This document shows, in pieces, positions 1-64,000 of a stretch of 64,000 bases of DNA. Each line of letters starts with the position of its first letter. Position 1 is the stretch's first letter. Source of the DNA: Niastella koreensis GR20-10. GTDB lineage: Bacteria; Bacteroidota; Bacteroidia; Chitinophagales; Chitinophagaceae. Made by a program: the position numbers and the translations under genes. The stretch covers positions 4,910,744 to 4,974,743 of the forward strand of contig NC_016609.1 in the NCBI RefSeq assembly GCF_000246855.1. The letters are read 5' to 3'. The notes beneath the pieces were generated by a model. The model worked only from the letters and a program-made list of their open reading frames with translations, was not told the origin of the DNA and did not search any database.

Positions 1-1000
1 TTGCTGAACAGGTTGCACCAACCCACGCGAGTCCAATCACTCCGGTATTTCCTGCATTGTCAGTTATATTCCTGGTAGTCCAGTAAGTTGCCATGTCATA
101 GGTAAAGCCAAAATGGCCCGCCTGTCCCCAGGCTGAAAAATCCGGCAACAAAACAGTAGCATCCTGACCGGTATACAGCGGTGTTAAGGCGTTATTGGCT
201 GCAGCAGTCGATATATACTGACCGGCAATCCTGAACTCGAGGTATTGACTGGGGGTAAACTGTGCATTGCTATATATGCCTACCATGGTGTTCAACACCC
301 CGATATTATGTTCCTGTACCCTGGCAGCGGTACCATAACGGATATACATAGAATCATCAGAAGCGATGGCTACCTCCGTCATTTTACAGGTGCCGGTGGC
401 CGTACCTTCCACGCGGGCGGTAGTATTGTTTGCAAGCTGCCTCGTTTGAAGTTCCGACACCCCGCAACTGAGGTCTGTACGCGGGTAAACATCTTTAACA
501 TCGTACACTACGTAAACATTGCCATTTGCCTGTTTATCGAAGTATTGCAGCGGTTCAATAAACCAGCTCTGGCTGCTTCCGTTCAGCATGCCATAAATAA
601 GATCGTTGGTAATCGTAAGGTATACGTTGCTGCTGCCCTGGTTAGTTAAAATCCCCTGGTAGGTCATACAGGCCGGTTTGGGAAACTCCTGGCGGCCCTG
701 GGGCGTTGCAACCACCAGTTTATAATTATTACTGAGAATATCATGCGCCTGCAGGTTCATCGGAAAAGAAACCAATCCCGGCAGGTTCAATTCCAACGGA
801 ATATTTCCCTGGCCGGCCTGTTTCATATACTGGTCCAGACCGGCGGTATTGATCTGGTACAACGCATACTTTTTGAAGATGTGTGAAAGCGAGGTAACAG
901 ATTGATTTGAAATGGCCTTTGCAGTGATTTTTTCCTGGGCGAGCATACGGATAGGCAAAAGCACAGCTGCTAATGCCACCAATTGTTTAAATCGGGTCAT
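1..1000 (-). CDS. Secreted reprolysin-like (M12-type) metalloprotease, N-terminal part
   Basis: The gene runs off the left edge of the window, so only the first 333 codons are visible and the C-terminus is missing. It starts with MTRFKQLVALAAVLLPIRML, a signal peptide with probable cleavage before AQEK. A pro-region of about 170 residues follows, then a segment beginning near residue 215 (CKMTEVAIASDDSMYIRYG) that reads like the start of a reprolysin/M12-type catalytic domain: a beta strand, an alpha helix with a YxxYG-type motif, then an N-x-x-x-x-I-Y segment. The zinc-binding HExxH motif would lie beyond the window edge and is not seen. Related Bacteroidota proteins are exported and usually end in a T9SS sorting domain or adhesion domains; that part is not visible here. 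The family call is by resemblance and moderately sure; the reading frame itself is clear. Confidence 0.65.
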   Translation of the reverse strand, partial: MTRFKQLVALAAVLLPIRMLAQEKITAKAISNQSVTSLSHIFKKYALYQINTAGLDQYMKQAGQGNIPLELNLPGLVSFPMNLQAHDILSNNYKLVVATPQGRQEFPKPACMTYQGILTNQGSSNVYLTITNDLIYGMLNGSSQSWFIEPLQYFDKQANGNVYVVYDVKDVYPRTDLSCGVSELQTRQLANNTTARVEGTATGTCKMTEVAIASDDSMYIRYGTAARVQEHNIGVLNTMVGIYSNAQFTPSQYLEFRIAGQYISTAAANNALTPLYTGQDATVLLPDFSAWGQAGHFGFTYDMATYWTTRNITDNAGNTGVIGLAWVGATCSA

Positions 1001-1149
1001 TTATATACGGGTTTTTAACAGTGCCTAAATGGCTGCACCAAGATAAAACTAAAAAAGGGAAAAAAATTTTCTCCCACCTGTCCAATTGGGTTTGAGCCGG
1101 TCATTATTACTGTATAAACGCACTAATAATAACTATAAAATCAAACTAA

Positions 1150-1623
1150 ATGAAACAGGTAGTAAATGTTTACGAAAAAGGACAACGCGCATTGAAAGCT
1201 TTAAACACCCTGGGTGCTTACAGTCACCGGTCACTGATTGAAAGACCACTGGCGAATTTAATTTTGTACCGGGTATCGCAGCTCAACGGTTGTGCATTCT
1301 GTCTTGATATGCACTCCAAGGACCTGTTGGCCGAAGGTGAAAACGTGCAACGGTTACTGGTGCTGAACGCCTGGAGAGAAACGCCTTTCTACAGCGACCG
1401 CGAACGCGCTGCACTGGCCTTTGCCGAAGCGCTTACCCAGATCAACAACGGCCATATTGATGATGCTGTTTATAATGAAGCCCTGCAACAATTCACCGAA
1501 GAAGAACTGATTGACCTTACCTTTTGCATTATCACTATCAACAGTTATAACCGGGTAAACATTGCCTTCCCTAACCCGGCTGTTGTGGGTACGTATAAGG
1601 TAGGGATGTTTGAAAATGCCTAA
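1150..1623 (+). CDS. Carboxymuconolactone decarboxylase / AhpD-like protein
   Basis: A 157-residue protein of the CMD/AhpD family. The signature is NGCAFCLDMHSKDL at about residues 48-61: a CxxC pair followed by a histidine, the redox-active site of AhpD-like alkylhydroperoxidases. This argues for peroxidase or disulfide chemistry rather than true carboxymuconolactone decarboxylation. It has no signal peptide and should be cytoplasmic. It lies about 100 bp upstream of a DGPF-domain gene and an ECF sigma factor in the same direction, so it is probably part of that transcription unit or regulon. Length and active site are normal for the family. Confidence 0.88.
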   Translation: MKQVVNVYEKGQRALKALNTLGAYSHRSLIERPLANLILYRVSQLNGCAFCLDMHSKDLLAEGENVQRLLVLNAWRETPFYSDRERAALAFAEALTQINNGHIDDAVYNEALQQFTEEELIDLTFCIITINSYNRVNIAFPNPAVVGTYKVGMFENA

Positions 1624-1628
1624 AACCG

Positions 1629-1648
1629 TTTCACGATTCACGATTCAG
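1629..1648. repeat. Stuttered word (CACGATT x2) after a stop codon
   Basis: Directly after the stop of the AhpD-like gene the word TCACGATTCACGATTCAG occurs. It is the inverse of the words near 32362-32390 and 42449-42480. Confidence 0.6.
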
Positions 1649-1721
1649 CATTGCCGGCTGCCAACTCCATTAATAATAAATACTAACTTCCCGTATTCTG
1701 CGGGATCAAAAAAAAAGCATT

Positions 1722-2060
1722 ATGAAAGAATTCATGTTAATCTTCCGTCAACCCAGTTACGACTTCAGCCAAGTATCACCTACTGAAATGCAGGCACTCG
1801 CTAAAAAGTGGCAGGACTGGGTAGGCGGTATTGCCGCACAGGGCAAATTAGGCACTACCGGTATGCGTTTGGAGACGGATGGTAAAGTATTGAGAAAAGG
1901 CGGCGTGATCACCGATGGCCCATTTGTTGAGATCAGGGAACGCCTGGGAAGCTTTTGCATCGTAAAGGCAGAAAGCCTGGATGAAGCAGTTACCCTGGCG
2001 CATGGTTGCCCGGCTTTGGATTACGATGGCAGCGTGGAAGTAAGAGCTATATTTCAGTAG
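1722..2060 (+). CDS. YCII-related DGPF-domain protein
   Basis: A 112-residue single-domain protein of the YCII/DGPF family. It begins with MKEFMLIFRQP and contains TDGPFVEIRERLGSF, which carries the DGPF signature with the conserved acidic residue after it. These are small ferredoxin-like-fold proteins of uncertain chemistry, proposed as enzymes or ligand binders. Genes of this family typically sit next to ECF42-type sigma factors, and here such a sigma gene begins 93 bp downstream on the same strand. Length is typical. The family call is secure and the biochemical role is not known. Confidence 0.9.
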   Translation: MKEFMLIFRQPSYDFSQVSPTEMQALAKKWQDWVGGIAAQGKLGTTGMRLETDGKVLRKGGVITDGPFVEIRERLGSFCIVKAESLDEAVTLAHGCPALDYDGSVEVRAIFQ

Positions 2061-2070
2061 AAAGCATAGG

Positions 2071-2136
2071 GTTTAAGGTTTAAAGTTTAAGGTGGCTCGC
2101 GAATGTTGAGCTACGGAGTTACTTTAAACCTTAAAC
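2071..2136. repeat. Inverted repeat of TTTAAGG words between DGPF gene and sigma gene
   Basis: Arms GTTTAAGGTTTAAAGT (2071-2086) and ACTTTAAACCTTAAAC (2121-2136) form a perfect 16-bp inverted repeat around a 34-base loop. It starts 10 bp after the DGPF stop. Each arm is built from near-copies of a 7-8 bp word, and it lacks the GC-rich stem plus T-tract of a standard terminator. Confidence 0.8.
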
Positions 2137-2153
2137 TTTAAACTTCGTATTTT

Positions 2154-3410
2154 ATGGGAAAAGAACAGGAATCATTAAAACAATTGTTCCAGCAGGAGTT
2201 TGCCAAAATGGTGGCGGTTATCAGTAATAAGTTCGGGCTGGAACATATTGAAATGGCCGAAGACATAGTAAGTGAAACCTTTCTGGCAGCATCGGAAACC
2301 TGGGGTATAAAAGGATTGCCACCCAATCCTGCGGCGTGGCTGTACGTGGTAGCCAAACAAAAAACGTTGTATCATTTCAGGCGGCACAAGATCTACGAAC
2401 AAAAAGTTATTCCTGAAATAAAAGCGCAACAACCCCTTCAGTCAGAACCCGAAGCCATCAACTTCTCCCAACAAAATATTAAAGACAGCCAGCTGCAAAT
2501 GCTGTTTGCCATTTGCAACCCGGCCATTGCCAGCGAAGCGCAAATTGGCCTGGCCCTGCGTATCCTTTGTGGTTTCGGCATCGATGAAATTGCCGAAGCC
2601 TTTTTAACCAATAAAGAAACCATCAACAAACGGTTGTTCCGCGCCAAAGAAAAACTGCGCAACGAAAACATTCAGTTGATCCCCATCGATAACACCCTGC
2701 CCGATACCGAACTGGAAAACCGGCTCGACAATGTGCTGCACATCATTTACCTGCTGTTTAACGAAGGTTATTACTCACAAACGGAGAACACCATACTGCG
2801 CAAGGATTTTTGTATAGAAGCGATGCGCCTGGGTATTATGCTCACCGAATACGAACGCACCAACAGCCCCAACACAAACGCCCTGCTGGCCCTGATGTGT
2901 TTTCATGCCAGCCGCTTCAATGCCCGGGTAGACCATGACGATGCGCAGGTATTGTATGAACAACAGAACACCGCCCTGTGGGATACCACCCTCATTAGCC
3001 AGGGCATTCATTTTTTAAACAATGCCGCCACGGGCAATCATGTCAGCTCCTACCACCTGGAAGCAGGCATTGCGTACTGGCATTGTATTAAAGAAGATAC
3101 CCCCGAAAAATGGGCCAGCATCCTGCTCTTATACGATCAGTTGTTACTGATCAACTACTCGCCCGGCGTAGCCCTTAACAGGATCTTTGCGTTATACAAG
3201 GCAAAAGGAAGAGAAGCGGCGTTTGCAGAATCAGCCAAACTGCCCACCAACAACAGCCATTTTTACTTTTTGTTAATGGGTGAACTGTATAATGGTGTAG
3301 ATAATCAACAAGCTTTAGCGTATTATGAACAGGCGCTGGCGCTGGCCAAAACGCAACAGGAAAAACAAGGCATTCAATCAACGATCGATACCCTTTCGGG
3401 GAAAAAATAA
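2154..3410 (+). CDS. ECF42-like RNA polymerase sigma factor with long C-terminal helical extension
   Basis: A 418-residue protein. Residues 1-180 hold sigma-70 region 2 (core-binding helix around EHIEMAEDIVSETFLAASETWG, then PPNPAAWLYVVAKQK) and region 4 (GFGIDEIAEAFLTNKETINKRLFRAKEKLR). The remaining 230 residues are a helical, TPR-like extension (DUF6596 type, RLDNVLHIIYLLFNEGYY). This architecture and the adjacent DGPF gene are the hallmarks of the ECF42 group, which has no classical anti-sigma factor; control is thought to run through the extension. It presumably transcribes its own cluster (AhpD-like, DGPF). The ATG at 2154 follows the inverted repeat directly. The inducing signal cannot be read from the sequence. 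Confidence 0.9.
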   Translation: MGKEQESLKQLFQQEFAKMVAVISNKFGLEHIEMAEDIVSETFLAASETWGIKGLPPNPAAWLYVVAKQKTLYHFRRHKIYEQKVIPEIKAQQPLQSEPEAINFSQQNIKDSQLQMLFAICNPAIASEAQIGLALRILCGFGIDEIAEAFLTNKETINKRLFRAKEKLRNENIQLIPIDNTLPDTELENRLDNVLHIIYLLFNEGYYSQTENTILRKDFCIEAMRLGIMLTEYERTNSPNTNALLALMCFHASRFNARVDHDDAQVLYEQQNTALWDTTLISQGIHFLNNAATGNHVSSYHLEAGIAYWHCIKEDTPEKWASILLLYDQLLLINYSPGVALNRIFALYKAKGREAAFAESAKLPTNNSHFYFLLMGELYNGVDNQQALAYYEQALALAKTQQEKQGIQSTIDTLSGKK

Positions 3411-3478
3411 CTGCATAATTTCCCTTGCGGGTGCTTAATTTCGCAGTCCATTAAGAGCGCCTAAAACCTCAATACCTG

Positions 3479-4378
3479 ATGAAATTACACGTCCTGGTTC
3501 TGTGCCCTGTTATTGTAGCAGTATTGTCTGGTTCCATGCTTGCACCCAAACAGGCAGCCACCTCCCCTGCCGCATTGTATAAAGATTCCGTTCTACATAC
3601 GGCTTTGTTTTCCCCTGATGATGTGGACAGAATAAAACAATTCTTTCTTGCCAATACGGCCCTGCCCGAGCAACCTAAAGATTCCAACTGGCGCCCGGGT
3701 TACAGGCACAAATGCATCAATACCGTACGGGCGGGTTTAGATTACCTCATCTTTGGCGAATCATCCATCCCTGATAGTTTATACAGCCGCCATTCCGTTT
3801 TAAATGGCCACGATAACGACATTACTGCATTGGCGAAAAAATTACAGGAAGGCCATTTCATCCGCAGTTACGATACGGTTCGCTTTTTATCATTGCGCAA
3901 AGATGAATGGGTGCCCATTACCAAGGCCGACCCCGTATCGCGGGGTTTACCACCCATGGCGTTGGAGAAAAGTTTATGGAATACCTTACTTAGAAGGGTT
4001 GGGAAAGAAAGAGGCTTTAGTGTATTCCTGCTTTCGGTATGCGATGGCTATCACGCCGCCCTGCTTACCCTCGATCATCGCAATCCTGCCGACATAAAAG
4101 CTTACTGGGCCGATCAAACCCATCGCCATCCCCTGCGCTTTTTTGCAAATAATAAACTGGAAGAAGTGCCTGGCAAATATGGCTGGGAAGTAATGCAGGC
4201 AAACGGACCGGCCCTGCATTCGGCAGGTTTGGCCCGGGGACTGGATGAATACATGTTGTTAGCCAACCGGCAGTTCTGGTGCGATTGCGGCCGTCCCAAT
4301 CAAAAACCGGGAGATTGTTGTTCAGGAAATTGCTTTCCGTTTATACAGATATGGAGAATACAAAAAGTTCAAAGTTGA
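3479..4378 (+). CDS. Unknown exported protein with possible papain-like Cys/His pair
   Basis: A 299-residue protein that I do not recognise. It begins with a signal-peptide-like stretch (MKLHVLVLCPVIVAVLSGSM) and probably goes to the periplasm or surface. The middle has a cysteine at the head of a helix (KCINTVRAGLDYL, about residue 80) and a later histidine in a hydrophobic strand (DGYHAALLTLDH, about residue 190) followed by AYWADQT. That order resembles papain-fold hydrolases or transglutaminases, but the resemblance is weak. A Cys-rich tail (CDCGRPNQKPGDCCSGNC) may form disulfides. The last codons (KVQS, then TGA) are read out of a tandem word repeat that continues downstream, so the natural C-terminus may have been altered by that repeat. 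Confidence 0.7.
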   Translation: MKLHVLVLCPVIVAVLSGSMLAPKQAATSPAALYKDSVLHTALFSPDDVDRIKQFFLANTALPEQPKDSNWRPGYRHKCINTVRAGLDYLIFGESSIPDSLYSRHSVLNGHDNDITALAKKLQEGHFIRSYDTVRFLSLRKDEWVPITKADPVSRGLPPMALEKSLWNTLLRRVGKERGFSVFLLSVCDGYHAALLTLDHRNPADIKAYWADQTHRHPLRFFANNKLEEVPGKYGWEVMQANGPALHSAGLARGLDEYMLLANRQFWCDCGRPNQKPGDCCSGNCFPFIQIWRIQKVQS

Positions 4379-4394
4379 ATGTTCAAAGTTGAAT
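4367..4394. repeat. Tandem 14-bp word GTTCAAAGTTGAAT x2 overlapping a stop codon
   Basis: Two exact tandem copies (4367-4380, 4381-4394). The TGA stop of the upstream plus-strand gene (4376-4378) lies inside the first copy, and the minus-strand DUF488 gene ends 12 bp beyond the second. The same word recurs near 41188 and 49146. Confidence 0.85.
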
Positions 4395-4405
4395 GTTTTA
4401 ACTGC

Positions 4406-4747
4406 TTAAGTTAAAAGATCAGCCAGAATGTGTGCATGATTTTGCTCCTCATCTTTAGCAGCATACAAAAACGTTACCTGCTTATGTTCTTTCAGTAAAG
4501 TTTTCAAATCTTTCAATGCGGGATTCTCTTTTAATTCGGCGAGGTATTTCTTTTTAAACTCAGCAAAACTTCCTTCACCGGCATGAAACCATTTACGCAG
4601 ATCAGTAGAGGGCGCCACTTCTTTTAACCAGGTATCTATTGCTGCTTTTTCTTTCTTAATACCCCGTGGCCATAGCCGGTCAACCAGGATACGATACCCA
4701 TCTTTGGGGGCTACGGGCTCGTAGATCCTTTTTACAGTGATGCTCAT
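4406..4747 (-). CDS. DUF488 family protein (YeaO-like)
   Basis: A 113-residue DUF488 protein. Diagnostic stretches are VKRIYEP near the N-terminus, ILVDRLWPRGIKKEKA at about residues 21-36, and WFHAGEGSFAEFKKKYLAEL. The family is small, cytoplasmic and of unknown function, with conserved Arg/Trp residues suggesting nucleotide or phosphate binding. It is a single gene, convergent with the unknown exported protein and preceded on its own strand by the AraC regulator. Length is normal. Confidence 0.9.
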   Translation of the reverse strand: MSITVKRIYEPVAPKDGYRILVDRLWPRGIKKEKAAIDTWLKEVAPSTDLRKWFHAGEGSFAEFKKKYLAELKENPALKDLKTLLKEHKQVTFLYAAKDEEQNHAHILADLLT

Positions 4748-4804
4748 AGTATATAGTTTGTTACGTTTATTGAATATACTATGTTTTTGGGAAAGGCACT
4801 AGGC

Positions 4805-4878
4805 AGTGGAAAGGGCAAAAGGCAAAGGCTCCTTCGCGGCAACTCGGAACTCGGAACTCGGAACCTGGAACTGTGAAC
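4805..4878. repeat. Stuttered words GGCAAAAGG and GGAACTC abutting a stop codon
   Basis: Two word families are juxtaposed: AAGGGCAAAAGGCAAAGG (about 4812-4829), then CGGAACT repeated with drift (4841-4878). The latter runs into the minus-strand stop of the AraC gene at 4878-4880. Confidence 0.75.
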
Positions 4879-5882
4879 TAAATACTTTTCAACTTCCCCG
4901 GCGGTATCCCAAACTTTTTCCTAAACGCACTATTGAAGTGTTGTACTGAAGAATAACCGAGCCTGTCGGCTACATCTTTGATGGCCACATTGCGGATGAG
5001 CAGGTCGCGCGCCTGGGTTAATTTATAATCGGCCAGGTAACCAAATACGGTATTGTTATAAAGGGCTTTGAAACCTTGTTTCAATTTAAATTCATTGATG
5101 CCGGCAACACGTGCCAGTTCTGTTAAGGAAGGTGGTTGTGCGGCATGTTGCAACAGGTAGTCTTTGGCAAAATGAATGCTCTCGGTATCGTGTCCGGGTT
5201 TAACTATCAGCGAAGGTGTTTGGGTAGCACGCGCCGCATCTTCATACATCTGTGCCTGTAAGGTCAACAACTCAATACATTTCGATTGCAGGAATAACAG
5301 CTTCAACCCGCCGGTCACCTTCACATTCATAATGTCATGCAGACATTGGTGCATGGCAAATGAAATAGGCATGTTCTCACGGCTCAGTTCGTGTTCGTTT
5401 CCTTGGGCTACTTTTTCGGCAAACTCTATTAATGAGGGACTGCTGTCTTTTGCCAGCTCCAGGAAAAAGCGGGTAGTAAAATGTACCTCCACAAACTTAT
5501 ACCGGTCAAGCTTACCACCGTATTGACCGGTACCGGCAAAAACCGGCGTGTAATGCATGTTATGCTCGTTGGCCTTGAATCGATGTTCTTTTCCAGACAG
5601 CAGGTTCTTCATGCTGCCATCGCCCTGTAAGGTAAAATGCATTTCAACCAGGTCAATTTCGCCGGTTATTTCCCAGTTCAATCGTTTGCTTTCATACAGC
5701 ATCATATCGCCATACACAATATAAATGCCTGAGAAAGCCATCTGCACCATCTCCGCATCGCCAAATGGAAAGCTGAAGATCTCTCTTCGTTCTGTAACCA
5801 ACGGTTGTTCAACTATTTTACTGGAAAACACATCACCCACCTTATACTGGCGACCATTTTCATCATACACATTGACACCCAT
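4878..5882 (-). CDS. AraC-family transcriptional regulator (PchR-like)
   Basis: A 334-residue regulator. The C-terminal ~100 residues contain two helix-turn-helix motifs: LTELARVAGINEFKLKQGFK and KDVADRLGYSSVQHFNSAFR, followed by the family ending KKFGIPPGKLKS. The N-terminal 220 residues form a ligand-sensing region unlike the arabinose cupin and similar in layout to PchR-type regulators that sense siderophores. It is divergent from a siderophore-interacting-protein-like gene across a 108-bp spacer, so it probably controls that gene and perhaps itself. The ligand is inferred from context only. Confidence 0.88.
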   Translation of the reverse strand: MGVNVYDENGRQYKVGDVFSSKIVEQPLVTERREIFSFPFGDAEMVQMAFSGIYIVYGDMMLYESKRLNWEITGEIDLVEMHFTLQGDGSMKNLLSGKEHRFKANEHNMHYTPVFAGTGQYGGKLDRYKFVEVHFTTRFFLELAKDSSPSLIEFAEKVAQGNEHELSRENMPISFAMHQCLHDIMNVKVTGGLKLLFLQSKCIELLTLQAQMYEDAARATQTPSLIVKPGHDTESIHFAKDYLLQHAAQPPSLTELARVAGINEFKLKQGFKALYNNTVFGYLADYKLTQARDLLIRNVAIKDVADRLGYSSVQHFNSAFRKKFGIPPGKLKSI

Positions 5883-5990
5883 AAAATCCGTTTGATGTAA
5901 ATATTTATCCGTATTGTATAAAAACGCGTTGTTAACGGCTTTTTAATTTTGTAAAGGTAAATTATCTGTTTCGTAAACAAAACACATAGC

Positions 5991-6467
5991 ATGTTTCACT
6001 TATCTAATTACCAGGCCAACGAACCTATCGACGAAGCCATGAACGTCGAACAGCCTGCTGCCGGTGACCATGAGCTGTCACATATGATACAGGCAAAACA
6101 GTTATACAATTATAAAACCACACATCATTTCTTTGTAGGTGATGAATCAACTGTTGAATTATTCAATGCATTAAAAGAGATCGCTTTAAAAAACGATCAA
6201 GAATACTTCGGCATTTTGGAATTGCATCCGGAATATGAAGCGGTGCTGAGTATGCTAAAACTGTTGATCGATAGTGTACCCGAATTACCGGAATCACCCG
6301 GGTACAATGCCATTCAATGGATGGAAGATATGCACCCCAATTGCTGGATGGCCTGGAAAAGAGCCACTTTTTATTTATCAGGTGGCACAACATTGATTTC
6401 CCGGTTCCAACAATACCTGGTACAACGAAATGTAACCAGTGAACAAATTCGTATTATAAATTATTAA
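5991..6467 (+). CDS. Shortened siderophore-interacting-protein-like oxidoreductase domain
   Basis: A 158-residue protein. From residue 45 it resembles the C-terminal NAD(P)H-binding half of siderophore-interacting proteins (ferric-siderophore reductases): HHFFVGDESTVELF corresponds to the GDET-type motif, then the ILELHPEYEAVL strand, and a final FQQYLVQRNVTSEQIRIINY similar to the family's closing helix and strand. The usual N-terminal FAD-binding barrel of about 100-120 residues is absent; only about 40 unrelated residues precede the domain. It could be a half-enzyme needing a partner, a repurposed domain, or a decayed gene, although the frame is intact. The divergent AraC gene supports a link to iron uptake. 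Confidence 0.6.
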   Translation: MFHLSNYQANEPIDEAMNVEQPAAGDHELSHMIQAKQLYNYKTTHHFFVGDESTVELFNALKEIALKNDQEYFGILELHPEYEAVLSMLKLLIDSVPELPESPGYNAIQWMEDMHPNCWMAWKRATFYLSGGTTLISRFQQYLVQRNVTSEQIRIINY

Positions 6468-6557
6468 CAAGAACGGAAATAACACAGTGTATTCTGCAGT
6501 AAATACCATGCTGCACTAACCGAATACAGGGTCTATTCTAATATGTAACTAATCTCC

Positions 6558-6669
6558 GGAGGAGGAAATGTCAGCAATACGTTAAAATCGCGTATGTATA
6601 CTATTGTGACCTATCAGGATAAGCGCTAACTTCATCGCGCACAATAATCACATTTTATCCTGACCTCCT
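6558..6669 (+). promoter_or_regulatory. Possible structured leader with mini-ORF and anti-Shine-Dalgarno block
   Basis: This leader precedes the gene at 6670. GGAGGAGG (6558-6565) is followed by ATG at 6568 and a five-codon ORF MSAIR ending at 6585. The inverted repeat TCAGGATAA (6614-6622) / TTATCCTGA (6655-6663) then leads directly to CCTCCT (6664-6669) just before the ATG at 6670. CCTCCT is complementary to the upstream AGGAGG, so the two could pair and change access to the start. A strong Shine-Dalgarno is unusual in this phylum. Function is inferred. Confidence 0.4.
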
Positions 6670-6969
6670 ATGAGCACCTCAACACTAACCGAAGACCGTT
6701 CGCAAAAACGGGTTCAACGAATCACCGTGTATCCCAATCTGGTTACACAAAAGAAGTTCTGGTTGCAGTTGTACAACGTAGAACAATGTGTTTTCACCGT
6801 TCAGCTGTATTCCCTTGCCGGACAGCAGGTATTTAAACACTTTTTGTACCACGCAGACTTCTATTCAAACCACACTATTTTGTTGCCGAACCACCTCCCC
6901 AGAGGTATATACAAAGTAGCTGTGCGTTATGGCGACAATCACTACGTTCAGCCGATTGTCATTGACTAA
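6670..6969 (+). CDS. Stand-alone T9SS sorting-domain-like protein
   Basis: A 99-residue protein. Residues 15-99 resemble a type IX secretion C-terminal sorting domain: ITVYPNLVTQKKFWLQLYN corresponds to the VYPNP...F.l.l opening, VQLYSLAGQQVFKH to the G-Q-x-V strand, and LPRGIYKVAVRYGDNHYVQP to the G-x-Y-x-v closing part. The normal cargo domain and a signal peptide are both missing; the first 14 residues are polar. It cannot be an ordinary exported T9SS substrate. It may be a cytoplasmic sheet protein derived from such a domain, or a remnant. The upstream leader is unusually structured. Confidence 0.55.
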   Translation: MSTSTLTEDRSQKRVQRITVYPNLVTQKKFWLQLYNVEQCVFTVQLYSLAGQQVFKHFLYHADFYSNHTILLPNHLPRGIYKVAVRYGDNHYVQPIVID

Positions 6970-7080
6970 AACGCAAAACGCCGAAAGCTCAACGCCGAAT
7001 GCAGGCTTCCGGTAATTTGAATTTCGCGCCACTTGTTTCGCTCCTTTTGCCCTTTGCCCCCTTTGCCCTTTAAGCACAAA
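6970..7080. repeat. Stuttered words ACGCCGAA and GCCCTTTGCC after the stop
   Basis: Immediately after the stop, ACGCCGAAAGCTCAACGCCG repeats an ACGCCGAA word. From about 7039, TTGCCCTTTGCCCCCTTTGC repeats a TTTGCCC word also seen at 18640-18664. Confidence 0.6.
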
Positions 7081-7182
7081 CATCTATTAGACAGCCCATG
7101 CATGTATTAGTTTTGCACATCCACCCTGTGGGATAGCAATACCTGGGATTGCCATGCGTTTAAGTTTATAAAATCCTTAACC

Positions 7183-7629
7183 ATGGCAATGTATCCTGAC
7201 CTGAAGATATTTATCGTAGATGATGATATATTCTGCCTCAGTCTGTATGAGCAATTCCTGCGTAACCTCGGTTACACCAACATTACTTCTTTTACTGCCG
7301 GCGATGACTGCCTGCAACAGATAAAGGAGCAGCCTGCCCTTATTTTCATGGATTACAACATGGAAGGCATGAACGGCATTGAGGTATTGAAAAAGATCAA
7401 AGCTTTTGACTCGCACATAATGGTTTATATAATTTCCGGACAGGAGATCAGCCTGGTAGCCAAAGAGGCCCTGCAATATGGCGCCCTTGACTATGTGGTT
7501 AAATCTTCCCTGAGCCCCGAAAAAATGACTGCCATTATGAAACGGGTTGAAGAGTACTACAATCCCCGCCGCCCTAAAGAGGGCAAGAAGTCGTTTTTTG
7601 ACAAAGTGAAATCGGGATTGGGGATCTAG
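7183..7629 (+). CDS. Single-domain response regulator (CheY-like receiver)
   Basis: A 148-residue protein made of one receiver domain and a short basic tail. Visible landmarks are the acidic pocket FIVDDD (about residues 10-15), the phosphoacceptor aspartate in LIFMDYNMEGMNG (about residue 57), the switch serine in VYIISGQE, and the conserved lysine in YVVKSSL (about residue 107). There is no DNA-binding output domain, so it acts by protein-protein contact or as a phosphorelay intermediate. No histidine kinase lies nearby, so it is an orphan. A good terminator follows. Confidence 0.93.
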   Translation: MAMYPDLKIFIVDDDIFCLSLYEQFLRNLGYTNITSFTAGDDCLQQIKEQPALIFMDYNMEGMNGIEVLKKIKAFDSHIMVYIISGQEISLVAKEALQYGALDYVVKSSLSPEKMTAIMKRVEEYYNPRRPKEGKKSFFDKVKSGLGI

Positions 7630-7665
7630 CAATTCGTTTACTAACCAACATTTATATGCTGTTTG

Positions 7666-7706
7666 AAATAGGTGGCTCTGAGTAAGGGTCGCCTATTTAT
7701 TTTTGC
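7666..7706 (+). terminator. Rho-independent terminator of the response regulator
   Basis: An 11-bp stem (AAATAGGTGGC at 7666-7676 pairing with GTCGCCTATTT, including G-U pairs), an 11-base loop and a trailing T-rich run, 37 bp after the stop. Confidence 0.8.
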
Positions 7707-7711
7707 AGGCA

Positions 7712-7810
7712 AGTTGACCAGGAGATGCAGGTGGATAAGGTTGACAGAGTTGATAAAGGGCAAATACAAATATTGAATATCGAATGTCCAATATTGAATG
7801 TTGAAGTGAA
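7712..7810. repeat. Stuttered words: GTTGAC element and ATATTGAAT element
   Basis: At 7712-7757 a GTTGAC/GTTGATA word element includes the block CCAGGAGATGCAGG, shared with 9051-9064 and, inverted with one change, with about 14333-14347. At 7769-7810 the word ATATTGAATATCGAATG repeats with drift; its inverse abuts stops at 33460 and 35046. Confidence 0.75.
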
Positions 7811-7870
7811 GAAAACGGGTTAAAGCCAAAGGGTTAGAGGCTCAAGCTAAAACCGGAAGTGTATTTACCT

Positions 7871-7936
7871 TTCATCCGCCAGCCGGCGGATTTCGGCTTT
7901 CAGCCTGTATTTGCTTACAGCTTGCGGCTTGCAGCT
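7871..7936. repeat. Palindrome TCCGCCAGCCGGCGGA and GCTTGCGGCTTGCAG words
   Basis: The palindrome TCCGCCAGCCGGCGGA (7875-7890) is one of four related copies (14253, 51958, 55747). The CTTACAGCTTGCGGCTTGCA words (about 7911-7936) recur at 9925-9958. Confidence 0.75.
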
Positions 7937-8009
7937 ATTCTCCTACTGCCCTCTGCCTTCCATGTTTCCCCCCGACCAAGCCGCCTACGTAAAGGCTTCG
8001 TCGGCCAAA

Positions 8010-8037
8010 GAAAAAACCACCCCGCATAAACGAGGTG
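8010..8037 (-). terminator. Minus-strand rho-independent terminator
   Basis: Read on the minus strand, CCACCTCG / CGGGGTGG forms a hairpin followed by TTTTTT. It would end transcripts coming from the membrane-protein gene at 8340-8969. Confidence 0.65.
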
Positions 8038-8207
8038 GCGTTCCTGATGTACTTGTCCTTGATAGATCCTGTTAATACACGTCCTGTACCAATTCCCTAT
8101 TCACAATTTCTTTTGTTATTAACGGGATACTGCACCCGCTATTTTAAGATCGTTGGCACTCCTTGTTTTATAAGCATTTTCTATTAATGTTCTTGCGTTA
8201 ATGTTTA

Positions 8208-8339
8208 TTAGTTTGAAGCGGTACCAGGATCATCGCTTTTTACAACCGGCCCGGCAGCCTGCCTCTTCCTGGCATGTTTCCAGGCCATGTTGAACCCAAC
8301 AATAAAGTTCCTGCCATTACCAAACGGATCCTGCTTTTT
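8208..8339 (-). pseudogene. In-frame coding remnant after the stop of the 8340 gene
   Basis: After the TGA at 8340-8342 the same frame stays open for 43 codons to TAA at 8208. It begins KKQDPFGNGRNFIVGFNMAW and continues with a basic and then polar tail. FGNGRNFIVGFNMAW looks like a final amphipathic strand of an outer-membrane beta-barrel protein, which does not fit the upstream inner-membrane-type protein. It has no plausible start of its own. The likeliest reading is the remnant of a deleted gene; readthrough of the TGA is a remote alternative. Confidence 0.4.
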
Positions 8340-8969
8340 TCATGCAGCAAACTCCACCGCCTCCGGTTTCAGATCCTTTTTTTCGCCTACGGTCACAATG
8401 GTGGCATTGATGAGTTTATCAAAAATGGAAATCTCCTTCAGAAAGGGGTTCCAGTAAAAAATAAGCTTTTCAATAGGCTTCCATAATATTACCCAGCTGA
8501 ACACATCCAGCGCATTGCTGAAAGCGGAGTGGATACGGTGCTCCACATTAAAAATCAATGGCATTACCCCCTGGAAGAACATTACAATAAGCAAACTGAA
8601 GATCAGCAGCCACCAGTTGCGTTTTTTGAATTTTCTAAACTCATCTTCCTTAATGGTTTTCTTTAATGAAAAGTGGCGGCGAATGGCATGCACCAGCGGA
8701 TCTATAAACTCCTTATCGGATTCGTTGATGCAGTTTAATTTAAAGGTAACAGACGAATATCTTTTTATACTTACAGCATAGTTCATGATGTATTCTTCAA
8801 ACTCCTGGCTCAGCTGCCTTTTGTAAACAGGCGCCGGGTCGTTGGCATTGAAGTACCTATCAATGGTTTGCTCATTAACCTTGAGGAAGATATTGATCTT
8901 TTTAAATAAAGGGTTGCTCATAGCGGATATTTGGGCTAACGTATAATAACGTGGTGCAATAACCTTCAA
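8340..8969 (-). CDS. Unknown membrane protein with two hydrophobic segments
   Basis: A 209-residue protein of no family I recognise. A soluble N-terminal half is followed by a charged stretch (KKTIKEDEFRKFKKRN), one clear membrane segment (WWLLIFSLLIVMFFQGVMPL, about residues 119-138) and a second aromatic-rich hydrophobic segment (ALDVFSWVILWKPIEKLIFY). The C-terminal ~30 residues are polar. An internal methionine (MSNPLFKKI, residue 17) is an equally plausible start and would remove a weak leader. It stands alone between two terminators. The frame after its stop is a coding remnant. Confidence 0.65.
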   Translation of the reverse strand: MKVIAPRYYTLAQISAMSNPLFKKINIFLKVNEQTIDRYFNANDPAPVYKRQLSQEFEEYIMNYAVSIKRYSSVTFKLNCINESDKEFIDPLVHAIRRHFSLKKTIKEDEFRKFKKRNWWLLIFSLLIVMFFQGVMPLIFNVEHRIHSAFSNALDVFSWVILWKPIEKLIFYWNPFLKEISIFDKLINATIVTVGEKKDLKPEAVEFAA

Positions 8970-9045
8970 GGTGTCTATTCTTAAGGTTGTAGCAATAATA
9001 AATATAAGTACCTACACTTCTAATGTGTATCTAGGTAATGTTGTG

Positions 9046-9110
9046 AGTTGCCCAGGAGATGCAGGTTTATAGCGTTGATAGAGTTAACAAGTTGACATGT
9101 TAACAGGTTT
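9046..9110. repeat. GTTGATA/GTTAAC word element in the 8970-9304 gap
   Basis: It contains CCCAGGAGATGCAGG, then drifting copies of GTTGATA, GTTAACA and GTTGACA. It shares a conserved core with 7712-7757 and the inverse of 14301-14379. The rest of this gap (8970-9304) holds a C/G-rich hairpin CTCCCCCTTCGCCGGAGGGG at 9133-9152 and a terminator. Confidence 0.7.
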
Positions 9111-9165
9111 AATACTAGCGCGAGGTTGCCAAACTCCCCCTTCGCCGGAGGGGGCTGGGGGAGGC

Positions 9166-9193
9166 TAAAAAGCCCTGGCTATTAAACCAGGGC
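9166..9193 (-). terminator. Minus-strand terminator after the collagen-like lipoprotein gene
   Basis: On the minus strand GCCCTGG...CCAGGGC (9187-9193 with 9172-9178) forms a 7-bp GC-rich stem followed by TTTTT. It lies about 110 bp past the stop at 9305. Confidence 0.75.
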
Positions 9194-9304
9194 CAAACGT
9201 AACGCACGAGAAAAAGCACTGCCCATACCAATTTAAATGCAGTTCCGTGGTTACATTTTATGTGATGAGATCAGCTTATATCAATTGCAGTTATAAAACG
9301 CGGA

Positions 9305-9874
9305 TCAGTCTTTTAATCCCAGGTAGTTTTTTACTTCCTCATAGTTATTCCAGTTTATTTGTTTGTCCATGCGTACGTGTGCGCCGCCGGGGATCAGCAC
9401 GTACCGGTATTGCCTGAATTTATTGCCGGTTGCCTGATCGGTGACAGTAGATGCATTTACGTTGGCATCCACCTCTATCACGCCCGGTGCAAATACCGGC
9501 ATGATCTGTGCATCGCCCGATACCAATGGCAGCGGCGTCACTACTTTTTGAGCCGATGAGCCCAGGTTAATGAACACTTTAATCTCACCTTTCGAGATCA
9601 GATCTTCTGTTACCTTGGCTTCATTGATCTGGGTAAAGAAAGTAGCGCTTGCCGTATCCAGTGAAAAACTAAGATTCAACCAGTCGGAATACAATACATT
9701 GGCAGTGCCGGCATCGCCTTTGCCACCGGTAGCGCCCTGTGCGCCGGTATCGCCTTTGTCGCCCTTTTCGCCCTGCGGGCCCGGGTCACCTTTTTTACAG
9801 GCGCCGATCAATACCGTAGCAGCCAGCAAACAGGATAAGAGATGGTGCAGGCCCCATTGATGTGTGCGTTTCAT
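9305..9874 (-). CDS. Collagen-like repeat lipoprotein
   Basis: A 189-residue lipoprotein. The start at 9874 gives MKRTHQWGLHHLLSCLLAAT followed by VLIGACKKG, a lipobox with cysteine near residue 25; an in-frame extension to 9982 overlaps the neighbouring gene and is unlikely. Directly after the lipidated cysteine comes a run of Gly-X-Y triplets (GDPGPQGEKGDKGDTGAQG and on, about nine triplets), a collagen-like rod. A globular C-terminal domain of about 130 residues follows. Collagen-like stalks in bacteria present domains away from the surface. It is the last gene of the T9SS/adhesin block, 86 bp after PorP, and ends at a terminator. Confidence 0.85.
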   Translation of the reverse strand: MKRTHQWGLHHLLSCLLAATVLIGACKKGDPGPQGEKGDKGDTGAQGATGGKGDAGTANVLYSDWLNLSFSLDTASATFFTQINEAKVTEDLISKGEIKVFINLGSSAQKVVTPLPLVSGDAQIMPVFAPGVIEVDANVNASTVTDQATGNKFRQYRYVLIPGGAHVRMDKQINWNNYEEVKNYLGLKD

Positions 9875-9924
9875 GTTTTTGGTTTTGATTTTATTTAGTG
9901 ATTGTGATAATTTCTTGTTGCCGC

Positions 9925-9963
9925 GACGGCTTGCAGCTTGCGGCTTACAACTGCCTTCCCTTA
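9925..9963. repeat. GCTTGCAGCTTGCGGCTTAC word abutting the PorP stop
   Basis: A drifting GCTTGC(A/G)G word lies directly beside the minus-strand stop at 9961-9963. The same word family occurs at 7911-7936. Confidence 0.7.
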
Positions 9964-10977
9964 CCAGACATTCCTCGGACAACCATCATCGTACTTATTA
10001 CCCAGCAGAAAGCCTACCATAATCTCATGCGAGCCTTTGCTTACGATGTTTAATCCGGAAGTAGTATAATCATACGAGTAGCCGATATTGAACCGGTGGC
10101 TGACGTTCATGCCCACCATGGCCGAAAACCCATCTTCATAGCGGTAACCCACTCCCATCCAGGCCACATCGCGGTATTGCAGCTTGGCATTCACATCCAG
10201 CTGAACCGGCATCGGCTGTACATACTTCACCATTACCGAAGGGATCACGTTAAAGTCTTCGTCTAACAAAAAGCGATAACCGGCCGTAGCAAACAAATGC
10301 GGCACAATTTTGCCATTGTTCGTTTTTACGGCATTGTCTGAAAAACTCACTTTTTGCGGAATGATCTGTTGGGCAGCCAGTCCAATAAAATAATCGCCCG
10401 AATACAAATACAGCCCGGCCATAAAATCGGGTTTGGTGGTATTGATCAACCCATTGTTATACACCGCAGGATCAACCTGCACATTCCCGAAATCAAGTTT
10501 ATTGGCGTTTAATCCAATATTGGTAAACCCTGCGCCAAAACCTGCGGCCAGACTTGTTCGTGCACTGAGCCCTATATGATAGGCATAAGTAGCATAGGCA
10601 GAAAAATAATTCAACGGACCCGTGCGATCATTAATTACCTGCAACCCCACCCCATGATGTGGTTCGGCGGCCGTATATTCTTCCCAATACCGTTTACCAC
10701 GCGGGTTCTCACCCGGCACTTCAAAAGACGTGGCCGTGGTGCGGTAATCTTTTTTATTAATGGGTGTATGAATGGTTACATACGTAGTCACCGGCGCATC
10801 CTGGACTCCCGCCCACTGATGCCGGTGACTCACTTTTATATCGGTATAATTTTCTATCCCCGTGAGCGCGGGATTGAGAATATATTGATTCAGGATATAT
10901 TGGGTATAGTGGGGCTTCTGTTGCGCTTGTGCCTGTAAACAGGCCGCCACTATAATTAGTGCTGTTAGTTTTTTCAT
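9961..10977 (-). CDS. PorP/SprF family T9SS outer-membrane protein (first copy)
   Basis: A 338-residue outer-membrane beta-barrel protein. The signal peptide MKKLTALIIVAACLQAQAQ is followed by the family opening HYTQYILNQYILNPALTG. The ending EIMVGFLLGN...CPRNVW is the conserved PorP C-terminus with a CP motif. PorP/SprF proteins partner with T9SS type B substrates and with the PorK/L/M/N machinery; SprF is needed for surface delivery of the SprB adhesin. Downstream of an OmpA-type gene and in the same block as two giant type B adhesins, it probably helps export or anchor one of them. Confidence 0.92.
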   Translation of the reverse strand: MKKLTALIIVAACLQAQAQQKPHYTQYILNQYILNPALTGIENYTDIKVSHRHQWAGVQDAPVTTYVTIHTPINKKDYRTTATSFEVPGENPRGKRYWEEYTAAEPHHGVGLQVINDRTGPLNYFSAYATYAYHIGLSARTSLAAGFGAGFTNIGLNANKLDFGNVQVDPAVYNNGLINTTKPDFMAGLYLYSGDYFIGLAAQQIIPQKVSFSDNAVKTNNGKIVPHLFATAGYRFLLDEDFNVIPSVMVKYVQPMPVQLDVNAKLQYRDVAWMGVGYRYEDGFSAMVGMNVSHRFNIGYSYDYTTSGLNIVSKGSHEIMVGFLLGNKYDDGCPRNVW

Positions 10978-10994
10978 GTGCTTACGTTTTATTA

Positions 10995-11121
10995 GTCAGT
11001 AGTGAGTTGTCAGTAGTGAGTAGCCTCGCGAATATTTAGACATCTGATTATTCGTGAACTCGTAATTATTCAGACTTTCGAACAATCGGGAACCCACTCA
11101 CTACTCACTACTGACTACTCA
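10995..11121. repeat. Inverted repeat of GTAGTGAGT words abutting a stop codon
   Basis: Arms GTCAGTAGTGAGTAG (11009-11023) and CTACTCACTACTGAC (11101-11115) form a perfect 15-bp inverted repeat. An additional direct copy of the word lies at 10995-11007 and half-copies run into the minus-strand stop at 11119-11121. The element fills almost all the space between PorP and the OmpA gene. Confidence 0.85.
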
Positions 11122-13119
11122 CTTGCTCAATACTTTAAATTCCGTCCTTCTATTCCGCTGCCTTCCATCAGGATTATCACTTCCATCTTCATTCGTATTC
11201 GGTGCAATGGGTTGGGTAGAACCATACCCTTTTGCCTGTAAACGGTTCTTATCAATTCCCTTGCTGATGAGATAGGCTACGCAGGCACGGGCGCGGGCTT
11301 CAGACAAACGCAGGTTGTACTCTTCAGAACCTTTATTATCCGTATGCGCACCAAGTTCTATGGTGATGTCAGGGTGGGCGTTCAGCAGGGCTACCAGTTT
11401 ATCTAATGAAGCGTGGGATTCGCTCCGGAGGTTGGCTTTATCAAAATCATAATACACGTTGTCCATAACAACGGCCTCTTCAACCGGTGGCACATCTTTT
11501 ATTAAACAGATTGCCGGATTGATCAATTGATCTGACTCTTCATCTACGGGCGTATAAAAGGGTAATGCGCCATTGCTGTACCCGCTGATAGTGGCCACTG
11601 CTTTTAAAGGTTGAAATTCATCCAGCGTAAAGGAGTAATTACCATCGTTGGCGGTAGTCTGCGTATACACCACTTTATTTTGAATGGTATCCAGGATGCT
11701 GATGGTAACGCCGGGCAGCGGTTGTTTATCTTCACAGGACACCACCTGACCGATCACCTGTTTACGCGGCAACAGCTTTCTTAAATAAAACAGTTCCAGG
11801 CAACAGGTTGCTTCCCGGTCACTGCTGAGCCATACATCTTCCAGCACATTTCTTACCCCGCCCTTACTAACAAAATAGATATCATCTTTCACCGAGTTTA
11901 CCGGATAACCAAAGTTCACCGGTTGTTTCCAGTCGTTGATATTTCCCTTACTGTAAAAAAAATCATAACCACCCATGCCCACGCGGCCATTGGCTGAGAA
12001 CACCAGCGTGGAAGAAGGCGCATGGTAATAAGGGGCCTGTTCATCATTAGCTGTATTAATTACCCCGCCCATATTTTCTGTACGAGTGGGTTTACCGGTT
12101 CCATCCAGTTCGGCATACCAAAGGTCAAAGCCGCCAAAACCGCCCGGTTTGTCACTGGCATACAACAGGTATTTACCACCCGGCATCACAAACGGCTGCT
12201 GGGTGCTGGCGCCTTCAGCGTTGATTAAACTATCCAGCAGCGCCGGTTCACTCCAGTCCTTTCCGGTTTTATGACTGCTGTAAATACCGGAGAGCTTTCT
12301 GCCGCCTGCGATCGTCCAGCGGGTGAGAAAAAGGGTGTTACCATCAGGTGTAAGGGTTACCACGCCCTGGTGCAGGTCACCGGCTTGTGGTAACGGGAAT
12401 AGTTTTACGTCACCGGTCACCCCATCATTGATGGGTGTTGTATATACCCGGTTTATATGCGATTGGTTCCTGCTGTTACTATCTATGCGGGTGGAAGTAA
12501 ATAACAGGGTATTATCAGTCAGCCATACCGGTGCATAATTGGCGCCTTCCGTATTCAACGGCGAGACTGCCTTTTGAACGTTGTACAACTTCAGGTCTTT
12601 CTTTTTTAACTGGGTCTGAATAAAGCGCAGGCTCATCAATTCTTTTTTTGCCGATTCTGTATACTGATCATCCGACCGGTGTTCATCCAGGAAAACAGTA
12701 AACGCTTTTTCCGACTGTTCATAATCAGCCAGCGCCCGTAATTCTACGGCATAATAATACCGCGCCAATGGAAATTCTGTAGCATGGGCATCCAGGGTTT
12801 GATTATAATAGGTGGCCGCCTTGGCATGGTCGTGCAACAGGCGATAACTCTCCGCCACCCGGTACAATGCCTGCTGGCGGCTGCTTACGGGCACATTGCT
12901 TTTCTTCACTACTGCTGCAGCCGCTGTATACGGACTGTACTCATCTTTTTTTAGTTTCTGCGCAGCAGTACCCAAATACTTTTCGTAATACTGGGCCGCC
13001 GAATAATAATCGGCTTTCTTATAATAATTATCTGCGGCACGCAAATAATCGTAAGAGAACTGGGCCCTGGCTGTAAACAAACTGCAGCTGATAAGCCCGG
13101 TAACAAATAATTTTTTCAT
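11119..13119 (-). CDS. PorE-like OmpA-family protein (TPR, beta-propeller, regulatory-like and OmpA domains)
   Basis: A 666-residue protein with the domain order of T9SS PorE: signal peptide (MKKLFVTGLISCSLFTARA), TPR-like helical repeats (about 20-160), PD40/WD40-like propeller blades (about 175-430, e.g. PVWLTDNTLLFTSTR, GGKYLLYASDKPGGFGG), a carboxypeptidase-regulatory-like domain (about 455-540, VVSCEDKQPLPGVTISILD), and a C-terminal OmpA peptidoglycan-binding domain (about 550-666, YYDFDKANLRSES then ELGAHTDNKGSEEYNLRLSE). Such proteins link the trans-envelope T9SS complex to peptidoglycan. It is sandwiched between two PorP genes, suggesting a dedicated secretion or anchoring module. Stray multi-copy paralogs are common in this phylum, so it need not be the core PorE. 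Confidence 0.9.
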   Translation of the reverse strand: MKKLFVTGLISCSLFTARAQFSYDYLRAADNYYKKADYYSAAQYYEKYLGTAAQKLKKDEYSPYTAAAAVVKKSNVPVSSRQQALYRVAESYRLLHDHAKAATYYNQTLDAHATEFPLARYYYAVELRALADYEQSEKAFTVFLDEHRSDDQYTESAKKELMSLRFIQTQLKKKDLKLYNVQKAVSPLNTEGANYAPVWLTDNTLLFTSTRIDSNSRNQSHINRVYTTPINDGVTGDVKLFPLPQAGDLHQGVVTLTPDGNTLFLTRWTIAGGRKLSGIYSSHKTGKDWSEPALLDSLINAEGASTQQPFVMPGGKYLLYASDKPGGFGGFDLWYAELDGTGKPTRTENMGGVINTANDEQAPYYHAPSSTLVFSANGRVGMGGYDFFYSKGNINDWKQPVNFGYPVNSVKDDIYFVSKGGVRNVLEDVWLSSDREATCCLELFYLRKLLPRKQVIGQVVSCEDKQPLPGVTISILDTIQNKVVYTQTTANDGNYSFTLDEFQPLKAVATISGYSNGALPFYTPVDEESDQLINPAICLIKDVPPVEEAVVMDNVYYDFDKANLRSESHASLDKLVALLNAHPDITIELGAHTDNKGSEEYNLRLSEARARACVAYLISKGIDKNRLQAKGYGSTQPIAPNTNEDGSDNPDGRQRNRRTEFKVLSK

Positions 13120-13212
13120 ACTTCTTCTTTTATATTGACAGGGTAGTGTTTTAAATGAAGGCAGTTGGTAGAAACCAACCGCCAGGTTTTCAGGACATTG
13201 GTGTACCTATGA

Positions 13213-14211
13213 CTATAAGCGCGGACAGACAAATTCGATTTCCGGTGTTTTCACCGAACGTTTTCCTATAAAGGATAAGGAGATCTCAAAGCTGTTGGAG
13301 CCATGCGCCATTCTACCCAGATCGGACGTGTTCACATCATAGCTCACCCCAAGCACCAGGTTTTTATGAGTAAAGCCTACAAAAGGCGATAATGCATCTT
13401 TAAAGCGGTAGTTGGCGCCCAACATTACATCGGTGCCGGGAGCGGCTACCAGGCGGGCGTACGCGCCCAGCATTTTTTCCTGTGCCTGGCCCTGTTTCAG
13501 GTATAATAAGTTGGGCGTTAAACTAAGTACTTCCGACAACGAGATCCTTACCCCGCCATGCACTGTATACCGCATGGGCAACCGGGCTTTGCCGCCTTCA
13601 CTGAACTGGTCATCGGGCCGGGTAAGATGCGAGACGGAGAAACCGCCAAACACATTTAATTTTTTATTGGGTGTTGCATCGAAATATAAAATGCCGGCAC
13701 CTGCATCGAAGGAAGTGGCAGATGTTCTGCTGAATGCCTCAGCAGATGTAACACCCGGGTTGTAGCCGGTGATGGGATTCCACTGATCGCCAAACGAAAG
13801 CTTTGAACGATTGAACCGGCGTTGAATAACCCCGATCTGCATCCCCATCACAATGCGCTGGTATTCCTGCGGACCAAACCGAACGCCGTTATAGGCGTAA
13901 CTGCCATAGGCCGTGAGATAATTATAACCACCATCGCCAGCCGTTTGATTCAATACACTGGCGCCGAAATTGGAATTTTTATTAGTCGTGAAATCAACCG
14001 CTATCCCGGGCGTGGTAAACGGACTACTGATATTCCCCCACTGCGATCTGTAGATCCCTGAGATGCGATAGTCACCGTCAAAAGCGCCGGTCAACGCCGG
14101 GTTCAGCCAGGCAGGATATACATAGTATTGCGAAAAATGCGGATCCACCTGTGCTTTCGAAACGACTGCCCCTAAACAGGCGACGATTAAAAGAAATGTA
14201 CATTTTCTCAT
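13213..14211 (-). CDS. PorP/SprF family T9SS outer-membrane protein (second copy)
   Basis: A 332-residue barrel protein. Starting at 14211 gives a clean signal peptide (MRKCTFLLIVACLGAVVSKA) followed by QVDPHFSQYYVYPAWLNPAL, the PorP opening; an extension to 14283 would only add residues encoded by intergenic repeat DNA. It ends FEISLSFIGKRSVKTPEIEF then VCPRL, matching the family's CP-containing C-terminus. It is divergent in sequence from the copy at 9961 and lies directly downstream of the 1411-residue adhesin. SprF-like proteins are often encoded just after their type B cargo, so this may be the partner of that adhesin. Confidence 0.92.
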   Translation of the reverse strand: MRKCTFLLIVACLGAVVSKAQVDPHFSQYYVYPAWLNPALTGAFDGDYRISGIYRSQWGNISSPFTTPGIAVDFTTNKNSNFGASVLNQTAGDGGYNYLTAYGSYAYNGVRFGPQEYQRIVMGMQIGVIQRRFNRSKLSFGDQWNPITGYNPGVTSAEAFSRTSATSFDAGAGILYFDATPNKKLNVFGGFSVSHLTRPDDQFSEGGKARLPMRYTVHGGVRISLSEVLSLTPNLLYLKQGQAQEKMLGAYARLVAAPGTDVMLGANYRFKDALSPFVGFTHKNLVLGVSYDVNTSDLGRMAHGSNSFEISLSFIGKRSVKTPEIEFVCPRL

Positions 14212-14252
14212 GACGTTAGTTTTTATTATGAAAATTGGCCCCCTCCCGGCCT

Positions 14253-14268
14253 TCCGCCAGCTGGCGGA
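14253..14268. repeat. Perfect 16-bp palindrome TCCGCCAGCTGGCGGA
   Basis: Identical to 55747-55762 and near-identical to 7875-7890 and 51958-51973. It is followed by GAGGAGAAATAC, which also follows the 51958 copy as GGGGAGAAATAC, so the repeat unit is larger than the palindrome. Confidence 0.85.
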
Positions 14269-14300
14269 GAGGAGAAATACCACTTATCTCATACTTCCAT

Positions 14301-14379
14301 TATCAACTCTATCAACACTATCAATGTTATCAACCTGCTTCTCCTGGTCAACTGGTTAACTGGTCAACTGATCAACTCA
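14301..14379. repeat. TATCAAC/GTCAAC word array ending at a stop codon
   Basis: About nine drifting words (TATCAACTC, TATCAACAC, GGTCAACTG and so on). The last one contains the minus-strand stop codon of the PKD adhesin (14377-14379). Inverted, the middle part matches the CCAGGAGATGCAGG element of 7712 and 9051. Confidence 0.85.
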
Positions 14380-17300
14380 CTTCACTATTGTTATAGAACC
14401 ACTACGTGGCGCATACCCATTCTTTAAATGAATAACATAATAGTAAGTAGCCATGGGCAATGGCTTACCGCCTACCGTTCCATCCCAGGGTGTGCCATAA
14501 CCAGCCGAATAAAATACCCGTTGTCCGTAGCGGTTAAACACTTCCACGGTACAACCGGGGTAATCACTCAGGTTGGAAATATTCCAGGTATCATGAATGC
14601 CATCCCCATTGGGCGAAAAGGCATTGGGCACCAGCACCGGTTTTAATATTTTTACTTTCAAATCATCGGTGGCAATACATTGCCCCTCTCCTATAGCTGT
14701 GAGCGTATACGTTTCATCAACCATCGCCTGCAGCAAGGGGCGTAACGTATTCGGATTACTCAGGCCCGTACCCGGCGACCAGTGGAAACTGAGCACGGAA
14801 GAATCATTGGCCGTAGGATTGAATTGTATTACCGTTCCCTGTGGCACCGTGAAGGAAGGACCAGCATCGATAACCGGTTGCAGGTATACCACCACCTGTT
14901 TGGTAAATGCAGCCGATACGCAACCCACGCCATTCGTTACTTTTAGCTGTACGGTATAATTGCCGGGTTGCTGATATTTTATTACCGGGTCTTTTTTGGT
15001 TGAAGAACTGCCATCGCCAAAATCCCAGCTCCATTGTTGAATGGGACTGTTGGTGGTAGTACTGGCATCGCTGAATTCGGTATTGCTGCCCTGGCACAAC
15101 GTATCGGGCGCTACACTAAAGGCCGCAACGGGCTTGTTGTAAAACGACTGTAATGTTTTGGTGACATTTTTGGTACAACCAAAAGCGGAAGTGGCTTGCA
15201 GGTTCACGGCATAAGAACCCGAAGCACTGTACACATGACTGGCATCGGTGGCATGTGATACGGCACTGTTATCGCCAAAGTTCCAGGTATAGCTAAGGGC
15301 CGAGTTATCAGCTACCGTAGTAGCGTTTTTAAATTCAGCCGCACCACCCGGCATACATACCACTGCAGGTAAACTAAAATCAGTTACCGGCAGCGGATGT
15401 ACAGTTACCGGGGCCGTTGTGGTATCGCTGGCGCACCCCCTATCACTCACGGCAACCAGCTTTATCACGTACGTATTATTTGTAGCCCAGGTGTGGGTAA
15501 ACGCAGTATTGGTATTTTTCGACACCCAGTTGCCATCACCCAGGTCCCAGCGCCAGGTGGTAATGGCGCCCGATGCAATGGTCGACTGATCGGTAAACGT
15601 AACCGACTCATTCAAACAAACATCCGGCGAACCGGTAAATATCCCCACTGGCTTGGGATAAACGGTTATGGTATTGGTTATCGATTCAATACAACCGGCA
15701 GTAGTGGTAAATGTATACGTGATCGTGTGCGTGCCCGCCCCTGCTACGGAAGGCGTAAAATTGCCTGCAGGTGTAGTGCCAGGTCCGCTGTATACACCGG
15801 TACCCGGTACGCCATTGGTAACTGTAGCCGTAGCAACAGAAATGGCAGTTGACTGATTGGCGCAAATGGCGTTTAAGGCCGGGTAATTCAGTTTGGGCCG
15901 CAAACTAAAAGTGGCCGGCACCGAAATATTGTTGGTACATCCGTTGGCAGTGGTTACACTGAACTGGATGGTATAATTGCCGAATGCATAAGTATGGGTT
16001 GGATTTTGCACCGTAGCCGTATTGGGATTGGTTGGCGTAGCATTGGGATCACCAAAGTTCCAGCTCCAGCTGCTGAGCGCCTGTCCATCGGGCACTTTAG
16101 TAGTATCGGTAAATTGAACAATGCCATTATCGGGCAAACAACCGGCCGGGTAACTAAATCCTGCTTTCGGTTTAGCGTATACGGTAACAGGGGCCGTAGC
16201 TGTATCGCTCACACAGGCATTGCTCACCTTCGCCACGTGTTTGGCAGTATAAGTGCCGTATTTGGGATACACCACCGTTTGTGAATTGTTATTATTAGCT
16301 GATGTATTGGTATTGTTCCCATAATCCCAATACCAGGTAGTAATGGGCACGGGTCCGCCGTAAGAGGAGGTTTCACTATAGGTAATACTGCCATCTTCAC
16401 AAACAGAAAGCGGCGTTGCGCTTAAAGTAGTTACCGGTGGCGCAAATACCGTCAGCGATTTGGCAACATCGGCCACACAACCATCGTTAGTGACCACGGA
16501 CAGTTGCACATTCTGGGCGCCGGCAGTAGTAAATAGTTTGGTCGGGTTCTGCGTACCGGCGGTAGTCGCATCCGGGAAAGTCCATTTCCATTGCCCGATG
16601 GTATAGGTACCGGTTGAAGCAGGACCGGTAAAACTCACCGTATCTTTTATACAACCCGTCGGATGCGAGAACGTGAAATCAGCCGTTGGCTTCGGTTTTA
16701 CTTCTATTGAAATTTTTAATTCTTCAGAATTGTTACAACCATCCAGGGAAAGGCTGGTTGACTTAATAGGGATCGTGTACGTACCGGGCGTGTTGAAAAC
16801 ATAAGTACCCGGCAGGGTATATTTGTAATACGTAATACCATTCACCACTACCGTGCCGTCATAGGCACTGGAGGCGGGATCGAGCGTTACATTCGCATTG
16901 GGCGTAACCACACCACCTAAGGTGCTGATGTTCCATACCAGTTTCAGTGGCTGGTAGCGGATGAGCGCCGATAATTTAACCGGGGTATTTACACAGGTAA
17001 ACTGGTGAGGGTTCTTTCCCCCATTGGTTGTATCCGGTTCATTGTGCACACTGCCCACCGCGTTCAGGTTATTCAGGTAAGTACCTACGTTGTATGCATA
17101 ACTCTCCACACTTCCCAAGCCATAAGTAATACCGGTAAACGCAGAGTCGCAGGTGATCAGGCACTGGCCTAAAGGAGCAGCGGGTGGTAAAGGAGCATCC
17201 CAGCGTTTTATCACTACTGTATAACCAGGTATGTTGGGATGCGGATACTGCGCACTGAACGTACCACTCCCGCCTATTCTTAATGAACCTATTCCCAGCG

Positions 17301-18612
17301 AAGGCACGATCACAGTAACATAGTTCACCGAGATGGATTGATAGTTATTCCGGAACAACCCAACACGCTTAATTGCCTGTTCCACCGGGCTCAACACCAC
17401 CATTTCCGGATCGCCCAAACCACCATTACCCAAACAACCACCACCGGTCATGAATTGCATAACTTCAATGGGTTTATCTGCTTCAATCAAATCGGCCGTG
17501 CTGCTTTCGAATACGTAATAATTTCCATTGGTGAGGGGCGCATTGTACGGCGCACCGGTAATCAGTTGATTGTTCACTTTTACAACAGTCGCCGGATCTC
17601 TTACGGCGATCTTGTAAGTGCTTCGCGCAAATGACAACGGCGTGCTCGATCCGGAGAAGGGCGCGGTGAGATAACGTTTGCCCCAGGCATGCTGCGGGAA
17701 CAATTGCTGGTTATCATTATCCCCGCCGCCGCTGCCACAGCTGGCCGGGTTGGCCGTACGGCTGCTGCCTGCGAATACGGCAATGGGATTACAATCATTG
17801 GCGCCATTGGCCATAGAACGAACGATGGTTCCCGTAAGCTGCTTGCCTGTTCCGGCATTGCCGCCATTTCCATTGGCATCGGCCCCATCATTGGCGCCCA
17901 CTACCTGGTAAATCTGGCCCTTCATTAAGGTTATGGTAGAACTTACGCCGGGCTGCAAACCTGTTTTATCCTGCGCCCTGGTTAATACCGAAGGCGTAAC
18001 CTGGATCACCGTATTGTCTTTACTGGCGATTACATACACCCAGTTGTAACAATCGCTTGCATACTCCTGCTTGCTGTTGAGCGACACATACGAATAGCCC
18101 CAGGCAGTAACCGGCAACAACATGGTAGCACCGGAAGAGGCAGAACCATATATATGCGCATAAGCGACTATGGGTACATTGCTTTCTATATGAATCCCTT
18201 TTTTTCTGAACACCCCCGCCCCACCGGTACCGGCTGGCGGCGGATCAGAAAACAACCGCGCATCGTAATTGGGGTCACTCAATGGTTCACCCGTTACCGC
18301 GGGCACATTAACGGGCCCTTTTGGAATGATATCGGATTTAATGACCGTATAAGCCGGGATCGTATAGGTTTTCCGCCACCAGGTTGCCACAAAGGGCCCG
18401 CTGCTATCGAGCGTTACGGTAACCGTTGCCGGCTGGTCTTCGGCACTCAGGTATAACACCATGTTCATATTGTTTGAACCCTGCTCCATGAACTGATGAT
18501 GCCCATACCCCACCCAAAACTCCGTTCCCCTGTTCGATACATTCTGGGCCTGCACACCAATGGTCACCAACAGCACTATTATTGACACGATCCATCTATA
18601 TAATATTTGCAT
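14377..18612 (-). CDS. PKD-rich adhesin with IgGFc-binding-like N-terminal domain and T9SS type B CTD
   Basis: A 1411-residue surface protein. After the signal peptide, residues ~25-430 form an IgGFc-binding-protein-like domain (NRGTEFWVGYGHH, VPIVAYAHIYGSASSGATML, WGYSYVSLNSKQ, VIASKDNTVIQVTPS). Then come about seven PKD-type repeats (recurring W-x-W-x-F/Y-G-D motifs such as WSWDFGDGSSSTKK and WRWDLGDGNWVSK, about 640-1280). The C-terminus is a gliding-motility-associated type B sorting domain (PNAFSPNGDGIHDTWNISNL, then VEVFNRYGQRVFYS and WDGTVGGKPLP). It should be exported by the T9SS and carried or anchored at the surface. It follows the 4081-residue paralog by 49 bp and precedes a PorP gene by 165 bp. 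Confidence 0.93.
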   Translation of the reverse strand: MQILYRWIVSIIVLLVTIGVQAQNVSNRGTEFWVGYGHHQFMEQGSNNMNMVLYLSAEDQPATVTVTLDSSGPFVATWWRKTYTIPAYTVIKSDIIPKGPVNVPAVTGEPLSDPNYDARLFSDPPPAGTGGAGVFRKKGIHIESNVPIVAYAHIYGSASSGATMLLPVTAWGYSYVSLNSKQEYASDCYNWVYVIASKDNTVIQVTPSVLTRAQDKTGLQPGVSSTITLMKGQIYQVVGANDGADANGNGGNAGTGKQLTGTIVRSMANGANDCNPIAVFAGSSRTANPASCGSGGGDNDNQQLFPQHAWGKRYLTAPFSGSSTPLSFARSTYKIAVRDPATVVKVNNQLITGAPYNAPLTNGNYYVFESSTADLIEADKPIEVMQFMTGGGCLGNGGLGDPEMVVLSPVEQAIKRVGLFRNNYQSISVNYVTVIVPSLGIGSLRIGGSGTFSAQYPHPNIPGYTVVIKRWDAPLPPAAPLGQCLITCDSAFTGITYGLGSVESYAYNVGTYLNNLNAVGSVHNEPDTTNGGKNPHQFTCVNTPVKLSALIRYQPLKLVWNISTLGGVVTPNANVTLDPASSAYDGTVVVNGITYYKYTLPGTYVFNTPGTYTIPIKSTSLSLDGCNNSEELKISIEVKPKPTADFTFSHPTGCIKDTVSFTGPASTGTYTIGQWKWTFPDATTAGTQNPTKLFTTAGAQNVQLSVVTNDGCVADVAKSLTVFAPPVTTLSATPLSVCEDGSITYSETSSYGGPVPITTWYWDYGNNTNTSANNNNSQTVVYPKYGTYTAKHVAKVSNACVSDTATAPVTVYAKPKAGFSYPAGCLPDNGIVQFTDTTKVPDGQALSSWSWNFGDPNATPTNPNTATVQNPTHTYAFGNYTIQFSVTTANGCTNNISVPATFSLRPKLNYPALNAICANQSTAISVATATVTNGVPGTGVYSGPGTTPAGNFTPSVAGAGTHTITYTFTTTAGCIESITNTITVYPKPVGIFTGSPDVCLNESVTFTDQSTIASGAITTWRWDLGDGNWVSKNTNTAFTHTWATNNTYVIKLVAVSDRGCASDTTTAPVTVHPLPVTDFSLPAVVCMPGGAAEFKNATTVADNSALSYTWNFGDNSAVSHATDASHVYSASGSYAVNLQATSAFGCTKNVTKTLQSFYNKPVAAFSVAPDTLCQGSNTEFSDASTTTNSPIQQWSWDFGDGSSSTKKDPVIKYQQPGNYTVQLKVTNGVGCVSAAFTKQVVVYLQPVIDAGPSFTVPQGTVIQFNPTANDSSVLSFHWSPGTGLSNPNTLRPLLQAMVDETYTLTAIGEGQCIATDDLKVKILKPVLVPNAFSPNGDGIHDTWNISNLSDYPGCTVEVFNRYGQRVFYSAGYGTPWDGTVGGKPLPMATYYYVIHLKNGYAPRSGSITIVK

Positions 18613-18639
18613 AAGATCTCATTTATCATTTTGTATTAT

Positions 18640-18664
18640 CCCTTTGCCCTTTGCCTTTTGCCTA
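18640..18664. repeat. CCCTTTGCC words running into a stop codon
   Basis: CCCTTTGCCCTTTGCCTTTT with drifting copies. The minus-strand stop of the giant adhesin (18662-18664) is the CTA of the last word GCCTA. Confidence 0.8.
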
Positions 18665-21600
18665 TCTTATTAAATTGATCGCTCCCTTCTTATCCATCAC
18701 CGTTCCATCCGTCAACACCAGGCGGCACACATACATATACACGCCACTCGGCTGCACTTTGCCTTTATACATACCATCCCAGCCACGGCTCTGATCGCTT
18801 GTTTCAAACAACTTCTCACCCCACTGATTAAACACCACCAGTTTCAGCTCTTTGATCTTATAGCCATACACTTTCAACACATCGTTCAATCCATCATTAT
18901 TAGGTGTAAAGCTGTTGGGGATGAAAATGCCATCGGGCAGAACCTGTTGCGACACCGGTGCAGACCTCGCTTCTGTACAGGCGCTCAGTGCTTTCACAAT
19001 AATGGTAACGGTTTGCATCGGTTGTAAACCAGCTACGGTATGACTCAGTCCGGAAGAGCCTGAAGAAGGCGTTGACCAGTTATTACCACCATCCAGCGAC
19101 ACCTGGTAACCGGTAGCGCCCGGCACGGCTGTCCATGTGAACCGAACAAGGTTGGAGCCTACCGAATCAACTGATACCACAGGCTGCAGAATGGAACTTT
19201 GCACCGCTACCGACACTTTTGTTCTTTCCGAACTACAACTGTTTGGTGAAGTTTCCTGTACATAGTAATCGGTACCGGCTGTAACATTGGTGATCTTTAA
19301 GCTTGGTCCTGTTCCGGCTACCGTACCTCCGGTTTCTGAAGTATACCAGGTGTAGGTGGCGCCTGCAGCCGGGTTTTCAACTGAAAGCGTGGTATCGCGT
19401 CCGGTACATACCACCACTGATTTAGCGGTCAGCACCGGTATTGGTTTCACCACTACCTGTTTGGAGGTATCGCCTATACAACCATCGGCTGTTATCGATT
19501 GCAGGTCTTCCATGTACGTGCCTGCTGTATTGTATTTGTAAGTAACCTTTTGTCCGGTTTGCTTCGTACCATCATGGAAATTCCATTTCCACTGGTTCAC
19601 GGCAATCCCATTCAGCGCGTTGCTTTCCCCGGTGAATTCAGCCACATCTTTCACACAACCGGAGAAGTTGATGGTGAAGTCTGCTCTTGGCGCCGGCACT
19701 ACCTGTATATAGATGAGGTCGCGGCCGGTATGATCGCAGCTTTCAATATCCGGGTGGTCGTAGATGATTTCTACAGAGTATACACCCGGGTTGGCAAACG
19801 TATAATCCTGGCTCAGCGGGAACACGTAGTTCTTCTCGCCGTTTATAAGTATACTGTCGCTTGGCACCGGTGTGTTCACGGTCACGTCTGCATTGGGCGT
19901 TAATCCCGGAACGCGGCTGAACTTCCATGTAAGCGAATTAGGAATGAATGGCAGATAAGCGGTGAACCGGAATGGCGTACCCGCACAGGTGTATTCTGCT
20001 TTGGTGCCATTGTTCAACGTATTGGAGATGGTTCCCAAACCTTGCAGGGTCTTCACCATGGTACCTACATTGTAGCCATAGCTTTCCACGCTGCCCAAAC
20101 CATACACCAGACCCAGGTAAGTAGAATCGCTTTCTACCGAGCTTTGTCCTGCTCCTGCCGGCCATTTCTTAACACACACTGTATAACCAGGTTGTGAGTG
20201 CGCATAACTGTATTTATCAGCAGCGGGGATCGCAGCCCAGGGCACTCCGTCTATTTTCAGCGAGCTCATACCTCCTGTTGGAAGGATCAATGTGAGATAG
20301 TTGATATTGATCGCATCGCGGTTATTGCGGTAGAAGCCCGAGAAGCCCCTGATGGCCTGTTCTGCCGGGCTCAGGATATTGCTTTCCGGATCTCCGTCGC
20401 CACCGGTATTGGGACAACTGCCTGTTGAGGACATATACTGTACCATGGTAACAGGTTTATCGGCGGTAATTATATCTGCTGTAGAACTTTCATATTGATA
20501 GTAGCGGTTATTGACTAAACTGGTTAAGGGTAACTGAACATTATTTCGTTTTACTATTGTTGATGGATCTTTCACCAGGATGCGGAAAATATTTGTCATC
20601 AGCGTACTGATGTTGGCACTGTTGGAGGTAGGCGCCGTGAGGTAGGTTTTACCCCAGGCCGAGTATGGGAAGGTTTGCTGCAAGAACAGGTCGCCTGACC
20701 CGCCTACCCCATTTCCACAGGCAAGGCTTGTTCGTGAACTTCCGGTGAATACGCCTATCGGGTGACACTCATTATTCGCATTGGGAATAGATTTTATAAT
20801 AGAACCGGTCAAATCGTACCCGTCAGCCCCGCTGATCATGGCGCCCAGCACCTGGTACACATCGCCTGCGTTTAAGGTAACCCTGAATGGAACGTTGGCG
20901 GGTTTTCCTGCCAGCGTAGGTACAGATGGAGTGATCTCTACCACGGTATTATCCTTATCGGCCATTACCATAATGGTTGTGTACGCGCCGGTGGTACTGT
21001 AATTCTGCCGGTTGTTCAGCGAGTAATATTCATAACCCCATACGCCAACCGGGAACAACATGGTGGCGCCTGAATTGGCACTGGCGAAAATATGTGCGTA
21101 AGCCGTTATGGGCACATCACTCACGATGCTGATGCCGCGGTTGTATAAACCTTCATCCAGCAGGCGGGCATCATCCAGACCGGTCTTCGGCATAAAGTCC
21201 GATGCTTTTGTCGTAAATGGCGGAATCACATAATTCCGTACCCAGCTGGTGCCGGCGATGCGCACCTGTACATTGGCTGGCTGATCGGTAGTGCTCATAT
21301 ACAACACCATTTCCTGTGAATTGCTACCAGGGTCAAAATCATAACTCCGTTGGTAACCTACCCAGAATCGTTTACCGCGGTTGGAGCTGTCTTTTTCCGG
21401 TAATACCGGTGGCGCATATGGATTGATCAACCCGGTAAAGCGATTGATATAATTCACCGAGGTTTGCGTGATCTTTTTCTTCAGCACATCTACCCGGCTG
21501 CTAAAGCCAACCACCCACGCATTGGACACGGTTGTTTTTCCAAGACCCAACTGGTTTTGATCCGGGATGGAACCCTGCCAGGGATCGAGGTAGAACAATT

Positions 21601-24600
21601 CCATATTGTAATCATAATTACCACCGCCTGGGATATCCACTTTTGTATAGAAAAACATGGAATCCGGACGTGGCTGCAATCCTGCGGGCACAACGCCTGA
21701 GAAACGACGCGCTTCCAGCGTGGCCGGCGCGGTTGGTCCCCAGGTGATCTTCATCACCGTATCGGTACCATACATAAAGGTTTGTAACTGGTTCGCAACA
21801 GGCGTGGCAGGGGTTGCGGTCAACAGGGTTGGCTGTGCTGTTGGGAAGAATTCCCAGGCGCCGAGATCTGGTACGCCCTGCGTAAGCAGCACTGGTCTTA
21901 CAGAATCATTGATATCCTTATCATTGCCCGCAATCTGCACCCCACGGCCATGCATGGCCCACACATCGGGATTAAGCAGGTCGGGATGCAGGTCGATATT
22001 ACTTACAAAGGCTGGCGTATAGGTTATGGAATATTTATCCCAGTAAGAACCGGCCTGCCAGTCGGTGAGCGTGGCAAACAGCCCTGCCGGGGTGGCCCGC
22101 TGCACCAGGTTTGCCCCGGTGGTATACAGCATATTGTAATCACTGGTTAGTGACTGGCTGCTGTTGTTTACGTACAGAGCTACACCACCGCCTTTTGCCG
22201 AGAAGATATTATTACGTAATTGAACCGCATTCGCCGTGGTGTTCAACAGGTACATGGCGTAATTGTTGGTTGCGGTTCCCGTTGTTGTGTTGATGCTGTT
22301 GTTGAAATAATCTGCTACATTAAAATTGTTATGGTACATACCATAGGAACCGGCGCCGGTTGTTTGCAACGACACTACGTTGTTGGCCACCAGAATGCCT
22401 GGTGAAGCGCTGAGGTAAATGCCATACAAAGTGCCGGCATTGTTTACAGCGGTCACTATATTATTCGCCAGTCTGCCCCGTTTCGTTATTGAACTATCGC
22501 TGTTGAAAAGCGCCAGTCCATATACAATGGTTGTGGTATTGGTGATGTTAATATGATTGCCGGTTATGTTGTACGACGAATCGCAATCCGTTGCATAAAT
22601 GCCATATGCCGTTGCATTTACCGGGCCATTCAGGTTAACGGTATTTTTATTGAGCTGAATCCGTTTGATATTGGCAGCATAAATACCATTCTGCCAGGCG
22701 TTGTTCACGGTATTGCTGTCGATCACATGGTCAGGTGTGAGCCCGGCCCCGGTGCCCGTACCGGTAAAGTAAATACCGGTAGCGCCGTTATTGACGGTAT
22801 TGCCTCTAATGACATTGTTGGTTCCCTTTAACTGGTTGGCATAAATGCCGGCCAGGGTATTGGAAGCCACTGTAGCCACTGGCGCCGTGATAATACAGTT
22901 TACAAGGCTGTCGTAAGAAGCGGTGTTCGCCAGTTCCACTACCCGGCCAAAGGTGGTATTGGTACCGCTGATGGTCAGGTTCTTAAAGATGAAATATTTG
23001 GTGCTGTCCAGCTTCAACGTATAGTTGGCAGAAGTGGTCGCATTGAAGGTCAGGTTCACCGAACTGGCCACGCCGTTATCGCTTTCAAACGTTACGGTGT
23101 TTACAGCAGATGTATTGGGTATATATGGGATCCTGATCTGTTCGGTATACGTGCCCGCTTTTACATCGAAGACAATTGGCCCGCTGATACCACACAGTAA
23201 GGCATCTACTGCACTTTGGAAGGAAGTGAAGTTCGGCAAGGCCGTTCCTCCCGCCGGATCGATGGTATAACGCCCTGTAAGCAGGATATTATTCAGGGTT
23301 ACCTGTATGGGAGCCGTATACACGGTATTGTTGGTACAGGTTACCGCTGCACGGTACCAGGTACTTAATCCTGCCTTGGTATTGTATTTCGGGAAGTATT
23401 GAACGGGACTGATGTTGGTCCAGTTGTTCGTGCCATCTGGTGAAGATTGCCACTGGAAGGTAATAGCGCCCAATGGCGAATTTCCGGTCACATTTAACTC
23501 TATCGGCATTTCCAGACACAAGCCTGATGATGGAGTGGCAATGGCTGTACCAGCCACCGGTGGCGTTTGACAAGGCAACGGCGCAAATTCATACGCTCCC
23601 ATATCCGGTGTGGTGGTTGAACGAACCGCATTCAGGATATCGGTAGTAATGCCTACCGGCGTACCCTTGTTATCCATGGCAGCCAGTTGTGGCATATAAT
23701 TGCCGGTGGCAACATCCGTATAAAGCGGGTTCATGCCCAGTGAATTCGCATCCTTGGTAGTGGCGGTTTGCCAGTCGGCCAGGGTAATACGGTTGGCTGT
23801 GTAAAAGCCGGTATTCGCGTTGGTGGCGTTTACATACAGATCGTTGTTGTCCGATAACACTTCACTGGTAGTGGAGTTGAGATAAATGGCGTGTTTGGCG
23901 CCGGTTCCACCCCGGTTAATGGTAATGATATTATCAACAAACTGGATACCGGTGGCAGTAGCAGTGTGATAGAAACCCACACTTACACCCGTTGCGGTAC
24001 TGGTTGTATTGTCGATAGAAATGGTATTATGATAGTACCAGACGTTTGATGAGCCTGTATTGTACAGGGCATAAACAGGCCCGTTGCCATCCAGGTCGTA
24101 GAACAGGTTATTGCTCACCGTATCTTCAGGCGAGGCCGATACACTGTTGTGATAAATGCCATAGAGAGTGGCCGTATTGGCGGTTATGCCGCCAAAGAAA
24201 CGCATGAACCTGTTCTTTGAAATACTTAACCGGTTGCTGGCCGCAGTGGTTACATAGATGCCATACACGCTGGTAGCGGTATTGGTACGCGCTGCCCGGG
24301 TAAATTTGTTGCCGGCTACCCTGGTAAAATTGGTACCGGTTATATACAAGCCATAATTATAGAAATCCTGTACGGTGTTATTGGTAAAGCTGTTGTTATT
24401 CAGGAAACCATCAGCCGTTGTACTGCCCACGAGGGTAATGCCGTAATAACCACCGGTAATAACATTATTATCAAACACGTTGGCATCGCTCAAAGTGCTT
24501 CCGGTTGTAATAGTACCTGCATCACTTGCGTTGATCACAATACCGGCATAATTGGTACTGGTTGATGATACCGAAGTATTGATGGTACACTTTCGGATAA

Positions 24601-27600
24601 TATTGGAATCTGCATTGTTGATCAGCTGCACCCCATAACCATAGGTACCGCCACCTGCTGCAATTACCAGGCTGTCGATAATGATGTGGTCGGCCCCATT
24701 CAGTTTTATTACTGCACGCTGACTATTATTCGTTGCATTAAAGGTGATGGTGTTGCCATTGCCGTTGAACGTAATGGTATTGATGGCCGAGGTACCGGGT
24801 ATACTATCCAGGATCAATTGTTCGGTATAGGGCCCTGAGCCCGGCACCACATTAAACACGATGGCGCCGCCAATACCGCAACCCATGGCTGCTTTTGCAT
24901 CGGCAAAACTCAGGAAGTTGCCACCGGGTTTACCAGGAATATAAGTACTTGACCCATTTTTATTGATGGTATACGTACCATTGGGCAACACCGGGTTCAC
25001 TACCAGCAGCGCCGTATCGGTATAAACGGTATTGACGCCACAGGAAATTTGCACGCGGTAGAAGCTGGTAGTATCGGCAATAATGGTGGTATCGGGTGTC
25101 AGCATGGGCATACCCACATTTACCCACGTACCGGTCAACGATTTGGCCTGTTGCCACTGGAAGGTTTGGCCGGAACCGAATGCCCCGATATTCAGGTGCA
25201 GGTATACGGGGTTATACTGGCACAGCGTATCGGGTGACAGATCTATTCTGCCATTTACCAATGGTATTGCACAAGGCGATGGCGTAAACTCATAGGCGCC
25301 AATATCCGGCGTGGTGGTACTGCGTGACTGATCTTTGATATCGTCCGCAATACCAATGCCTGTGCCTTTATTATCTATACCGGCGTTGCCTGGCGTAAAG
25401 TCGCCATTGGCAGGATCAACAAATGCGGGTGTTATAGATAATGAATTTGCATCCAGGTTGGTGGCAGCACGCCAGTTGTTCAACTGGGCCCGGTTAGCCG
25501 TGTAAAAACCTATTGCATTGGCGCCCGCTGCGGCATTCAGATAAAAGTTATTGTTGTCTTCCCCGGCAGGCAGGTTCGAGGCCAGGTAAATACAATACTT
25601 GGCCCCGGTACCCCCGCGGGTGATAGAAATATTGTTATTATAGAAGAAAACACCGCCCGCAGTGCTGGTTTGATAAAAACCTCTTGTTGCTGCGGTGGAG
25701 GTAGAAGCAATATTATCCAGCGAAATGGTATTATGGAAATACCAGGTATTGCCCGATGCAGTATTATAGAGGGCATACTGCAATCCATTCCCATTTACAT
25801 TGTAGATGAGGTTATTGCTTACTACATTCTCATTATTGGTGCCACCGGTTGACCCGCTGGAATTATTGGAGTTGATACCATAGAAAGCAGCGGTGCTGTT
25901 GGGCGCCCCGCCAAACGGATTAAAGATGCGGTTTTTGCTGATAGCGCACCCTGCATTCTTTTCCGTGGTAAAGTAAATGCCATAGAAATCGGTTACCCCG
26001 GTACGTGCAGGCCGGCTGATGCTGTTCTTCTCTATCAGGGTTGCATAACTACCGGCCACATAAATACCGTAGGAGTAAAAATCTTTTATAATGTTCTTAG
26101 TGATCTTGTTATTTCCATTGGCGCCATTGTTAAAACTGGCCACCAGGGTAATGCCATAATAACCGCCGGTAATGGTATTGCCGGTAAATTCGTTAAAGTC
26201 GCTTAAGACGTTCCCGGTGGTAACGGGGCCCGCATCGGAACCATTCACTACAATCCCCGCAAAGTTCTGCGTGGTAGAACTGGTAGACAGATTAATGGTA
26301 CAGTTCCGCACTATGTTGGAATCGGTATTGTTCATCAGTTGTACGCCATAACCATAGGTACCCAAACTGGCATTGATGATCAGGCTGTCCAGGATGATAT
26401 ACCGTGTGCCTTTGAGTTTTATCACCGCCCGTTCATTGGTATTGGTAGAAGCAAAACCAAGCACCCCACTGCCAATGCCTTTAAACGTTACCGTGTTCAC
26501 CGTTGAGGCGCCGGGAATGGCCGTCATGCTCAACTGTTCATTATAGGTGCCGGTCCCCGTTTCTACATTAAAGGTTACAGGTCCGTCAATACCGCACTTG
26601 ATGAAGTTGTAGGCATCGTTGAAATTATTAAAGACTGTAATACCATTTGTTGGTTGGGTATTATTAATGGTAAAGATGCCATGCACCGGTGTGGGCGAGA
26701 TCACTTTTACCGCCGATGAGGTAGCTGATGTACTGCTTATCGTACAGGTAGTAACCAGGCGGTACCAGTGTGTACCCACCTGTGATTTGGTCAGGGAAAT
26801 ACTGGTAGCACCGGTGATGTCGGTCCACACCAGGCTGTCTACCGACTGCTGCCACTGGTAGGTAATTCCATTGCCTGTACTGATGCCTGTTACCCCCAAT
26901 GTAAATGGTTCCACACAAACAGTTGAGCTGGAAGTAGTGGCTGTACCGGCATTGGGTGTACCGGAACAATCGGGCCAGTCGGCCACGAGGATATCATCTA
27001 TTCCAATATCGGTAACGCCGAAATCGGAAACCGCCTGAAAGCGAATGATCGTAGTGGCTGAGACGGAATTAAAGAAAATAACTTTTTGCGACCAGGCGCT
27101 GCGTAGCCCCACACTATCTATCCGGGTAAAGCTGGTCCCGCCGTTTGTTGACACCAACACTACCAGGCTATCGTTGCCACTGGTATTAATATAGCTAAAC
27201 GTTAATCGTTTAACAGCCGCGGCGGTATTGGCTTTGATATGCAGATCGAATTTACCAATTGCGCCACTATTGGCGTCAAAGGAGTGAAAGCGGGCAGAGA
27301 AAGTTCCCTGCGACGCTGCAGGAGCATACGCACCATTGTTGCTGAACCAGGCTGCTGAAGTACCATCATCATTCCTGCGCCACGATTCATCGCCCGTAGC
27401 CGGATCGTTGCTCCAGAAATCATTCGGCACATCACGCGTATCGCAACCATTGATCCAGGTATTTTCAAAACTCTCGGTATAAGGCAACCCGGTATACAAC
27501 GGAGCCCGCATAGGCACTAATACCGGCACAGAACCGGCAGTTTGATTGCCATTGGCGCAGGTTATAAGGATGCGATACCAGGTAGCCACATTTTGTGAGG

Positions 27601-30600
27601 TGGTGAGGGTTTCACTGGCGGCATTGGAAACGTTTGTCCATACCACGTTATCAGGCGATGATTGCCATTGGTAGGTGAGGCCATTTTGTAATGGCAGCCC
27701 GTTTACACTTAACGTGAATGGCGAACCGGGACACACCATGGTGTTGCTGGATACAGTAGTACCAGGCACCGGTGTTCCGGTACAATCTTCCAGGTTGAAC
27801 ATGGAGAGATTGTCTATGCCGATATCGGTAGCGCCAAAATCGGAAGTGGCGCGGAAGCGGATCACCGTAGTGGCCGAGTTGGAAGCAAAGTTGAGGATCT
27901 TCTTGTCCCAACTGGTATTTACGGCGTAACCACCCAAATGCGTAAAGGTAGCTCCTCCATCGGTGCTCAGCAGCACTTCGAGGGTATCGCTGCCTGAGGT
28001 GTTGATATAATCGAACCGTAACCGTTTGTTGAGCACACCGGTATTACAGTTTACATAAAAATCAAGGGAGCCCATGGACCCACCGGAGGCAAAGAAACTG
28101 TGGAAGCGGGCCGAATAGATGCCATTGGTAGCCGGTGGTGCATACGCGCCAATCGTAGGCGACGTCCAGGCGGCAGCCGCCCCATCATCGAACCGGCGCC
28201 AGGAATTATTACCTGTGCCCGGTTTGCTTCGCCAGAAATTATTGGGAATGTCGCGAATGTCGCAGCCATTTATCCAGGGGTCTTCAAAGCTTTCCGTAAA
28301 AGGCAGCGTAGCATATGAAACAGCAGCTGTATTTACCTGGAAGGGCGCCGAGTTAACGGTAAAGGTGCCACAGGTAACTACAACGCGGTACCAGGTACTG
28401 GCTGTTTGCATGGTGCTGTAGGTAGAACTTACTGCCCCGGTAATATTGGTCCAGGTGGCATTATCGGGTGAGGACTGCCACTGGTAGGTTTGTCCGGCCC
28501 CGGCTGTACCGCCGGTAAGACTTAAAGAGAAATTCACGCCGGCACATACCGGGTTGGCCGTACTATTTACTGCTCCGGGCACTGGTGGCGTGGTACAGGC
28601 CGCTGACGCAAATTCAATCGCACCAATATCAGGTGTTGAGGTGCTGCGCACGGCATTAAAAATATCACTGGTCACCCCTACTGCAACGCCCATATTATCG
28701 AGGAACACATTCGCAGGGCGGAAATTACCAACACCCGCATTTACAAACTGCGGATCGAGCGACACACTGCTGAGATCGAAACCCGTCCCCTGCCAGCCTG
28801 CCATGGTTGTCCAGGCAGCATTGTAATACCCATAATTATTGGTGCCGGCCGGTGCATTCAGGTACAGGTCATTGTTGGCTGATGAAGTAACGCCGGTGCC
28901 GGAGAAATACATACAGTATTTGATGCCCGTACCACCGCGTGTAATGTACACCAGGTTGTTCTTCACATACACTTCGGCCCCATAGGTATAACAACCATAG
29001 GTAGTGCCTGACGAGGCCGCGGCATCATCCAGCACAAGCGTATTGTGATAAAAACGGCAGTTGTTGTAACCCGGCGAATAGATACCATAAATAGTACCCG
29101 TACCATTATTGATATTGTACACCAGGTTATTCTCTGTCCGGTTCGGTTGCGTGGCCGACAAACCGGATCCCGCGTTATAAATGCAATAGGCAGCAGAACC
29201 ACTACCCGTTGCTCCATCAAACAGGTTGTGCACGCGGTTCTTTTCTACCAGCGTATTTTGCGTGGTGGTAGTAAAAATTCCGTAGGTAGATGTAACCGAG
29301 GAACGCGATGGCCGCGAAATATCATTACCTGTAATCAGCAGGTTGGTATTGCCATATACGTAAATGAAATAATTGTACGCTTCCAGGATCTTATTCTTCT
29401 CAATGACGTTCCCGGTATTGTAAGGACTGGTATTTCCGTAGATGTAAATGCCATAATACCCACCATTGATCGTATTGCCACTGATGAGGTTGCCATTTCC
29501 ATTGTTACCGGAAACAGCCGTACCGGTAGCAGACCCATTTATCAAAATGCCTGCATAGTTACTGGTGGTGGCAGAATTATTGGTATTGATCGTACATCTT
29601 CGAATGGTATTGCTGTCGGCTTTGTTCATCAGCACAATACCCCAGCCGAAACTGCCGGCCGACACATCTACATTCAAACTATCGATGATAATATGTTTGG
29701 CTCCGTTAAGAATGATGCCCGTGCGGTTGTTGCCATCAGACGTGTTCCAGGCCAGCGTAGCACCATTGCCATTAAAGGTGATGGTGTTTACGGTAGAAGC
29801 GCCGCCTACATTCGGAATAGTAACCTGTTCGGCATACGGCCCGCTGTTGGGCGCCACATTAAATGTAACCGGACCGCTGATGCCGCACTTAATATAATTC
29901 ACCGCATCGTTAAACGACTGAAAGTTGGTGCCGCCCGTTGGCTGCGCACTGTTAATGGAGAACACGCCCTGTACCAATGCCGGTGAGATCACCTGCACGC
30001 TGTTGGATGTATCCATCAACCCGCCATTGGTACAGGTAACAATGGCCCGGTACCGTTGCGTTACACTTTGACTGGTGGTGAACCCAGGCAAGGTAGCGCC
30101 GGGGATATCCGTCCAGGTTGTATTATTGAGGGAAGATTGCCATCTGTAAGTAATGCCCGAAGCAACCGTTTGGCCGCTCAGGCTTAAGGTAAAGTTTTGC
30201 GCCAGGCATACATTCGCTAAGGAAGTAGCTGCTGTACCGGCAGTGGGTTTGCCCGTACAGGTATTGGCCGGCGTCCATGAAAAAACCAAATCGGGTCGCG
30301 TGGTCTGCGGCCCCGAATTGAATGCATTACTGGTACCGCACAGGCTACCCGCATTATCGCTGATATAGGTATGCGACCCGTTGAACGATAACCCGGTCGT
30401 CCACGAAATGGTGGGGTTCTCGGTAAAAAAAGCAGGACCTGAGATATTACCCGGATCGCCATTACAGATTTCTATCAGGATGTTATCGGTCCCATTCCAG
30501 AAAAACGGCGATGGCAAACTAAATACATTGGAACCAACCACTGCCTGGTAATCTACAGGTGTTGTTTCAACAGTAGTGCCCGTAAAATCGTCCCAGCTGT

Positions 30601-30907
30601 TGGTTGATAAGGTAGCCACGGTAGTGCCGCCGATCTTTATCACCATTTTTTCCGACAGCCCGGCTTGATTTACATCCAATACATTAAACTTAATGGAGCT
30701 GATCGTACCTGGACCCATACCCGCGGCAGTCAACTCGGATGCCTGGAATAAATACTGGGCACGCGCGCCTTCAAACCAGTCCTGGATGGGACAGGGATAA
30801 CTTTGGTTATCGTTCCCTGTAGTCCCAGATCCAATGGGAATATCAACCTGGGCTTTTAAATGAAAAGCAGTAAACAGCAGTAATAATAAAAAGAAGCCTT
30901 TTCTCAT
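18662..30907 (-). CDS. Giant 4081-residue surface adhesin: beta-helix modules, Ig-like domains, MAM-like domains, type B CTD
   Basis: The protein begins with a signal peptide (MRKGFFLLLLLFTAFHLKAQ). Ig-like units alternate with four modules of parallel-beta-helix type, each opening with a G-x-F/Y-T/S-I-N/D motif and F-x-S/N-F-x-D-A (about residues 316, 1409, 1976 and 2544) and carrying N-x-I/V-x-x-N-x-I rungs. Two MAM- or jelly-roll-like domains (LPFTESFEDPWINGCDIRD and LPYTESFENTWINGCDTRD, about 860-1330) separate modules 1 and 2. An IgGFc-binding-like domain (NRGKRFWVGYQRSYDFDPGS, about 3170-3560), a PKD domain, an Ig-like domain and a fibronectin-III-like domain (about 3900) lead to the type B sorting domain (IFIPNSFTPNNDGLNDVLKV). 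The frame is unbroken over 12.2 kb. It should be a T9SS cargo acting in adhesion or gliding; its ligand is unknown. Confidence 0.93.
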   Translation of the reverse strand: MRKGFFLLLLLFTAFHLKAQVDIPIGSGTTGNDNQSYPCPIQDWFEGARAQYLFQASELTAAGMGPGTISSIKFNVLDVNQAGLSEKMVIKIGGTTVATLSTNSWDDFTGTTVETTPVDYQAVVGSNVFSLPSPFFWNGTDNILIEICNGDPGNISGPAFFTENPTISWTTGLSFNGSHTYISDNAGSLCGTSNAFNSGPQTTRPDLVFSWTPANTCTGKPTAGTAATSLANVCLAQNFTLSLSGQTVASGITYRWQSSLNNTTWTDIPGATLPGFTTSQSVTQRYRAIVTCTNGGLMDTSNSVQVISPALVQGVFSINSAQPTGGTNFQSFNDAVNYIKCGISGPVTFNVAPNSGPYAEQVTIPNVGGASTVNTITFNGNGATLAWNTSDGNNRTGIILNGAKHIIIDSLNVDVSAGSFGWGIVLMNKADSNTIRRCTINTNNSATTSNYAGILINGSATGTAVSGNNGNGNLISGNTINGGYYGIYIYGNTSPYNTGNVIEKNKILEAYNYFIYVYGNTNLLITGNDISRPSRSSVTSTYGIFTTTTQNTLVEKNRVHNLFDGATGSGSAAYCIYNAGSGLSATQPNRTENNLVYNINNGTGTIYGIYSPGYNNCRFYHNTLVLDDAAASSGTTYGCYTYGAEVYVKNNLVYITRGGTGIKYCMYFSGTGVTSSANNDLYLNAPAGTNNYGYYNAAWTTMAGWQGTGFDLSSVSLDPQFVNAGVGNFRPANVFLDNMGVAVGVTSDIFNAVRSTSTPDIGAIEFASAACTTPPVPGAVNSTANPVCAGVNFSLSLTGGTAGAGQTYQWQSSPDNATWTNITGAVSSTYSTMQTASTWYRVVVTCGTFTVNSAPFQVNTAAVSYATLPFTESFEDPWINGCDIRDIPNNFWRSKPGTGNNSWRRFDDGAAAAWTSPTIGAYAPPATNGIYSARFHSFFASGGSMGSLDFYVNCNTGVLNKRLRFDYINTSGSDTLEVLLSTDGGATFTHLGGYAVNTSWDKKILNFASNSATTVIRFRATSDFGATDIGIDNLSMFNLEDCTGTPVPGTTVSSNTMVCPGSPFTLSVNGLPLQNGLTYQWQSSPDNVVWTNVSNAASETLTTSQNVATWYRILITCANGNQTAGSVPVLVPMRAPLYTGLPYTESFENTWINGCDTRDVPNDFWSNDPATGDESWRRNDDGTSAAWFSNNGAYAPAASQGTFSARFHSFDANSGAIGKFDLHIKANTAAAVKRLTFSYINTSGNDSLVVLVSTNGGTSFTRIDSVGLRSAWSQKVIFFNSVSATTIIRFQAVSDFGVTDIGIDDILVADWPDCSGTPNAGTATTSSSTVCVEPFTLGVTGISTGNGITYQWQQSVDSLVWTDITGATSISLTKSQVGTHWYRLVTTCTISSTSATSSAVKVISPTPVHGIFTINNTQPTNGITVFNNFNDAYNFIKCGIDGPVTFNVETGTGTYNEQLSMTAIPGASTVNTVTFKGIGSGVLGFASTNTNERAVIKLKGTRYIILDSLIINASLGTYGYGVQLMNNTDSNIVRNCTINLSTSSTTQNFAGIVVNGSDAGPVTTGNVLSDFNEFTGNTITGGYYGITLVASFNNGANGNNKITKNIIKDFYSYGIYVAGSYATLIEKNSISRPARTGVTDFYGIYFTTEKNAGCAISKNRIFNPFGGAPNSTAAFYGINSNNSSGSTGGTNNENVVSNNLIYNVNGNGLQYALYNTASGNTWYFHNTISLDNIASTSTAATRGFYQTSTAGGVFFYNNNISITRGGTGAKYCIYLASNLPAGEDNNNFYLNAAAGANAIGFYTANRAQLNNWRAATNLDANSLSITPAFVDPANGDFTPGNAGIDNKGTGIGIADDIKDQSRSTTTPDIGAYEFTPSPCAIPLVNGRIDLSPDTLCQYNPVYLHLNIGAFGSGQTFQWQQAKSLTGTWVNVGMPMLTPDTTIIADTTSFYRVQISCGVNTVYTDTALLVVNPVLPNGTYTINKNGSSTYIPGKPGGNFLSFADAKAAMGCGIGGAIVFNVVPGSGPYTEQLILDSIPGTSAINTITFNGNGNTITFNATNNSQRAVIKLNGADHIIIDSLVIAAGGGTYGYGVQLINNADSNIIRKCTINTSVSSTSTNYAGIVINASDAGTITTGSTLSDANVFDNNVITGGYYGITLVGSTTADGFLNNNSFTNNTVQDFYNYGLYITGTNFTRVAGNKFTRAARTNTATSVYGIYVTTAASNRLSISKNRFMRFFGGITANTATLYGIYHNSVSASPEDTVSNNLFYDLDGNGPVYALYNTGSSNVWYYHNTISIDNTTSTATGVSVGFYHTATATGIQFVDNIITINRGGTGAKHAIYLNSTTSEVLSDNNDLYVNATNANTGFYTANRITLADWQTATTKDANSLGMNPLYTDVATGNYMPQLAAMDNKGTPVGITTDILNAVRSTTTPDMGAYEFAPLPCQTPPVAGTAIATPSSGLCLEMPIELNVTGNSPLGAITFQWQSSPDGTNNWTNISPVQYFPKYNTKAGLSTWYRAAVTCTNNTVYTAPIQVTLNNILLTGRYTIDPAGGTALPNFTSFQSAVDALLCGISGPIVFDVKAGTYTEQIRIPYIPNTSAVNTVTFESDNGVASSVNLTFNATTSANYTLKLDSTKYFIFKNLTISGTNTTFGRVVELANTASYDSLVNCIITAPVATVASNTLAGIYANQLKGTNNVIRGNTVNNGATGIYFTGTGTGAGLTPDHVIDSNTVNNAWQNGIYAANIKRIQLNKNTVNLNGPVNATAYGIYATDCDSSYNITGNHINITNTTTIVYGLALFNSDSSITKRGRLANNIVTAVNNAGTLYGIYLSASPGILVANNVVSLQTTGAGSYGMYHNNFNVADYFNNSINTTTGTATNNYAMYLLNTTANAVQLRNNIFSAKGGGVALYVNNSSQSLTSDYNMLYTTGANLVQRATPAGLFATLTDWQAGSYWDKYSITYTPAFVSNIDLHPDLLNPDVWAMHGRGVQIAGNDKDINDSVRPVLLTQGVPDLGAWEFFPTAQPTLLTATPATPVANQLQTFMYGTDTVMKITWGPTAPATLEARRFSGVVPAGLQPRPDSMFFYTKVDIPGGGNYDYNMELFYLDPWQGSIPDQNQLGLGKTTVSNAWVVGFSSRVDVLKKKITQTSVNYINRFTGLINPYAPPVLPEKDSSNRGKRFWVGYQRSYDFDPGSNSQEMVLYMSTTDQPANVQVRIAGTSWVRNYVIPPFTTKASDFMPKTGLDDARLLDEGLYNRGISIVSDVPITAYAHIFASANSGATMLFPVGVWGYEYYSLNNRQNYSTTGAYTTIMVMADKDNTVVEITPSVPTLAGKPANVPFRVTLNAGDVYQVLGAMISGADGYDLTGSIIKSIPNANNECHPIGVFTGSSRTSLACGNGVGGSGDLFLQQTFPYSAWGKTYLTAPTSNSANISTLMTNIFRILVKDPSTIVKRNNVQLPLTSLVNNRYYQYESSTADIITADKPVTMVQYMSSTGSCPNTGGDGDPESNILSPAEQAIRGFSGFYRNNRDAININYLTLILPTGGMSSLKIDGVPWAAIPAADKYSYAHSQPGYTVCVKKWPAGAGQSSVESDSTYLGLVYGLGSVESYGYNVGTMVKTLQGLGTISNTLNNGTKAEYTCAGTPFRFTAYLPFIPNSLTWKFSRVPGLTPNADVTVNTPVPSDSILINGEKNYVFPLSQDYTFANPGVYSVEIIYDHPDIESCDHTGRDLIYIQVVPAPRADFTINFSGCVKDVAEFTGESNALNGIAVNQWKWNFHDGTKQTGQKVTYKYNTAGTYMEDLQSITADGCIGDTSKQVVVKPIPVLTAKSVVVCTGRDTTLSVENPAAGATYTWYTSETGGTVAGTGPSLKITNVTAGTDYYVQETSPNSCSSERTKVSVAVQSSILQPVVSVDSVGSNLVRFTWTAVPGATGYQVSLDGGNNWSTPSSGSSGLSHTVAGLQPMQTVTIIVKALSACTEARSAPVSQQVLPDGIFIPNSFTPNNDGLNDVLKVYGYKIKELKLVVFNQWGEKLFETSDQSRGWDGMYKGKVQPSGVYMYVCRLVLTDGTVMDKKGAINLIR
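21800..29990 (-). repeat. Four intragenic beta-helix module repeats
   Basis: Inside the giant gene, modules start near 29960, 26680, 24980 and 23275 and each spans roughly 1.4-1.5 kb. At protein level they share the opening motif, the HIIIDSLxI strand and the closing DNKGTxxGI...STTPDIGAYEF block. They are diverged in DNA, so old duplications rather than recent tandem copies. Confidence 0.75.
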
Positions 30908-30960
30908 GGAGCAGTAGTTTTATAGTTCTGTGTACTTAGTTCTGAATTCTATGTTTTCTT

Positions 30961-31030
30961 TGTTAACTTGTCAACATGTTAACTTGTCAACCCTGTCAAC
31001 TCTATCAACTTTATCAACCCTATCAACCTA
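30961..31030. repeat. GTTAAC/GTCAAC/TATCAAC array containing a stop codon
   Basis: Eight to nine drifting words fill the space between the DUF4302 gene and the giant adhesin. The final word TATCAACCTA contains the DUF4302 stop (31028-31030). An inverted arrangement of GTTAAC words gives partial dyad symmetry. Confidence 0.85.
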
Positions 31031-32350
31031 ATGTTGCCACGTAATCCAGGTCTTCGCATCCTTCGCACTCACCATGTCATAACTGTTCTCACCGGTTTGT
31101 ACAAACCAGTACCCATTACTATTAAAGAATTGATCTTTTGTTTTTGAAGCAGGACCGGTTGTTGGGTAAGGACCTACCGTGAGGTCGCTCAACAAACTGA
31201 ATTGCACCCGGCCATCTGATTGAAATGTTGGTTTAGGCGCAGTGCCATAAATAAAATCGATGTCATTGATGCGAGGGATGTAGTAAAACGGGATCAACGC
31301 ATCAAAAGACGACCCGGAAGAAGGTTGCACCCCCGGCCAGTAAGTAAGGTAATAGAACTGCGACGTATCTGTTTGCAGCGTCTTCAGTTTGAATGCATCG
31401 TCTACTCCATCTGCATGAAAGCCATTCCAGGAGAACCAATAGCTTTGCGCATCGGCACCCCATTGCCACCAACGCCGGGCAGCCTGTACATCGGGATTTA
31501 CAGGTCTTATTGCCCCGGCAATTGTGGCATCCGTGTTATTCAACCGTACCTGAACTGTATTCGTTGTTGTATTATATCCGGTAATATTTAATCCTGTAAT
31601 GGTGGTACTTCCATTCACTACCGGAATGGGGAACACTATTCCGGAGGGAGAAATATAATAAGGTGTTGTAACCGTATGCGCCATACCGGCAGCATCTTTC
31701 CAGGTAATGATCGCAACTTTATAAGCCGCAATAAACCGGATCTCATAATCAGTACCATTATAGGTAAGCCGTTTAAAGTAGTTCAGGATCTTTCCCAGGT
31801 TGTTCAATCCAACCAGGTTATTACGCACCGCTTTGTTTTCCCAGGCCGCGCGGTCCTGTGCGGAAGCCTTTCTTAAAATAGCCGCACTGCCATTAAAGCG
31901 GCCGGTAAGTTTGATACTGTCTGTCGTGCAGGTGTCAATAGAAAATTCAAAATCCGATAACAGCCCGCCGCCATACACGCCTCCGTTCTTGCTGGCATCG
32001 GGATCGGCCAGCAAATGCACATAACTATAGGTATCGAAGATCAAACAGGGCTGCTGCAATGATTTCAACCGGTAACTGCTTTCCTTCAACACCCCGGCAG
32101 TGGTAGTATCAAAATCGCAATACATAAACACGCGGTTGCTGTCATTGAACCGGAAATAAAAACTATAGGTATTGCCCGGTTTGGTGATCAGGGTGGCCGT
32201 CCAGCCATTGGCCGCCCCTGAAATCACCTGTTGGTAACTACCCAGCTGTTCGTTTATCCGATCGTCTACGCTCTTATCGAAAGGGCTTTTGTCCTTGTTA
32301 CAGGATGTTAAGATGATCGTTACGAGAATTATGTGTGCTATTATTTTCAT
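31028..32350 (-). CDS. DUF4302 family lipoprotein of a SusCD locus
   Basis: A 440-residue lipoprotein. The start at 32350 gives MKIIAHIILVTIILTSCNKD, a signal peptide with lipobox cysteine at residue 17; the in-frame upstream extension to 32470 is encoded by repeat DNA and has no signal-peptide character. The body (INEQLGSYQQVISGAANGWT, SFYFRFNDSNRVFMYCDFD) matches the DUF4302 family. These lipoproteins accompany SusC/SusD and the zinc-metallohydrolase lipoprotein in uptake loci and are presumed to bind or present substrate at the surface. It is the last gene of the locus. Confidence 0.85.
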   Translation of the reverse strand: MKIIAHIILVTIILTSCNKDKSPFDKSVDDRINEQLGSYQQVISGAANGWTATLITKPGNTYSFYFRFNDSNRVFMYCDFDTTTAGVLKESSYRLKSLQQPCLIFDTYSYVHLLADPDASKNGGVYGGGLLSDFEFSIDTCTTDSIKLTGRFNGSAAILRKASAQDRAAWENKAVRNNLVGLNNLGKILNYFKRLTYNGTDYEIRFIAAYKVAIITWKDAAGMAHTVTTPYYISPSGIVFPIPVVNGSTTITGLNITGYNTTTNTVQVRLNNTDATIAGAIRPVNPDVQAARRWWQWGADAQSYWFSWNGFHADGVDDAFKLKTLQTDTSQFYYLTYWPGVQPSSGSSFDALIPFYYIPRINDIDFIYGTAPKPTFQSDGRVQFSLLSDLTVGPYPTTGPASKTKDQFFNSNGYWFVQTGENSYDMVSAKDAKTWITWQH

Positions 32351-32361
32351 TAATGATTTTT

Positions 32362-32469
32362 TCGTGAATCGGCAATCGTGAATCGGCAACCCGCGTCGCG
32401 GCCTTCCTTGTAAACCTGTTAACTTGTGAACCCTGTCAACGCTATCAACTGTATCAACCTGCTTCTTCA
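32362..32469. repeat. CGTGAATCGGCAAT words plus GTCAAC/TATCAAC words abutting a stop
   Basis: Two families are juxtaposed: TCGTGAATCGGCAATCGTGA (about 32362-32390), then GTTAAC/GTCAAC/TATCAAC words (32416-32458) that end in CCTGCTTCTTCA, whose last bases form the minus-strand stop at 32467-32469. Confidence 0.75.
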
Positions 32470-33369
32470 ATTAATCAAAGCATCAACGGCCAACCTAACC
32501 CTGTTCTGTAATGAATAAAAGTCAACGCTCCACACATCCTTATAATAACTAACCACCATCGTTTCTTTCTTGCGCAGCTTGGCTATCGCATCGGCCTGGG
32601 TAATGCCATTGATGCTGGTGCCGGCCGGAATGGAGTTCACGATCTTATCAAAGCCGGCCCGCCCCTCTATCAGCATCATCGCAATCATTTCTACAAAATC
32701 TTCGTCCGGGGCCGACATCGCATAAGCCGTTACAAAACCATCCCGCCGGGCAGCATTGTCCGATACATTGTTCCAGTTGGCCGTGTAAAAACCAGGTGTG
32801 ATCCGTTTAAAATCTTCAGGGTACAAAACATTCTGATGAAGGATATGACCAAACTCATGCTCTATGGTGTGGAATAATTGTTTTACTGTATTGGAATCGG
32901 AAGGCGTATAATCCGTCATGGCCTTTGTTCTGAAATCGTTCAACACATACAAAACGATCTTGCGTCCGCCTTCAGCAGTTCCAAGGGTGATAGTGCCATC
33001 GGTATTCCAGCTGGCGCTGCCGCACAACACAAAAAACTTGGGGCAATAATTTTTAATGAATACATCGCCGGCTTCGGCTATATAGGTATCAATCCATACT
33101 TTCTTTACCGCCTGCATTACGGGAATGATCTTTTCTTCGTCTGGCGGCACCAGGTCTTTGTTCAGTTCCAGTTCAAACTGGTCCCACTTATACTTGACAG
33201 AGATATTGAAGGGTTTGGTTAAATTATCATATACCCAGTTATCTATCGGCCCTTTCACCCAGGTATCGCCCCCTAACCCGGAGATATCATCTACACTACC
33301 TAAGTTTTCGGACTTCTTACATCCGATTATTAAGAGCGTTATACAGAAATATGTAGCAAACCTTTTCAT
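32467..33369 (-). CDS. Substrate import-associated zinc metallohydrolase lipoprotein
   Basis: A 300-residue lipoprotein (MKRFATYFCITLLIIGCKKS, lipobox cysteine at residue 17). The zinc site is visible as TIEHEFGHILHQNVLYP, an HExxH motif at about residues 168-172, with a downstream acidic segment EDFVEMIAMML supplying a probable third ligand. It matches the lipoprotein metallohydrolase family known to travel with SusC/SusD and DUF4302 genes, and here it sits exactly between SusD and DUF4302. It probably trims or releases the imported substrate, perhaps a peptide or glycopeptide, at the cell surface. Confidence 0.9.
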   Translation of the reverse strand: MKRFATYFCITLLIIGCKKSENLGSVDDISGLGGDTWVKGPIDNWVYDNLTKPFNISVKYKWDQFELELNKDLVPPDEEKIIPVMQAVKKVWIDTYIAEAGDVFIKNYCPKFFVLCGSASWNTDGTITLGTAEGGRKIVLYVLNDFRTKAMTDYTPSDSNTVKQLFHTIEHEFGHILHQNVLYPEDFKRITPGFYTANWNNVSDNAARRDGFVTAYAMSAPDEDFVEMIAMMLIEGRAGFDKIVNSIPAGTSINGITQADAIAKLRKKETMVVSYYKDVWSVDFYSLQNRVRLAVDALIN

Positions 33370-33388
33370 TACAGGATTCAGTTTATTA

Positions 33389-33462
33389 GTTCAGAGTTCC
33401 ATGTTCAGAGTTCCGAGTCAGGGCTTTCACTTCAACATTCGATATTCAACATTCAGTATTTA
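33389..33462. repeat. GTTCAGAGTTCC words and AACATTCGATATTC words abutting a stop
   Basis: GTTCAGAGTTCCATGTTCAG (33389-33408) starts a drifting 12-bp word. TTCAACATTCGATATTCAAC (33431-33450) starts another, which runs into the SusD stop at 33460-33462. Confidence 0.8.
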
Positions 33463-34917
33463 CCTCCTGGGGTTCTGCGCAATGCCTGCCAGCTTCGCCA
33501 CATCCGGGATCTGAAACACCCGCATGGGATCATCTGCCGCGAGCGTTAGCACCGGCCCTTCGGCGGTAGGATGAACAACAGGAATTTTATACCTCAGCAG
33601 ATCAAACCACCTCATCCCTTCCTGTACAAACTCAGCCCGTTTAAAATCCATCACAGCTGCCAGGGCGCCGGGCTGCACATCACTGGTTCGATAAAATGAC
33701 ATGATCTTCCCGGCAGTGATCGTATGTTGCGAAGCATTGTAATTATAGATGCGCGTTCTGGCATACACATTCAGATCACTCAGCACGTCGTCGATCTTAT
33801 TGAGGTATACATTCGCTTCAGCGCGGTTAAACAATACTTCTTCGGCCGTAAGCAGCGGCACCATTACATATGGGAGACCGATCTCGGCATTGACCGATTC
33901 CCTTACAAAATATTCGTTCACCTTGGGAAGAAAATAATTGTTGGTACCCGCCGTATACAACTGGAACCGGAAGATGCGGGTACCACCGGTTACGTTTGGC
34001 CCCAATAAGATCTCATTTGCTTTAGAAGCATCCAGTCCATACCGTACGCCTACATAATTACGGGCCCAAACCGATTGGGTTTCTGCCAGTAACAGATTGG
34101 CCGGCTCAGTAGCTTTGGCATAACGCGCCCACAATTCATTATAAGTAAGCACCCGGTATTCGGTATTCCAGGGACGCAGCATGGCCACCACATTATTATT
34201 GGGAAAAACCAGAGAGGCATGTTCCACTACCTTTGCATACTCGCGTTTGAATAAATAAAAGCGGGCTGCAAACGCATGAGCCGCCGCTTTGGTAAAATGA
34301 TAGCGGGGCACACTGTAACGTTTATCATCGATGAGGGGTAATCCTGTGGTCAGGTCTTTTTCAATCATGTCGTACACATACTGCACCGTCTTTCTTTCAT
34401 ACTGTTGAAACACCACTTTCTCCGGTTGTAACACATAAGGAATCCCGGGATCATTACCGGCGGTGGCAGCATCATAGGCTTTTGAGAAAAAAGTAACCAG
34501 CATAAAATGCGCATAGGCCCGGCATACCAATGCCTCGCCTTTTTGTGAAGTATAACTGTCCGGATCTTTTGCATTGGAACAGGCTTCCAATGCCTGGTTG
34601 GCTGCAGCAATAGCTTTGTAACAGGCATTCCAGTAAAACTCGGGCGAGTCTTCTTCGGTATTGGCTACATCTTTAAAATTGAAAGGATCTATATTCGTGC
34701 GCTCCAGTGAACCAATACCTTTATCGGCCACATTATCTGAAATGCTTTCACAAAACGCCATGTAATTGGCCTGCGGATACGCTGTGCCCAACAACTGCGA
34801 TACCTTCTCAGGTGAGTTCAGCACCGCCCGGTTATCGGGAGGTTTTTCCAAAAACTTTTTACAACCGGTTATTCCCAGTAGTATTGTAAATATTGTGTAT
34901 ATCAGTAGCTTTTGCAT
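33460..34917 (-). CDS. SusD/RagB-family nutrient-binding lipoprotein
   Basis: A 485-residue lipoprotein. The start at 34917 gives MQKLLIYTIFTILLGITGCK with a lipobox, followed by KFLEKPPDNRAVLNSPEKV, the typical SusD opening. TPR-like helices (WNACYKAIAAANQALEAC, ALVCRAYAHFMLVTFFSKAY) and the C-terminal signature (AVMDFKRAEFVQEGMRWFDL) are present. SusD proteins cap the SusC channel at the cell surface and capture the substrate. It lies 128 bp downstream of the SusC gene. The substrate is unknown; the accompanying metallohydrolase suggests it is not a simple glycan. Confidence 0.95.
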   Translation of the reverse strand: MQKLLIYTIFTILLGITGCKKFLEKPPDNRAVLNSPEKVSQLLGTAYPQANYMAFCESISDNVADKGIGSLERTNIDPFNFKDVANTEEDSPEFYWNACYKAIAAANQALEACSNAKDPDSYTSQKGEALVCRAYAHFMLVTFFSKAYDAATAGNDPGIPYVLQPEKVVFQQYERKTVQYVYDMIEKDLTTGLPLIDDKRYSVPRYHFTKAAAHAFAARFYLFKREYAKVVEHASLVFPNNNVVAMLRPWNTEYRVLTYNELWARYAKATEPANLLLAETQSVWARNYVGVRYGLDASKANEILLGPNVTGGTRIFRFQLYTAGTNNYFLPKVNEYFVRESVNAEIGLPYVMVPLLTAEEVLFNRAEANVYLNKIDDVLSDLNVYARTRIYNYNASQHTITAGKIMSFYRTSDVQPGALAAVMDFKRAEFVQEGMRWFDLLRYKIPVVHPTAEGPVLTLAADDPMRVFQIPDVAKLAGIAQNPRR

Positions 34918-34926
34918 GACTAAAGT

Positions 34927-35048
34927 TTCTGTTCCAGGTTTCAGGTTCACAGTTCCGGGCATTTACTTACTCATTTTCATTCTTCATTTTTCATTTCTGT
35001 ATTTCACTTCAACATTCAATATTCAACATTCGATATTCAACATTTCTA
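34927..35048. repeat. GTTCCAGGTTTCAGG words and AACATTCAATATTC words abutting the SusC stop
   Basis: Same two word families and same order as at 33389-33462. TTCAACATTCAATATTCAAC and drifting copies (35006-35044) end next to the SusC stop (35046-35048). Two consecutive genes of one operon thus carry the same paired element at their 3' ends. Confidence 0.8.
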
Positions 35049-38000
35049 AATCCCCACTTTTACCGAAAGCGTAATCTGCTTTTGAATAGGTTGCGCCACT
35101 CCTCCCGCATTAAAAAACTCCGGGTCCTGTCCTTTCAGTTTATCATCCGCATAGATCAGCCAGGGATTGATGGCAGATGCAGTCAGCAACAAATTGCTGA
35201 TGCCTGTTTTTTTGATCCAGTCAGCTTGTACCTGCCAGGTAAGCGATACCGTTTTCAGGCGAACAAAATCTCCTTTGGCAATCCGTTGTGTTGAATAGTT
35301 ATAATTGTTGTAAGGGTACGCGCCGCCCAACTGCGCCAGGTAATAAGCATCGAGTATGGAAGGCACACTGGTATATTGTTCATCACCCGGCATAATCCAG
35401 CGATCGGTAAATTCCCTGGGCATGGCAGTCATATCCGAATAGTTGGAATGAAAAGCCGGGTACAACCGGATGCGGTTGCCAGCCTGGTACGTAAGAAAAA
35501 CATTCAGGGAAAATGATTTATAATGGAAGGTATTGGATAATCCACCGGTAATGGTGGGATCTACCGGTCCGTTGTATACGAGGTTACTGATGTTGTCATC
35601 CTGCAGGTAAACATCCGAACTGGTTTTACCGGTTTGATCGATAAAAATGGGTTTGCCGGATTGATGATCGAGTCCTTTGTAATTGAGGGAGAACAGGCTG
35701 CGCACGGGGTAACCCTGGCGGTTTCCACCTTCAGCAATAACCAGGTCAAAAATAAGCGGATTGTTCCGGGCATTGGTGATATCGGTGGAATTATAGCCAA
35801 ACGTGGCATTCACTCTCCAGCCCCAGTTCTTTTGTTTTATTACTTCGCCCCCCACCAACAATTCCATCCCCTTCGATTCCATATCGGCATAATTGGCGGC
35901 CTTAGGCGTTTCTCCACCGATACCCGATGTTTTAATCAGACTGATAAGATCGAAACTCCGGCGCCGGTATACATCCAGGCTCATGGTGAGGCGGCGTTTG
36001 AAGAAACCGGCATCCACGCCCAGGTTGGTGGTGTATAATTTCTCCCAGGTAAGATCGGCGTTTTCGAGATTGGCCAGCTGGATCACCGATTCCACTTCGC
36101 TTAGGTATGGGCGGCGGGTATTGATATTCTTCAGTACAATGCTTGAGTTGGTAGCGGGCCCCATACTGGCAGTTAAACCATAACTGGCACGCAGGGTAAG
36201 GTAATCGGCCCAGTGTACATCCCGCATAAAAGCTTCCTGCTCTACATTCCAGGAGCCGGCCACACTCCAGGTGGGCAGCCAGCGGGCTTTTTTCGATTGC
36301 CCCAATCTGTTGGATCCATCGTAGCGGATGGTGCTGGTAAAATTATACTTGCCGTCATAGGAATAATTACCCGAAGCATACAGGGCAACAAAGCGATCGT
36401 AATCGCGGCTCATGCCATAATAAGGAAAATTATTTTCTATGGTTTGTTTCAGAATGCGGTAATCAACAAAAGCGGTTCCCCCGTTATCGTATTGATAGCC
36501 GTAACCCGTATTGGCGAAACGCTGGCGGTCGGCATACTTTACCTGCTGACCGGCCAGGATATTGATGGTATGTTTTGCCTTGAGGATCTTTGACCAGGTA
36601 AGGCTGTTGCGGAAATCGTAGTTCTGCAACATATCTTCGGTACGGTTGTAAAAACCTCCATAGGGCAACACCACTACGGGCTGCGCTTCGGGATCATCCG
36701 GATCGCGATACAGGAATTTGTTATTCTTTCTGATAGTAGAAGTACCGGCAGCGCGATAGGCTTCTGCCATATTCGCGTGTTCGGTGATCTGGTGTTCGCG
36801 GGATGATTTTACATAGCGAAAAGCGCCTACAAATTCATACTTCAGGTCTTTGAATATTTTGAACGACACATCGCCCTGCAGGCGGAGATCGATGAGGTTC
36901 AGATCGAGGTAGTTGTTCTCCAGTTCGCTGATGATATTAAAGGGTGCGAAATTTCTTCTAAAGTATTCCCGGTTGCCGTTCTGATCGAAAGGCGTTATAG
37001 TACGGCTGGTATTAAGCGCATAGCTAAAGGGGTTAATATCAAAATCCCGGTCAAACTTTCCTTCAACGGGATTGCTGTTACGGGCCAGGGCGCCCGGCGC
37101 CCGCTGCTGACGAACCGATCCTACGGTGGCAAATCCGGCAGACATGCGTTCGTTGAACTTATAGTTGTTGCGATAGTTCAACGTATAGCGGTTTACCTTG
37201 TCGGCGATCGTCCAGCCATTGTCGCCATAAAAACTGGTTGAAAAATACGACTGCGATTTTTCTGTTCCTGAAGAAACACTCAATGAATGCTCCTGCACAA
37301 AATTGTTCCGGAACAACACATCGAACCAATCGGTATTGGCCATCGCATAACGGGTTAAAAAAGCCTTGCGTGCTTCAGCCGTATTTTCCAACGGAAAGTT
37401 TCCATTAGTGCCGTTCATCAGGTCGTACATCTTGCCGTATACGCCGTTGTCGGCTCCATCGAGTATATTTGGACTAAGAATCCCTTTTCGTTCCAGCTCG
37501 CCCAGTACCGACATCTGCTGGGCAGAATTCATAATGTTGAAATCATTATAATTCGGCTTTAGCTGGGTACTGTAATTACCGGTATAATTAACCGATAAAC
37601 GGCCGGCCTTTCCTCTTTTGGTAGTGATCACCACTACCCCATTCATGGCCCGGGCGCCATACAAGGCCGTTGCCGAGGCATCTTTTAAAATATCGAAGGT
37701 TTCAATATCGTTGGCATTTAACCCTGCCACTGCCGAACCTAACAATGTGGTTGGGTCGCCACTTGATAACTGATCGTTGGAGATGTTTACGATGTCTTCC
37801 AGCACAACACCATCCACCACCCATAGTGGTTTGTTATCACCATTTATAGAAGTAGCTCCGCGCACCCTGATCTTGGGTGCGGTGCCAAATGTGCCTGACA
37901 CGTTTTGGATACTAACACCGGCAGCCCTGCCTTCCAGCATGCGGCTAACATCGGCCACGCCCTGCAGCTTGATCTCATCGGCTTTCAGGCGGGCAGCAGC

Positions 38001-38723
38001 GCCGGCAAATTTGTTCTTATCTATATTCTGAAAACCGGTAACAATCACTTCACTCAACACGCGCTCTTCTTCATTGACCAGTTCAACCGGCAAAAAAGCC
38101 TGGCCTTTATATATTATTACTTTGGGTGATTTTCCCACGTACGAAAACCGGATGCTGTCACCCGGTTGCGCATTGATGGCAAACTCGCCCTTGCCGCTGG
38201 TGAACACGCCTTTGTGGTCATCGAGGTTCTCCACAGACACATTTCCCAGTGGTGCATCCTCCTCTTTGCCGGTTACTTTTCCTTTTAATTTATAGGCAGG
38301 TAAGGTATCTGTTGCAGAACTAATAGCGGGTGGCGTTACGATAGCTCTGGTATCTTTCCTTTTATCGATCGCCCTTATTATGATAATGAAATTCTCGGTG
38401 ATCTTATAACCCAGTGCCCGGCCGCGTAGCAGGCTTCGCATTACATCATCCAGGCCTGCTTCAATAAAATTTACATTTATCTTTTCCTTATCGTCAAAAA
38501 GATCGTTGCTGTAAAAAACCACAAACCCGGTTTGGCGGCGGATTTCATTGAACACCCTGCTTAACTCAGTACGCTTAGCCTGCAGGGTTACTTTGAACTC
38601 CTGCTTGGGTACAGCCAGTAAGGATAAGGGTAATGTGAATAGCACAACCACCATAGTAATGGCTGGCCAAAACAATTTCATTACCCGGATATTGTGGGAA
38701 CAACGTCCGGAGGGTAAGCTCAT
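35046..38723 (-). CDS. SusC/RagA-family TonB-dependent outer-membrane transporter with STN domain
   Basis: A 1225-residue transporter. After the signal segment (MKLFWPAITMVVVLF, in which the methionine at 38681 is an alternative start) comes an STN domain (about 45-110, FKVTLQAKRTELSRVFNEIR), which marks transporters that signal through a FecR anti-sigma factor. Then follow a carboxypeptidase-D-like domain (about 150-225), the TonB plug (about 235-350, RMLEGRAAGVSIQNVSG, KIRVRGATSINGDNKPLWVV) and a long barrel. It imports the substrate captured by SusD using TonB energy. The STN domain fits the FecR and ECF sigma genes directly upstream: substrate binding should induce the locus. Confidence 0.95.
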   Translation of the reverse strand: MSLPSGRCSHNIRVMKLFWPAITMVVVLFTLPLSLLAVPKQEFKVTLQAKRTELSRVFNEIRRQTGFVVFYSNDLFDDKEKINVNFIEAGLDDVMRSLLRGRALGYKITENFIIIIRAIDKRKDTRAIVTPPAISSATDTLPAYKLKGKVTGKEEDAPLGNVSVENLDDHKGVFTSGKGEFAINAQPGDSIRFSYVGKSPKVIIYKGQAFLPVELVNEEERVLSEVIVTGFQNIDKNKFAGAAARLKADEIKLQGVADVSRMLEGRAAGVSIQNVSGTFGTAPKIRVRGATSINGDNKPLWVVDGVVLEDIVNISNDQLSSGDPTTLLGSAVAGLNANDIETFDILKDASATALYGARAMNGVVVITTKRGKAGRLSVNYTGNYSTQLKPNYNDFNIMNSAQQMSVLGELERKGILSPNILDGADNGVYGKMYDLMNGTNGNFPLENTAEARKAFLTRYAMANTDWFDVLFRNNFVQEHSLSVSSGTEKSQSYFSTSFYGDNGWTIADKVNRYTLNYRNNYKFNERMSAGFATVGSVRQQRAPGALARNSNPVEGKFDRDFDINPFSYALNTSRTITPFDQNGNREYFRRNFAPFNIISELENNYLDLNLIDLRLQGDVSFKIFKDLKYEFVGAFRYVKSSREHQITEHANMAEAYRAAGTSTIRKNNKFLYRDPDDPEAQPVVVLPYGGFYNRTEDMLQNYDFRNSLTWSKILKAKHTINILAGQQVKYADRQRFANTGYGYQYDNGGTAFVDYRILKQTIENNFPYYGMSRDYDRFVALYASGNYSYDGKYNFTSTIRYDGSNRLGQSKKARWLPTWSVAGSWNVEQEAFMRDVHWADYLTLRASYGLTASMGPATNSSIVLKNINTRRPYLSEVESVIQLANLENADLTWEKLYTTNLGVDAGFFKRRLTMSLDVYRRRSFDLISLIKTSGIGGETPKAANYADMESKGMELLVGGEVIKQKNWGWRVNATFGYNSTDITNARNNPLIFDLVIAEGGNRQGYPVRSLFSLNYKGLDHQSGKPIFIDQTGKTSSDVYLQDDNISNLVYNGPVDPTITGGLSNTFHYKSFSLNVFLTYQAGNRIRLYPAFHSNYSDMTAMPREFTDRWIMPGDEQYTSVPSILDAYYLAQLGGAYPYNNYNYSTQRIAKGDFVRLKTVSLTWQVQADWIKKTGISNLLLTASAINPWLIYADDKLKGQDPEFFNAGGVAQPIQKQITLSVKVGI

Positions 38724-38838
38724 AATACAATTAGTTTTTGTAGAACGGTTATACTATTTAGACAAGCAAACTTTTGATTCGGGTGACAGGAAGGACGTAT
38801 ATTTTTATTGGTTGCGGAATTTACGGTTGTGCGTTCAT

Positions 38839-38946
38839 GGCAGACGGCAAACGGCAGAAGGCAAACATGCCTTTCCCTATTGGCTTTCGCCAATGGGTAT
38901 TAGGCCATTACAGAAATGTTTTCATGTCTGCCGTTTGCCGTCTGCC
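38839..38946. repeat. Perfect 20-bp inverted repeat with nested hairpin, between FecR and SusC genes
   Basis: Arms GGCAGACGGCAAACGGCAGA (38839-38858) and its exact complement (38927-38946) enclose 68 bases, inside which CCTATTGGC TTTC GCCAATGGG (about 38877-38898) forms a second hairpin. The right arm lies 4 bp from the FecR stop (38951-38953). The arms are made of the GCCGTTTGCC/GCCGTCTGCC word found at 47950, 48460, 52115 and 58970. Confidence 0.9.
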
Positions 38947-38950
38947 AGTA

Positions 38951-40096
38951 TTATTTACGATAAACAAACACCTTACTCCCCCTGACTTCATAACGAATAT
39001 CCCCGGAAGAAGCTAACATGCTAAAGAAGTGACTGAGTGGTTTATTGCGATCGAGGGCGCCGGTGAAGTGGATGCCGGCCAGGGAGGGATCTTTTAATTC
39101 TATATCTATATCGAGCCATCGTTCAGCCACAACGGCAATCTGTTGCAGCTTTTCGTTGGTGAAAAAGTAAACGCCCTGCATCCAGCCTAATGCAGCGGTT
39201 TCGTCATATAGTTCTTTGCGCAGCGGACTATTGCGGTTTTCTGCCACCACCCATTCGCCGGGTAATAAGATAATACGTTCGCCTTTGGCATTTTGTACCG
39301 ACACAGATCCGGTTACCAAAGAAATGTAGGTAGCTTCTTTATCATAAGATTTGATATTGAACTCCGTACCCAGTGCAGTTACCGTTAACCCGTTCACCTG
39401 CACCGTAAAAGGTTGTGTGGCCTGGTGCGCTACCTTAAAATAGGCTTCGCCTTTTAATTCCAGGTTGCGTGTTGGTTCGGTAAATAAAATGGGGAATTGT
39501 AAGGTAGAGATCGAATTCATCCACACCTTACTGCCATCGGACATTTGAAAATTATATCTTTTGCCGGCGGGCACCATTACCGTATTCAAAGCGCTGGGAT
39601 CAATTTTTGCTTTGCGTACTTCGCCCATCCATCTGGCTAAAGAATCCTGCGTGGAAGTATGAACAACATTGCCATTCGCTAATTTTATCAGAATGCCTTT
39701 TGAAACAGTTATCTTACTGCGATTGCTGCCGATTAGAAAAAACAGCGATACTAAAATAATACCTGCCACCGCCGCGGCAATGCTATAGCGCAACCAGTGT
39801 GTATTGTTGTTGCGGATAGGAAAAGCTACTGTATCTGTAACCGGTTCGTGAACCGGTTGAACCATATTTACTTTTTGCTGTAATGCCTCCCAGGCATGCT
39901 CCATATTAAATGATTGATCGAAACTCACGGCCTTGCGCATGGCATAAACCTGTTGCATCTGCTGCCACAATTGCTCCACCTCCTGGTGTTGGGCAATCAG
40001 CTCTTCCAGCCTTAAATCATCCTCCTCACCAATTTGGCCCGTCAGTTTATCTATTATGAGTTGCTCGACATCATTCATATCAATATAATTGTTCAT
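38951..40096 (-). CDS. FecR-family anti-sigma factor
   Basis: A 381-residue inner-membrane protein. The cytoplasmic N-terminus (about 1-110) should bind the sigma factor; one membrane segment (YSIAAAVAGIILVSLFFLIG, about 104-123) is followed by the periplasmic FecR domain (VMVPAGKRYNFQMSDGSKVW, VNGLTVTALGTEFNIKSY, VSVQNAKGERIILLPGEWVV) and a C-terminal DUF4974-like domain (FFTNEKLQQIAVVAERW). It receives the signal from the STN domain of the SusC protein and releases the sigma factor. It is 41 bp downstream of the sigma gene. Confidence 0.95.
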   Translation of the reverse strand: MNNYIDMNDVEQLIIDKLTGQIGEEDDLRLEELIAQHQEVEQLWQQMQQVYAMRKAVSFDQSFNMEHAWEALQQKVNMVQPVHEPVTDTVAFPIRNNNTHWLRYSIAAAVAGIILVSLFFLIGSNRSKITVSKGILIKLANGNVVHTSTQDSLARWMGEVRKAKIDPSALNTVMVPAGKRYNFQMSDGSKVWMNSISTLQFPILFTEPTRNLELKGEAYFKVAHQATQPFTVQVNGLTVTALGTEFNIKSYDKEATYISLVTGSVSVQNAKGERIILLPGEWVVAENRNSPLRKELYDETAALGWMQGVYFFTNEKLQQIAVVAERWLDIDIELKDPSLAGIHFTGALDRNKPLSHFFSMLASSGDIRYEVRGSKVFVYRK

Positions 40097-40137
40097 GGCA
40101 AGTATGCAAAATAAAACATCAGGGGGTATTAAATATA

Positions 40138-40719
40138 TTAAGACAATAAAATATACAAAACAGGTGACAAGCCGGTAAAATAATAATAGTCGCGCAGACT
40201 TTCCCGAAGTTTTGCAAATGCCCGTCGCAGCTGGGTTTTAACCGTATTTACGGTTACACCGGCAATAACAGCTGCCTCCTGGTACTTTTTGCCTTCCACG
40301 CAAACCAGTTCAAAGATACGTTTGCATTGCTCAGGCAGCTGGGCAATCACACTTTGTACCATTTGAGCGGTTTCCTGGATCTCCATTACGTGGGTATTTT
40401 CAATGATGTCAATACGTTCCTGGTAAGTCTTTTCTTTGCGGTTCACCCTGCTTTTATGCTTCAGCAAATTCAAAGCAGCATGTTTCACCATGGTGGTTAG
40501 GTAAGCACCCAGCGATTGTTGTACAATCTCAAATTTGCGCTCCTGCCAGAATTTTACAAAAACATCCTGCACCAGGTCTTCCGCTTCGCCCTGGTCCTGT
40601 AATAACAGGAATGCCTGTATGCACAGGGTTTTGTAATACCGTTGGAATAACGCTTTGAACCCTTGCGGGTCAGCCATTTTAAGCAATTGTAGTAGGATAT
40701 GGTCTGTTTCAGCACCCAT
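40138..40719 (-). CDS. ECF sigma factor of the SusCD locus
   Basis: A 193-residue ECF sigma factor. Region 2 includes FKALFQRYYKTLCIQAFLLL and DQGEAEDLVQDVFVKFWQER; region 4 includes LPEQCKRIFELVCVEGKKYQ then EAAVIAGVTVNTVKTQLRRA. The C-terminus ends in a short hydrophobic tail (YYYFTGLSPVLYILLS), common among Bacteroidota members of this family. With FecR and the STN-bearing SusC it forms a cell-surface signalling cascade that should switch on the uptake genes downstream. Confidence 0.95.
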   Translation of the reverse strand: MGAETDHILLQLLKMADPQGFKALFQRYYKTLCIQAFLLLQDQGEAEDLVQDVFVKFWQERKFEIVQQSLGAYLTTMVKHAALNLLKHKSRVNRKEKTYQERIDIIENTHVMEIQETAQMVQSVIAQLPEQCKRIFELVCVEGKKYQEAAVIAGVTVNTVKTQLRRAFAKLRESLRDYYYFTGLSPVLYILLS

Positions 40720-40866
40720 TCGTTTAAGGTTTATGCTTTAATAGTTAAGATTTATATACCAGTCTTTCAACCAGGCACATAAACATACAGCAGCAGCAAT
40801 TAAGCATACTGTAACATGACGGGCGCGGAAATGTGTTACTATAGTTAGAGCATTCCGTTTTGTAAA

Positions 40867-41001
40867 ATGACAAGCAATACAGAAGATTTTAAACAGGTAC
40901 GTCTGACCTATTATATTGTACTTCCCTGGCAGCCTTTTGGACTTGTTCGTTCGCGTCTTCGCTTTGTACAGGATTATTTTAACAGCAGATTGAATACCTA
41001 A
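40867..41001 (+). CDS. Possible 44-residue small protein
   Basis: A short open frame in the 468-bp space between two divergently placed sigma genes. It starts MTSNTEDFKQVRLTYYIVLP and ends DYFNSRLNT. It has no recognisable domain, no signal peptide and no clear ribosome site, but codon choice looks gene-like and it is not in a repeat. It may be a genuine micro-protein or chance. The rest of the gap holds an A/T-rich inverted repeat (41140-41174). Confidence 0.3.
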   Translation: MTSNTEDFKQVRLTYYIVLPWQPFGLVRSRLRFVQDYFNSRLNT

Positions 41002-41139
41002 TGTACTACAAAAGTTTTGAAACTTACAAACGTTTAATCTAAAAAAGAAAGAAAAAGATATTTAACAGATGTAAGGAATCTATTAAAGTATAGCATTATA
41101 TTTATTGACTTACAGATCGTTGTTAGTTTAAAATTTTAT

Positions 41140-41190
41140 GTTTAAAGTTTTACGTTCCGCTTAAAACTTTAAACCCTGAACTTTGAACTA
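41140..41190. repeat. Inverted repeat of GTTTAAAGTTTTA words running into a stop codon
   Basis: Arms GTTTAAAGTTTTA (41140-41152) and TAAAACTTTAAAC (41162-41174) are a perfect 13-bp inverted repeat. The word continues as CCTGAACTTTGAACTA, whose CTA is the sigma stop codon (41188-41190). Confidence 0.85.
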
Positions 41191-41799
41191 TAAAGTTTTC
41201 TCTCCGGAAAAAACAGCAACGAAAAATATAAAGAGGGGAATGGAGAAGAGATCAGCCGCAATTAATCTTTCCCGTAATAACCGGATAGCGTTTATGCGGC
41301 GTTGGGTTACCATTACCGCGGTTAGCCCCGATTCTTCCGCCGCCTGCTGCACAGAAAGGCGATCATAAAATAACATGCGGAAAACAATTTGCTCGGGCGC
41401 CGGCAATTCCAGCACGAGTTCATGCATTTGATGTAACACTTTCTCCCTGATGGCAGCCGATTCAAAACGGGTAGTTGCTATCAACGCCAGGTCGTACCAG
41501 GCAGCGTCACCACCCGGTTCATTTTCTTTATCAGCCCTGATATAGGCCAAACAGATGTTCCGTACCGTTATATACAGGAAGGCTTTAATATCCACCAGCG
41601 TATTGAATTTGTCGCGCATCCCCAGCAACCTGATAAATGTTTCCTGAACGATCTGATGGGCTTCTTCCTTATTAATAATTAACTGCCTGGCAAAATCCAG
41701 CAGGGCCGCATAATGCTCTTCATACAACTGTTTCACCATTGTATAATGGCCGGCCTTAAATTCAGTAATGCTATCTCGGTTCCGGGGCGTGGTGGTCAT
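41188..41799 (-). CDS. Orphan ECF sigma factor
   Basis: A 203-residue ECF sigma factor. Region 2 is YEEHYAALLDFARQLIINKE then AHQIVQETFIRLL; region 4 is LPAPEQIVFRMLFYDRLSVQ then EESGLTAVMVTQRRINAIRL. Unlike the sigma gene at 40138 it has no FecR or SusC gene directly downstream. The C-terminus is strongly hydrophobic (LFSIPLFIFFVAVF), which could tether it to the membrane. Its target genes cannot be told from the window. Confidence 0.9.
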   Translation of the reverse strand: MTTTPRNRDSITEFKAGHYTMVKQLYEEHYAALLDFARQLIINKEEAHQIVQETFIRLLGMRDKFNTLVDIKAFLYITVRNICLAYIRADKENEPGGDAAWYDLALIATTRFESAAIREKVLHQMHELVLELPAPEQIVFRMLFYDRLSVQQAAEESGLTAVMVTQRRINAIRLLRERLIAADLFSIPLFIFFVAVFSGEKTL

Positions 41800-41825
41800 G
41801 GGTGTATTTTAAAATTGTCAGAACT

Positions 41826-41868
41826 GGGATGGTTGGGATGAGTGGGATAAGATGGGATAAGTGGGAAA
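41826..41868. repeat. GGGATGAGTGGGAT words upstream of the orphan sigma gene
   Basis: Drifting copies of TGGGAT(G/A)AGT. The flank CAGAACTGGGAT also occurs (inverted) at about 44710-44722, so both loci belong to one family. Confidence 0.65.
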
Positions 41869-41998
41869 GGCTTTGGTAAATATAGTTAATTGGGAAATTC
41901 CCCGGGGCAATCTTTTATAAAATTCGTAAATTTCTTTATTAACATGGCAGCCGGCTTGCTGGCATTATAGTTGAAACATTCTCTTAAAATATTAAATT

Positions 41999-42424
41999 AT
42001 GTATACCGGATTACTAAAAGCTCCAGAAGAAGGGATTTGTCACCTGTTTTATTATTGTTGTATGAAGGACGGGAAATTTGAAGAGTCTGAGTTGGATAAC
42101 ATATCCGACAAACTCGTTTCCATAGGTCTGCAAAAGAAGCTCAACTTCAAGGATGAAATGCGCAAGTTCAAATCGTACCAGAACACCATTACCGATGAAG
42201 ACATCTACCTGAAATACCTGATCAGCATCATTAATTCGAACAACAACCTGGCGCTGTTTTCCTGGTGCATAGAATTGTGTGCTGCAGATGGCAACATCAG
42301 TGACGACGAAGACCGGCTGCTTGACCGCATTGGCAACCTGCTGAATATTGGTGATACGGAACAGGATCTTATACGGCGGCTAATGATACAGAGAGGGAAA
42401 GTACTACAAGAGAAAGCATTTTGA
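41999..42424 (+). CDS. TerB-like protein
   Basis: A 141-residue all-helical protein resembling the TerB (tellurite-resistance B) fold. Two acidic metal-binding-type stretches are visible: CCMKDGKFEESELDNI (about residues 21-36) and CAADGNISDDEDRLLDRIGN (about 95-114). TerB-like domains bind divalent metals and act as scaffolds near the membrane. No other ter genes are nearby, so a role in tellurite resistance is not implied. Confidence 0.75.
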   Translation: MYTGLLKAPEEGICHLFYYCCMKDGKFEESELDNISDKLVSIGLQKKLNFKDEMRKFKSYQNTITDEDIYLKYLISIINSNNNLALFSWCIELCAADGNISDDEDRLLDRIGNLLNIGDTEQDLIRRLMIQRGKVLQEKAF

Positions 42425-42443
42425 GTCCGAATAGAAGGTCCTG

Positions 42444-42482
42444 AATCGGCAATCGTGAATCGTGAATGACTCACGATTGCTG
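42444..42482. repeat. Inverted repeat GCAATCGTGA / TCACGATTGC after a stop
   Basis: Perfect 10-bp arms (42449-42458, 42471-42480) with an extra direct copy of CGTGAAT in the loop, 25 bp after the TerB-like stop. Confidence 0.75.
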
Positions 42483-42530
42483 AGGTTAATAATTAACTTG
42501 CGCCGCCCGAAATTCATTGCCGGTTGCCGG

Positions 42531-42565
42531 CAAAAAAAAGCCGGATGCCTACCCAGGCACCCGGC
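42531..42565 (-). terminator. Minus-strand rho-independent terminator
   Basis: Read on the minus strand, GCCGGGTGCCT / AGGCATCCGGC forms a long GC-rich stem with a 3-4 base loop, followed by eight T. It lies about 200 bp downstream of the gamma-glutamyltransferase gene. The remaining gap (42566-42769) shows nothing I can name. Confidence 0.85.
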
Positions 42566-42769
42566 GTGCTACCACATCTCTATTCTTCCATGCGTTATTT
42601 TTGAATTGAATTCATTCGGCATCCATGGCTTTTTACATTCATCTTCATCTGTTCAACACCTCAAAATCTGCATTTTATATAACCATTAACAACAAAATTA
42701 TGCCAGTGCTTTATAGGTTCCTATTGCATGTATAACATTATGATATGTAGTCAATTTTCCACGATTTCG

Positions 42770-44608
42770 CTACCAGCCTACCCCATAATCTTCACCATGA
42801 TTACTTGAACCGCCCCACATAGTTCCGTGTCTGCTGTCAAAGTAGATGGCGTTCACTGGTCCACTTGTACGATCTTCATACATGAGTTTATAACCCATCA
42901 TTATCAGCTCATGGCGGATCCAGTCGGGCGTGTTGCTGTTCACCAGTAATGAACCCGGTTTGGGTTTACGGTCTTCACCGCCTAACGACAGGTACAATTG
43001 ATTGGTATTAACATTGGGGGCTTCCACCGCTTGCTGCACGGTCATGCCAAACTCGGTAACATTTAAAAAGAACTGCAGCAGGTTTTGGTCCTGCGTATCA
43101 CCACCCTGAACCGCAAAAGATAAATACGGTTTTCCATCTTTCAGGGCCAGTGTGGGGGTAAGCGTTACACGAGGGCGTTTTCCCGGTTCCAGTACATTAA
43201 AAGGATCTAATACCGAATCCAACACAAAGCTCTGCATGCGCTGGCTCATACCCACTCCGGTACGGCCCGCTATGCAGGCAGGCATCCAGCCGCCGCTTGG
43301 CGTAACCGAAACCACCCAACCGGCAGAATCTGCCGCTTCCACCGAGGTAGTGCCCAGCCAAAGTTTCTCCATATATTTTTCATCGGGCGGGGTATAAGCC
43401 AACGGTTTGTTACTGCTCCATTGCTGTAAATAACCGGTGAAGGGATTTGTTTTTCCTTCAAACGGATAAGGATCGCCAGGCAAAGCCGGTGTAAGGTTTT
43501 TAGCCGGGTTGATCAGTTTGGCGCGCTCCTTTGCGTATTCTTTCGACAACAATCCCTGCATGGGCTCTTCGGGTGCGAAGTATGGATCGCCATAATAAAA
43601 ATCACGATCGGCAAAAGCCAGTTGCATGGCCTGCGTTACCGTATGAATATAGCGGGCTGAATTATAGCCCATGCTTTTCAGATCGAAATTTTCCAGGATG
43701 TTCAGCATCTGCAACATCGCAGGACCTTGCGTCCATTGTTTTAATTTATATACTTCAACACCTTTATAGTTAACACTCATGGGTTCTTCAATCTGCACTT
43801 TCCATTTGGCCAGGTCAGCTTCGGTAATCAACCCACCCTGTTCCTGGCAACCTCTTACAAATTCTTTGGCGATATCGCCGGTGTAGAACCGGGCGTACGC
43901 CGCATAGACCGCCTCTTTGCGGCTCTTGCCTTTTTTTAAAGCCTGTTGTTCTGATTCTACCATTTTACGCAGGGTCTCCAGCAGATCGTTTTGTTTGAAG
44001 ATCTCCCCCGCTTCCGGCGCTTCGCGTTCCTGACCTGCGTGCGTTAAAAAGAGCGCTTTTGAATATGGCCATTGTTTTATCCAACTTTTACCCCGCTCTA
44101 TACTGCCGGCGGTTTGCGCCTCCATGGGATAACCGGCCGCCATTTGCATGGCAGGCGCCAACACATCTTTCAGGCTCATGGTGCCATATTCGGCCAGCAT
44201 GGTGCAAATACCACCGGGCGTACCAGGCGTTACCGCCGCCAACGGACCATACTCCGGCACATACTTCATCCCTTTACCTTTAAAATAAGCCGGAGTAGCG
44301 CCGGTAGGCGCCATGCCCAGGGCATTAATGCCTATTACTTTTCCCGTATGTGGATTATAAATGAGGGCTTGTGTTTCGCCGCCCCAACTCAGCACATCCC
44401 ACATGGTGCAGGTAGCTGCAATCATGGCGCAGGCCGCATCCACGGCATTACCGCCTTTTTGAAAGATCATGGCGCCAGCTGTTGCCGCCAGCGGTTTGCC
44501 GGTGATGGCCAGCCAGTTTTTAGCGTGTAAAGGAGGCTTTTGTGTTTGCTGCGCCCGAAGGGTCAATAGCTGGAACAGGCAGAAAGAGAGAACCAGACAT
44601 TTTCTCAT
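42770..44608 (-). CDS. Gamma-glutamyltransferase family protein
   Basis: A 612-residue exported enzyme (signal peptide MRKCLVLSFCLFQLLTLRAQ). The family pattern is clear: FQKGGNAVDAACAMIAATCT in the N-terminal part, then the autoprocessing and nucleophile Thr in LGTTSVEAADSAGWVVSVTP (about residue 420), PRVTLTPTLALKDGKPYLSF, GGDTQDQNLLQFFLNVTEFG and AVEAPNV. It should cleave gamma-glutamyl bonds of glutathione or related peptides in the periplasm. The residues after the TT differ from the usual TTHxxVxD, and the oxyanion-hole GG pair appears as GGDTQDQ, so it belongs to a divergent branch and its substrate is uncertain. Confidence 0.88.
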   Translation of the reverse strand: MRKCLVLSFCLFQLLTLRAQQTQKPPLHAKNWLAITGKPLAATAGAMIFQKGGNAVDAACAMIAATCTMWDVLSWGGETQALIYNPHTGKVIGINALGMAPTGATPAYFKGKGMKYVPEYGPLAAVTPGTPGGICTMLAEYGTMSLKDVLAPAMQMAAGYPMEAQTAGSIERGKSWIKQWPYSKALFLTHAGQEREAPEAGEIFKQNDLLETLRKMVESEQQALKKGKSRKEAVYAAYARFYTGDIAKEFVRGCQEQGGLITEADLAKWKVQIEEPMSVNYKGVEVYKLKQWTQGPAMLQMLNILENFDLKSMGYNSARYIHTVTQAMQLAFADRDFYYGDPYFAPEEPMQGLLSKEYAKERAKLINPAKNLTPALPGDPYPFEGKTNPFTGYLQQWSSNKPLAYTPPDEKYMEKLWLGTTSVEAADSAGWVVSVTPSGGWMPACIAGRTGVGMSQRMQSFVLDSVLDPFNVLEPGKRPRVTLTPTLALKDGKPYLSFAVQGGDTQDQNLLQFFLNVTEFGMTVQQAVEAPNVNTNQLYLSLGGEDRKPKPGSLLVNSNTPDWIRHELIMMGYKLMYEDRTSGPVNAIYFDSRHGTMWGGSSNHGEDYGVGW

Positions 44609-44666
44609 ATGATGTGTTTGTTTTGATTTCTAAAGATATGTCAGAACCTGGATTTATGGGATTAAT

Positions 44667-44715
44667 GGGATGGGTGGGAGTGTATCCCAGCCGTCCCACG
44701 CATCCCACCCATCCC
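44667..44715. repeat. Inverted repeat GGGATGGGTGGGA between divergent genes
   Basis: Perfect 13-bp arms (44667-44679, 44703-44715) separated by 23 bases that hold further copies of the TCCCA word. It lies between the divergent gamma-glutamyltransferase and L,D-transpeptidase genes. Confidence 0.85.
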
Positions 44716-44854
44716 AGTTCAGACAGTGTAGAATCAATTCTACACCCTTTGCCAAAGAATGCATTAATCATAGTTTTTATTCAATTGATAATTATCAATT
44801 TAGAAAAGAAGTGCCCAAAATTCTAATGGTATAAAATTTCATTAACAATGATTC

Positions 44855-46495
44855 ATGAGATACATCTTCTATTTATTATTCACTACCCTGCTATTCACCG
44901 GCTGTTTAAATAGTGCAGATAACAACAAAAATGAAGAAAGTGAAAGCGGGCCCGCCGCCGCAAAGAATATCAGCAGCCGCGATCTCAGCATAACAAAAAA
45001 CAACTCGTATTCGGATCTGTTTCTGGACAGCTCTTCCCTGGATGATTTTATTGCGCGCCATCATGTGGCCGATACAGTGGCCAACCGCATGATTAGCTTT
45101 TACAATACCCGCAATTACCAGTATGCCTGGTTCAACAGCGATGGATTTACCGAAGAAGCCCAGGCATTCTGGAACCTGTTCGATCATTATCTCACCACCT
45201 CCGGCGATACCTCACTGGTGAACAAAACGCTTGAAAAACAAATGAATCGCCTGGTGACTGATAGTTTTACCGTAAGCGCCAACGACAAAACCATGCGCCA
45301 GACCGAGCTGCGCCTTACCTATAGCCTGCTTAAATATGCCTCCAGGAACTTTGAGAAGGGTTATGTAAAGCGGAAAGAGCTGGAACGGTTCGTACCCGCT
45401 AAAAAAGCCGATCCCATTGCAATAGCTGATTCCCTGCTTTCGAAAAAGCATAAGGACAACAAATATTATGAAGACATCAATGCCAGCTACAAGTCGTTAA
45501 AAGCGCAGTTGCAGAAATATGTGGACCTAAATAAACGCGGCCCCCTGCCTGCTATTCCCGCAGAAGCGAAGTCATTGAAGAAAGGCAAATCATCGCCCCA
45601 CGTTCCCATAATAAAACAATACCTGCAACTGACCGGGGACCTGCCAGGCAATGATACCTCCAGGCTGTTCAACGATACCCTGGCAGATGCCATAACAAAC
45701 ATTCAGGAGCGATTTGGGATGAAAGGCACCGGCACGCTGAGCAAGGAGCTGATCGCTGAAATGAACGTTCCCCTGCGCGACCGCATAGAGCAGATCCTGA
45801 TAAACATGGGCCGCATGCGTTGGATGCCTTCGCAACCCAATGGCACCCTCATTATCATAAATATTCCGGAATTCATTTTACACTTATTTGAAAATGGCAA
45901 GAAGGAATTTGATATGAATGTGGTGGTGGGCAAGGACGGGCACAGCACTACCCAGTTTACCGGCACCATCAACCAGATTGTATTTGCCCCCTACTGGAAT
46001 ATTCCCCCACGGATAGTGACCAATGAGATCTTACCCGAGATAGAAAAGAACAAACATTACCTGGAAGAGAATGAAATGGAAGACCAGGGCGATAAAGACG
46101 GCGATGGTGTTCCTGATATCCGGCAGCTGCCTGGAGATAAAAATGCATTGGGCAAGGTAAAGTTCCTGTTTCCCAACAGCTTTGATATTTACCTGCATGA
46201 TACGCCCGCCAAGAGCTTATTCAACCAAACCAAACGCGCGTTCAGTCATGGTTGCATTCGCCTGGCCGATGCCCAGAAAATGGCCGAGTACCTTTTACGC
46301 AACGATCCCGACTGGGACGCCACCAGGATCTCAGAAGCCATGAATGCCAAAGAACAGAAAGTGGTAAAGCTGAAAGACAAGGCGGAAGTGTTTATCACTT
46401 ATTATACCGCCTGGGTGGATGATGCAGGGCGCCTGAACTTCAGGGAAGATGTGTATGGGCATGATAAGAAGGTTAGAAACACGCTGTTTCAATAA
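44855..46495 (+). CDS. L,D-transpeptidase (YcbB/LdtD-like) lipoprotein
   Basis: A 546-residue cell-wall enzyme. A lipobox (LLFTTLLFTGCLNS, cysteine at residue 17) is followed by a scaffold domain (about 50-230), a peptidoglycan-binding helix bundle (about 235-310, PIIKQYLQLTGDLPGN) and the YkuD catalytic domain, ending in the active-site motif FSHGCIRLADAQKMAEYLL (cysteine at about residue 465) with the upstream histidine in IYLHDTPAK. It makes 3-3 cross-links in peptidoglycan or attaches proteins to it. It is a single gene divergent from the gamma-glutamyltransferase gene. Confidence 0.93.
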   Translation: MRYIFYLLFTTLLFTGCLNSADNNKNEESESGPAAAKNISSRDLSITKNNSYSDLFLDSSSLDDFIARHHVADTVANRMISFYNTRNYQYAWFNSDGFTEEAQAFWNLFDHYLTTSGDTSLVNKTLEKQMNRLVTDSFTVSANDKTMRQTELRLTYSLLKYASRNFEKGYVKRKELERFVPAKKADPIAIADSLLSKKHKDNKYYEDINASYKSLKAQLQKYVDLNKRGPLPAIPAEAKSLKKGKSSPHVPIIKQYLQLTGDLPGNDTSRLFNDTLADAITNIQERFGMKGTGTLSKELIAEMNVPLRDRIEQILINMGRMRWMPSQPNGTLIIINIPEFILHLFENGKKEFDMNVVVGKDGHSTTQFTGTINQIVFAPYWNIPPRIVTNEILPEIEKNKHYLEENEMEDQGDKDGDGVPDIRQLPGDKNALGKVKFLFPNSFDIYLHDTPAKSLFNQTKRAFSHGCIRLADAQKMAEYLLRNDPDWDATRISEAMNAKEQKVVKLKDKAEVFITYYTAWVDDAGRLNFREDVYGHDKKVRNTLFQ

Positions 46496-46819
46496 GTGGG
46501 GTTTGAGTGCAGTGATATTTCGGGTAAACGGCAGACATGAAAGCCAAAAGAGGCAGATGATACACTGTAAGCGGCAGAAAGTTCATTGTTGGTTTAAGCT
46601 AATTTTTAGTAGTAAGTAGTTTATTTATGACTGACAAACTATGCGCTTACTAACTGCCTACCTAAACCGTTTTATTACAAGTGAGTAATAAAGTATTCAG
46701 CAAACAGGGTGACATTATTTCCGCTTAAGTTCGATCTAAAAATAAAAACGACCGCGTAAAATGCAGGCGGGCAGCGGAGTGTAGCCGACAAAAAATAAAT
46801 TAATTAGTGTTTTTTTATA

Positions 46820-46849
46820 ATTGTAGCATGAGAATTGCTCATAACTTTG
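46820..46849 (+). promoter_or_regulatory. Candidate Bacteroidota promoter upstream of the 46877 gene
   Basis: ATTG at 46820-46823 (-33 element) and TAACTTTG at 46842-46849 match the phylum's TTG / TAnnTTTG pattern with an 18-bp spacer, 28 bp before the start codon. The preceding gap (46496-46841) otherwise shows only degenerate GGCAGA words. Confidence 0.5.
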
Positions 46850-46876
46850 TGTTTCACTTGTTATATACTTTGGACT

Positions 46877-47146
46877 ATGCGAATTGAAGTAAAGAAAAAT
46901 ATCCACTTCACCAAGTTGGTGAAAGTGAATGGACGGTTGAAGGAGTTTAATTTCAGGAAATTGGGCGGATCCAATGAAGGGTTATTTACCGTGGATGTAA
47001 GCGATGACAGAGGTAACCGTATCCTGTTTCGCATGCAAAAGGAACAAGACAGCTGGAAAATACAGCCACAGCAACTGCCGAATTGGGTGATGGATAAGGA
47101 GAACACTTTCCACGACCTGATTGAGGAAGAGTTGCGTAGTTTATAA
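46877..47146 (+). CDS. Small conserved-looking cytoplasmic protein of unknown function
   Basis: An 89-residue protein that I do not recognise. The start at 46877 (MRIEVKKNIHFTKLVKVNGR) is preferred over the in-frame methionine at 46835, which overlaps the likely promoter. The sequence alternates short strands with charged turns (FTVDVSDDRGNRILFRMQKE, then WKIQPQQLPNWV) and ends in an acidic helix (FHDLIEEELRSL). It has no signal peptide or membrane segment. It stands alone at the edge of a gene-poor zone. Confidence 0.7.
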   Translation: MRIEVKKNIHFTKLVKVNGRLKEFNFRKLGGSNEGLFTVDVSDDRGNRILFRMQKEQDSWKIQPQQLPNWVMDKENTFHDLIEEELRSL

Positions 47147-47288
47147 GCCGCACCTGAATGCTGCTTCCCCTCAAAGCCTGGTCCCGGATATGCCGGGAGC
47201 ACCGGGCGTGTTATGTTAGCTAAGCTTTAGTTGATCGTTTTTGTTTGTTGTAAACTTATATTGGTTTATAACCGGCATTTTATTGTCA

Positions 47289-47345
47289 CTTGAAACCTGG
47301 AACTTGCTTAACAGGCAGGTTACAGGTTTCAAGTTTAAAGTTCAA
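47289..47345. repeat. Inverted repeat CTTGAAACCTG / CAGGTTTCAAG and GTTTAAAG words
   Basis: Perfect 11-bp arms (47289-47299, 47323-47333), continuing into GTTTAAAGTTCAACGTTTAA words. It lies about 140 bp after the 46877 gene. Confidence 0.75.
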
Positions 47346-47440
47346 CGTTTAAAGGTTGAGGCTTTCGATTCTAAAGTGCCTGGTTTATAGGTTATTAGGT
47401 TCGTAGGTTAAGTTATTTAGTTTGTTAGTTTTTGGGTCCG

Positions 47441-47860
47441 GTTTATAGCTGGAAACAATGTTCTAATAATTTGTAGCGTATCGTTTTTAGTTGAAAATGG
47501 GGTGCTAATAATTTGTGGAGGGTGGTTTCTAACTGAAAACAGGGCGTTTTCAGTTTGTGGCGTACTGTTTCTAACTGAAAATGGCGTGATTTCAGTTGGT
47601 AGCATACTGTTTCTAACTGAAAATAAGGTGATTTCAGTTGGTAGCATACTGTTTCTAACTGAAAATAAGGTGATTTCAGTTGGTAGCATACTGTTTCTAA
47701 CTGAAAATAAGGTGATTTCAGTTGGTAGCATACTGTTTCTAACTGAAAATAAGGTGATTTCAGTTGGTGGAGTACCGTTTTAAACTGAAATCGGTGCGAT
47801 TTCAGTTAATAGCACACTGTTTATTATTGAAAACGAGGTGATTTATAGCTGTATTTCCTG
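47441..47860. repeat. Tandem array of ten exactly phased 42-bp units
   Basis: Units begin at 47441, 47483, 47525, 47567, 47609, 47651, 47693, 47735, 47777 and 47819 with no insertions or deletions. Units 5-7 (47609-47734) are identical, units 4 and 8 differ by few bases, and the outer units drift progressively. Each central unit carries AACTGAAA and TTTCAGTT as an 8-bp inverted repeat around a 9-base loop. Because 42 is a multiple of 3, both strands stay open across the array, giving apparent 14-residue peptide repeats that I do not consider real genes. Confidence 0.97.
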
Positions 47861-47866
47861 CCTTTC

Positions 47867-48039
47867 AATGTCTGCAGTCTACCTCGTCTGCCGAAGCCTT
47901 GGCGTAGGCGGGCCTACTTCCTTTCATCTCTCCTTCTGTCCTGCTTTCAATGTTTGCCGTCTGCCTCGTCCGCCGTCCGCGTGTCGCTGAAGCTTTAGCA
48001 GAGGCGCAAGCTTTAGCGTAGGCGGGCCGTCTGCCGTTT
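47867..48039. repeat. REP-like GC-rich palindromic elements (two copies)
   Basis: Copy A (47867-47913) contains CTGCCGAAGCCTTGGCGTAG then GCGGGCC. Copy B (47951-48028) is a 78-bp version, nearly repeated at 48461-48538. Inverted pairs CCGCC/GGCGG and GCTTTAGC-type words give hairpin potential on either strand. Confidence 0.85.
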
Positions 48040-48148
48040 TCTTCCACATCAATTTGCAAAATGGTCATAGTTTTCCACACTTCTAACCTACTAAATCACT
48101 GATGCTCAATAGGCATTCTTTTTAAATGTATATAGGAAACATTTAACT

Positions 48149-48295
48149 ATGAAACCGGCAAATACAAATAGCAGCAGCAACGACGTTTTGAGAAATTCGG
48201 AGAATGTGGCATTAATCACCTTCGTGGTGTTTTTGATTATCACTTTCGTCACCTCCTGCATTTATATTGGTATTGACGGCTTCTTAAGCAAATAG
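48149..48295 (+). CDS. 48-residue single-pass membrane protein
   Basis: It starts MKPANTNSSSNDVLRNSENV and continues into one hydrophobic segment (ALITFVVFLIITFVTSCIYI, about residues 21-40), ending GIDGFLSK. A convincing rho-independent terminator follows 55 bp after the stop, which supports transcription of this gene. The polar Ser/Asn-rich N-terminus and a short exposed tail are the only other features. Function is unknown. It is the only credible gene between 47147 and 49145. Confidence 0.6.
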   Translation: MKPANTNSSSNDVLRNSENVALITFVVFLIITFVTSCIYIGIDGFLSK

Positions 48296-48350
48296 TTAAT
48301 GAATTGAACTTTACTTAAGCCAGACTTCGCAGTGCACCCATATAAAAAGA

Positions 48351-48388
48351 AAAGCTGCCCCAACAATAAAGTTGGGACAGCTTTTTTT
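48351..48388 (+). terminator. Rho-independent terminator of the 48-residue gene
   Basis: AAAGCTGCCCCAAC pairs with GTTGGGACAGCTTT (14-base arms, one mismatch) around AATAAA, followed by a T-run. Confidence 0.93.
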
Positions 48389-48456
48389 ATTTATAGGATG
48401 TGGTTTGCTTTGTACGCTGAATTGGCGTACTGGCGGAGTAGGAAGGCCTTTTGTCT

Positions 48457-48612
48457 TTCATGTCTGCCGTCTGCCTCGTCCGCCGTCCGCGTGTCGCTGA
48501 AGCTTTAGCGGAGGCGTAAGCCTTGGCGTTGGCGGGCCTGCTGCCTTCATCTCTGCCCTCTGCACTCTGCCTTAAAAGAAGGCTGCCTCTTAGTGCCGAG
48601 ACAGCCTCTTAC
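48457..48612. repeat. REP-like 78-bp element and a following hairpin
   Basis: 48461-48538 repeats the 78-bp element of 47951-48028 with a handful of changes. A separate hairpin AGGCTGCCTC / GAGACAGCCT (about 48583-48609) has no T-tract. Confidence 0.8.
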
Positions 48613-48683
48613 ATGTTGGTAGCCGAAGGGTAGTATCAATACAAAAACAAGCTGTTTATTGTAAAGTATACAATTAAACATTT

Positions 48684-48729
48684 GGGCGTAGCAAGCCGGG
48701 TGGCCGACTCTCTACCGGCGGCTACGCCC
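48684..48729. ncRNA. Candidate structured RNA hairpin
   Basis: Outer arms GGGCGTAGC (48684-48692) and GCTACGCCC (48721-48729) pair perfectly. Inside, GCCGGGT and ACCGGC pair with one bulge, giving a long GC-rich hairpin in otherwise A/T-rich DNA. No promoter or T-tract is evident and the family is unknown. The rest of 48730-49115 shows only a doubtful short reading frame and a TTCTTCCTTAAAGAAGATTG-type small palindrome near 48880. Confidence 0.35.
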
Positions 48730-49116
48730 GAGGTAAGGAGTATGGATTAAACAAAAGACTTGATGCGATATTCATTGAAATACCGTTAATGGCTAAACAA
48801 TAGCTGACTGACATTCTAAAGGGGGATATTCAAAATAGGCGGACTACAGAAGACTCTATTCCTAGAATAGTTCTTCCTTAAAGAAGATTGTTCTTCAATT
48901 ACAATTGATCTGCTACAGCAATAAAAAGAACGGATGGGAAATGGTACATAAGGTATATCATCCGCTACAATCAGAATGGTTGCCTCACCAATCTTCTTCA
49001 TAGGTAACAATTAATCGACCACTGTATAACAAAATGCTTGCCACTTGTTAATTAATAGCCAAACAACTACGAAGGATAATGAAGTTTTTGGTTGAGCTAG
49101 TAATTCTACGATACCC

Positions 49117-49148
49117 TTTCAACTTAGAACTTTCAACTTTGAACATTA
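49117..49148. repeat. TTTCAACTTAGAAC words abutting a stop codon
   Basis: TTTCAACTTAGAACTTTCAA with drifting copies ends in GAACATTAAAC; the TTA within it is the amine oxidase stop (49146-49148). Confidence 0.8.
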
Positions 49149-50414
49149 AACTATCAACTTAACTACATCTACAGCCGATTGCAAAGCTGCTTCTACTGTT
49201 CCTCCATTATTTCCATCGTACAAACCTTCACCAGCGAAGTATAAAGTATCCTGCACAGGTTTATGCAACAGCGCGCGTGCTTCGTTAGTGAACAATTTAT
49301 TATAACTATACGCGCCCAAACTGCCCGGATTGTTTTGCCACCTGGCTATATGTGATGCGGTTACCAATGATTGAATTTCGTTAACCGGCATGGAGAAGAT
49401 GTTTGCCAGTGATTGCAGGGCATCCTGCAAAACAGTATTGTCGTCTGCGGTTGTGTAGCGCGCAGATTTTGGTCCGCCGAGCCAGCCGGTGAGAATGGCG
49501 TCGGTATCGGGGGCATGTGTCCACCAGGTACGGATGGCCTCTTCGCTTAAAATAAAACCGATATCTTCTTTATACTTCAACCAAAAACGTTCAGAAAATT
49601 GAATGATCACTTTTACCACTGCACCGAAACCTATTTGTTGTAAAGCCTGGACCTGTGCGCTGATAACCGGTTCAAAAGAAATGGCCGTGCTGTGTGCCGG
49701 CGTTGCCTGCAAAACGCCCAGTGGCAGCGTGATGATGGCCTTTTGCGCCGTGAACGCGCGACCATCGGCAGTTATCACTTCCACCCGGCGGAATTGCCAG
49801 CGAATGGTTTTTACCGTGCAGGAAGTATGAACAATACAGCCATCGGCGATACTGGCTTTTTTCAGGTATTCCATAAGCGGAGAATAGCCACCAACAATGC
49901 GGAATTGCTCGCCCTCTTCATGGCTCCATTCATCGCGCAGTCCAAATACACTTACGTCGGAAGGCTCTGCTACATCAAAGCCTTCGGCAAAACGTTGGGC
50001 CGATTGACGCAGCAGGGCATATTTTTCATCACTGAAATATTGTTGCAGAAAGTCCGTGAGGGTCAGATCGGTTTTCAGGTTGGCCATGCGGTCCATCAAT
50101 TCATCCCAACCTTCAATAAACTCCTCCTGGGTGCTCCATTCGCCATTTTTTACCCGCAGCATATGGCCGCCAACCGGCTGATACCGGATGCCTGCTTCTT
50201 CCAACAGCTCCATGGTCAGCGGCAGTTTGCCATGCATAAACTCTGCTCCTTCTTCAATGGGTTTTAAAAACCCCGGCGGTTGAATGGTATGGATGCGGCC
50301 ACCTATCCGATCATTCGATTCCAACACTGTTACCGCAAACCCGGCTGCCGATAATTTCCTTGCTGCCATTAACCCGGTTGCCCCCGCTCCTATGATTATA
50401 ATTGATTCTTGCAT
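49146..50414 (-). CDS. Flavin-containing amine oxidase family protein
   Basis: A 422-residue flavoprotein. The N-terminus carries the dinucleotide-binding fold IIIIGAGATGLMAARKLSAA, then VLESNDRIGGRIHTI (the GG-motif that contacts FAD). The C-terminus has LYFAGEGLYDGNNGGTVEAA followed by LQSAVD, the family's second FAD contact. It should oxidise an amine with oxygen, releasing hydrogen peroxide. There is no signal peptide, so it acts in the cytoplasm. The substrate cannot be deduced. It is 52 bp downstream of the phosphodiesterase gene, possibly co-transcribed. Confidence 0.9.
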   Translation of the reverse strand: MQESIIIIGAGATGLMAARKLSAAGFAVTVLESNDRIGGRIHTIQPPGFLKPIEEGAEFMHGKLPLTMELLEEAGIRYQPVGGHMLRVKNGEWSTQEEFIEGWDELMDRMANLKTDLTLTDFLQQYFSDEKYALLRQSAQRFAEGFDVAEPSDVSVFGLRDEWSHEEGEQFRIVGGYSPLMEYLKKASIADGCIVHTSCTVKTIRWQFRRVEVITADGRAFTAQKAIITLPLGVLQATPAHSTAISFEPVISAQVQALQQIGFGAVVKVIIQFSERFWLKYKEDIGFILSEEAIRTWWTHAPDTDAILTGWLGGPKSARYTTADDNTVLQDALQSLANIFSMPVNEIQSLVTASHIARWQNNPGSLGAYSYNKLFTNEARALLHKPVQDTLYFAGEGLYDGNNGGTVEAALQSAVDVVKLIV

Positions 50415-50428
50415 TTTAAACTTATTTA

Positions 50429-50468
50429 CATTATCAACGCTGTCAACTTTGTCAACCCCGTCAACTTA
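50429..50468. repeat. TATCAACGCTGTCAAC word array containing a stop codon
   Basis: TTATCAACGCTGTCAACTTT, then two further GTCAAC words; the last, GTCAACTTA, contains the stop of the phosphodiesterase gene (50466-50468). Confidence 0.85.
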
Positions 50469-51725
50469 CTTCTTTTTCAACACCGGGGCTAACACATCCA
50501 AAGATCCATCTATTTTATCAGTAATATTCAATCCCAGAATATGCGCCACCAACGGATACACATGCACGTTCTCAAAAGCCGGGATCTGCAGTTGATTTTT
50601 AAACGCCGGTCCCCAGGCATAAAACGTGGCCTGCATTTCGGGAAGGGCATTATCGAAACCATGTTTTCCTAACAGGCTTTTCCGGCGCCGGAAGTTAAAC
50701 GATTTGGGAGCGTGCGGAACCAATAGCATATCGCCGATGCGCTGGTAATAATCATCTTTGGCACTGTAATGCCAGCGGGCCGGAATATCATTCGCCAGGT
50801 ACACATCATAATCAACCGCCAGTTGTTTCAACGCAGCGTAGGTGGGTTGTATATCTTTGGCATCATTGGCATACAAATGCACCAGCACATCCCCATCCGG
50901 CACTTTAAATTTAAGAGTATCTATGGCCGAAGGCATGAGCAGCTGATGAACCGTGTCGGCCGTGATCATGCCATGGTCGCTCACTAAAATATAATTTATG
51001 GGCAGTTTGAGCGAATCGGTCATCCGCACCATTTTACCAACGCTTTCATCAACAAAGTGTACGGCTTCTTCCGCCTGTTTCGATTCGGGACCATAGGTAT
51101 GTTCTTCATGATCTACCTGCGGCATATAAAAGGTGACCAGGTGGGGCCGCCTGTCTGCAGGCAGCGTTAACCAGTTTTTTACTTCCTGAATGCGGGTATC
51201 CATTTCAATTGAATCGCTAAAGCGGTAATAATAAGTAGGACGAACGCCTTTAATGGCCGACTCAGCACCCACCCAGTAAAAACTGGCGGTAACCATTTGC
51301 TGTTGTTCGGCCAGTACCCATAATGGTGTACCGCCATACCAGCTGCTGTCTTCCACTGCCTTGCGGTTGCCGAGGCGATAAATCTCATTTCGTTTTTTAT
51401 CGTAAAAAGTATTATCAACCAATCCATGATGGGCAGGATACAAACCGGTTACCAGCGTATAGTGATTGGGAAAGGTAAGCGAGGGATACGAGGGGATCAT
51501 GGCTTTGGCCGCTACCCCATGGCCGCGCAGTTGTTGCAAATGGGTGGCGTGGTATTTATCAACCAGGTCGTACCGCAAGCCATCTACAGAGATAAGTACC
51601 ACATACGGTTTCTGTTGCTGTTGTTTACTGTTGGTACGGCCGGGTATGATATGTTGGGTAACATCTGCCTGGGCCATCAGCCACACCGGCAAAAACAACG
51701 TTATGAGGGCAATATATACGCGCAT
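50466..51725 (-). CDS. Exported nucleotide pyrophosphatase/phosphodiesterase (NPP-type, alkaline phosphatase superfamily)
   Basis: A 419-residue exported enzyme. The start at 51725 gives the signal peptide MRVYIALITLFLPVWLMAQA. Metal- and substrate-binding motifs follow the NPP pattern: VVLISVDGLRYDLVDKY (first metal aspartate, about residue 46), PSYPSLTFPNHYTLVTGLYP then AHHG (threonine nucleophile), MPQVDHEEHTYGPES (second metal set) and ILVSDHGM. It should hydrolyse phosphodiester or pyrophosphate bonds of nucleotides or lipids in the periplasm. Length is normal for bacterial NPP. Confidence 0.92.
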   Translation of the reverse strand: MRVYIALITLFLPVWLMAQADVTQHIIPGRTNSKQQQQKPYVVLISVDGLRYDLVDKYHATHLQQLRGHGVAAKAMIPSYPSLTFPNHYTLVTGLYPAHHGLVDNTFYDKKRNEIYRLGNRKAVEDSSWYGGTPLWVLAEQQQMVTASFYWVGAESAIKGVRPTYYYRFSDSIEMDTRIQEVKNWLTLPADRRPHLVTFYMPQVDHEEHTYGPESKQAEEAVHFVDESVGKMVRMTDSLKLPINYILVSDHGMITADTVHQLLMPSAIDTLKFKVPDGDVLVHLYANDAKDIQPTYAALKQLAVDYDVYLANDIPARWHYSAKDDYYQRIGDMLLVPHAPKSFNFRRRKSLLGKHGFDNALPEMQATFYAWGPAFKNQLQIPAFENVHVYPLVAHILGLNITDKIDGSLDVLAPVLKKK

Positions 51726-51861
51726 GTGTTTTTGTTTGTTTGCAAAAGTAACCATGTTAATGGTACTACGTATTAAAGTATTTTAAAATCAACCCTGACG
51801 GGCTTTTCCAAAGAACAGATCAGGACGGTTTTGCCGGCTTCTACAACTAACTTCCTATAAC

Positions 51862-51900
51862 GTCAATGGACAATTGGCAATGGTCAATTGACAATAGGCA
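51862..51900. repeat. CAATTGGCAATGGTCAATTG words
   Basis: GTCAATGGACAATTGGCAAT with near-copies on both strands; the same word family forms the 15-bp inverted repeat at 62524-62568. It lies in the 470-bp gap between the divergent genes at 51725 and 52195. Confidence 0.75.
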
Positions 51901-51957
51901 GGCAAGCTGTAATATTGCGGAATTCCCGACTATCAGCGGCCCATGCCTATTGTGAGC

Positions 51958-51973
51958 TCCGCCAACTGGCGGA
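51958..51973. repeat. Palindrome TCCGCCAACTGGCGGA
   Basis: Third member of the TCCGCCA-TGGCGGA family; followed by AGGGGAGAAATAC as at 14253. Confidence 0.8.
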
Positions 51974-52055
51974 AGGGGAGAAATACAGCCTCACGAGAAT
52001 ATTCAACCCTTTTATTTTCATAATTCTACTTCTTACCACTTACTTCATTCCTCCT

Positions 52056-52144
52056 TTATCAACCTTGTCAACTTGTTACCCTGTCAACCTGTTAACTCGT
52101 CAACTTATCAACCCATGTCTGCCATTTGCCGTCTGCCGTCTGCC
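52056..52144. repeat. TATCAAC/GTCAAC array fused to TCTGCCGTTTGCC array
   Basis: Seven to eight drifting GTCAAC words (52056-52113) are followed without a break by CATGTCTGCCATTTGCCGTC and copies (52114-52144). Two word families seen separately elsewhere are joined here, 50 bp upstream of the gene at 52195. Confidence 0.85.
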
Positions 52145-52194
52145 CTTATATTAACTAAAGCCAATTTTTAATATATTAGCAACACTAATTAACC

Positions 52195-52710
52195 ATGATA
52201 TCCTTTACAACTACATTACTACAATTTGCCGAGCAGGGTGAAAAAACGGGCTGGACTTATATTGAAATTCCGGCTGATATGGCGGAGAAATTAAAGCCGG
52301 GAAATAAGAAATCGTTCCGAGTTAAAGGTAAATTGGACAATTTTTCCATAAAAAGCGTAGCCATTATGCCCATGGGCGGCGGCCGGTTTATTCTGGCTGT
52401 AAATGCCGGCATGCGAAAGGGCATTGGAAAACGTAAAGGTGCGATGGTAAAAGTACAGTTACAGGAAGATAAAACCGAAAAACCATTTGATGGCGACCTG
52501 CTGGCCTGTTTGGACGACGACCAGGAGGCAAAAGCGGGCTGGGATAAATTAACCAAGGGTCATCAACGCTACTTCAGCACCTGGATAGAAAGCGCCAAAA
52601 CCGAGGCCACCAAAACAAAACGGCTTACCATGTCCATGAAAGCACTGGTAAAAGGCTGGGGATATTCAGAAATGATCAGGGCCGCCAAGGCAGAAAAAGA
52701 CGGGTTATAA
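52195..52710 (+). CDS. DUF1905 / YdeI-like (OmpD-associated) protein
   Basis: A 171-residue protein. Residues ~5-95 match DUF1905 (WTYIEIPADMAEKLKPGNKK, then FRVKGKLDNFSIKSVAIMPM and GGGRFILAVNAGMRKGIGKR). The C-terminal part (DLLACLDDDQEAKAGWDKLT, then GHQRYFSTWIESAKTEATKT and KRLTMSM) is the YdeI/OmpD-associated helical motif. Members are small cytoplasmic proteins with no firmly established biochemical role. Single gene, normal length. Confidence 0.88.
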   Translation: MISFTTTLLQFAEQGEKTGWTYIEIPADMAEKLKPGNKKSFRVKGKLDNFSIKSVAIMPMGGGRFILAVNAGMRKGIGKRKGAMVKVQLQEDKTEKPFDGDLLACLDDDQEAKAGWDKLTKGHQRYFSTWIESAKTEATKTKRLTMSMKALVKGWGYSEMIRAAKAEKDGL

Positions 52711-53197
52711 AGCCAGTGCCCTACACTTCAATGGTTACTGCTTAAAAACGAACGTTCTAAGCGATTAAGCAAGCTAAAATATTGTAACATATTTCAGCCC
52801 GAATATACTGCCGGGTAAAATTCTGCGTTATATCATTATATCGGAATAAGTACTATTTCGATGTCATTTGTATGTAAACTATTATTAATAAACCGATCTT
52901 TTTATAATAAAAAAAACCTTTTCACTGTATTTAAATTAGTTAATTTACTAATTTGCCGCTGCATACTAATACCCTATGATGAATATAATTCTACTTACTT
53001 TCAAACAATGGAAGCCGGAAAAACAAACAGCCAGCCTGTTACGTGCTCCGGGTAGCATTAATCCCCTTGCAGTATTTAATTATTCTCCCTTTTCATCATT
53101 AAGCCGGTATTAATCAGCAATGTGCGTTTTGTACAGTGAGTGGGTTACTATATAATAATCGACCAATAACCAAAGTTCTTTTACAATACACTTTTAA

Positions 53198-53217
53198 ATA
53201 ACAGATTCGTCTGTTAT
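53198..53217. other. Perfect hairpin with TTCG tetraloop
   Basis: ATAACAGA - TTCG - TCTGTTAT is an 8-bp perfect stem closed by a TTCG loop, the most stable RNA tetraloop class when transcribed from the plus strand. It lies in the 690-bp stretch (52711-53400) that shows no credible gene. Confidence 0.6.
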
Positions 53218-53300
53218 ATTAGCGAAATAGTAGATACAATAACTTTAAACAACATTGTAACAACTTTTTCAAAGTGAAAAATGGTCCATGATATTGCCCG

Positions 53301-53319
53301 GTTCCGCAGTATGCGGAAC
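53301..53319. other. Perfect hairpin GTTCCGCA-GTA-TGCGGAAC
   Basis: An 8-bp perfect stem with a three-base loop, 82 bp before the start of the exported protein gene at 53401. It has no T-tract. Confidence 0.6.
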
Positions 53320-53400
53320 ACCCCTAAACAATAAGCATTGTCAACATTAAAAAAATAAGTGAGTTCATTATTTTTATCAATCAATTTTAAAAACCGTTCT

Positions 53401-54366
53401 ATGATAAGTAAGTGTTCCCTAACCACACTTCTGCTCATCATCTCCGCAGTCAGCTTTGGACAAAACAAAGTCGATGTTGAAGGAGTATGGAAAACCCAGG
53501 ACCAAAAGGACAGCCTGTTAGTAAGCGTAAGCGGACAAAGTAACCCCTCAGTATTTGTTTATTTTCCAGGTAAAGCCAAGTTCTTACCATTTACCGTTAA
53601 TGGAAGCGAACTGGTACACTTTGAGCCCGATGCATCAAAAATGACATTGAGCTACGATGGTAAAACCATCACCGATGGTGCCAAAAAGTATTCAAGGGTA
53701 ACTTCAGAATCTCCTGTAAACAGCAAAACTGTAGCTGCAGGACCTGATGACTTCTTTGACTTCAGCACCAGCAATTATTATGCAGGTATTAATTTCTACC
53801 TGTCATCACACCCAGGTCTGCCATTCATGCCTAATCCGGCTTTCATTGCCAAAAAGAAAGTGAAAGAGATCAAAATTGAGAAATATTTCATGCGTGCAAG
53901 CGGAAGCGGAGGTTCACCTTCAGGCCAGAAAGAATATGACCTGGTATACACCTTTAATGCTACCGGCCTTATCACCACTGTACAGGTAATACCTGCAGGT
54001 GTTGGTCAGGAAACAGATACATGGACGTACTCATACAACGGCGATAAACTGCAAAAAATCAGCTCGCCCGGCAGAGTATTACAATTTGATAATGATAATT
54101 GGGAAGTAGATAACCGCCAACAGAAAAAAGTGCCGTTCATTTTCCCTATGTGGCAATACAATGGCAGCTCAAGACCTGTTACTGCAACCCTGCCTTATAT
54201 GACTGGCGTTCCTTTGAATGAATATGCTTACAATGCGGCCAACCAGTTGGAAAAGATCTGTTCAAAAGATGTTAGCGAACCAAACATCCTGCAACATTGC
54301 ACCAGCATTGAATATGACAAAAACGGTTCACCGATAAAAATAACAGAGATCAAGATCAGTAAATAA
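53401..54366 (+). CDS. Exported protein of unknown function
   Basis: A 321-residue protein. The start at 53401 gives a clean signal peptide (MISKCSLTTLLLIISAVSFG, then QNKVDV); an upstream in-frame methionine at 53359 only adds a non-signal extension. The N-terminal part (VEGVWKTQDQKDSLLVSVSG) looks like a small beta-sandwich, and the C-terminal part (YDLVYTFNATGLITTVQVIP, TWTYSYNGDKLQKI, EYAYNAANQLEKI) has short YD-type repeats as in beta-strand-rich surface proteins. I recognise no enzyme motif. A strong terminator follows. Confidence 0.8.
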   Translation: MISKCSLTTLLLIISAVSFGQNKVDVEGVWKTQDQKDSLLVSVSGQSNPSVFVYFPGKAKFLPFTVNGSELVHFEPDASKMTLSYDGKTITDGAKKYSRVTSESPVNSKTVAAGPDDFFDFSTSNYYAGINFYLSSHPGLPFMPNPAFIAKKKVKEIKIEKYFMRASGSGGSPSGQKEYDLVYTFNATGLITTVQVIPAGVGQETDTWTYSYNGDKLQKISSPGRVLQFDNDNWEVDNRQQKKVPFIFPMWQYNGSSRPVTATLPYMTGVPLNEYAYNAANQLEKICSKDVSEPNILQHCTSIEYDKNGSPIKITEIKISK

Positions 54367-54392
54367 GTGCCAAACCACTTACTATCATATAG

Positions 54393-54425
54393 AAAATGTC
54401 CCGATTCATCGGGACATTTTTCATT
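54393..54425 (+). terminator. Rho-independent terminator
   Basis: AAAATGTCCCGAT and ATCGGGACATTTT form a 13-bp perfect stem followed by TTTTT, 27 bp after the stop of the exported protein gene. Its symmetry would allow function in both directions. Confidence 0.93.
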
Positions 54426-54642
54426 TAATATATACCTCTCCCACTGCATTTTCAGCACGCAATACATTACACCAACCGCATCCGTTTTATTTAACGAAAA
54501 CACTACAACATTTTCGATTTTCCACATGTTGTGTATAAGTAACTTTACTAAAATGCTGTTCTAAATAATTATATTTGGAATAGATGATATAAGAGGATAT
54601 CAGGACGCTATCCTGTATTTGTGAAACCTAAATTGATGCGCA

Positions 54643-55668
54643 TTGACAGACACAATCATTAGCCTTGAAACTGTAAACCCTATTGAGTTTTTCGGTGTAA
54701 ACAACCAGAAACTGGATATTCTCAAGAAAAAATTCCCGCTTCTTAAAATTCTTTCAAGAGGAACGCAAATCAAATTAAGCGGCTCACCCGAGCAAGTCGA
54801 AAGCGCCAAGGAAAAAATTGACCTCATCGTTCAATACCTGGAGCGCAACGGCCATATGAGCGAGAACTATTTTGAGCAGATCCTGGGTGGCGACGATGCA
54901 GAAACAGTTGACAATTTTATCGATCGCAACCCCAACGACATACTCGTTTTTGGTCCCAACGGAAGAACAGTACGGGCCCGCACCGTTAACCAGAAAAGAC
55001 TGGTGCATGAAGCTGAAAAGAATGACATTGTATTTGCCATCGGCCCTGCCGGTACCGGTAAAACCTATACCGCTGTTGCCCTGGCCGTTCGGGCATTGAA
55101 AAACAAGATGGTCAAAAAGATCATTCTTACGCGCCCTGCGGTGGAAGCCGGTGAAAGCCTTGGCTTTTTGCCCGGTGATCTGAAAGAGAAGATCGATCCC
55201 TATCTGCGCCCCCTGTATGATGCGCTCGACGATATGATACCCGCCGATAAACTGGGGTATTATATGAGCACCCGCGTTATTGAAATTGCGCCCCTCGCTT
55301 ACATGCGTGGCCGTACGCTCGATAATGCCTTTATCATCCTGGATGAGGCGCAGAACTCAACCGATCTGCAGCTGAAGATGTTCCTGACCCGTATTGGCGC
55401 CAACGCCAAGGCCATTATTACCGGTGATTTAACGCAGATTGACCTGCCGAAAAATCAACGCAGTGGTTTGGAAAAAGCCGCCCGCATTCTCAGGAATATC
55501 GACGGGATCGCCCACATTGAGCTGGATGAAGAAGACGTGGTACGTCACCGCCTCGTAAAAGCCATTATCAGGGCCTACGACCGGGATCACAAGGAAAGTG
55601 ATGTTCACCCCGATCAACGCCCCCGCGAGCACTGGCGCGACCGGAAAGAACGGGAAGATAATAAGTAG
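54643..55668 (+). CDS. phoH: PhoH family ATPase (TTG start)
   Basis: A 341-residue PhoH-like protein. Walker A is GPAGTGKTYTAVALAVRALK (about residues 132-151) and Walker B is NAFIILDEAQNS (about residue 228); RPAVEAGESLGFLPGDLKEK, then IDPYLRPLYDAL, is the family signature. An N-terminal KH-like segment (ILSRGTQIKLSGSPEQ) fits RNA binding. PhoH proteins are cytoplasmic ATPases linked to RNA metabolism. An in-frame TGA at 54634-54636 rules out a longer start and the first methionine inside (MSENYF) would cut conserved sequence, so TTG at 54643 is the best start. Confidence 0.92.
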   Translation: MTDTIISLETVNPIEFFGVNNQKLDILKKKFPLLKILSRGTQIKLSGSPEQVESAKEKIDLIVQYLERNGHMSENYFEQILGGDDAETVDNFIDRNPNDILVFGPNGRTVRARTVNQKRLVHEAEKNDIVFAIGPAGTGKTYTAVALAVRALKNKMVKKIILTRPAVEAGESLGFLPGDLKEKIDPYLRPLYDALDDMIPADKLGYYMSTRVIEIAPLAYMRGRTLDNAFIILDEAQNSTDLQLKMFLTRIGANAKAIITGDLTQIDLPKNQRSGLEKAARILRNIDGIAHIELDEEDVVRHRLVKAIIRAYDRDHKESDVHPDQRPREHWRDRKEREDNK

Positions 55669-55688
55669 TTAGTTCTGAAATTAGGATA

Positions 55689-55735
55689 AAGGAAGTATGA
55701 GGTCAGCTTAGCTGGTTTTGTACTTCCTTCTTTTT
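55689..55735 (+). terminator. Rho-independent terminator of phoH
   Basis: AAGGAAGTA (55689-55697) pairs with TACTTCCTT (55721-55729) and is followed by CTTTTT; the loop contains a small CAGCTTAGCTG hairpin. Confidence 0.8.
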
Positions 55736-55746
55736 GGCCCTCCTAC

Positions 55747-55762
55747 TCCGCCAGCTGGCGGA
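55747..55762. repeat. Perfect palindrome TCCGCCAGCTGGCGGA
   Basis: Identical to 14253-14268. It is followed by TTCGCCGTCGCGGCAAC. Confidence 0.85.
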
Positions 55763-55857
55763 TTCGCCGTCGCGGCAACGCCTGCTAACATCAATAACAC
55801 AGAATCCAATAATTTAAACCTTAGAAACAAGAAGCAAGAATTTAAAACCTGTATTCC

Positions 55858-55886
55858 CTTGTCAACTCCGTCAACCCTGTCAACTT
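55858..55886. repeat. GTCAACTCCGTCAACCCTGT word array
   Basis: Three GTCAAC words in the spacer between phoH and the lipoprotein gene. Confidence 0.7.
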
Positions 55887-55975
55887 GCAGCAAGAAACCC
55901 TAACCGCCCCACTTTAAACGTATTACACTAAAAAAGCATGGAATATATCCCCACTAGTGCCTATTTTTGTTGATT

Positions 55976-56377
55976 ATGAAGAAATTAATTGCCAGTTTTT
56001 GCCTTTTGGCTGCTGTAGCCTGTAAATCGGGCAGCGAGGGTTATAAAAAAGCTGAAAATGCACAGGATGCCGGTACCGAGTTCATCCGGGCTTCACTGGA
56101 CGGAGATTATGATAAAGCTGCATTTTATTTATTGAAGGATTCTACCAACACCCTGCTGTTTGAAAAGCAACAGGCTAATTACAAACAGTTGAGCAGCAAA
56201 GAAAAAGACAAATACAAATCATCTACCATCCGGCCGGTTGCCATCACCAGCGACAACGATTCAACCGTTGAATATAAATACTACCACACCTCCAATCCGG
56301 CCGATACTACCACTTTACGCATCGTTCATCTGCAGGATACCTGGCTGGTTGACCTGAAGTCGATCATAAAAATGTAA
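55976..56377 (+). CDS. Small lipoprotein, DUF4878/NTF2-like
   Basis: A 133-residue lipoprotein. The start at 55976 gives MKKLIASFCLLAAVACKSGS with lipobox cysteine at residue 16; an ATG three codons earlier is also possible. The body (AGTEFIRASLDGDYDKAAFY, then YKQLSSKEKDKYK, VEYKYYHTSNPADTTTLRIV and VHLQDTWLVDLKSI) has the helix-then-curved-sheet layout of DUF4878/NTF2-like lipoproteins. Function is unknown; probably in the periplasm or outer membrane. A palindrome CCCGGCCTGGCCGGG follows at 56446-56460. Confidence 0.8.
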   Translation: MKKLIASFCLLAAVACKSGSEGYKKAENAQDAGTEFIRASLDGDYDKAAFYLLKDSTNTLLFEKQQANYKQLSSKEKDKYKSSTIRPVAITSDNDSTVEYKYYHTSNPADTTTLRIVHLQDTWLVDLKSIIKM

Positions 56378-56541
56378 CAGGCAGACCATGACAGTAAATG
56401 TTGCGGGTTATTTTTTTATGTAGTTACTTTGCGCCCCTAACGAAGCCCGGCCTGGCCGGGAATACAATCCTAATATCCGGCCCGATTTTTTAATTGGGTT
56501 CACGCATGATTGTTACCAGCCATATGAAGCAGAACTTATTA

Positions 56542-56549
56542 TAGATTTG
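56542..56549 (+). promoter_or_regulatory. Candidate -7 element of the pyrophosphatase gene
   Basis: TAGATTTG matches TAnnTTTG, 20 bp before the ATG at 56570. No clear -33 TTG at the right spacing, so tentative. Confidence 0.35.
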
Positions 56550-56569
56550 CTTAAATTTTAAATAACAAT

Positions 56570-57118
56570 ATGACAACTGTTTCCCATCCCTGGCATGGCG
56601 TGACTCCTGGCGAACAGGCACCACGGATTGTAAATGCACTGATTGAGATTCCGCAGGGGTCCAGGGCTAAGTATGAAATTGATAAGGAAAGCGGCTTGTT
56701 AAAGCTGGACCGTATCATTTATTCTTCGTTCTATTATCCATGTAACTATGGATTTATTCCTCAGACTTACGGCGACGACAAAGATCCTCTTGATATATTG
56801 GTAATTACCTCGCAACCTGTACAGGCCATGTGTTTGATGGAAGCCAAGGTAATTGGTGTTATGCAAATGATCGATAACGGCGATGGCGACGATAAGATCA
56901 TTGCTGTTGCAGCCACCGACCCCAGCGTAAGACACTACAACAATATCGAAGAAATTCCGCCCCATTTCTTTGATGAATTACGCCACTTCTTTGAAGAGTA
57001 TAAAACACTTGAAAATAAAAAAGTAGAAGTAAATGAATTCGGTGATAAAGCCAAAGCACTGGCCATTATCGAAGACGCCATGAAACTCTACAATACTACT
57101 TTCAAGAACAAGAAATAA
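56570..57118 (+). CDS. ppa: Inorganic pyrophosphatase (family I)
   Basis: A 182-residue soluble pyrophosphatase. Signature stretches are IEIPQGSRAKYEIDKESGLL, then KLDRIIYSSFYYPCNYGFIP, GDDKDPLDILVI (metal-binding aspartates, about residues 66-72) and GDGDDKIIAVAATDP. It hydrolyses pyrophosphate to phosphate with magnesium and drives biosynthetic reactions forward. Length and active-site residues are normal. A word-type inverted repeat starts directly after the stop. Confidence 0.96.
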   Translation: MTTVSHPWHGVTPGEQAPRIVNALIEIPQGSRAKYEIDKESGLLKLDRIIYSSFYYPCNYGFIPQTYGDDKDPLDILVITSQPVQAMCLMEAKVIGVMQMIDNGDGDDKIIAVAATDPSVRHYNNIEEIPPHFFDELRHFFEEYKTLENKKVEVNEFGDKAKALAIIEDAMKLYNTTFKNKK

Positions 57119-57121
57119 GAT

Positions 57122-57194
57122 ATTCAGAGATTTCGGAATTTAGAGATTTTGAGATTGTCGAAAGGTTCAATCCCGGGCAAATCTCAAAATCTCT
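57122..57194. repeat. Inverted repeat of AGAGATTTTGAGATT words after the ppa stop
   Basis: Arms AGAGATTTTGAGATT (57142-57156) and AATCTCAAAATCTCT (57180-57194) are a perfect 15-bp inverted repeat. The first drifting word ATTCAGAGATTTCGGAATTT begins 4 bp after the stop codon. Confidence 0.85.
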
Positions 57195-57408
57195 ACATCT
57201 TAAAGTCAGCAATCATTTTCTCAGAATAATTTAGGTATTTTAGTACGCCTGACTTTATTGCTGCCTTTTTTTGCAGGCGCACAATTCCTTCCCGCCAATA
57301 CTAACTAATGATGTGGCAGACATAAAATAAGATCATTTTTCTTTTTACCTGCTGACATAGGGTTGTCACCAACCCCCGGTTACTTTGTAGCTACAAAAAC
57401 ACAACACT

Positions 57409-57900
57409 ATGTCAATTATCCCAATGCTTTTAAAAGAAATGGAGCAGGAAGCGCAAACAACGCGCAAGATGCTGTCAAGAATTCCGGATAACAAATTCAG
57501 CTGGAAGCCCCATGAAAAAAGCATGACCATCAAACAACTGGCTACCCATATTGCGGAGTTACCAGGCTGGGTTAGTTTTACGCTTACTACAAGTGAACTT
57601 GATTTTGCCGCCAATAAATACGAACCTGCTGACGTAAACACCACTGCCGGTATACTGGAAACATTTGAAAAGTCATATGCCGATGGGAAAGCGCACTTGG
57701 AAAAGGCAACCGAAGCCGACCTGCTGCCCAACTGGACATTACGCAATGGCGAGGAAATTTATAGTGTATCTACAAAAGCTGAAGTAATCAGAATGGCTTT
57801 CTGTCAAATAGTGCACCACCGGGCGCAACTGGGCGTGTTCCTCAGGTTACTGGATGTTCCTATTCCGGGTAGTTACGGGCCTAGTGCTGACGAAATGTAA
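57409..57900 (+). CDS. DinB family protein
   Basis: A 163-residue four-helix-bundle protein of the DinB/YfiT-like family. The metal-binding histidines expected for the fold are visible in LATHIAELPGW (about residue 47) and VHHRAQLGVFLRLLDVPIPG (about residues 138-139). Such proteins are proposed thiol-dependent enzymes or transferases; the precise role of this one is unknown. The start ATG follows an upstream TTACTTTG that may be its -7 element. A terminator follows. Confidence 0.9.
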   Translation: MSIIPMLLKEMEQEAQTTRKMLSRIPDNKFSWKPHEKSMTIKQLATHIAELPGWVSFTLTTSELDFAANKYEPADVNTTAGILETFEKSYADGKAHLEKATEADLLPNWTLRNGEEIYSVSTKAEVIRMAFCQIVHHRAQLGVFLRLLDVPIPGSYGPSADEM

Positions 57901-57917
57901 CATTTTAATATGAAGTT

Positions 57918-57961
57918 GCAGGTATGAGATCAGTGGCAATTGATTTCATACTTGCTTTTTC
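57918..57961 (+). terminator. Rho-independent terminator of the DinB gene
   Basis: GCAGGTATGA (57918-57927) pairs with TCATACTTGC (57946-57955) over 10 bp including one G-U, followed by a T-run. Confidence 0.8.
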
Positions 57962-58080
57962 GTGAAACGTCAACCGTGAAACGTGAAAGGCCTCGCGACA
58001 AGGCAACATTCCTCACTATTTTCCTATCTCGCTCTTTTTAACTTTCCCCTTTATCAACTCTATCAACCCTATCAACTTCC
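57961..58080. repeat. CGTGAAACGTCAACCGTGAA words and TATCAACTC words before a stop
   Basis: The first family (57961-57989) is related to CGTGAATC of 42449; the second (58050-58080, TTATCAACTCTATCAACCCT and a further copy) ends 12 bp from the minus-strand stop at 58092. Confidence 0.75.
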
Positions 58081-58091
58081 TTCTTAAAAAA

Positions 58092-58862
58092 CTAAAAGTA
58101 CCTCTTAATAATCCTCAACTGGTGCGTACGTAAGCCAGTATCTACGTTAACAATGCCCGCACTATCGATCTTATCAATACGCACGTTGCCGGCAGAGTGA
58201 ATGATCTCGTGATCGTTCAACAGGATGCCTACGTGGGTGATGCGGCCTTCGGCATTATCGAAGAAAGCGAGGTCGCCGCAATGCGCTTCCTGTAAAAAGC
58301 CAACCACTTCGCCCTGGCTTGCCTGTAAATAGGCATCGCGTAAAAGGGGTATATTAAAATAGCGGAACACCAGTTGCGTAAAGCCGCTGCAGTCGATGCC
58401 AAATGCAGAGCGTCCACCCCACAGGTAGGGTGTGCCCAATACCTGTTCTGCCCGCATCCTGATGCCTTCTTCTTCAGGCTTCACATTGGTGGTATCCCAG
58501 GTAGCAGCTTTACTATAATTGATCCTCAATACCCCGGCCAATTGTTTCGCATTATTTGCATCCAATACCGGAGTACCCATAGGCACATGCGCCGGCGCCT
58601 CATTAATAGTAATGAAACTGGTAAACCCGGACGTGAATAATGTCGGTTGGTTGCTGATATTCCATTCATCAATAATGGTGAGCTGTCGCCGCTGGCACCA
58701 GCCCTCATACCCATCGAACAGGCACTGCAGTTTTACAAAATCTTTTGACTCTTCCAGGATGAGCGCTGCTTCTGCCAGCAACAACTGACTAACCATTTCA
58801 CTTTTATGCGCGGATTCGGCCCGTAAGGGCGCTACCGGCACATTGCATATAGCATATGCCAT
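58092..58862 (-). CDS. NlpC/P60 (C40) peptidase with SH3-like domains
   Basis: A 256-residue cell-wall hydrolase. N-terminal SH3-like domains (MAYAICNVPVAPLRAESAHK, then CLFDGYEGWCQRRQLTII) precede the catalytic domain: FGIDCSGFTQLVFRYF (nucleophile cysteine, about residue 165), GDLAFFDNAEGRITHVGILL (catalytic histidine) and EIIHSAGNVRID. It cleaves peptidoglycan stem peptides. The start at 58862 is the family's usual start; an extension to 58949 would be encoded by repeat-like DNA. No signal peptide is visible in this form, as is common for this Bacteroidota subgroup. Confidence 0.92.
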   Translation of the reverse strand: MAYAICNVPVAPLRAESAHKSEMVSQLLLAEAALILEESKDFVKLQCLFDGYEGWCQRRQLTIIDEWNISNQPTLFTSGFTSFITINEAPAHVPMGTPVLDANNAKQLAGVLRINYSKAATWDTTNVKPEEEGIRMRAEQVLGTPYLWGGRSAFGIDCSGFTQLVFRYFNIPLLRDAYLQASQGEVVGFLQEAHCGDLAFFDNAEGRITHVGILLNDHEIIHSAGNVRIDKIDSAGIVNVDTGLRTHQLRIIKRYF

Positions 58863-58964
58863 AAATTCTGATGGATTTGTCAGCAAAATAACGAAAATAC
58901 AGCTACAAGCTACAAGCTTCAGGCCACAAGCAGAAAGCCTAAAGCCCAAAGGCGAAAGCTAAGG

Positions 58965-59034
58965 CATTTCTGCCGTTTGCCGTCTGCCTCGTCCGCCGAA
59001 GCCTTGGCGTAGGCGGGCCCACTGCCTGCTGCCT
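58965..59034. repeat. TCTGCCGTTTGCC words and REP-like palindrome
   Basis: TTTCTGCCGTTTGCCGTCTG followed by CCGCCGAAGCCTTGGCGTAG and GCGGGCC, the same combination as at 47867-48039. Confidence 0.85.
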
Positions 59035-59140
59035 TTATATAATAAAACACCATTTATTCCGTTAAGGGGGGGCGTTAAAAAAATGTATGGAATATTGAAC
59101 GACATGCATCTTAGTATTAAGAAAAACGCAATTTCGCATA

Positions 59141-59713
59141 GTGAAACCAGACCCTAATTCACATATCAGCGATCAGCAATTGCTCAACTCCTTTTATACC
59201 AGTCGCGATAACCACTGGCTGGGGATCCTATTGCAACGATATACCCTGTTATTACTGGGGGTTTGCATGAAATACCTAAAAAACGAGGAAGAGGCAAAAG
59301 ACTGTGTGCAACAGGTATTTTTAAAAGCCATTACCGAACTGCACAAATACAAGGTGGAGTATTTTAAAAGCTGGCTGTACATGGTGGCCAAGAACCATTG
59401 CCTCATGAAGCTGCGCGATAAACAAGGCCGTAACCCGGCCGAGATCAGGGATGAAATGGCCATTACGCCTGAAGACGATCCCGGACTGACCCCGCACCTG
59501 GAAAAAGACCGGCAACTGGAAATGATGGAGGAATGCCTGCAGGAACTGAACAAAGACCAAAAACAGTGCGTAACTTTGTTCTACCTGGAGAAACGATCGT
59601 ACAACGAAATTGCCGACATTACGGGTTTTACCCTTATGCAGGTAAAAAGCTATATCCAGAACGGCAAACGCAATTTGAAGATCTTGCTGGAGCGCAAAAT
59701 AAACCATTCATAA
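59141..59713 (+). CDS. ECF sigma factor with adjacent small membrane protein
   Basis: A 190-residue ECF sigma factor with a GTG start. Region 2 shows LLQRYTLLLLGVCMKYLKNE, then EEAKDCVQQVFLKAITEL and FKSWLYMVAKNHCLMKLRDK; region 4 shows LNKDQKQCVTLFYLEKRSYN, then EIADITGFTLMQVKSYIQNG. It is followed 40 bp later by a gene for a small single-pass membrane protein that could act as its anti-sigma factor. Targets unknown. Confidence 0.92.
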   Translation: MKPDPNSHISDQQLLNSFYTSRDNHWLGILLQRYTLLLLGVCMKYLKNEEEAKDCVQQVFLKAITELHKYKVEYFKSWLYMVAKNHCLMKLRDKQGRNPAEIRDEMAITPEDDPGLTPHLEKDRQLEMMEECLQELNKDQKQCVTLFYLEKRSYNEIADITGFTLMQVKSYIQNGKRNLKILLERKINHS

Positions 59714-59753
59714 AAACCGGGGTCTAATGATCGTACTTTGACGTACAGAAACA

Positions 59754-60113
59754 ATGAACAACGATTTACTGAACATATTATCCAATAGTAACAAAGACAT
59801 TGACAACCAGAAGTTGATGGATTACTTAAGCGGCAAGCTGAGTGACCAGGAAAAACATGAAGTGGAAATGTGGATGGTTGACAATGATTTTGAGAACGAA
59901 GCCCTGGAAGGACTGCAACAAATGGGCAGCAATAAAAAGCTGGAAGGATATGTTGATCAGCTGAACAAAGAATTATCTACCTACATCAAGGATAAAAAGA
60001 CCCGCCGCGAAAAACGGAGGATCGAAACCGGCTTCTGGACATACGTAGCGATCGCATTTATTCTCATTATCGTTGTCCTGGCTTACGTAGTTATAAAGAG
60101 AATAGGTTTGTAA
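59754..60113 (+). CDS. Small single-pass membrane protein, putative anti-sigma factor
   Basis: A 119-residue protein. The first ~90 residues are charged and helical (LMDYLSGKLSDQEKHEVEMW resembles the zinc-less anti-sigma helix that follows ECF sigma genes in this phylum), then a basic stretch (KDKKTRREKRRIE) and one membrane segment (FWTYVAIAFILIIVVLAYVV, about residues 93-112). Position next to the sigma gene supports an anti-sigma role. There is no periplasmic sensor domain, so any signal must come through the membrane segment or a partner. It is convergent with the guanine deaminase gene, 4 bp apart. Confidence 0.75.
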   Translation: MNNDLLNILSNSNKDIDNQKLMDYLSGKLSDQEKHEVEMWMVDNDFENEALEGLQQMGSNKKLEGYVDQLNKELSTYIKDKKTRREKRRIETGFWTYVAIAFILIIVVLAYVVIKRIGL

Positions 60114-60117
60114 AAAC

Positions 60118-60594
60118 CTAATAAACTATTTTATCCGCTTTTTTTATCCATTCATCAAATACCCCTACTGCACTTTCTCTGCCCAGGTTTACACATTCAA
60201 TAATCCGGTCGTGCAGGTCGGCCGTTAATTCCTGGTAAATCATGGAGTCGTCAAAACCTGCCGCCGCCGCATCGTGCCGGGTAGCACCAAAGTAAACTTT
60301 CTTTGGCCGGGCCCAGTAAATAGCGCCCAAACACATGGGGCAGGGTTCACAGGATGTATATATTTCGCAGTCGGTCAGCTGAAAAGTTTGCAGGTTTTTA
60401 CAGGCATCGCGGATGGCCACCACTTCGGCATGCGCCGTAGGATCATTTGAACTGGCCACGCTGTTACAACCCCTGCCCACAATGGTATCGCCCTTTACGA
60501 TCACACAGCCAAAAGGCCCGCCTACGCCCTTATTCATCCCATTTCTGGCCAGGTCTACCGCGGCCTGCATAAAACGAAATTCACGATCCGTCAT
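60118..60594 (-). CDS. guaD: Guanine deaminase (cytidine-deaminase fold)
   Basis: A 158-residue deaminase. Zinc ligands are visible in DPTAHAEVVAIR (histidine and catalytic glutamate) and TSCEPCPMCLGAIYWARPKK (two cysteines). The C-terminus, including AAAAGFDDSMIYQELTADLH and FDEWIKKADKIVY, matches short guanine deaminases of the Bacillus type rather than tRNA adenosine deaminases. It converts guanine to xanthine in purine salvage. The start at 60594 is preferred; the in-frame extension upstream adds an unrelated leader. Confidence 0.9.
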   Translation of the reverse strand: MTDREFRFMQAAVDLARNGMNKGVGGPFGCVIVKGDTIVGRGCNSVASSNDPTAHAEVVAIRDACKNLQTFQLTDCEIYTSCEPCPMCLGAIYWARPKKVYFGATRHDAAAAGFDDSMIYQELTADLHDRIIECVNLGRESAVGVFDEWIKKADKIVY

Positions 60595-60643
60595 AGTACA
60601 CACATTTACATCAAATTTAAGGAAAAGGCACAAGGAATAAGAC

Positions 60644-60663
60644 CTCAAGGCTCAAGGCTTACA
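60644..60663. repeat. CCTCAAGGCTCAAGGCTT word upstream of two divergent genes
   Basis: Two to three copies of CTCAAGG in the spacer between the guanine deaminase and M61 peptidase starts. Confidence 0.5.
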
Positions 60664-60708
60664 ATTCTAATTTTCCTGTAAATTGTAGCTTCTTCTTTAC
60701 AACACGAT

Positions 60709-62538
60709 ATGATTATGACAAAAAGAATTTTCCTGATCCTGGCCGTACTATGGTTTTCGCATACCTATGCCCAAAAGATCAACTACACCCTATCCTTTCC
60801 CAATATTAATCACCACGAAGCCAGTATCAGCGTTACGGCTTCAGGTATTCCGGCTGGCAAGGCCACTTTTCGCATGAGTCGTTCTTCACCGGGCCGCTAT
60901 GCCACCCATGAATTTGGAAAAAATGTATACGACGTAAAAGCATTCGACCAAACCGGTGCTTCCATCCCTATTAACCGCATAGACGGCGATGTATATGAAG
61001 TGCCCAAACAAAACGGCACCGTGCGGGTTGATTATACGTTGTACGCCGCCTGGGCGGATGGGACGTACTCCGGCGTTGATCCGGCAAGCATTCACCTCAA
61101 CATGCCTTCGGCAATGATGTGGATCAAAGGATTTGATAAAGCCCCCATCACCGTTACGTTTAATATTCCTGCCGGTAAAAACTGGACCATCGCCACGCAG
61201 TTAAAACCAACGGATGATCCCCTCACCTTTACAGCGCCCGGTTTGCAATACCTGATGGATTGCCCCACCAAGATCGGCAACCTGCACTGGAAAAAATGGA
61301 ACATCACCAATCCCGATGGTAAAGGCTACGAGTTCAGGCTGGCGTTGGAAGCCGAAACTACCGATACAGTGGCTGGTTCATTTGCCGCTAAAATTAAACG
61401 CCTGGTTGAAGAAGAGCAGGCTGTTTTTGGTGAAACGCCGGCGTACGATTATGGCACCTATACATTTATTGCCAGTATTAACCTGTATGTAGAAGGCGAT
61501 GGCATGGAACACCGTAATTCCACCATGATCAGTCTCCCTTTTAATTTTACCGGTACCAATGATCAGTTGGAAGTTTTTGCCCATGAGTTCTTTCATAACT
61601 GGAATGTAGAACGCATTCGCCCGAAAACGCTGGAGCCTTTCAATTTTGAAAAAAGCAATATGAGCAATGAACTGTGGTGTGCGGAAGGGTTTACGCAATA
61701 TTATGGGGAACTGTTGTTATGTCGCTCCGGCTTAAAACCCATTGATGGGTTGATGGGTTCTCTTACCGGTTTAATTTATTCCAAAGAAATAGCGGCAGGC
61801 GCCAAACGCTATTCGCCGGTAGAAGTGAGCCGCAACGCTGTTTTTGTTGATGCAGGGGTATCTATCGACCGCACCAATTACCCCAACATGTACAGTTCTT
61901 ATTATCCATATGGCGGCGCTACGGCACTCGCCCTCGACCTTAGTTTGCGCTCAAAATTCCAATTAACGCTGGATGATTATATGACTGCTTTATGGAAACG
62001 CTTTGGCAAAACAGAGATCGCATATACGGTTCCGGGACTGGAAGAAGTGCTGGCCGATGTTACGCACGACAAAACCTTTGCAGCCGATTTCTTTACCCGT
62101 TATGTGAATGGTCATGAATCGTTCGATTATGCGCCCCTGCTGGAGAAAGCCGGGTTGCGATTGAAAAAACAAAACCCCGGTAAAGCCTGGCTGGGTCAGG
62201 TGCAATATGAAGAAGGCACTACCAAAATCAGCTCCAATACTATTATCAATACGCCGTTGTACAATGCCGGTCTCGACTTTAATGATGTGATCGTGCAGAT
62301 AGACAGCAAACTGGTTGCCCGCCCGGCCGATATCAATGAAATCATCGCCACACATAAACCAGGCGACGTGATCAACATTCATTATAAACATCGCGATGAG
62401 AATAAAACCGCTTCGCTTACCCTGGCCGAGAACCCGGGTTTGGCAGTGGTTACTTTTGAACAGGCTGGTTTACCGGTTACCAATGAGATGAAGACATTCA
62501 GGAATAGCTGGCTGGGAACGAAGGTCAATAGACAATAG
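60709..62538 (+). CDS. M61 family metallopeptidase with PDZ domain
   Basis: A 609-residue exported peptidase (signal peptide MIMTKRIFLILAVLWFSHTY; an ATG two codons later is also possible). The N-terminal M61 domain (about 25-180) precedes the catalytic domain with EVFAHEFFHNWNVERIRPKT (HExxH at about residue 290) and the downstream glutamate region CAEGFTQYYGELLL. A PDZ domain lies near the C-terminus (about 500-580, NTPLYNAGLDFNDVIVQIDS). Members are glycyl-aminopeptidase-like enzymes. The last codons (VNRQ and TAG) are encoded inside the left arm of a perfect 15-bp inverted repeat. Confidence 0.93.
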   Translation: MIMTKRIFLILAVLWFSHTYAQKINYTLSFPNINHHEASISVTASGIPAGKATFRMSRSSPGRYATHEFGKNVYDVKAFDQTGASIPINRIDGDVYEVPKQNGTVRVDYTLYAAWADGTYSGVDPASIHLNMPSAMMWIKGFDKAPITVTFNIPAGKNWTIATQLKPTDDPLTFTAPGLQYLMDCPTKIGNLHWKKWNITNPDGKGYEFRLALEAETTDTVAGSFAAKIKRLVEEEQAVFGETPAYDYGTYTFIASINLYVEGDGMEHRNSTMISLPFNFTGTNDQLEVFAHEFFHNWNVERIRPKTLEPFNFEKSNMSNELWCAEGFTQYYGELLLCRSGLKPIDGLMGSLTGLIYSKEIAAGAKRYSPVEVSRNAVFVDAGVSIDRTNYPNMYSSYYPYGGATALALDLSLRSKFQLTLDDYMTALWKRFGKTEIAYTVPGLEEVLADVTHDKTFAADFFTRYVNGHESFDYAPLLEKAGLRLKKQNPGKAWLGQVQYEEGTTKISSNTIINTPLYNAGLDFNDVIVQIDSKLVARPADINEIIATHKPGDVINIHYKHRDENKTASLTLAENPGLAVVTFEQAGLPVTNEMKTFRNSWLGTKVNRQ

Positions 62539-62568
62539 GCAATTGTCAATTGTCTATTGTCTATTGAC
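62524..62568. repeat. Perfect 15-bp inverted repeat of CAATAGACAATAG words containing a stop codon
   Basis: Arms GTCAATAGACAATAG (62524-62538) and CTATTGTCTATTGAC (62554-62568). The left arm supplies the last codons and TAG stop of the M61 gene (62536-62538); the right arm is followed by a weak T-run. The same word is at 51862-51900. Confidence 0.92.
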
Positions 62569-62664
62569 TTCTTTGGTTTTAATGTAGGCGGTAAGAACGT
62601 TCGCTTTGAAATGTTACAGGGACTGGCCATGAAGAACACAGGAGAATGGAGCCGTGGTGTACAA

Positions 62665-62695
62665 CGTGTCAACTCTGTCAACCCTATCAACCTTA
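62665..62695. repeat. GTCAACTCTGTCAACCCTAT words containing a stop codon
   Basis: GTCAACTCTGTCAACCCTAT then CAACCTTAT; the TTA (62693-62695) is the minus-strand stop of the CutC gene. Confidence 0.85.
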
Positions 62696-63418
62696 TAAAC
62701 TGATATTATTCAACACTTCCATTATCTTTCTCAGTTCTTCTTCATTGGCGATGTACCAATCGGTAGCATCCAGAATAGCCGGATTGCGGAAGGTAACCGG
62801 GTCCGGCGCAATCATTCTCGCTGAAGTATGAAACTCCGTGGCGCCCGTACCATTCACCAGCGTTTCAATATTGCCGGACCGCACACCAGCGCCGGGCATA
62901 ATGATAATACGGCCATCGGCCTGTTGTACCAGTTCGGCCAGCAGGTTAATACCCTCAGGAGCCGATGGTTTTTGTCCGCTGGTTAAAACGCGCTCACACC
63001 CGCAGGTTATAATATCTTCCAGCGCCTTCATGGGATCGGGCGTGGCATCAAAAACGCGGTGGCAGGTAACGCCCATGGGATAGGCCCATTCCACCATCCG
63101 TTTTAACCGCTCGGTATCTATTTCGCCGTTCCCTTTTGATACGCCGGTTGAAATGCCGTCGCAGCCCAGTTCTTTACACAACAGGATATCCTGTTTTATA
63201 ATGGCGAACTCATCTTCATCAAAGAAATAATTTCCCGCCCTTGGCCGCACAATGGGATACAACGAAATGCCGATCTTTTCGCGTGTTTGTTTTATAGTTC
63301 CATAAGAAGGCGTGGTGCCGCCATCGGCCGGGTTCTCACATAACTCTACCCGCTTTGCTCCCACTTTTTCTGCAATAACAGCCGATTGCAGGTTAAACGC
63401 ACATACTTCTAATAACAT
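62693..63418 (-). CDS. cutC: Copper homeostasis protein CutC
   Basis: A 241-residue TIM-barrel protein. CutC signatures are LEVCAFNLQSAVIAEKVGAK, then RVELCENPADGGTTPSYGTI, YPIVRPRAGNYFFDEDEF, LGCDGISTGVSKGNGEIDTE, MGVTCHRVFDATPDPMKALE, CGCERVLTSGQKPSAPEGIN and IIIMPGAGVRSGNIETLV, with a final TEFHTSAR. The family is linked to copper handling, though direct copper binding is debated. Length and conserved residues are normal. Confidence 0.95.
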   Translation of the reverse strand: MLLEVCAFNLQSAVIAEKVGAKRVELCENPADGGTTPSYGTIKQTREKIGISLYPIVRPRAGNYFFDEDEFAIIKQDILLCKELGCDGISTGVSKGNGEIDTERLKRMVEWAYPMGVTCHRVFDATPDPMKALEDIITCGCERVLTSGQKPSAPEGINLLAELVQQADGRIIIMPGAGVRSGNIETLVNGTGATEFHTSARMIAPDPVTFRNPAILDATDWYIANEEELRKIMEVLNNISL

Positions 63419-63461
63419 GCTCTTGTTTTAATTGTTGCTATATTAACTTAAGAAACTGTTA

Positions 63462-63543
63462 CAGGTTACAGGGTTGCCGATATCACGATTTGAGCCTGGA
63501 AATTCGAGCCTTGTAACCTGAAATAGGTAACAACTTTACTTTA
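63462..63543. repeat. CAGGTTACA / TGTAACCTG inverted repeat near a stop codon
   Basis: Perfect 9-bp arms (63462-63470, 63512-63520) with further drifting copies (AGGGTTGCC, ATAGGTAACA) reaching the minus-strand stop at 63541-63543. Confidence 0.65.
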
Positions 63544-64000
63544 ATAAATGCTCTTTGCCGGAACAAGTTTCTCTTCCTTGCCTGATTTCACTGCATACGT
63601 AAACCCTTTCTGCAAAGCATATCCGCCGTATTCACCCTTTTTATTAATAGCAATGAAACCCACCTGTAAAGTTTTGGCACGGGCCGGCCCACGGCTTACA
63701 ATGCGTTCTACAGCCTTCTTGCAGGCTGCTTCCGGCGCCAGGCCCTGCCGCATCAATTCCACCACCAGGTGCGACCCTACGATCCTGATCACTTCCTCCC
63801 CCACACCGGTTGAAGTAGCTGCGCCAATTTCATTATCAACGTACAAACCCGCGCCGATTATGGGCGAATCCCCTACCCGGCCATGCATTTTAAAAGCCAT
63901 GCCACTGGTTGTACAGGCGCCGCTGAAATTGCCGCTGGCATCCATGGCAATCATGCCAATGGTATCGTGGTTATTGGGACCACCGGGCATACTTGAATCG
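63541..64000 (-). CDS. Glycosylasparaginase / N4-(beta-N-acetylglucosaminyl)-L-asparaginase, C-terminal part
   Basis: The gene runs off the right edge, so the N-terminal part (signal peptide and alpha chain) is missing. The visible 152 residues cover the autoprocessing site and catalytic threonine in NHDTIGMIAMDASGNF, substrate-binding residues in MHGRVGDSPIIGAGLYVDNE, and AATSTGVGEEVIRIVGSHLV. This is the beta chain of an N-terminal-nucleophile hydrolase that cleaves the bond between N-glycans and asparagine. Self-cleavage before the threonine is expected. The gene's real start lies outside the window. Confidence 0.92.
   Translation of the reverse strand, partial: DSSMPGGPNNHDTIGMIAMDASGNFSGACTTSGMAFKMHGRVGDSPIIGAGLYVDNEIGAATSTGVGEEVIRIVGSHLVVELMRQGLAPEAACKKAVERIVSRGPARAKTLQVGFIAINKKGEYGGYALQKGFTYAVKSGKEEKLVPAKSIY

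What the first reader, a model, noticed from the sequence alone, without database searches (positions are those of the whole stretch)
2069..63543. Stuttered-word elements placed at stop codons of many unrelated genes
Seen directly: at about 20 of roughly 45 gene 3' ends (for example 2060, 4378, 4878, 9961, 11119, 14377, 18662, 31028, 32467, 33460, 35046, 38951, 41188, 42424, 49146, 50466, 57118, 58092, 62538, 62693, 63541) a 7-15 bp word repeated with drift begins within about 20 bp of the stop, and often contains the stop. At least a dozen sequence-unrelated word families are used in the same place, and about half carry a perfect inverted copy. This is position-specific rather than sequence-specific, which is unlike REP or MITE families. 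Possible roles: mRNA 3'-end protection, transcription ending, or insertion of slippage-generated DNA at tolerant sites. Similar low-complexity intergenic words occur in other environmental Bacteroidota, but I know of no established function.
Basis: seen in the sequence. Interest (0 to 1): 0.8.

Follow-up and report, generated by a model that had tools for sequence, protein, structure and literature searches.

The report
Stuttered word arrays at gene ends
In the soil bacterium Niastella and its relatives, short stuttered DNA words sit just after many stop codons, nearly always in the same strand direction, and seem to take the place of ordinary transcription stop signals while their spelling changes from species to species.

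Summary
Near-tandem arrays of 7-, 8-, 9- and 11-bp words fill noncoding DNA (period 7 about 150-fold above shuffled). They lie at 144 of 868 gene ends against 49 of 882 starts in 1.264 of 9.03 Mb. In tandem gene pairs they start a median 0-8 nt after the stop; random placement gives 25-47. By size the genome is Niastella koreensis GR20-10.

Within a region purine-type (R) words precede complement-type (Y) words: 130 adjacent pairs against 6, held-out stretches and six congeners included. Words have fixed cores and free positions. At orthologous stops presence is conserved, the word mostly not. Array-bearing ends have fewer intrinsic terminators.

Best reading: rapidly rebuilt two-way 3'-end insulators or terminators (confidence 0.42). 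Against it: array stems lack the G.U excess of ordinary hairpins and no T tract follows. Xanthomonas and Nostoc have one-word repeats with the same placement (PMC4692102). This is a many-word variant of that kind; quadruplexes do not explain it.

The parts
1627..1647 (-). 7-bp array after the stop at 1623; exception: reads Y on the coding strand
2061..2153 (+). R-Y hairpin after the stop at 2060: R array GGTTTAA 2067-2093, Y array 2121-2145
4364..4397 (+). 7/14-bp array GTTCAAAGTTGAAT overlapping the stop at 4378, between convergent genes
4841..4879 (-). 7-bp array (AGTTCCG) at the stop 4878
11001..11123 (-). R-Y pair AGTSAGT: array 11096-11123 at the stop 11119, partner array 10993-11023
14301..14377 (-). 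8-bp array (AGTTGACC) 14344-14377 at the stop 14377, then 9-bp array (GTTGATA) 14301-14333
18640..18663 (-). 7-bp array (AGGCAAA) at the stop 18662
30960..31028 (-). 9-bp array GTTGAYARN followed by an 8-bp GTTRACNN array at the stop 31028
32425..32458 (-). 9-bp array after the stop at 32467
33431..33460 (-). 14-bp-period array (TTCAACATTCAATA on the + strand) at the stop 33460; seen by TRF only
35008..35044 (-). 7/14-bp array (GTTGAATATTGAAT) after the stop at 35046
38838..38947 (-). R-Y hairpin GGCARAC after the stop at 38951; both 21-nt arms paired without mismatch, 68-nt loop
41126..41174 (-). 14-bp-period array 41126-41156 and hairpin 41140-41174, 14-32 bp out from the stop at 41188
42444..42483 (+). 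R-Y hairpin (AATCGTG, AATCGGC words) after the stop at 42424
49116..49159 (-). 7/14-bp array overlapping the stop at 49146
50428..50467 (-). 9-bp array GTTGAYARN at the stop 50466
57129..57207 (+). 8-bp GATTT-type R-Y hairpin after the stop at 57118
58049..58076 (-). 9-bp array GTTGATAGR after the stop at 58092
62522..62570 (+). R-Y hairpin CAATAGA overlapping the stop at 62538, 3-nt loop
62667..62700 (-). 9-bp array GTTGATAGG at the stop 62693 (convergent partner of 62538)
63456..63526 (-). hairpin without a detected array after the stop at 63541

Best explanation
The arrays are two-way insulator or terminator elements at gene 3' ends. A few species-specific words, each a short fixed core plus two or three free positions, are copied and stretched by slippage and template switching in the DNA between genes. 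Where they make the order 'R words, centre, Y words' they are kept because they hinder transcription from either side, so that an ordinary hairpin-plus-T-tract terminator is no longer needed and is lost. The site is then conserved while the words turn over. Shown here: placement, R-then-Y polarity, core and free positions, site conservation with word turnover, partial exclusion of intrinsic terminators, strong folding of the 3' regions. Inferred: that RNA ends there, that selection keeps the arrays, and that slippage and template switching make them.
For: Enrichment at stops over starts, 144/868 against 49/882, and short distance to the stop. More noncoding bases covered between convergent than divergent genes: 0.099 against 0.038, 0.192 against 0.039, 0.186 against 0.089. 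Polarity 130:6. Presence conserved at orthologous ends, words not. Canonical terminators at convergent ends: own 5/41 with array against 36/92 without, congeners 3/35 against 17/55; discordant orthologous ends: terminator only in the array-less member 22, only in the array-bearing member 5; logistic coefficient -1.14, 0 of 500 stratified permutations. RNA of the 120 nt after the stop folds better at array ends: mean z -2.94 (R-Y) and -2.42 (R only) against -1.15, 45 ends each. Neisseria uptake-word pairs, thought to act as terminators, show a like +- polarity (PMC1852404 section 13). In Xanthomonas, transcripts start or end more often in quadruplex-forming repeats than in control repeats (PMC4692102 section 15).
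Against: Array stems show no G.U over A.C preference on the transcribed strand (155:152; 38 hairpins to 40), while ordinary hairpins of the same tandem regions do (101:54; 46 to 17, p 3e-4). Hardly any T tract follows the Y arm: 8.4% of 119 against 5.7% at random places. R-only ends lack terminators as much as R-Y ends (12/89 against 19/142, p 1.0), so the test does not single out the hairpin. A third of R-Y pairs (44 of 133) share no 6-mer and cannot pair as whole words. Arrays also lie between divergent genes and before some starts. The discordant-ortholog result is thin when each ortholog group counts once: on average 3.4 against 0.55 in 26 mixed groups. 105 of 143 discordant pairs have a terminator in neither member. 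No RNA data.
Confidence: 0.42

Rival explanations
1. Neutral or selfish slippage DNA. Arrays arise at and overrun old terminator hairpins or post-stop DNA, are tolerated there and purged from promoters and genes. The R-then-Y order comes from snap-back copying of R-type 3' ends, perhaps helped by R-loops once the ribosome has left the RNA.
For: No G.U preference in array stems. Coverage near 10% of noncoding bases in most places away from starts. Words multiply in one species: the 9-mer pattern matches 108 times in own genome and 0 to 24 times in nine congeners. Loss of terminators could be damage rather than replacement. Slippage is the standing explanation for heptamer repeats (cited in PMC4679880 section 3).
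Against: Arrays start nearer the stop than uniform tolerance allows. Presence at the same orthologous stops with other words. Changes sit at fixed free positions, not all along the word. Polarity holds between divergent genes too, 15:0, where no transcript leaves a gene, against an R-loop origin.
Confidence: 0.33
2. Arrays of binding sites: one or several proteins or RNAs bind the word cores on DNA or on mRNA 3' ends; the free positions are spacers.
For: Fixed cores and free positions that recur in held-out stretches and congeners.
Against: At least 14 different cores in one genome and word turnover at the same stop would need many binders or a very loose one; none was found or sought.
Confidence: 0.12
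3. Rho loading sites: Y words in RNA (C 27%, G 13%) load Rho on transcripts that cross the element from either side.
For: Y-strand composition C over G, and YC 12.2 per 100 nt against 4.5 on the R strand. R-then-Y order from both sides.
Against: TC and CC are not above what base composition gives (0.78 and 0.89). In 73 of 133 pairs the R array is of the same family and could mask the Y array. Rho binding preferences are recalled, not from a call.
Confidence: 0.08
4. Fail-safe stop codons: R words carry stop triplets in several frames after the gene's own stop.
For: Stop triplets 675 on the R strand, 350 on the Y strand, 513 after shuffling; all three frames stopped within 40 nt in 35% of array ends against 18% shuffled.
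Against: Several frequent words carry none (GGCARAC, GTTCCAG). Does not explain Y arrays, divergent regions or terminator loss.
Confidence: 0.04
5. G-quadruplex elements, as discussed for Xanthomonas and Nostoc repeats.
For: Same placement and strand preference (PMC4692102 section 13).
Against: Only 3 of 343 arrays match a G3+ quadruplex motif on the R strand and 33 a G2+ motif.
Confidence: 0.01

Closest known systems
GGGAATC repeats of Xanthomonas and GGGGA(C/T)T repeats of Nostoc (PMC4692102; passages and sections 13-16 seen)
   Same: Short repeats, mostly intergenic; within 50 bp of stop codons on the coding strand and overlapping stops; before starts on the non-coding strand; under-represented between divergent genes; single or inverted pairs; mostly kept in the same gene context between two species, with changed length and sequence.
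   Different: One G-rich heptamer per genome that can form quadruplexes. Here at least 14 words of 7, 8 and 9 bp, few with quadruplex motifs, free positions inside words, word replacement at orthologous stops, and exclusion of intrinsic terminators.
Paired DNA uptake sequences of Neisseria and Pasteurellaceae as terminators (PMC1852404; outline and section 13 seen)
   Same: A short repeated word and its inverse make hairpins with one preferred polarity, enriched between convergent genes, thought to be used as terminators.
   Different: A single motif with A and T tails. Here many tandem words, long loops, hardly any T tract.
TAACTGA heptamer repeats of marine Beggiatoaceae, some cyanobacteria and five Bacteroidetes (PMC4679880; abstract, sections 3 and 12 seen)
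   Same: Intergenic heptamer direct repeats; in two Bacteroidetes other heptamers lie beside them.
   Different: In the main genome most lie just upstream of start codons and related heptamers are rarely repeated; here gene ends prevail.
Intrinsic (hairpin plus T tract) terminators
   Same: Place after the stop; inferred function; strong fold.
   Different: Hardly any T tract, long loops, no G.U preference; the two tend to exclude each other.
REP/BIME palindromes (PMC3733652 seen in a search listing only)
   Same: Repeated extragenic inverted sequences.
   Different: One conserved palindrome family against many degenerate tandem words.

Membership tests
Xanthomonas/Nostoc heptamer repeats (PMC4692102) | Intergenic, near the stop, repeat word on the coding strand | tested here: met
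   72:5, 47:7 and 64:6 near stops; 144/868 ends against 49/882 starts
Xanthomonas/Nostoc heptamer repeats (PMC4692102) | Before starts, word on the non-coding strand | tested here: met
   R:Y on the coding strand 13:33, 2:23 and 5:16
Xanthomonas/Nostoc heptamer repeats (PMC4692102) | One G-rich heptamer able to form quadruplexes | tested here: not met
   14 word families of 7-9 bp; G3+ motif in 3 of 343 arrays
Xanthomonas/Nostoc heptamer repeats (PMC4692102) | Kept in the same gene context between species | tested here: met
   Odds ratio 2.8, group permutation 0 of 2000; but the words mostly differ
Intrinsic terminators | Stable hairpin after the stop | tested here: met
   Mean fold z -2.94 (R-Y) and -2.42 (R only) against -1.15, 45 ends each
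Intrinsic terminators | T tract after the hairpin | tested here: not met
   6 or more T in 8 nt after the Y arm in 8.4% of 119, random places 5.7%
Intrinsic terminators | RNA-level pairing kept (G.U over A.C), as in ordinary hairpins here | tested here: not met
   Arrays 155:152, ordinary 101:54
Intrinsic terminators | RNA ends at the element | not testable with these tools
   No RNA data held
Paired uptake sequences | +- polarity of the pair | tested here: met
   R-Y 130 against Y-R 6
Paired uptake sequences | One genome-wide motif | tested here: not met
   14 families
Paired uptake sequences | DNA uptake of marked DNA | not testable with these tools
   Needs a transformation assay
TAACTGA repeats (PMC4679880) | Mostly just upstream of start codons | tested here: not met
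   49 of 882 starts against 144 of 868 ends
REP/BIME | Conserved 20-40-bp palindromes of one family | tested here: not met
   Tandem degenerate words of many families; definition from a search listing
REP/BIME | Associated RAYT transposase (recalled) | not tested
   No search was made for it

The most novel reading that the evidence does not exclude
A many-word, T-tract-free, two-way 3'-end signal in Bacteroidota that replaces intrinsic terminators. Its meaning lies in strand polarity and in short fixed cores with free positions, not in any one sequence, so each species writes the same signal at the same stop codon in its own words. The one-word repeats of Xanthomonas and Nostoc would be simple dialects of it.
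Probability: 0.3. Interest if true: 0.88.

Novelty: new variant of a known kind. Interest (0 to 1): 0.7.

Why it matters
Heptamer repeats beside stop codons were described in Xanthomonas and Nostoc with no function assigned. A genome that uses at least 14 words under the same strand grammar, few of them able to form quadruplexes, takes the quadruplex out of the explanation. It also offers a natural experiment: orthologous stops with the same kind of element in different spellings, and others where an array and an ordinary terminator stand in for each other. If arrays end transcription, terminator predictors miss a class of signals in these bacteria. If they do not, the fixed cores, the polarity and the site conservation call for a mutational mechanism that the passages I read do not describe.

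Tried and rejected
Rfam at gathering thresholds found nothing in the window and ARAGORN no tRNA. Quadruplex: 3 of 343. Weak RNA:DNA hybrids as the cause of polarity: small difference, Y weaker than R in 81 of 133 pairs. Rho YC code: YC not enriched beyond composition. TCGCGA as an obligatory centre: of 72 intergenic CGCGA/TCGCG sites 19 lie between R and Y arrays and 40 have no array near. RNA-level stem selection: no G.U excess. R-Y against R-only as a test of the hairpin: no difference in terminator loss. Uniform tolerance: rejected by distance to the stop. Bias from arrays that supply the stop codon: checked with arrays that begin after it; polarity stays, 35:5, 19:5, 43:4.

Literature: none of the ten paper searches listed a report of these arrays in Niastella or its order; at most 20 titles were shown per search and the library lacks most subscription journals. 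Recalled, not from a call: cyanobacterial STRR repeats, Rho binding preferences, RAYT.

Limits: my own gene finder; 1.264 of 9.03 Mb of own genome; 400 kb of six congeners; R/Y labels from a 5-mer classifier trained on 75 own hairpins (own sample 1 is the training set except in the leave-locus-out tests; own sample 2 and congeners are held out); arrays of period 21 only dropped from polarity, ortholog and terminator counts; gene ends with under 60 nt of noncoding DNA dropped from the terminator and orthologous-presence tests; ortholog pairs are not independent, hence the group permutation.


Full report
WHERE. The window is G000:C1:4910744-4974743 of a single 9,033,684-bp contig. That is exactly the size given for Niastella koreensis GR20-10 in PMC3751351 (passage). 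Six congeners are named by equal contig length and place of the M61 peptidase gene: G001 N. vici, G002 Niastella sp. OAS944, G003 N. caeni, G004 N. soli, G007 Longitalea luteola, G009 N. yeongjuensis.

I called genes with a hexamer model in 864 kb (the window plus 40 evenly spaced 20-kb stretches) and scored every period from 4 to 30. Intergenic DNA has near-tandem segments at periods 7 (65), 14 (44), 21 (26), 8 (27), 16 (16), 9 (13), 18 (5), 11 (7) and 20 (5), none at 6, 10, 12 or 13; for period 7 that is about 150-fold above shuffled sequence, and coding DNA has almost none. In the window 19 of 41 ends and 4 of 41 starts have one, against a mean of 1.44 ends after shuffling. In 1.264 Mb of own genome it is 144 of 868 ends and 49 of 882 starts, so the window is nearly three times richer than the sample as a whole. 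Extrapolation gives about 2,450 arrays per genome, median length 32 bp. Arrays cover about 14% of noncoding bases in the first 40 nt after stops, 3-6% in the last 40 nt before starts and near 10% at most other distances. So part of the effect is avoidance of 5' ends, but arrays also start nearer to the stop than random placement allows, with or without a promoter guard.

A STRAND GRAMMAR. Array hairpins have a consistent first arm: leave-locus-out classification puts the expected arm first in 67 of 74. I call the first-arm words R (A 35, G 26, T 25, C 14%) and their complements Y. After a stop, R reads on the coding strand: 72:5 in own sample 1 (training), 47:7 in own sample 2 (held out), 64:6 in six congeners (held out); within 40 nt before a start it is mostly Y, 13:33, 2:23 and 5:16. 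Adjacent arrays in one region are R then Y 130 times and Y then R 6 times (54:3, 31:1 and 45:2); by orientation convergent 28:1, tandem 87:5, divergent 15:0. Of 133 R-Y pairs, 73 are of one word family (8% at random) but 44 share no 6-mer (81% at random), so the order does not depend on pairing alone. Arrays that begin after the stop codon show the same polarity, so stop triplets inside the words are not its cause.

WORDS WITH FREE POSITIONS. Copies do not drift evenly. In the 9-mer GTTGAYARN positions 1-5 are 97-100% fixed and position 7 is 93%, while neighbouring copies differ at 35, 51 and 67% of positions 6, 8 and 9. GTTRACNN, AATKNGMT, CAATWGR, GTTNCAR and others behave likewise. In the held-out own stretches and in congeners largely the same positions are fixed or free; the contrast is weaker for some 7-base words in congeners. 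Composite elements chain an 8-mer array, a short spacer and a 9-mer array, in L148 with a true terminator in the middle, then Y arrays (20 loci chosen because they match the 9-mer).

SAME STOP, OTHER WORD. At 399 orthologous pairs with at least 60 nt of free DNA in both (575 reciprocal pairs in all), arrays are in both 81 times, in one 143, in none 175 (odds ratio 2.8, p 1.6e-6). A permutation over 38 ortholog groups, stratified by species, orientation and length class, never reached the observed clustering in 2000 runs. Words agree little: mean 6-mer overlap 0.115, against 0.034 for random pairs; 17% of 96 co-present pairs exceed 0.25, against 3.6% at random. Example: the CutC stop carries GTTGATAGG in own genome, GGCAATG in G004, GTGAGTGG in G003, GAGTTATTCAGTTATT in G007, GGTGAATGGTCAAT in G001 and a plain terminator in G002.

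VOCABULARY AND RANGE. The 9-mer pattern matches 108 times in own genome, 0 to 24 times in nine congeners and in none of the 197 other genomes of the order sample, which held no congener. GTTNCAR triples match 192 times in own genome and in 5 of 117 other genomes of the phylum sample; the control (the pattern read backwards) has no match in own genome but matches in six others, up to 81 times, so other words are in use elsewhere. In 16 stretches of 20 kb from other genera arrays were sparse or absent. Three of four genomes of another family sampled further (G184, G200, G149) have arrays with other words that look R-then-Y by eye; polarity was not scored there. At the M61 stop 8 of 79 public loci were flagged, five of them Niastella or Longitalea; one of these (L195) reads Y after the stop and one flag outside the group (L270) is doubtful by eye. 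Many Dyadobacter loci have a short GC hairpin there, by eye.

ARRAYS AND TERMINATORS TEND TO EXCLUDE EACH OTHER. Hairpin-plus-T-tract terminators: own genome convergent ends 5/41 with array, 36/92 without (p 0.002); tandem 7/90 against 55/292 (p 0.014); congeners 3/35 against 17/55 (p 0.018) and 3/40 against 17/80 (p 0.07). With array-free length, orientation and species in a logistic model (725 ends) the array coefficient is -1.14, 0 of 500 stratified permutations. At 143 discordant orthologous pairs the terminator is only in the array-less member 22 times, only in the array-bearing member 5 times, in both 11, in neither 105; with one random pair per group the means are 3.4 and 0.55 over 26 mixed groups, so the independent evidence is thinner than the pair count. 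RNA after array-bearing stops folds well: mean z -2.94 (R-Y) and -2.42 (R only) against -1.15 (45 ends per class, block-dinucleotide shuffles).

AGAINST A SIMPLE RNA HAIRPIN. Ordinary hairpins in tandem regions prefer G.U to A.C on the transcribed strand (101:54; 46 hairpins to 17, p 3e-4). Array hairpins do not (155:152; 38 to 40). Hardly any T tract follows. R-only ends are as poor in terminators as R-Y ends. So either the function is two-way, which would cancel the G.U signal, or it lies in polarity rather than pairing, or the stems are too young to show selection, or arrays simply overrun terminators. I put 0.42 on a two-way insulator or terminator and 0.33 on neutral or selfish growth.

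KNOWN RELATIVES. After these tests I found PMC4692102 (passages and sections 13-16): GGGAATC in Xanthomonas and GGGGA(C/T)T in Nostoc lie within 50 bp of stops on the coding strand and before starts on the non-coding strand, overlap stops, are under-represented between divergent genes and mostly keep their gene context; transcripts start or end more often at the quadruplex-forming ones; no function was assigned. Neisseria uptake words also prefer the +- order and are thought to serve as terminators (PMC1852404 section 13). TAACTGA repeats favour starts (PMC4679880 abstract). A survey of perfect inverted repeats reports a peak 50-80 bp after stop codons in bacteria (PMC13155455, passages). The present case is therefore a many-word variant of a known kind. 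Free positions inside words, word turnover at fixed sites and terminator exclusion are not in the passages I read.

Noticed in passing
47463-47844: A 42-bp tandem repeat, about seven copies, unlike the word arrays.
   Followed up: no
L015:9819-9961, L016:6956-7140, L007:15200-15279: Intergenic arrays of period 21 with other degenerate words; a separate class, left out of the polarity counts.
   Followed up: no
L011:11802-12084: About 280 bp with a long, nearly perfect run of one 7-bp word (GCTTTCA), possibly a recent expansion.
   Followed up: no
L017:3498-3827: A whole array hairpin repeated about three times in tandem with a 120-bp period.
   Followed up: no
L194:3300-3400; G009 (joined L098-L101), CutC end: In some species the reading frame runs into the array, so that the protein's last residues are made of array words.
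   Followed up: partly
own genome and congeners, between arrays: TCGCGA is the most over-represented 6-mer of array-masked noncoding DNA (64 against 38.7 expected, both strands) and is sometimes the centre between R and Y arrays.
   Followed up: partly
G287, G296 (phylum sample): The reversed control pattern matches 81 and 39 times, so other heptamer words are abundant in other Bacteroidota.
   Followed up: no
18662-30907 and 14377-18612: A 4081-aa ORF beside a 1411-aa protein with PKD repeats and a CHU_C type IX secretion domain.
   Followed up: no
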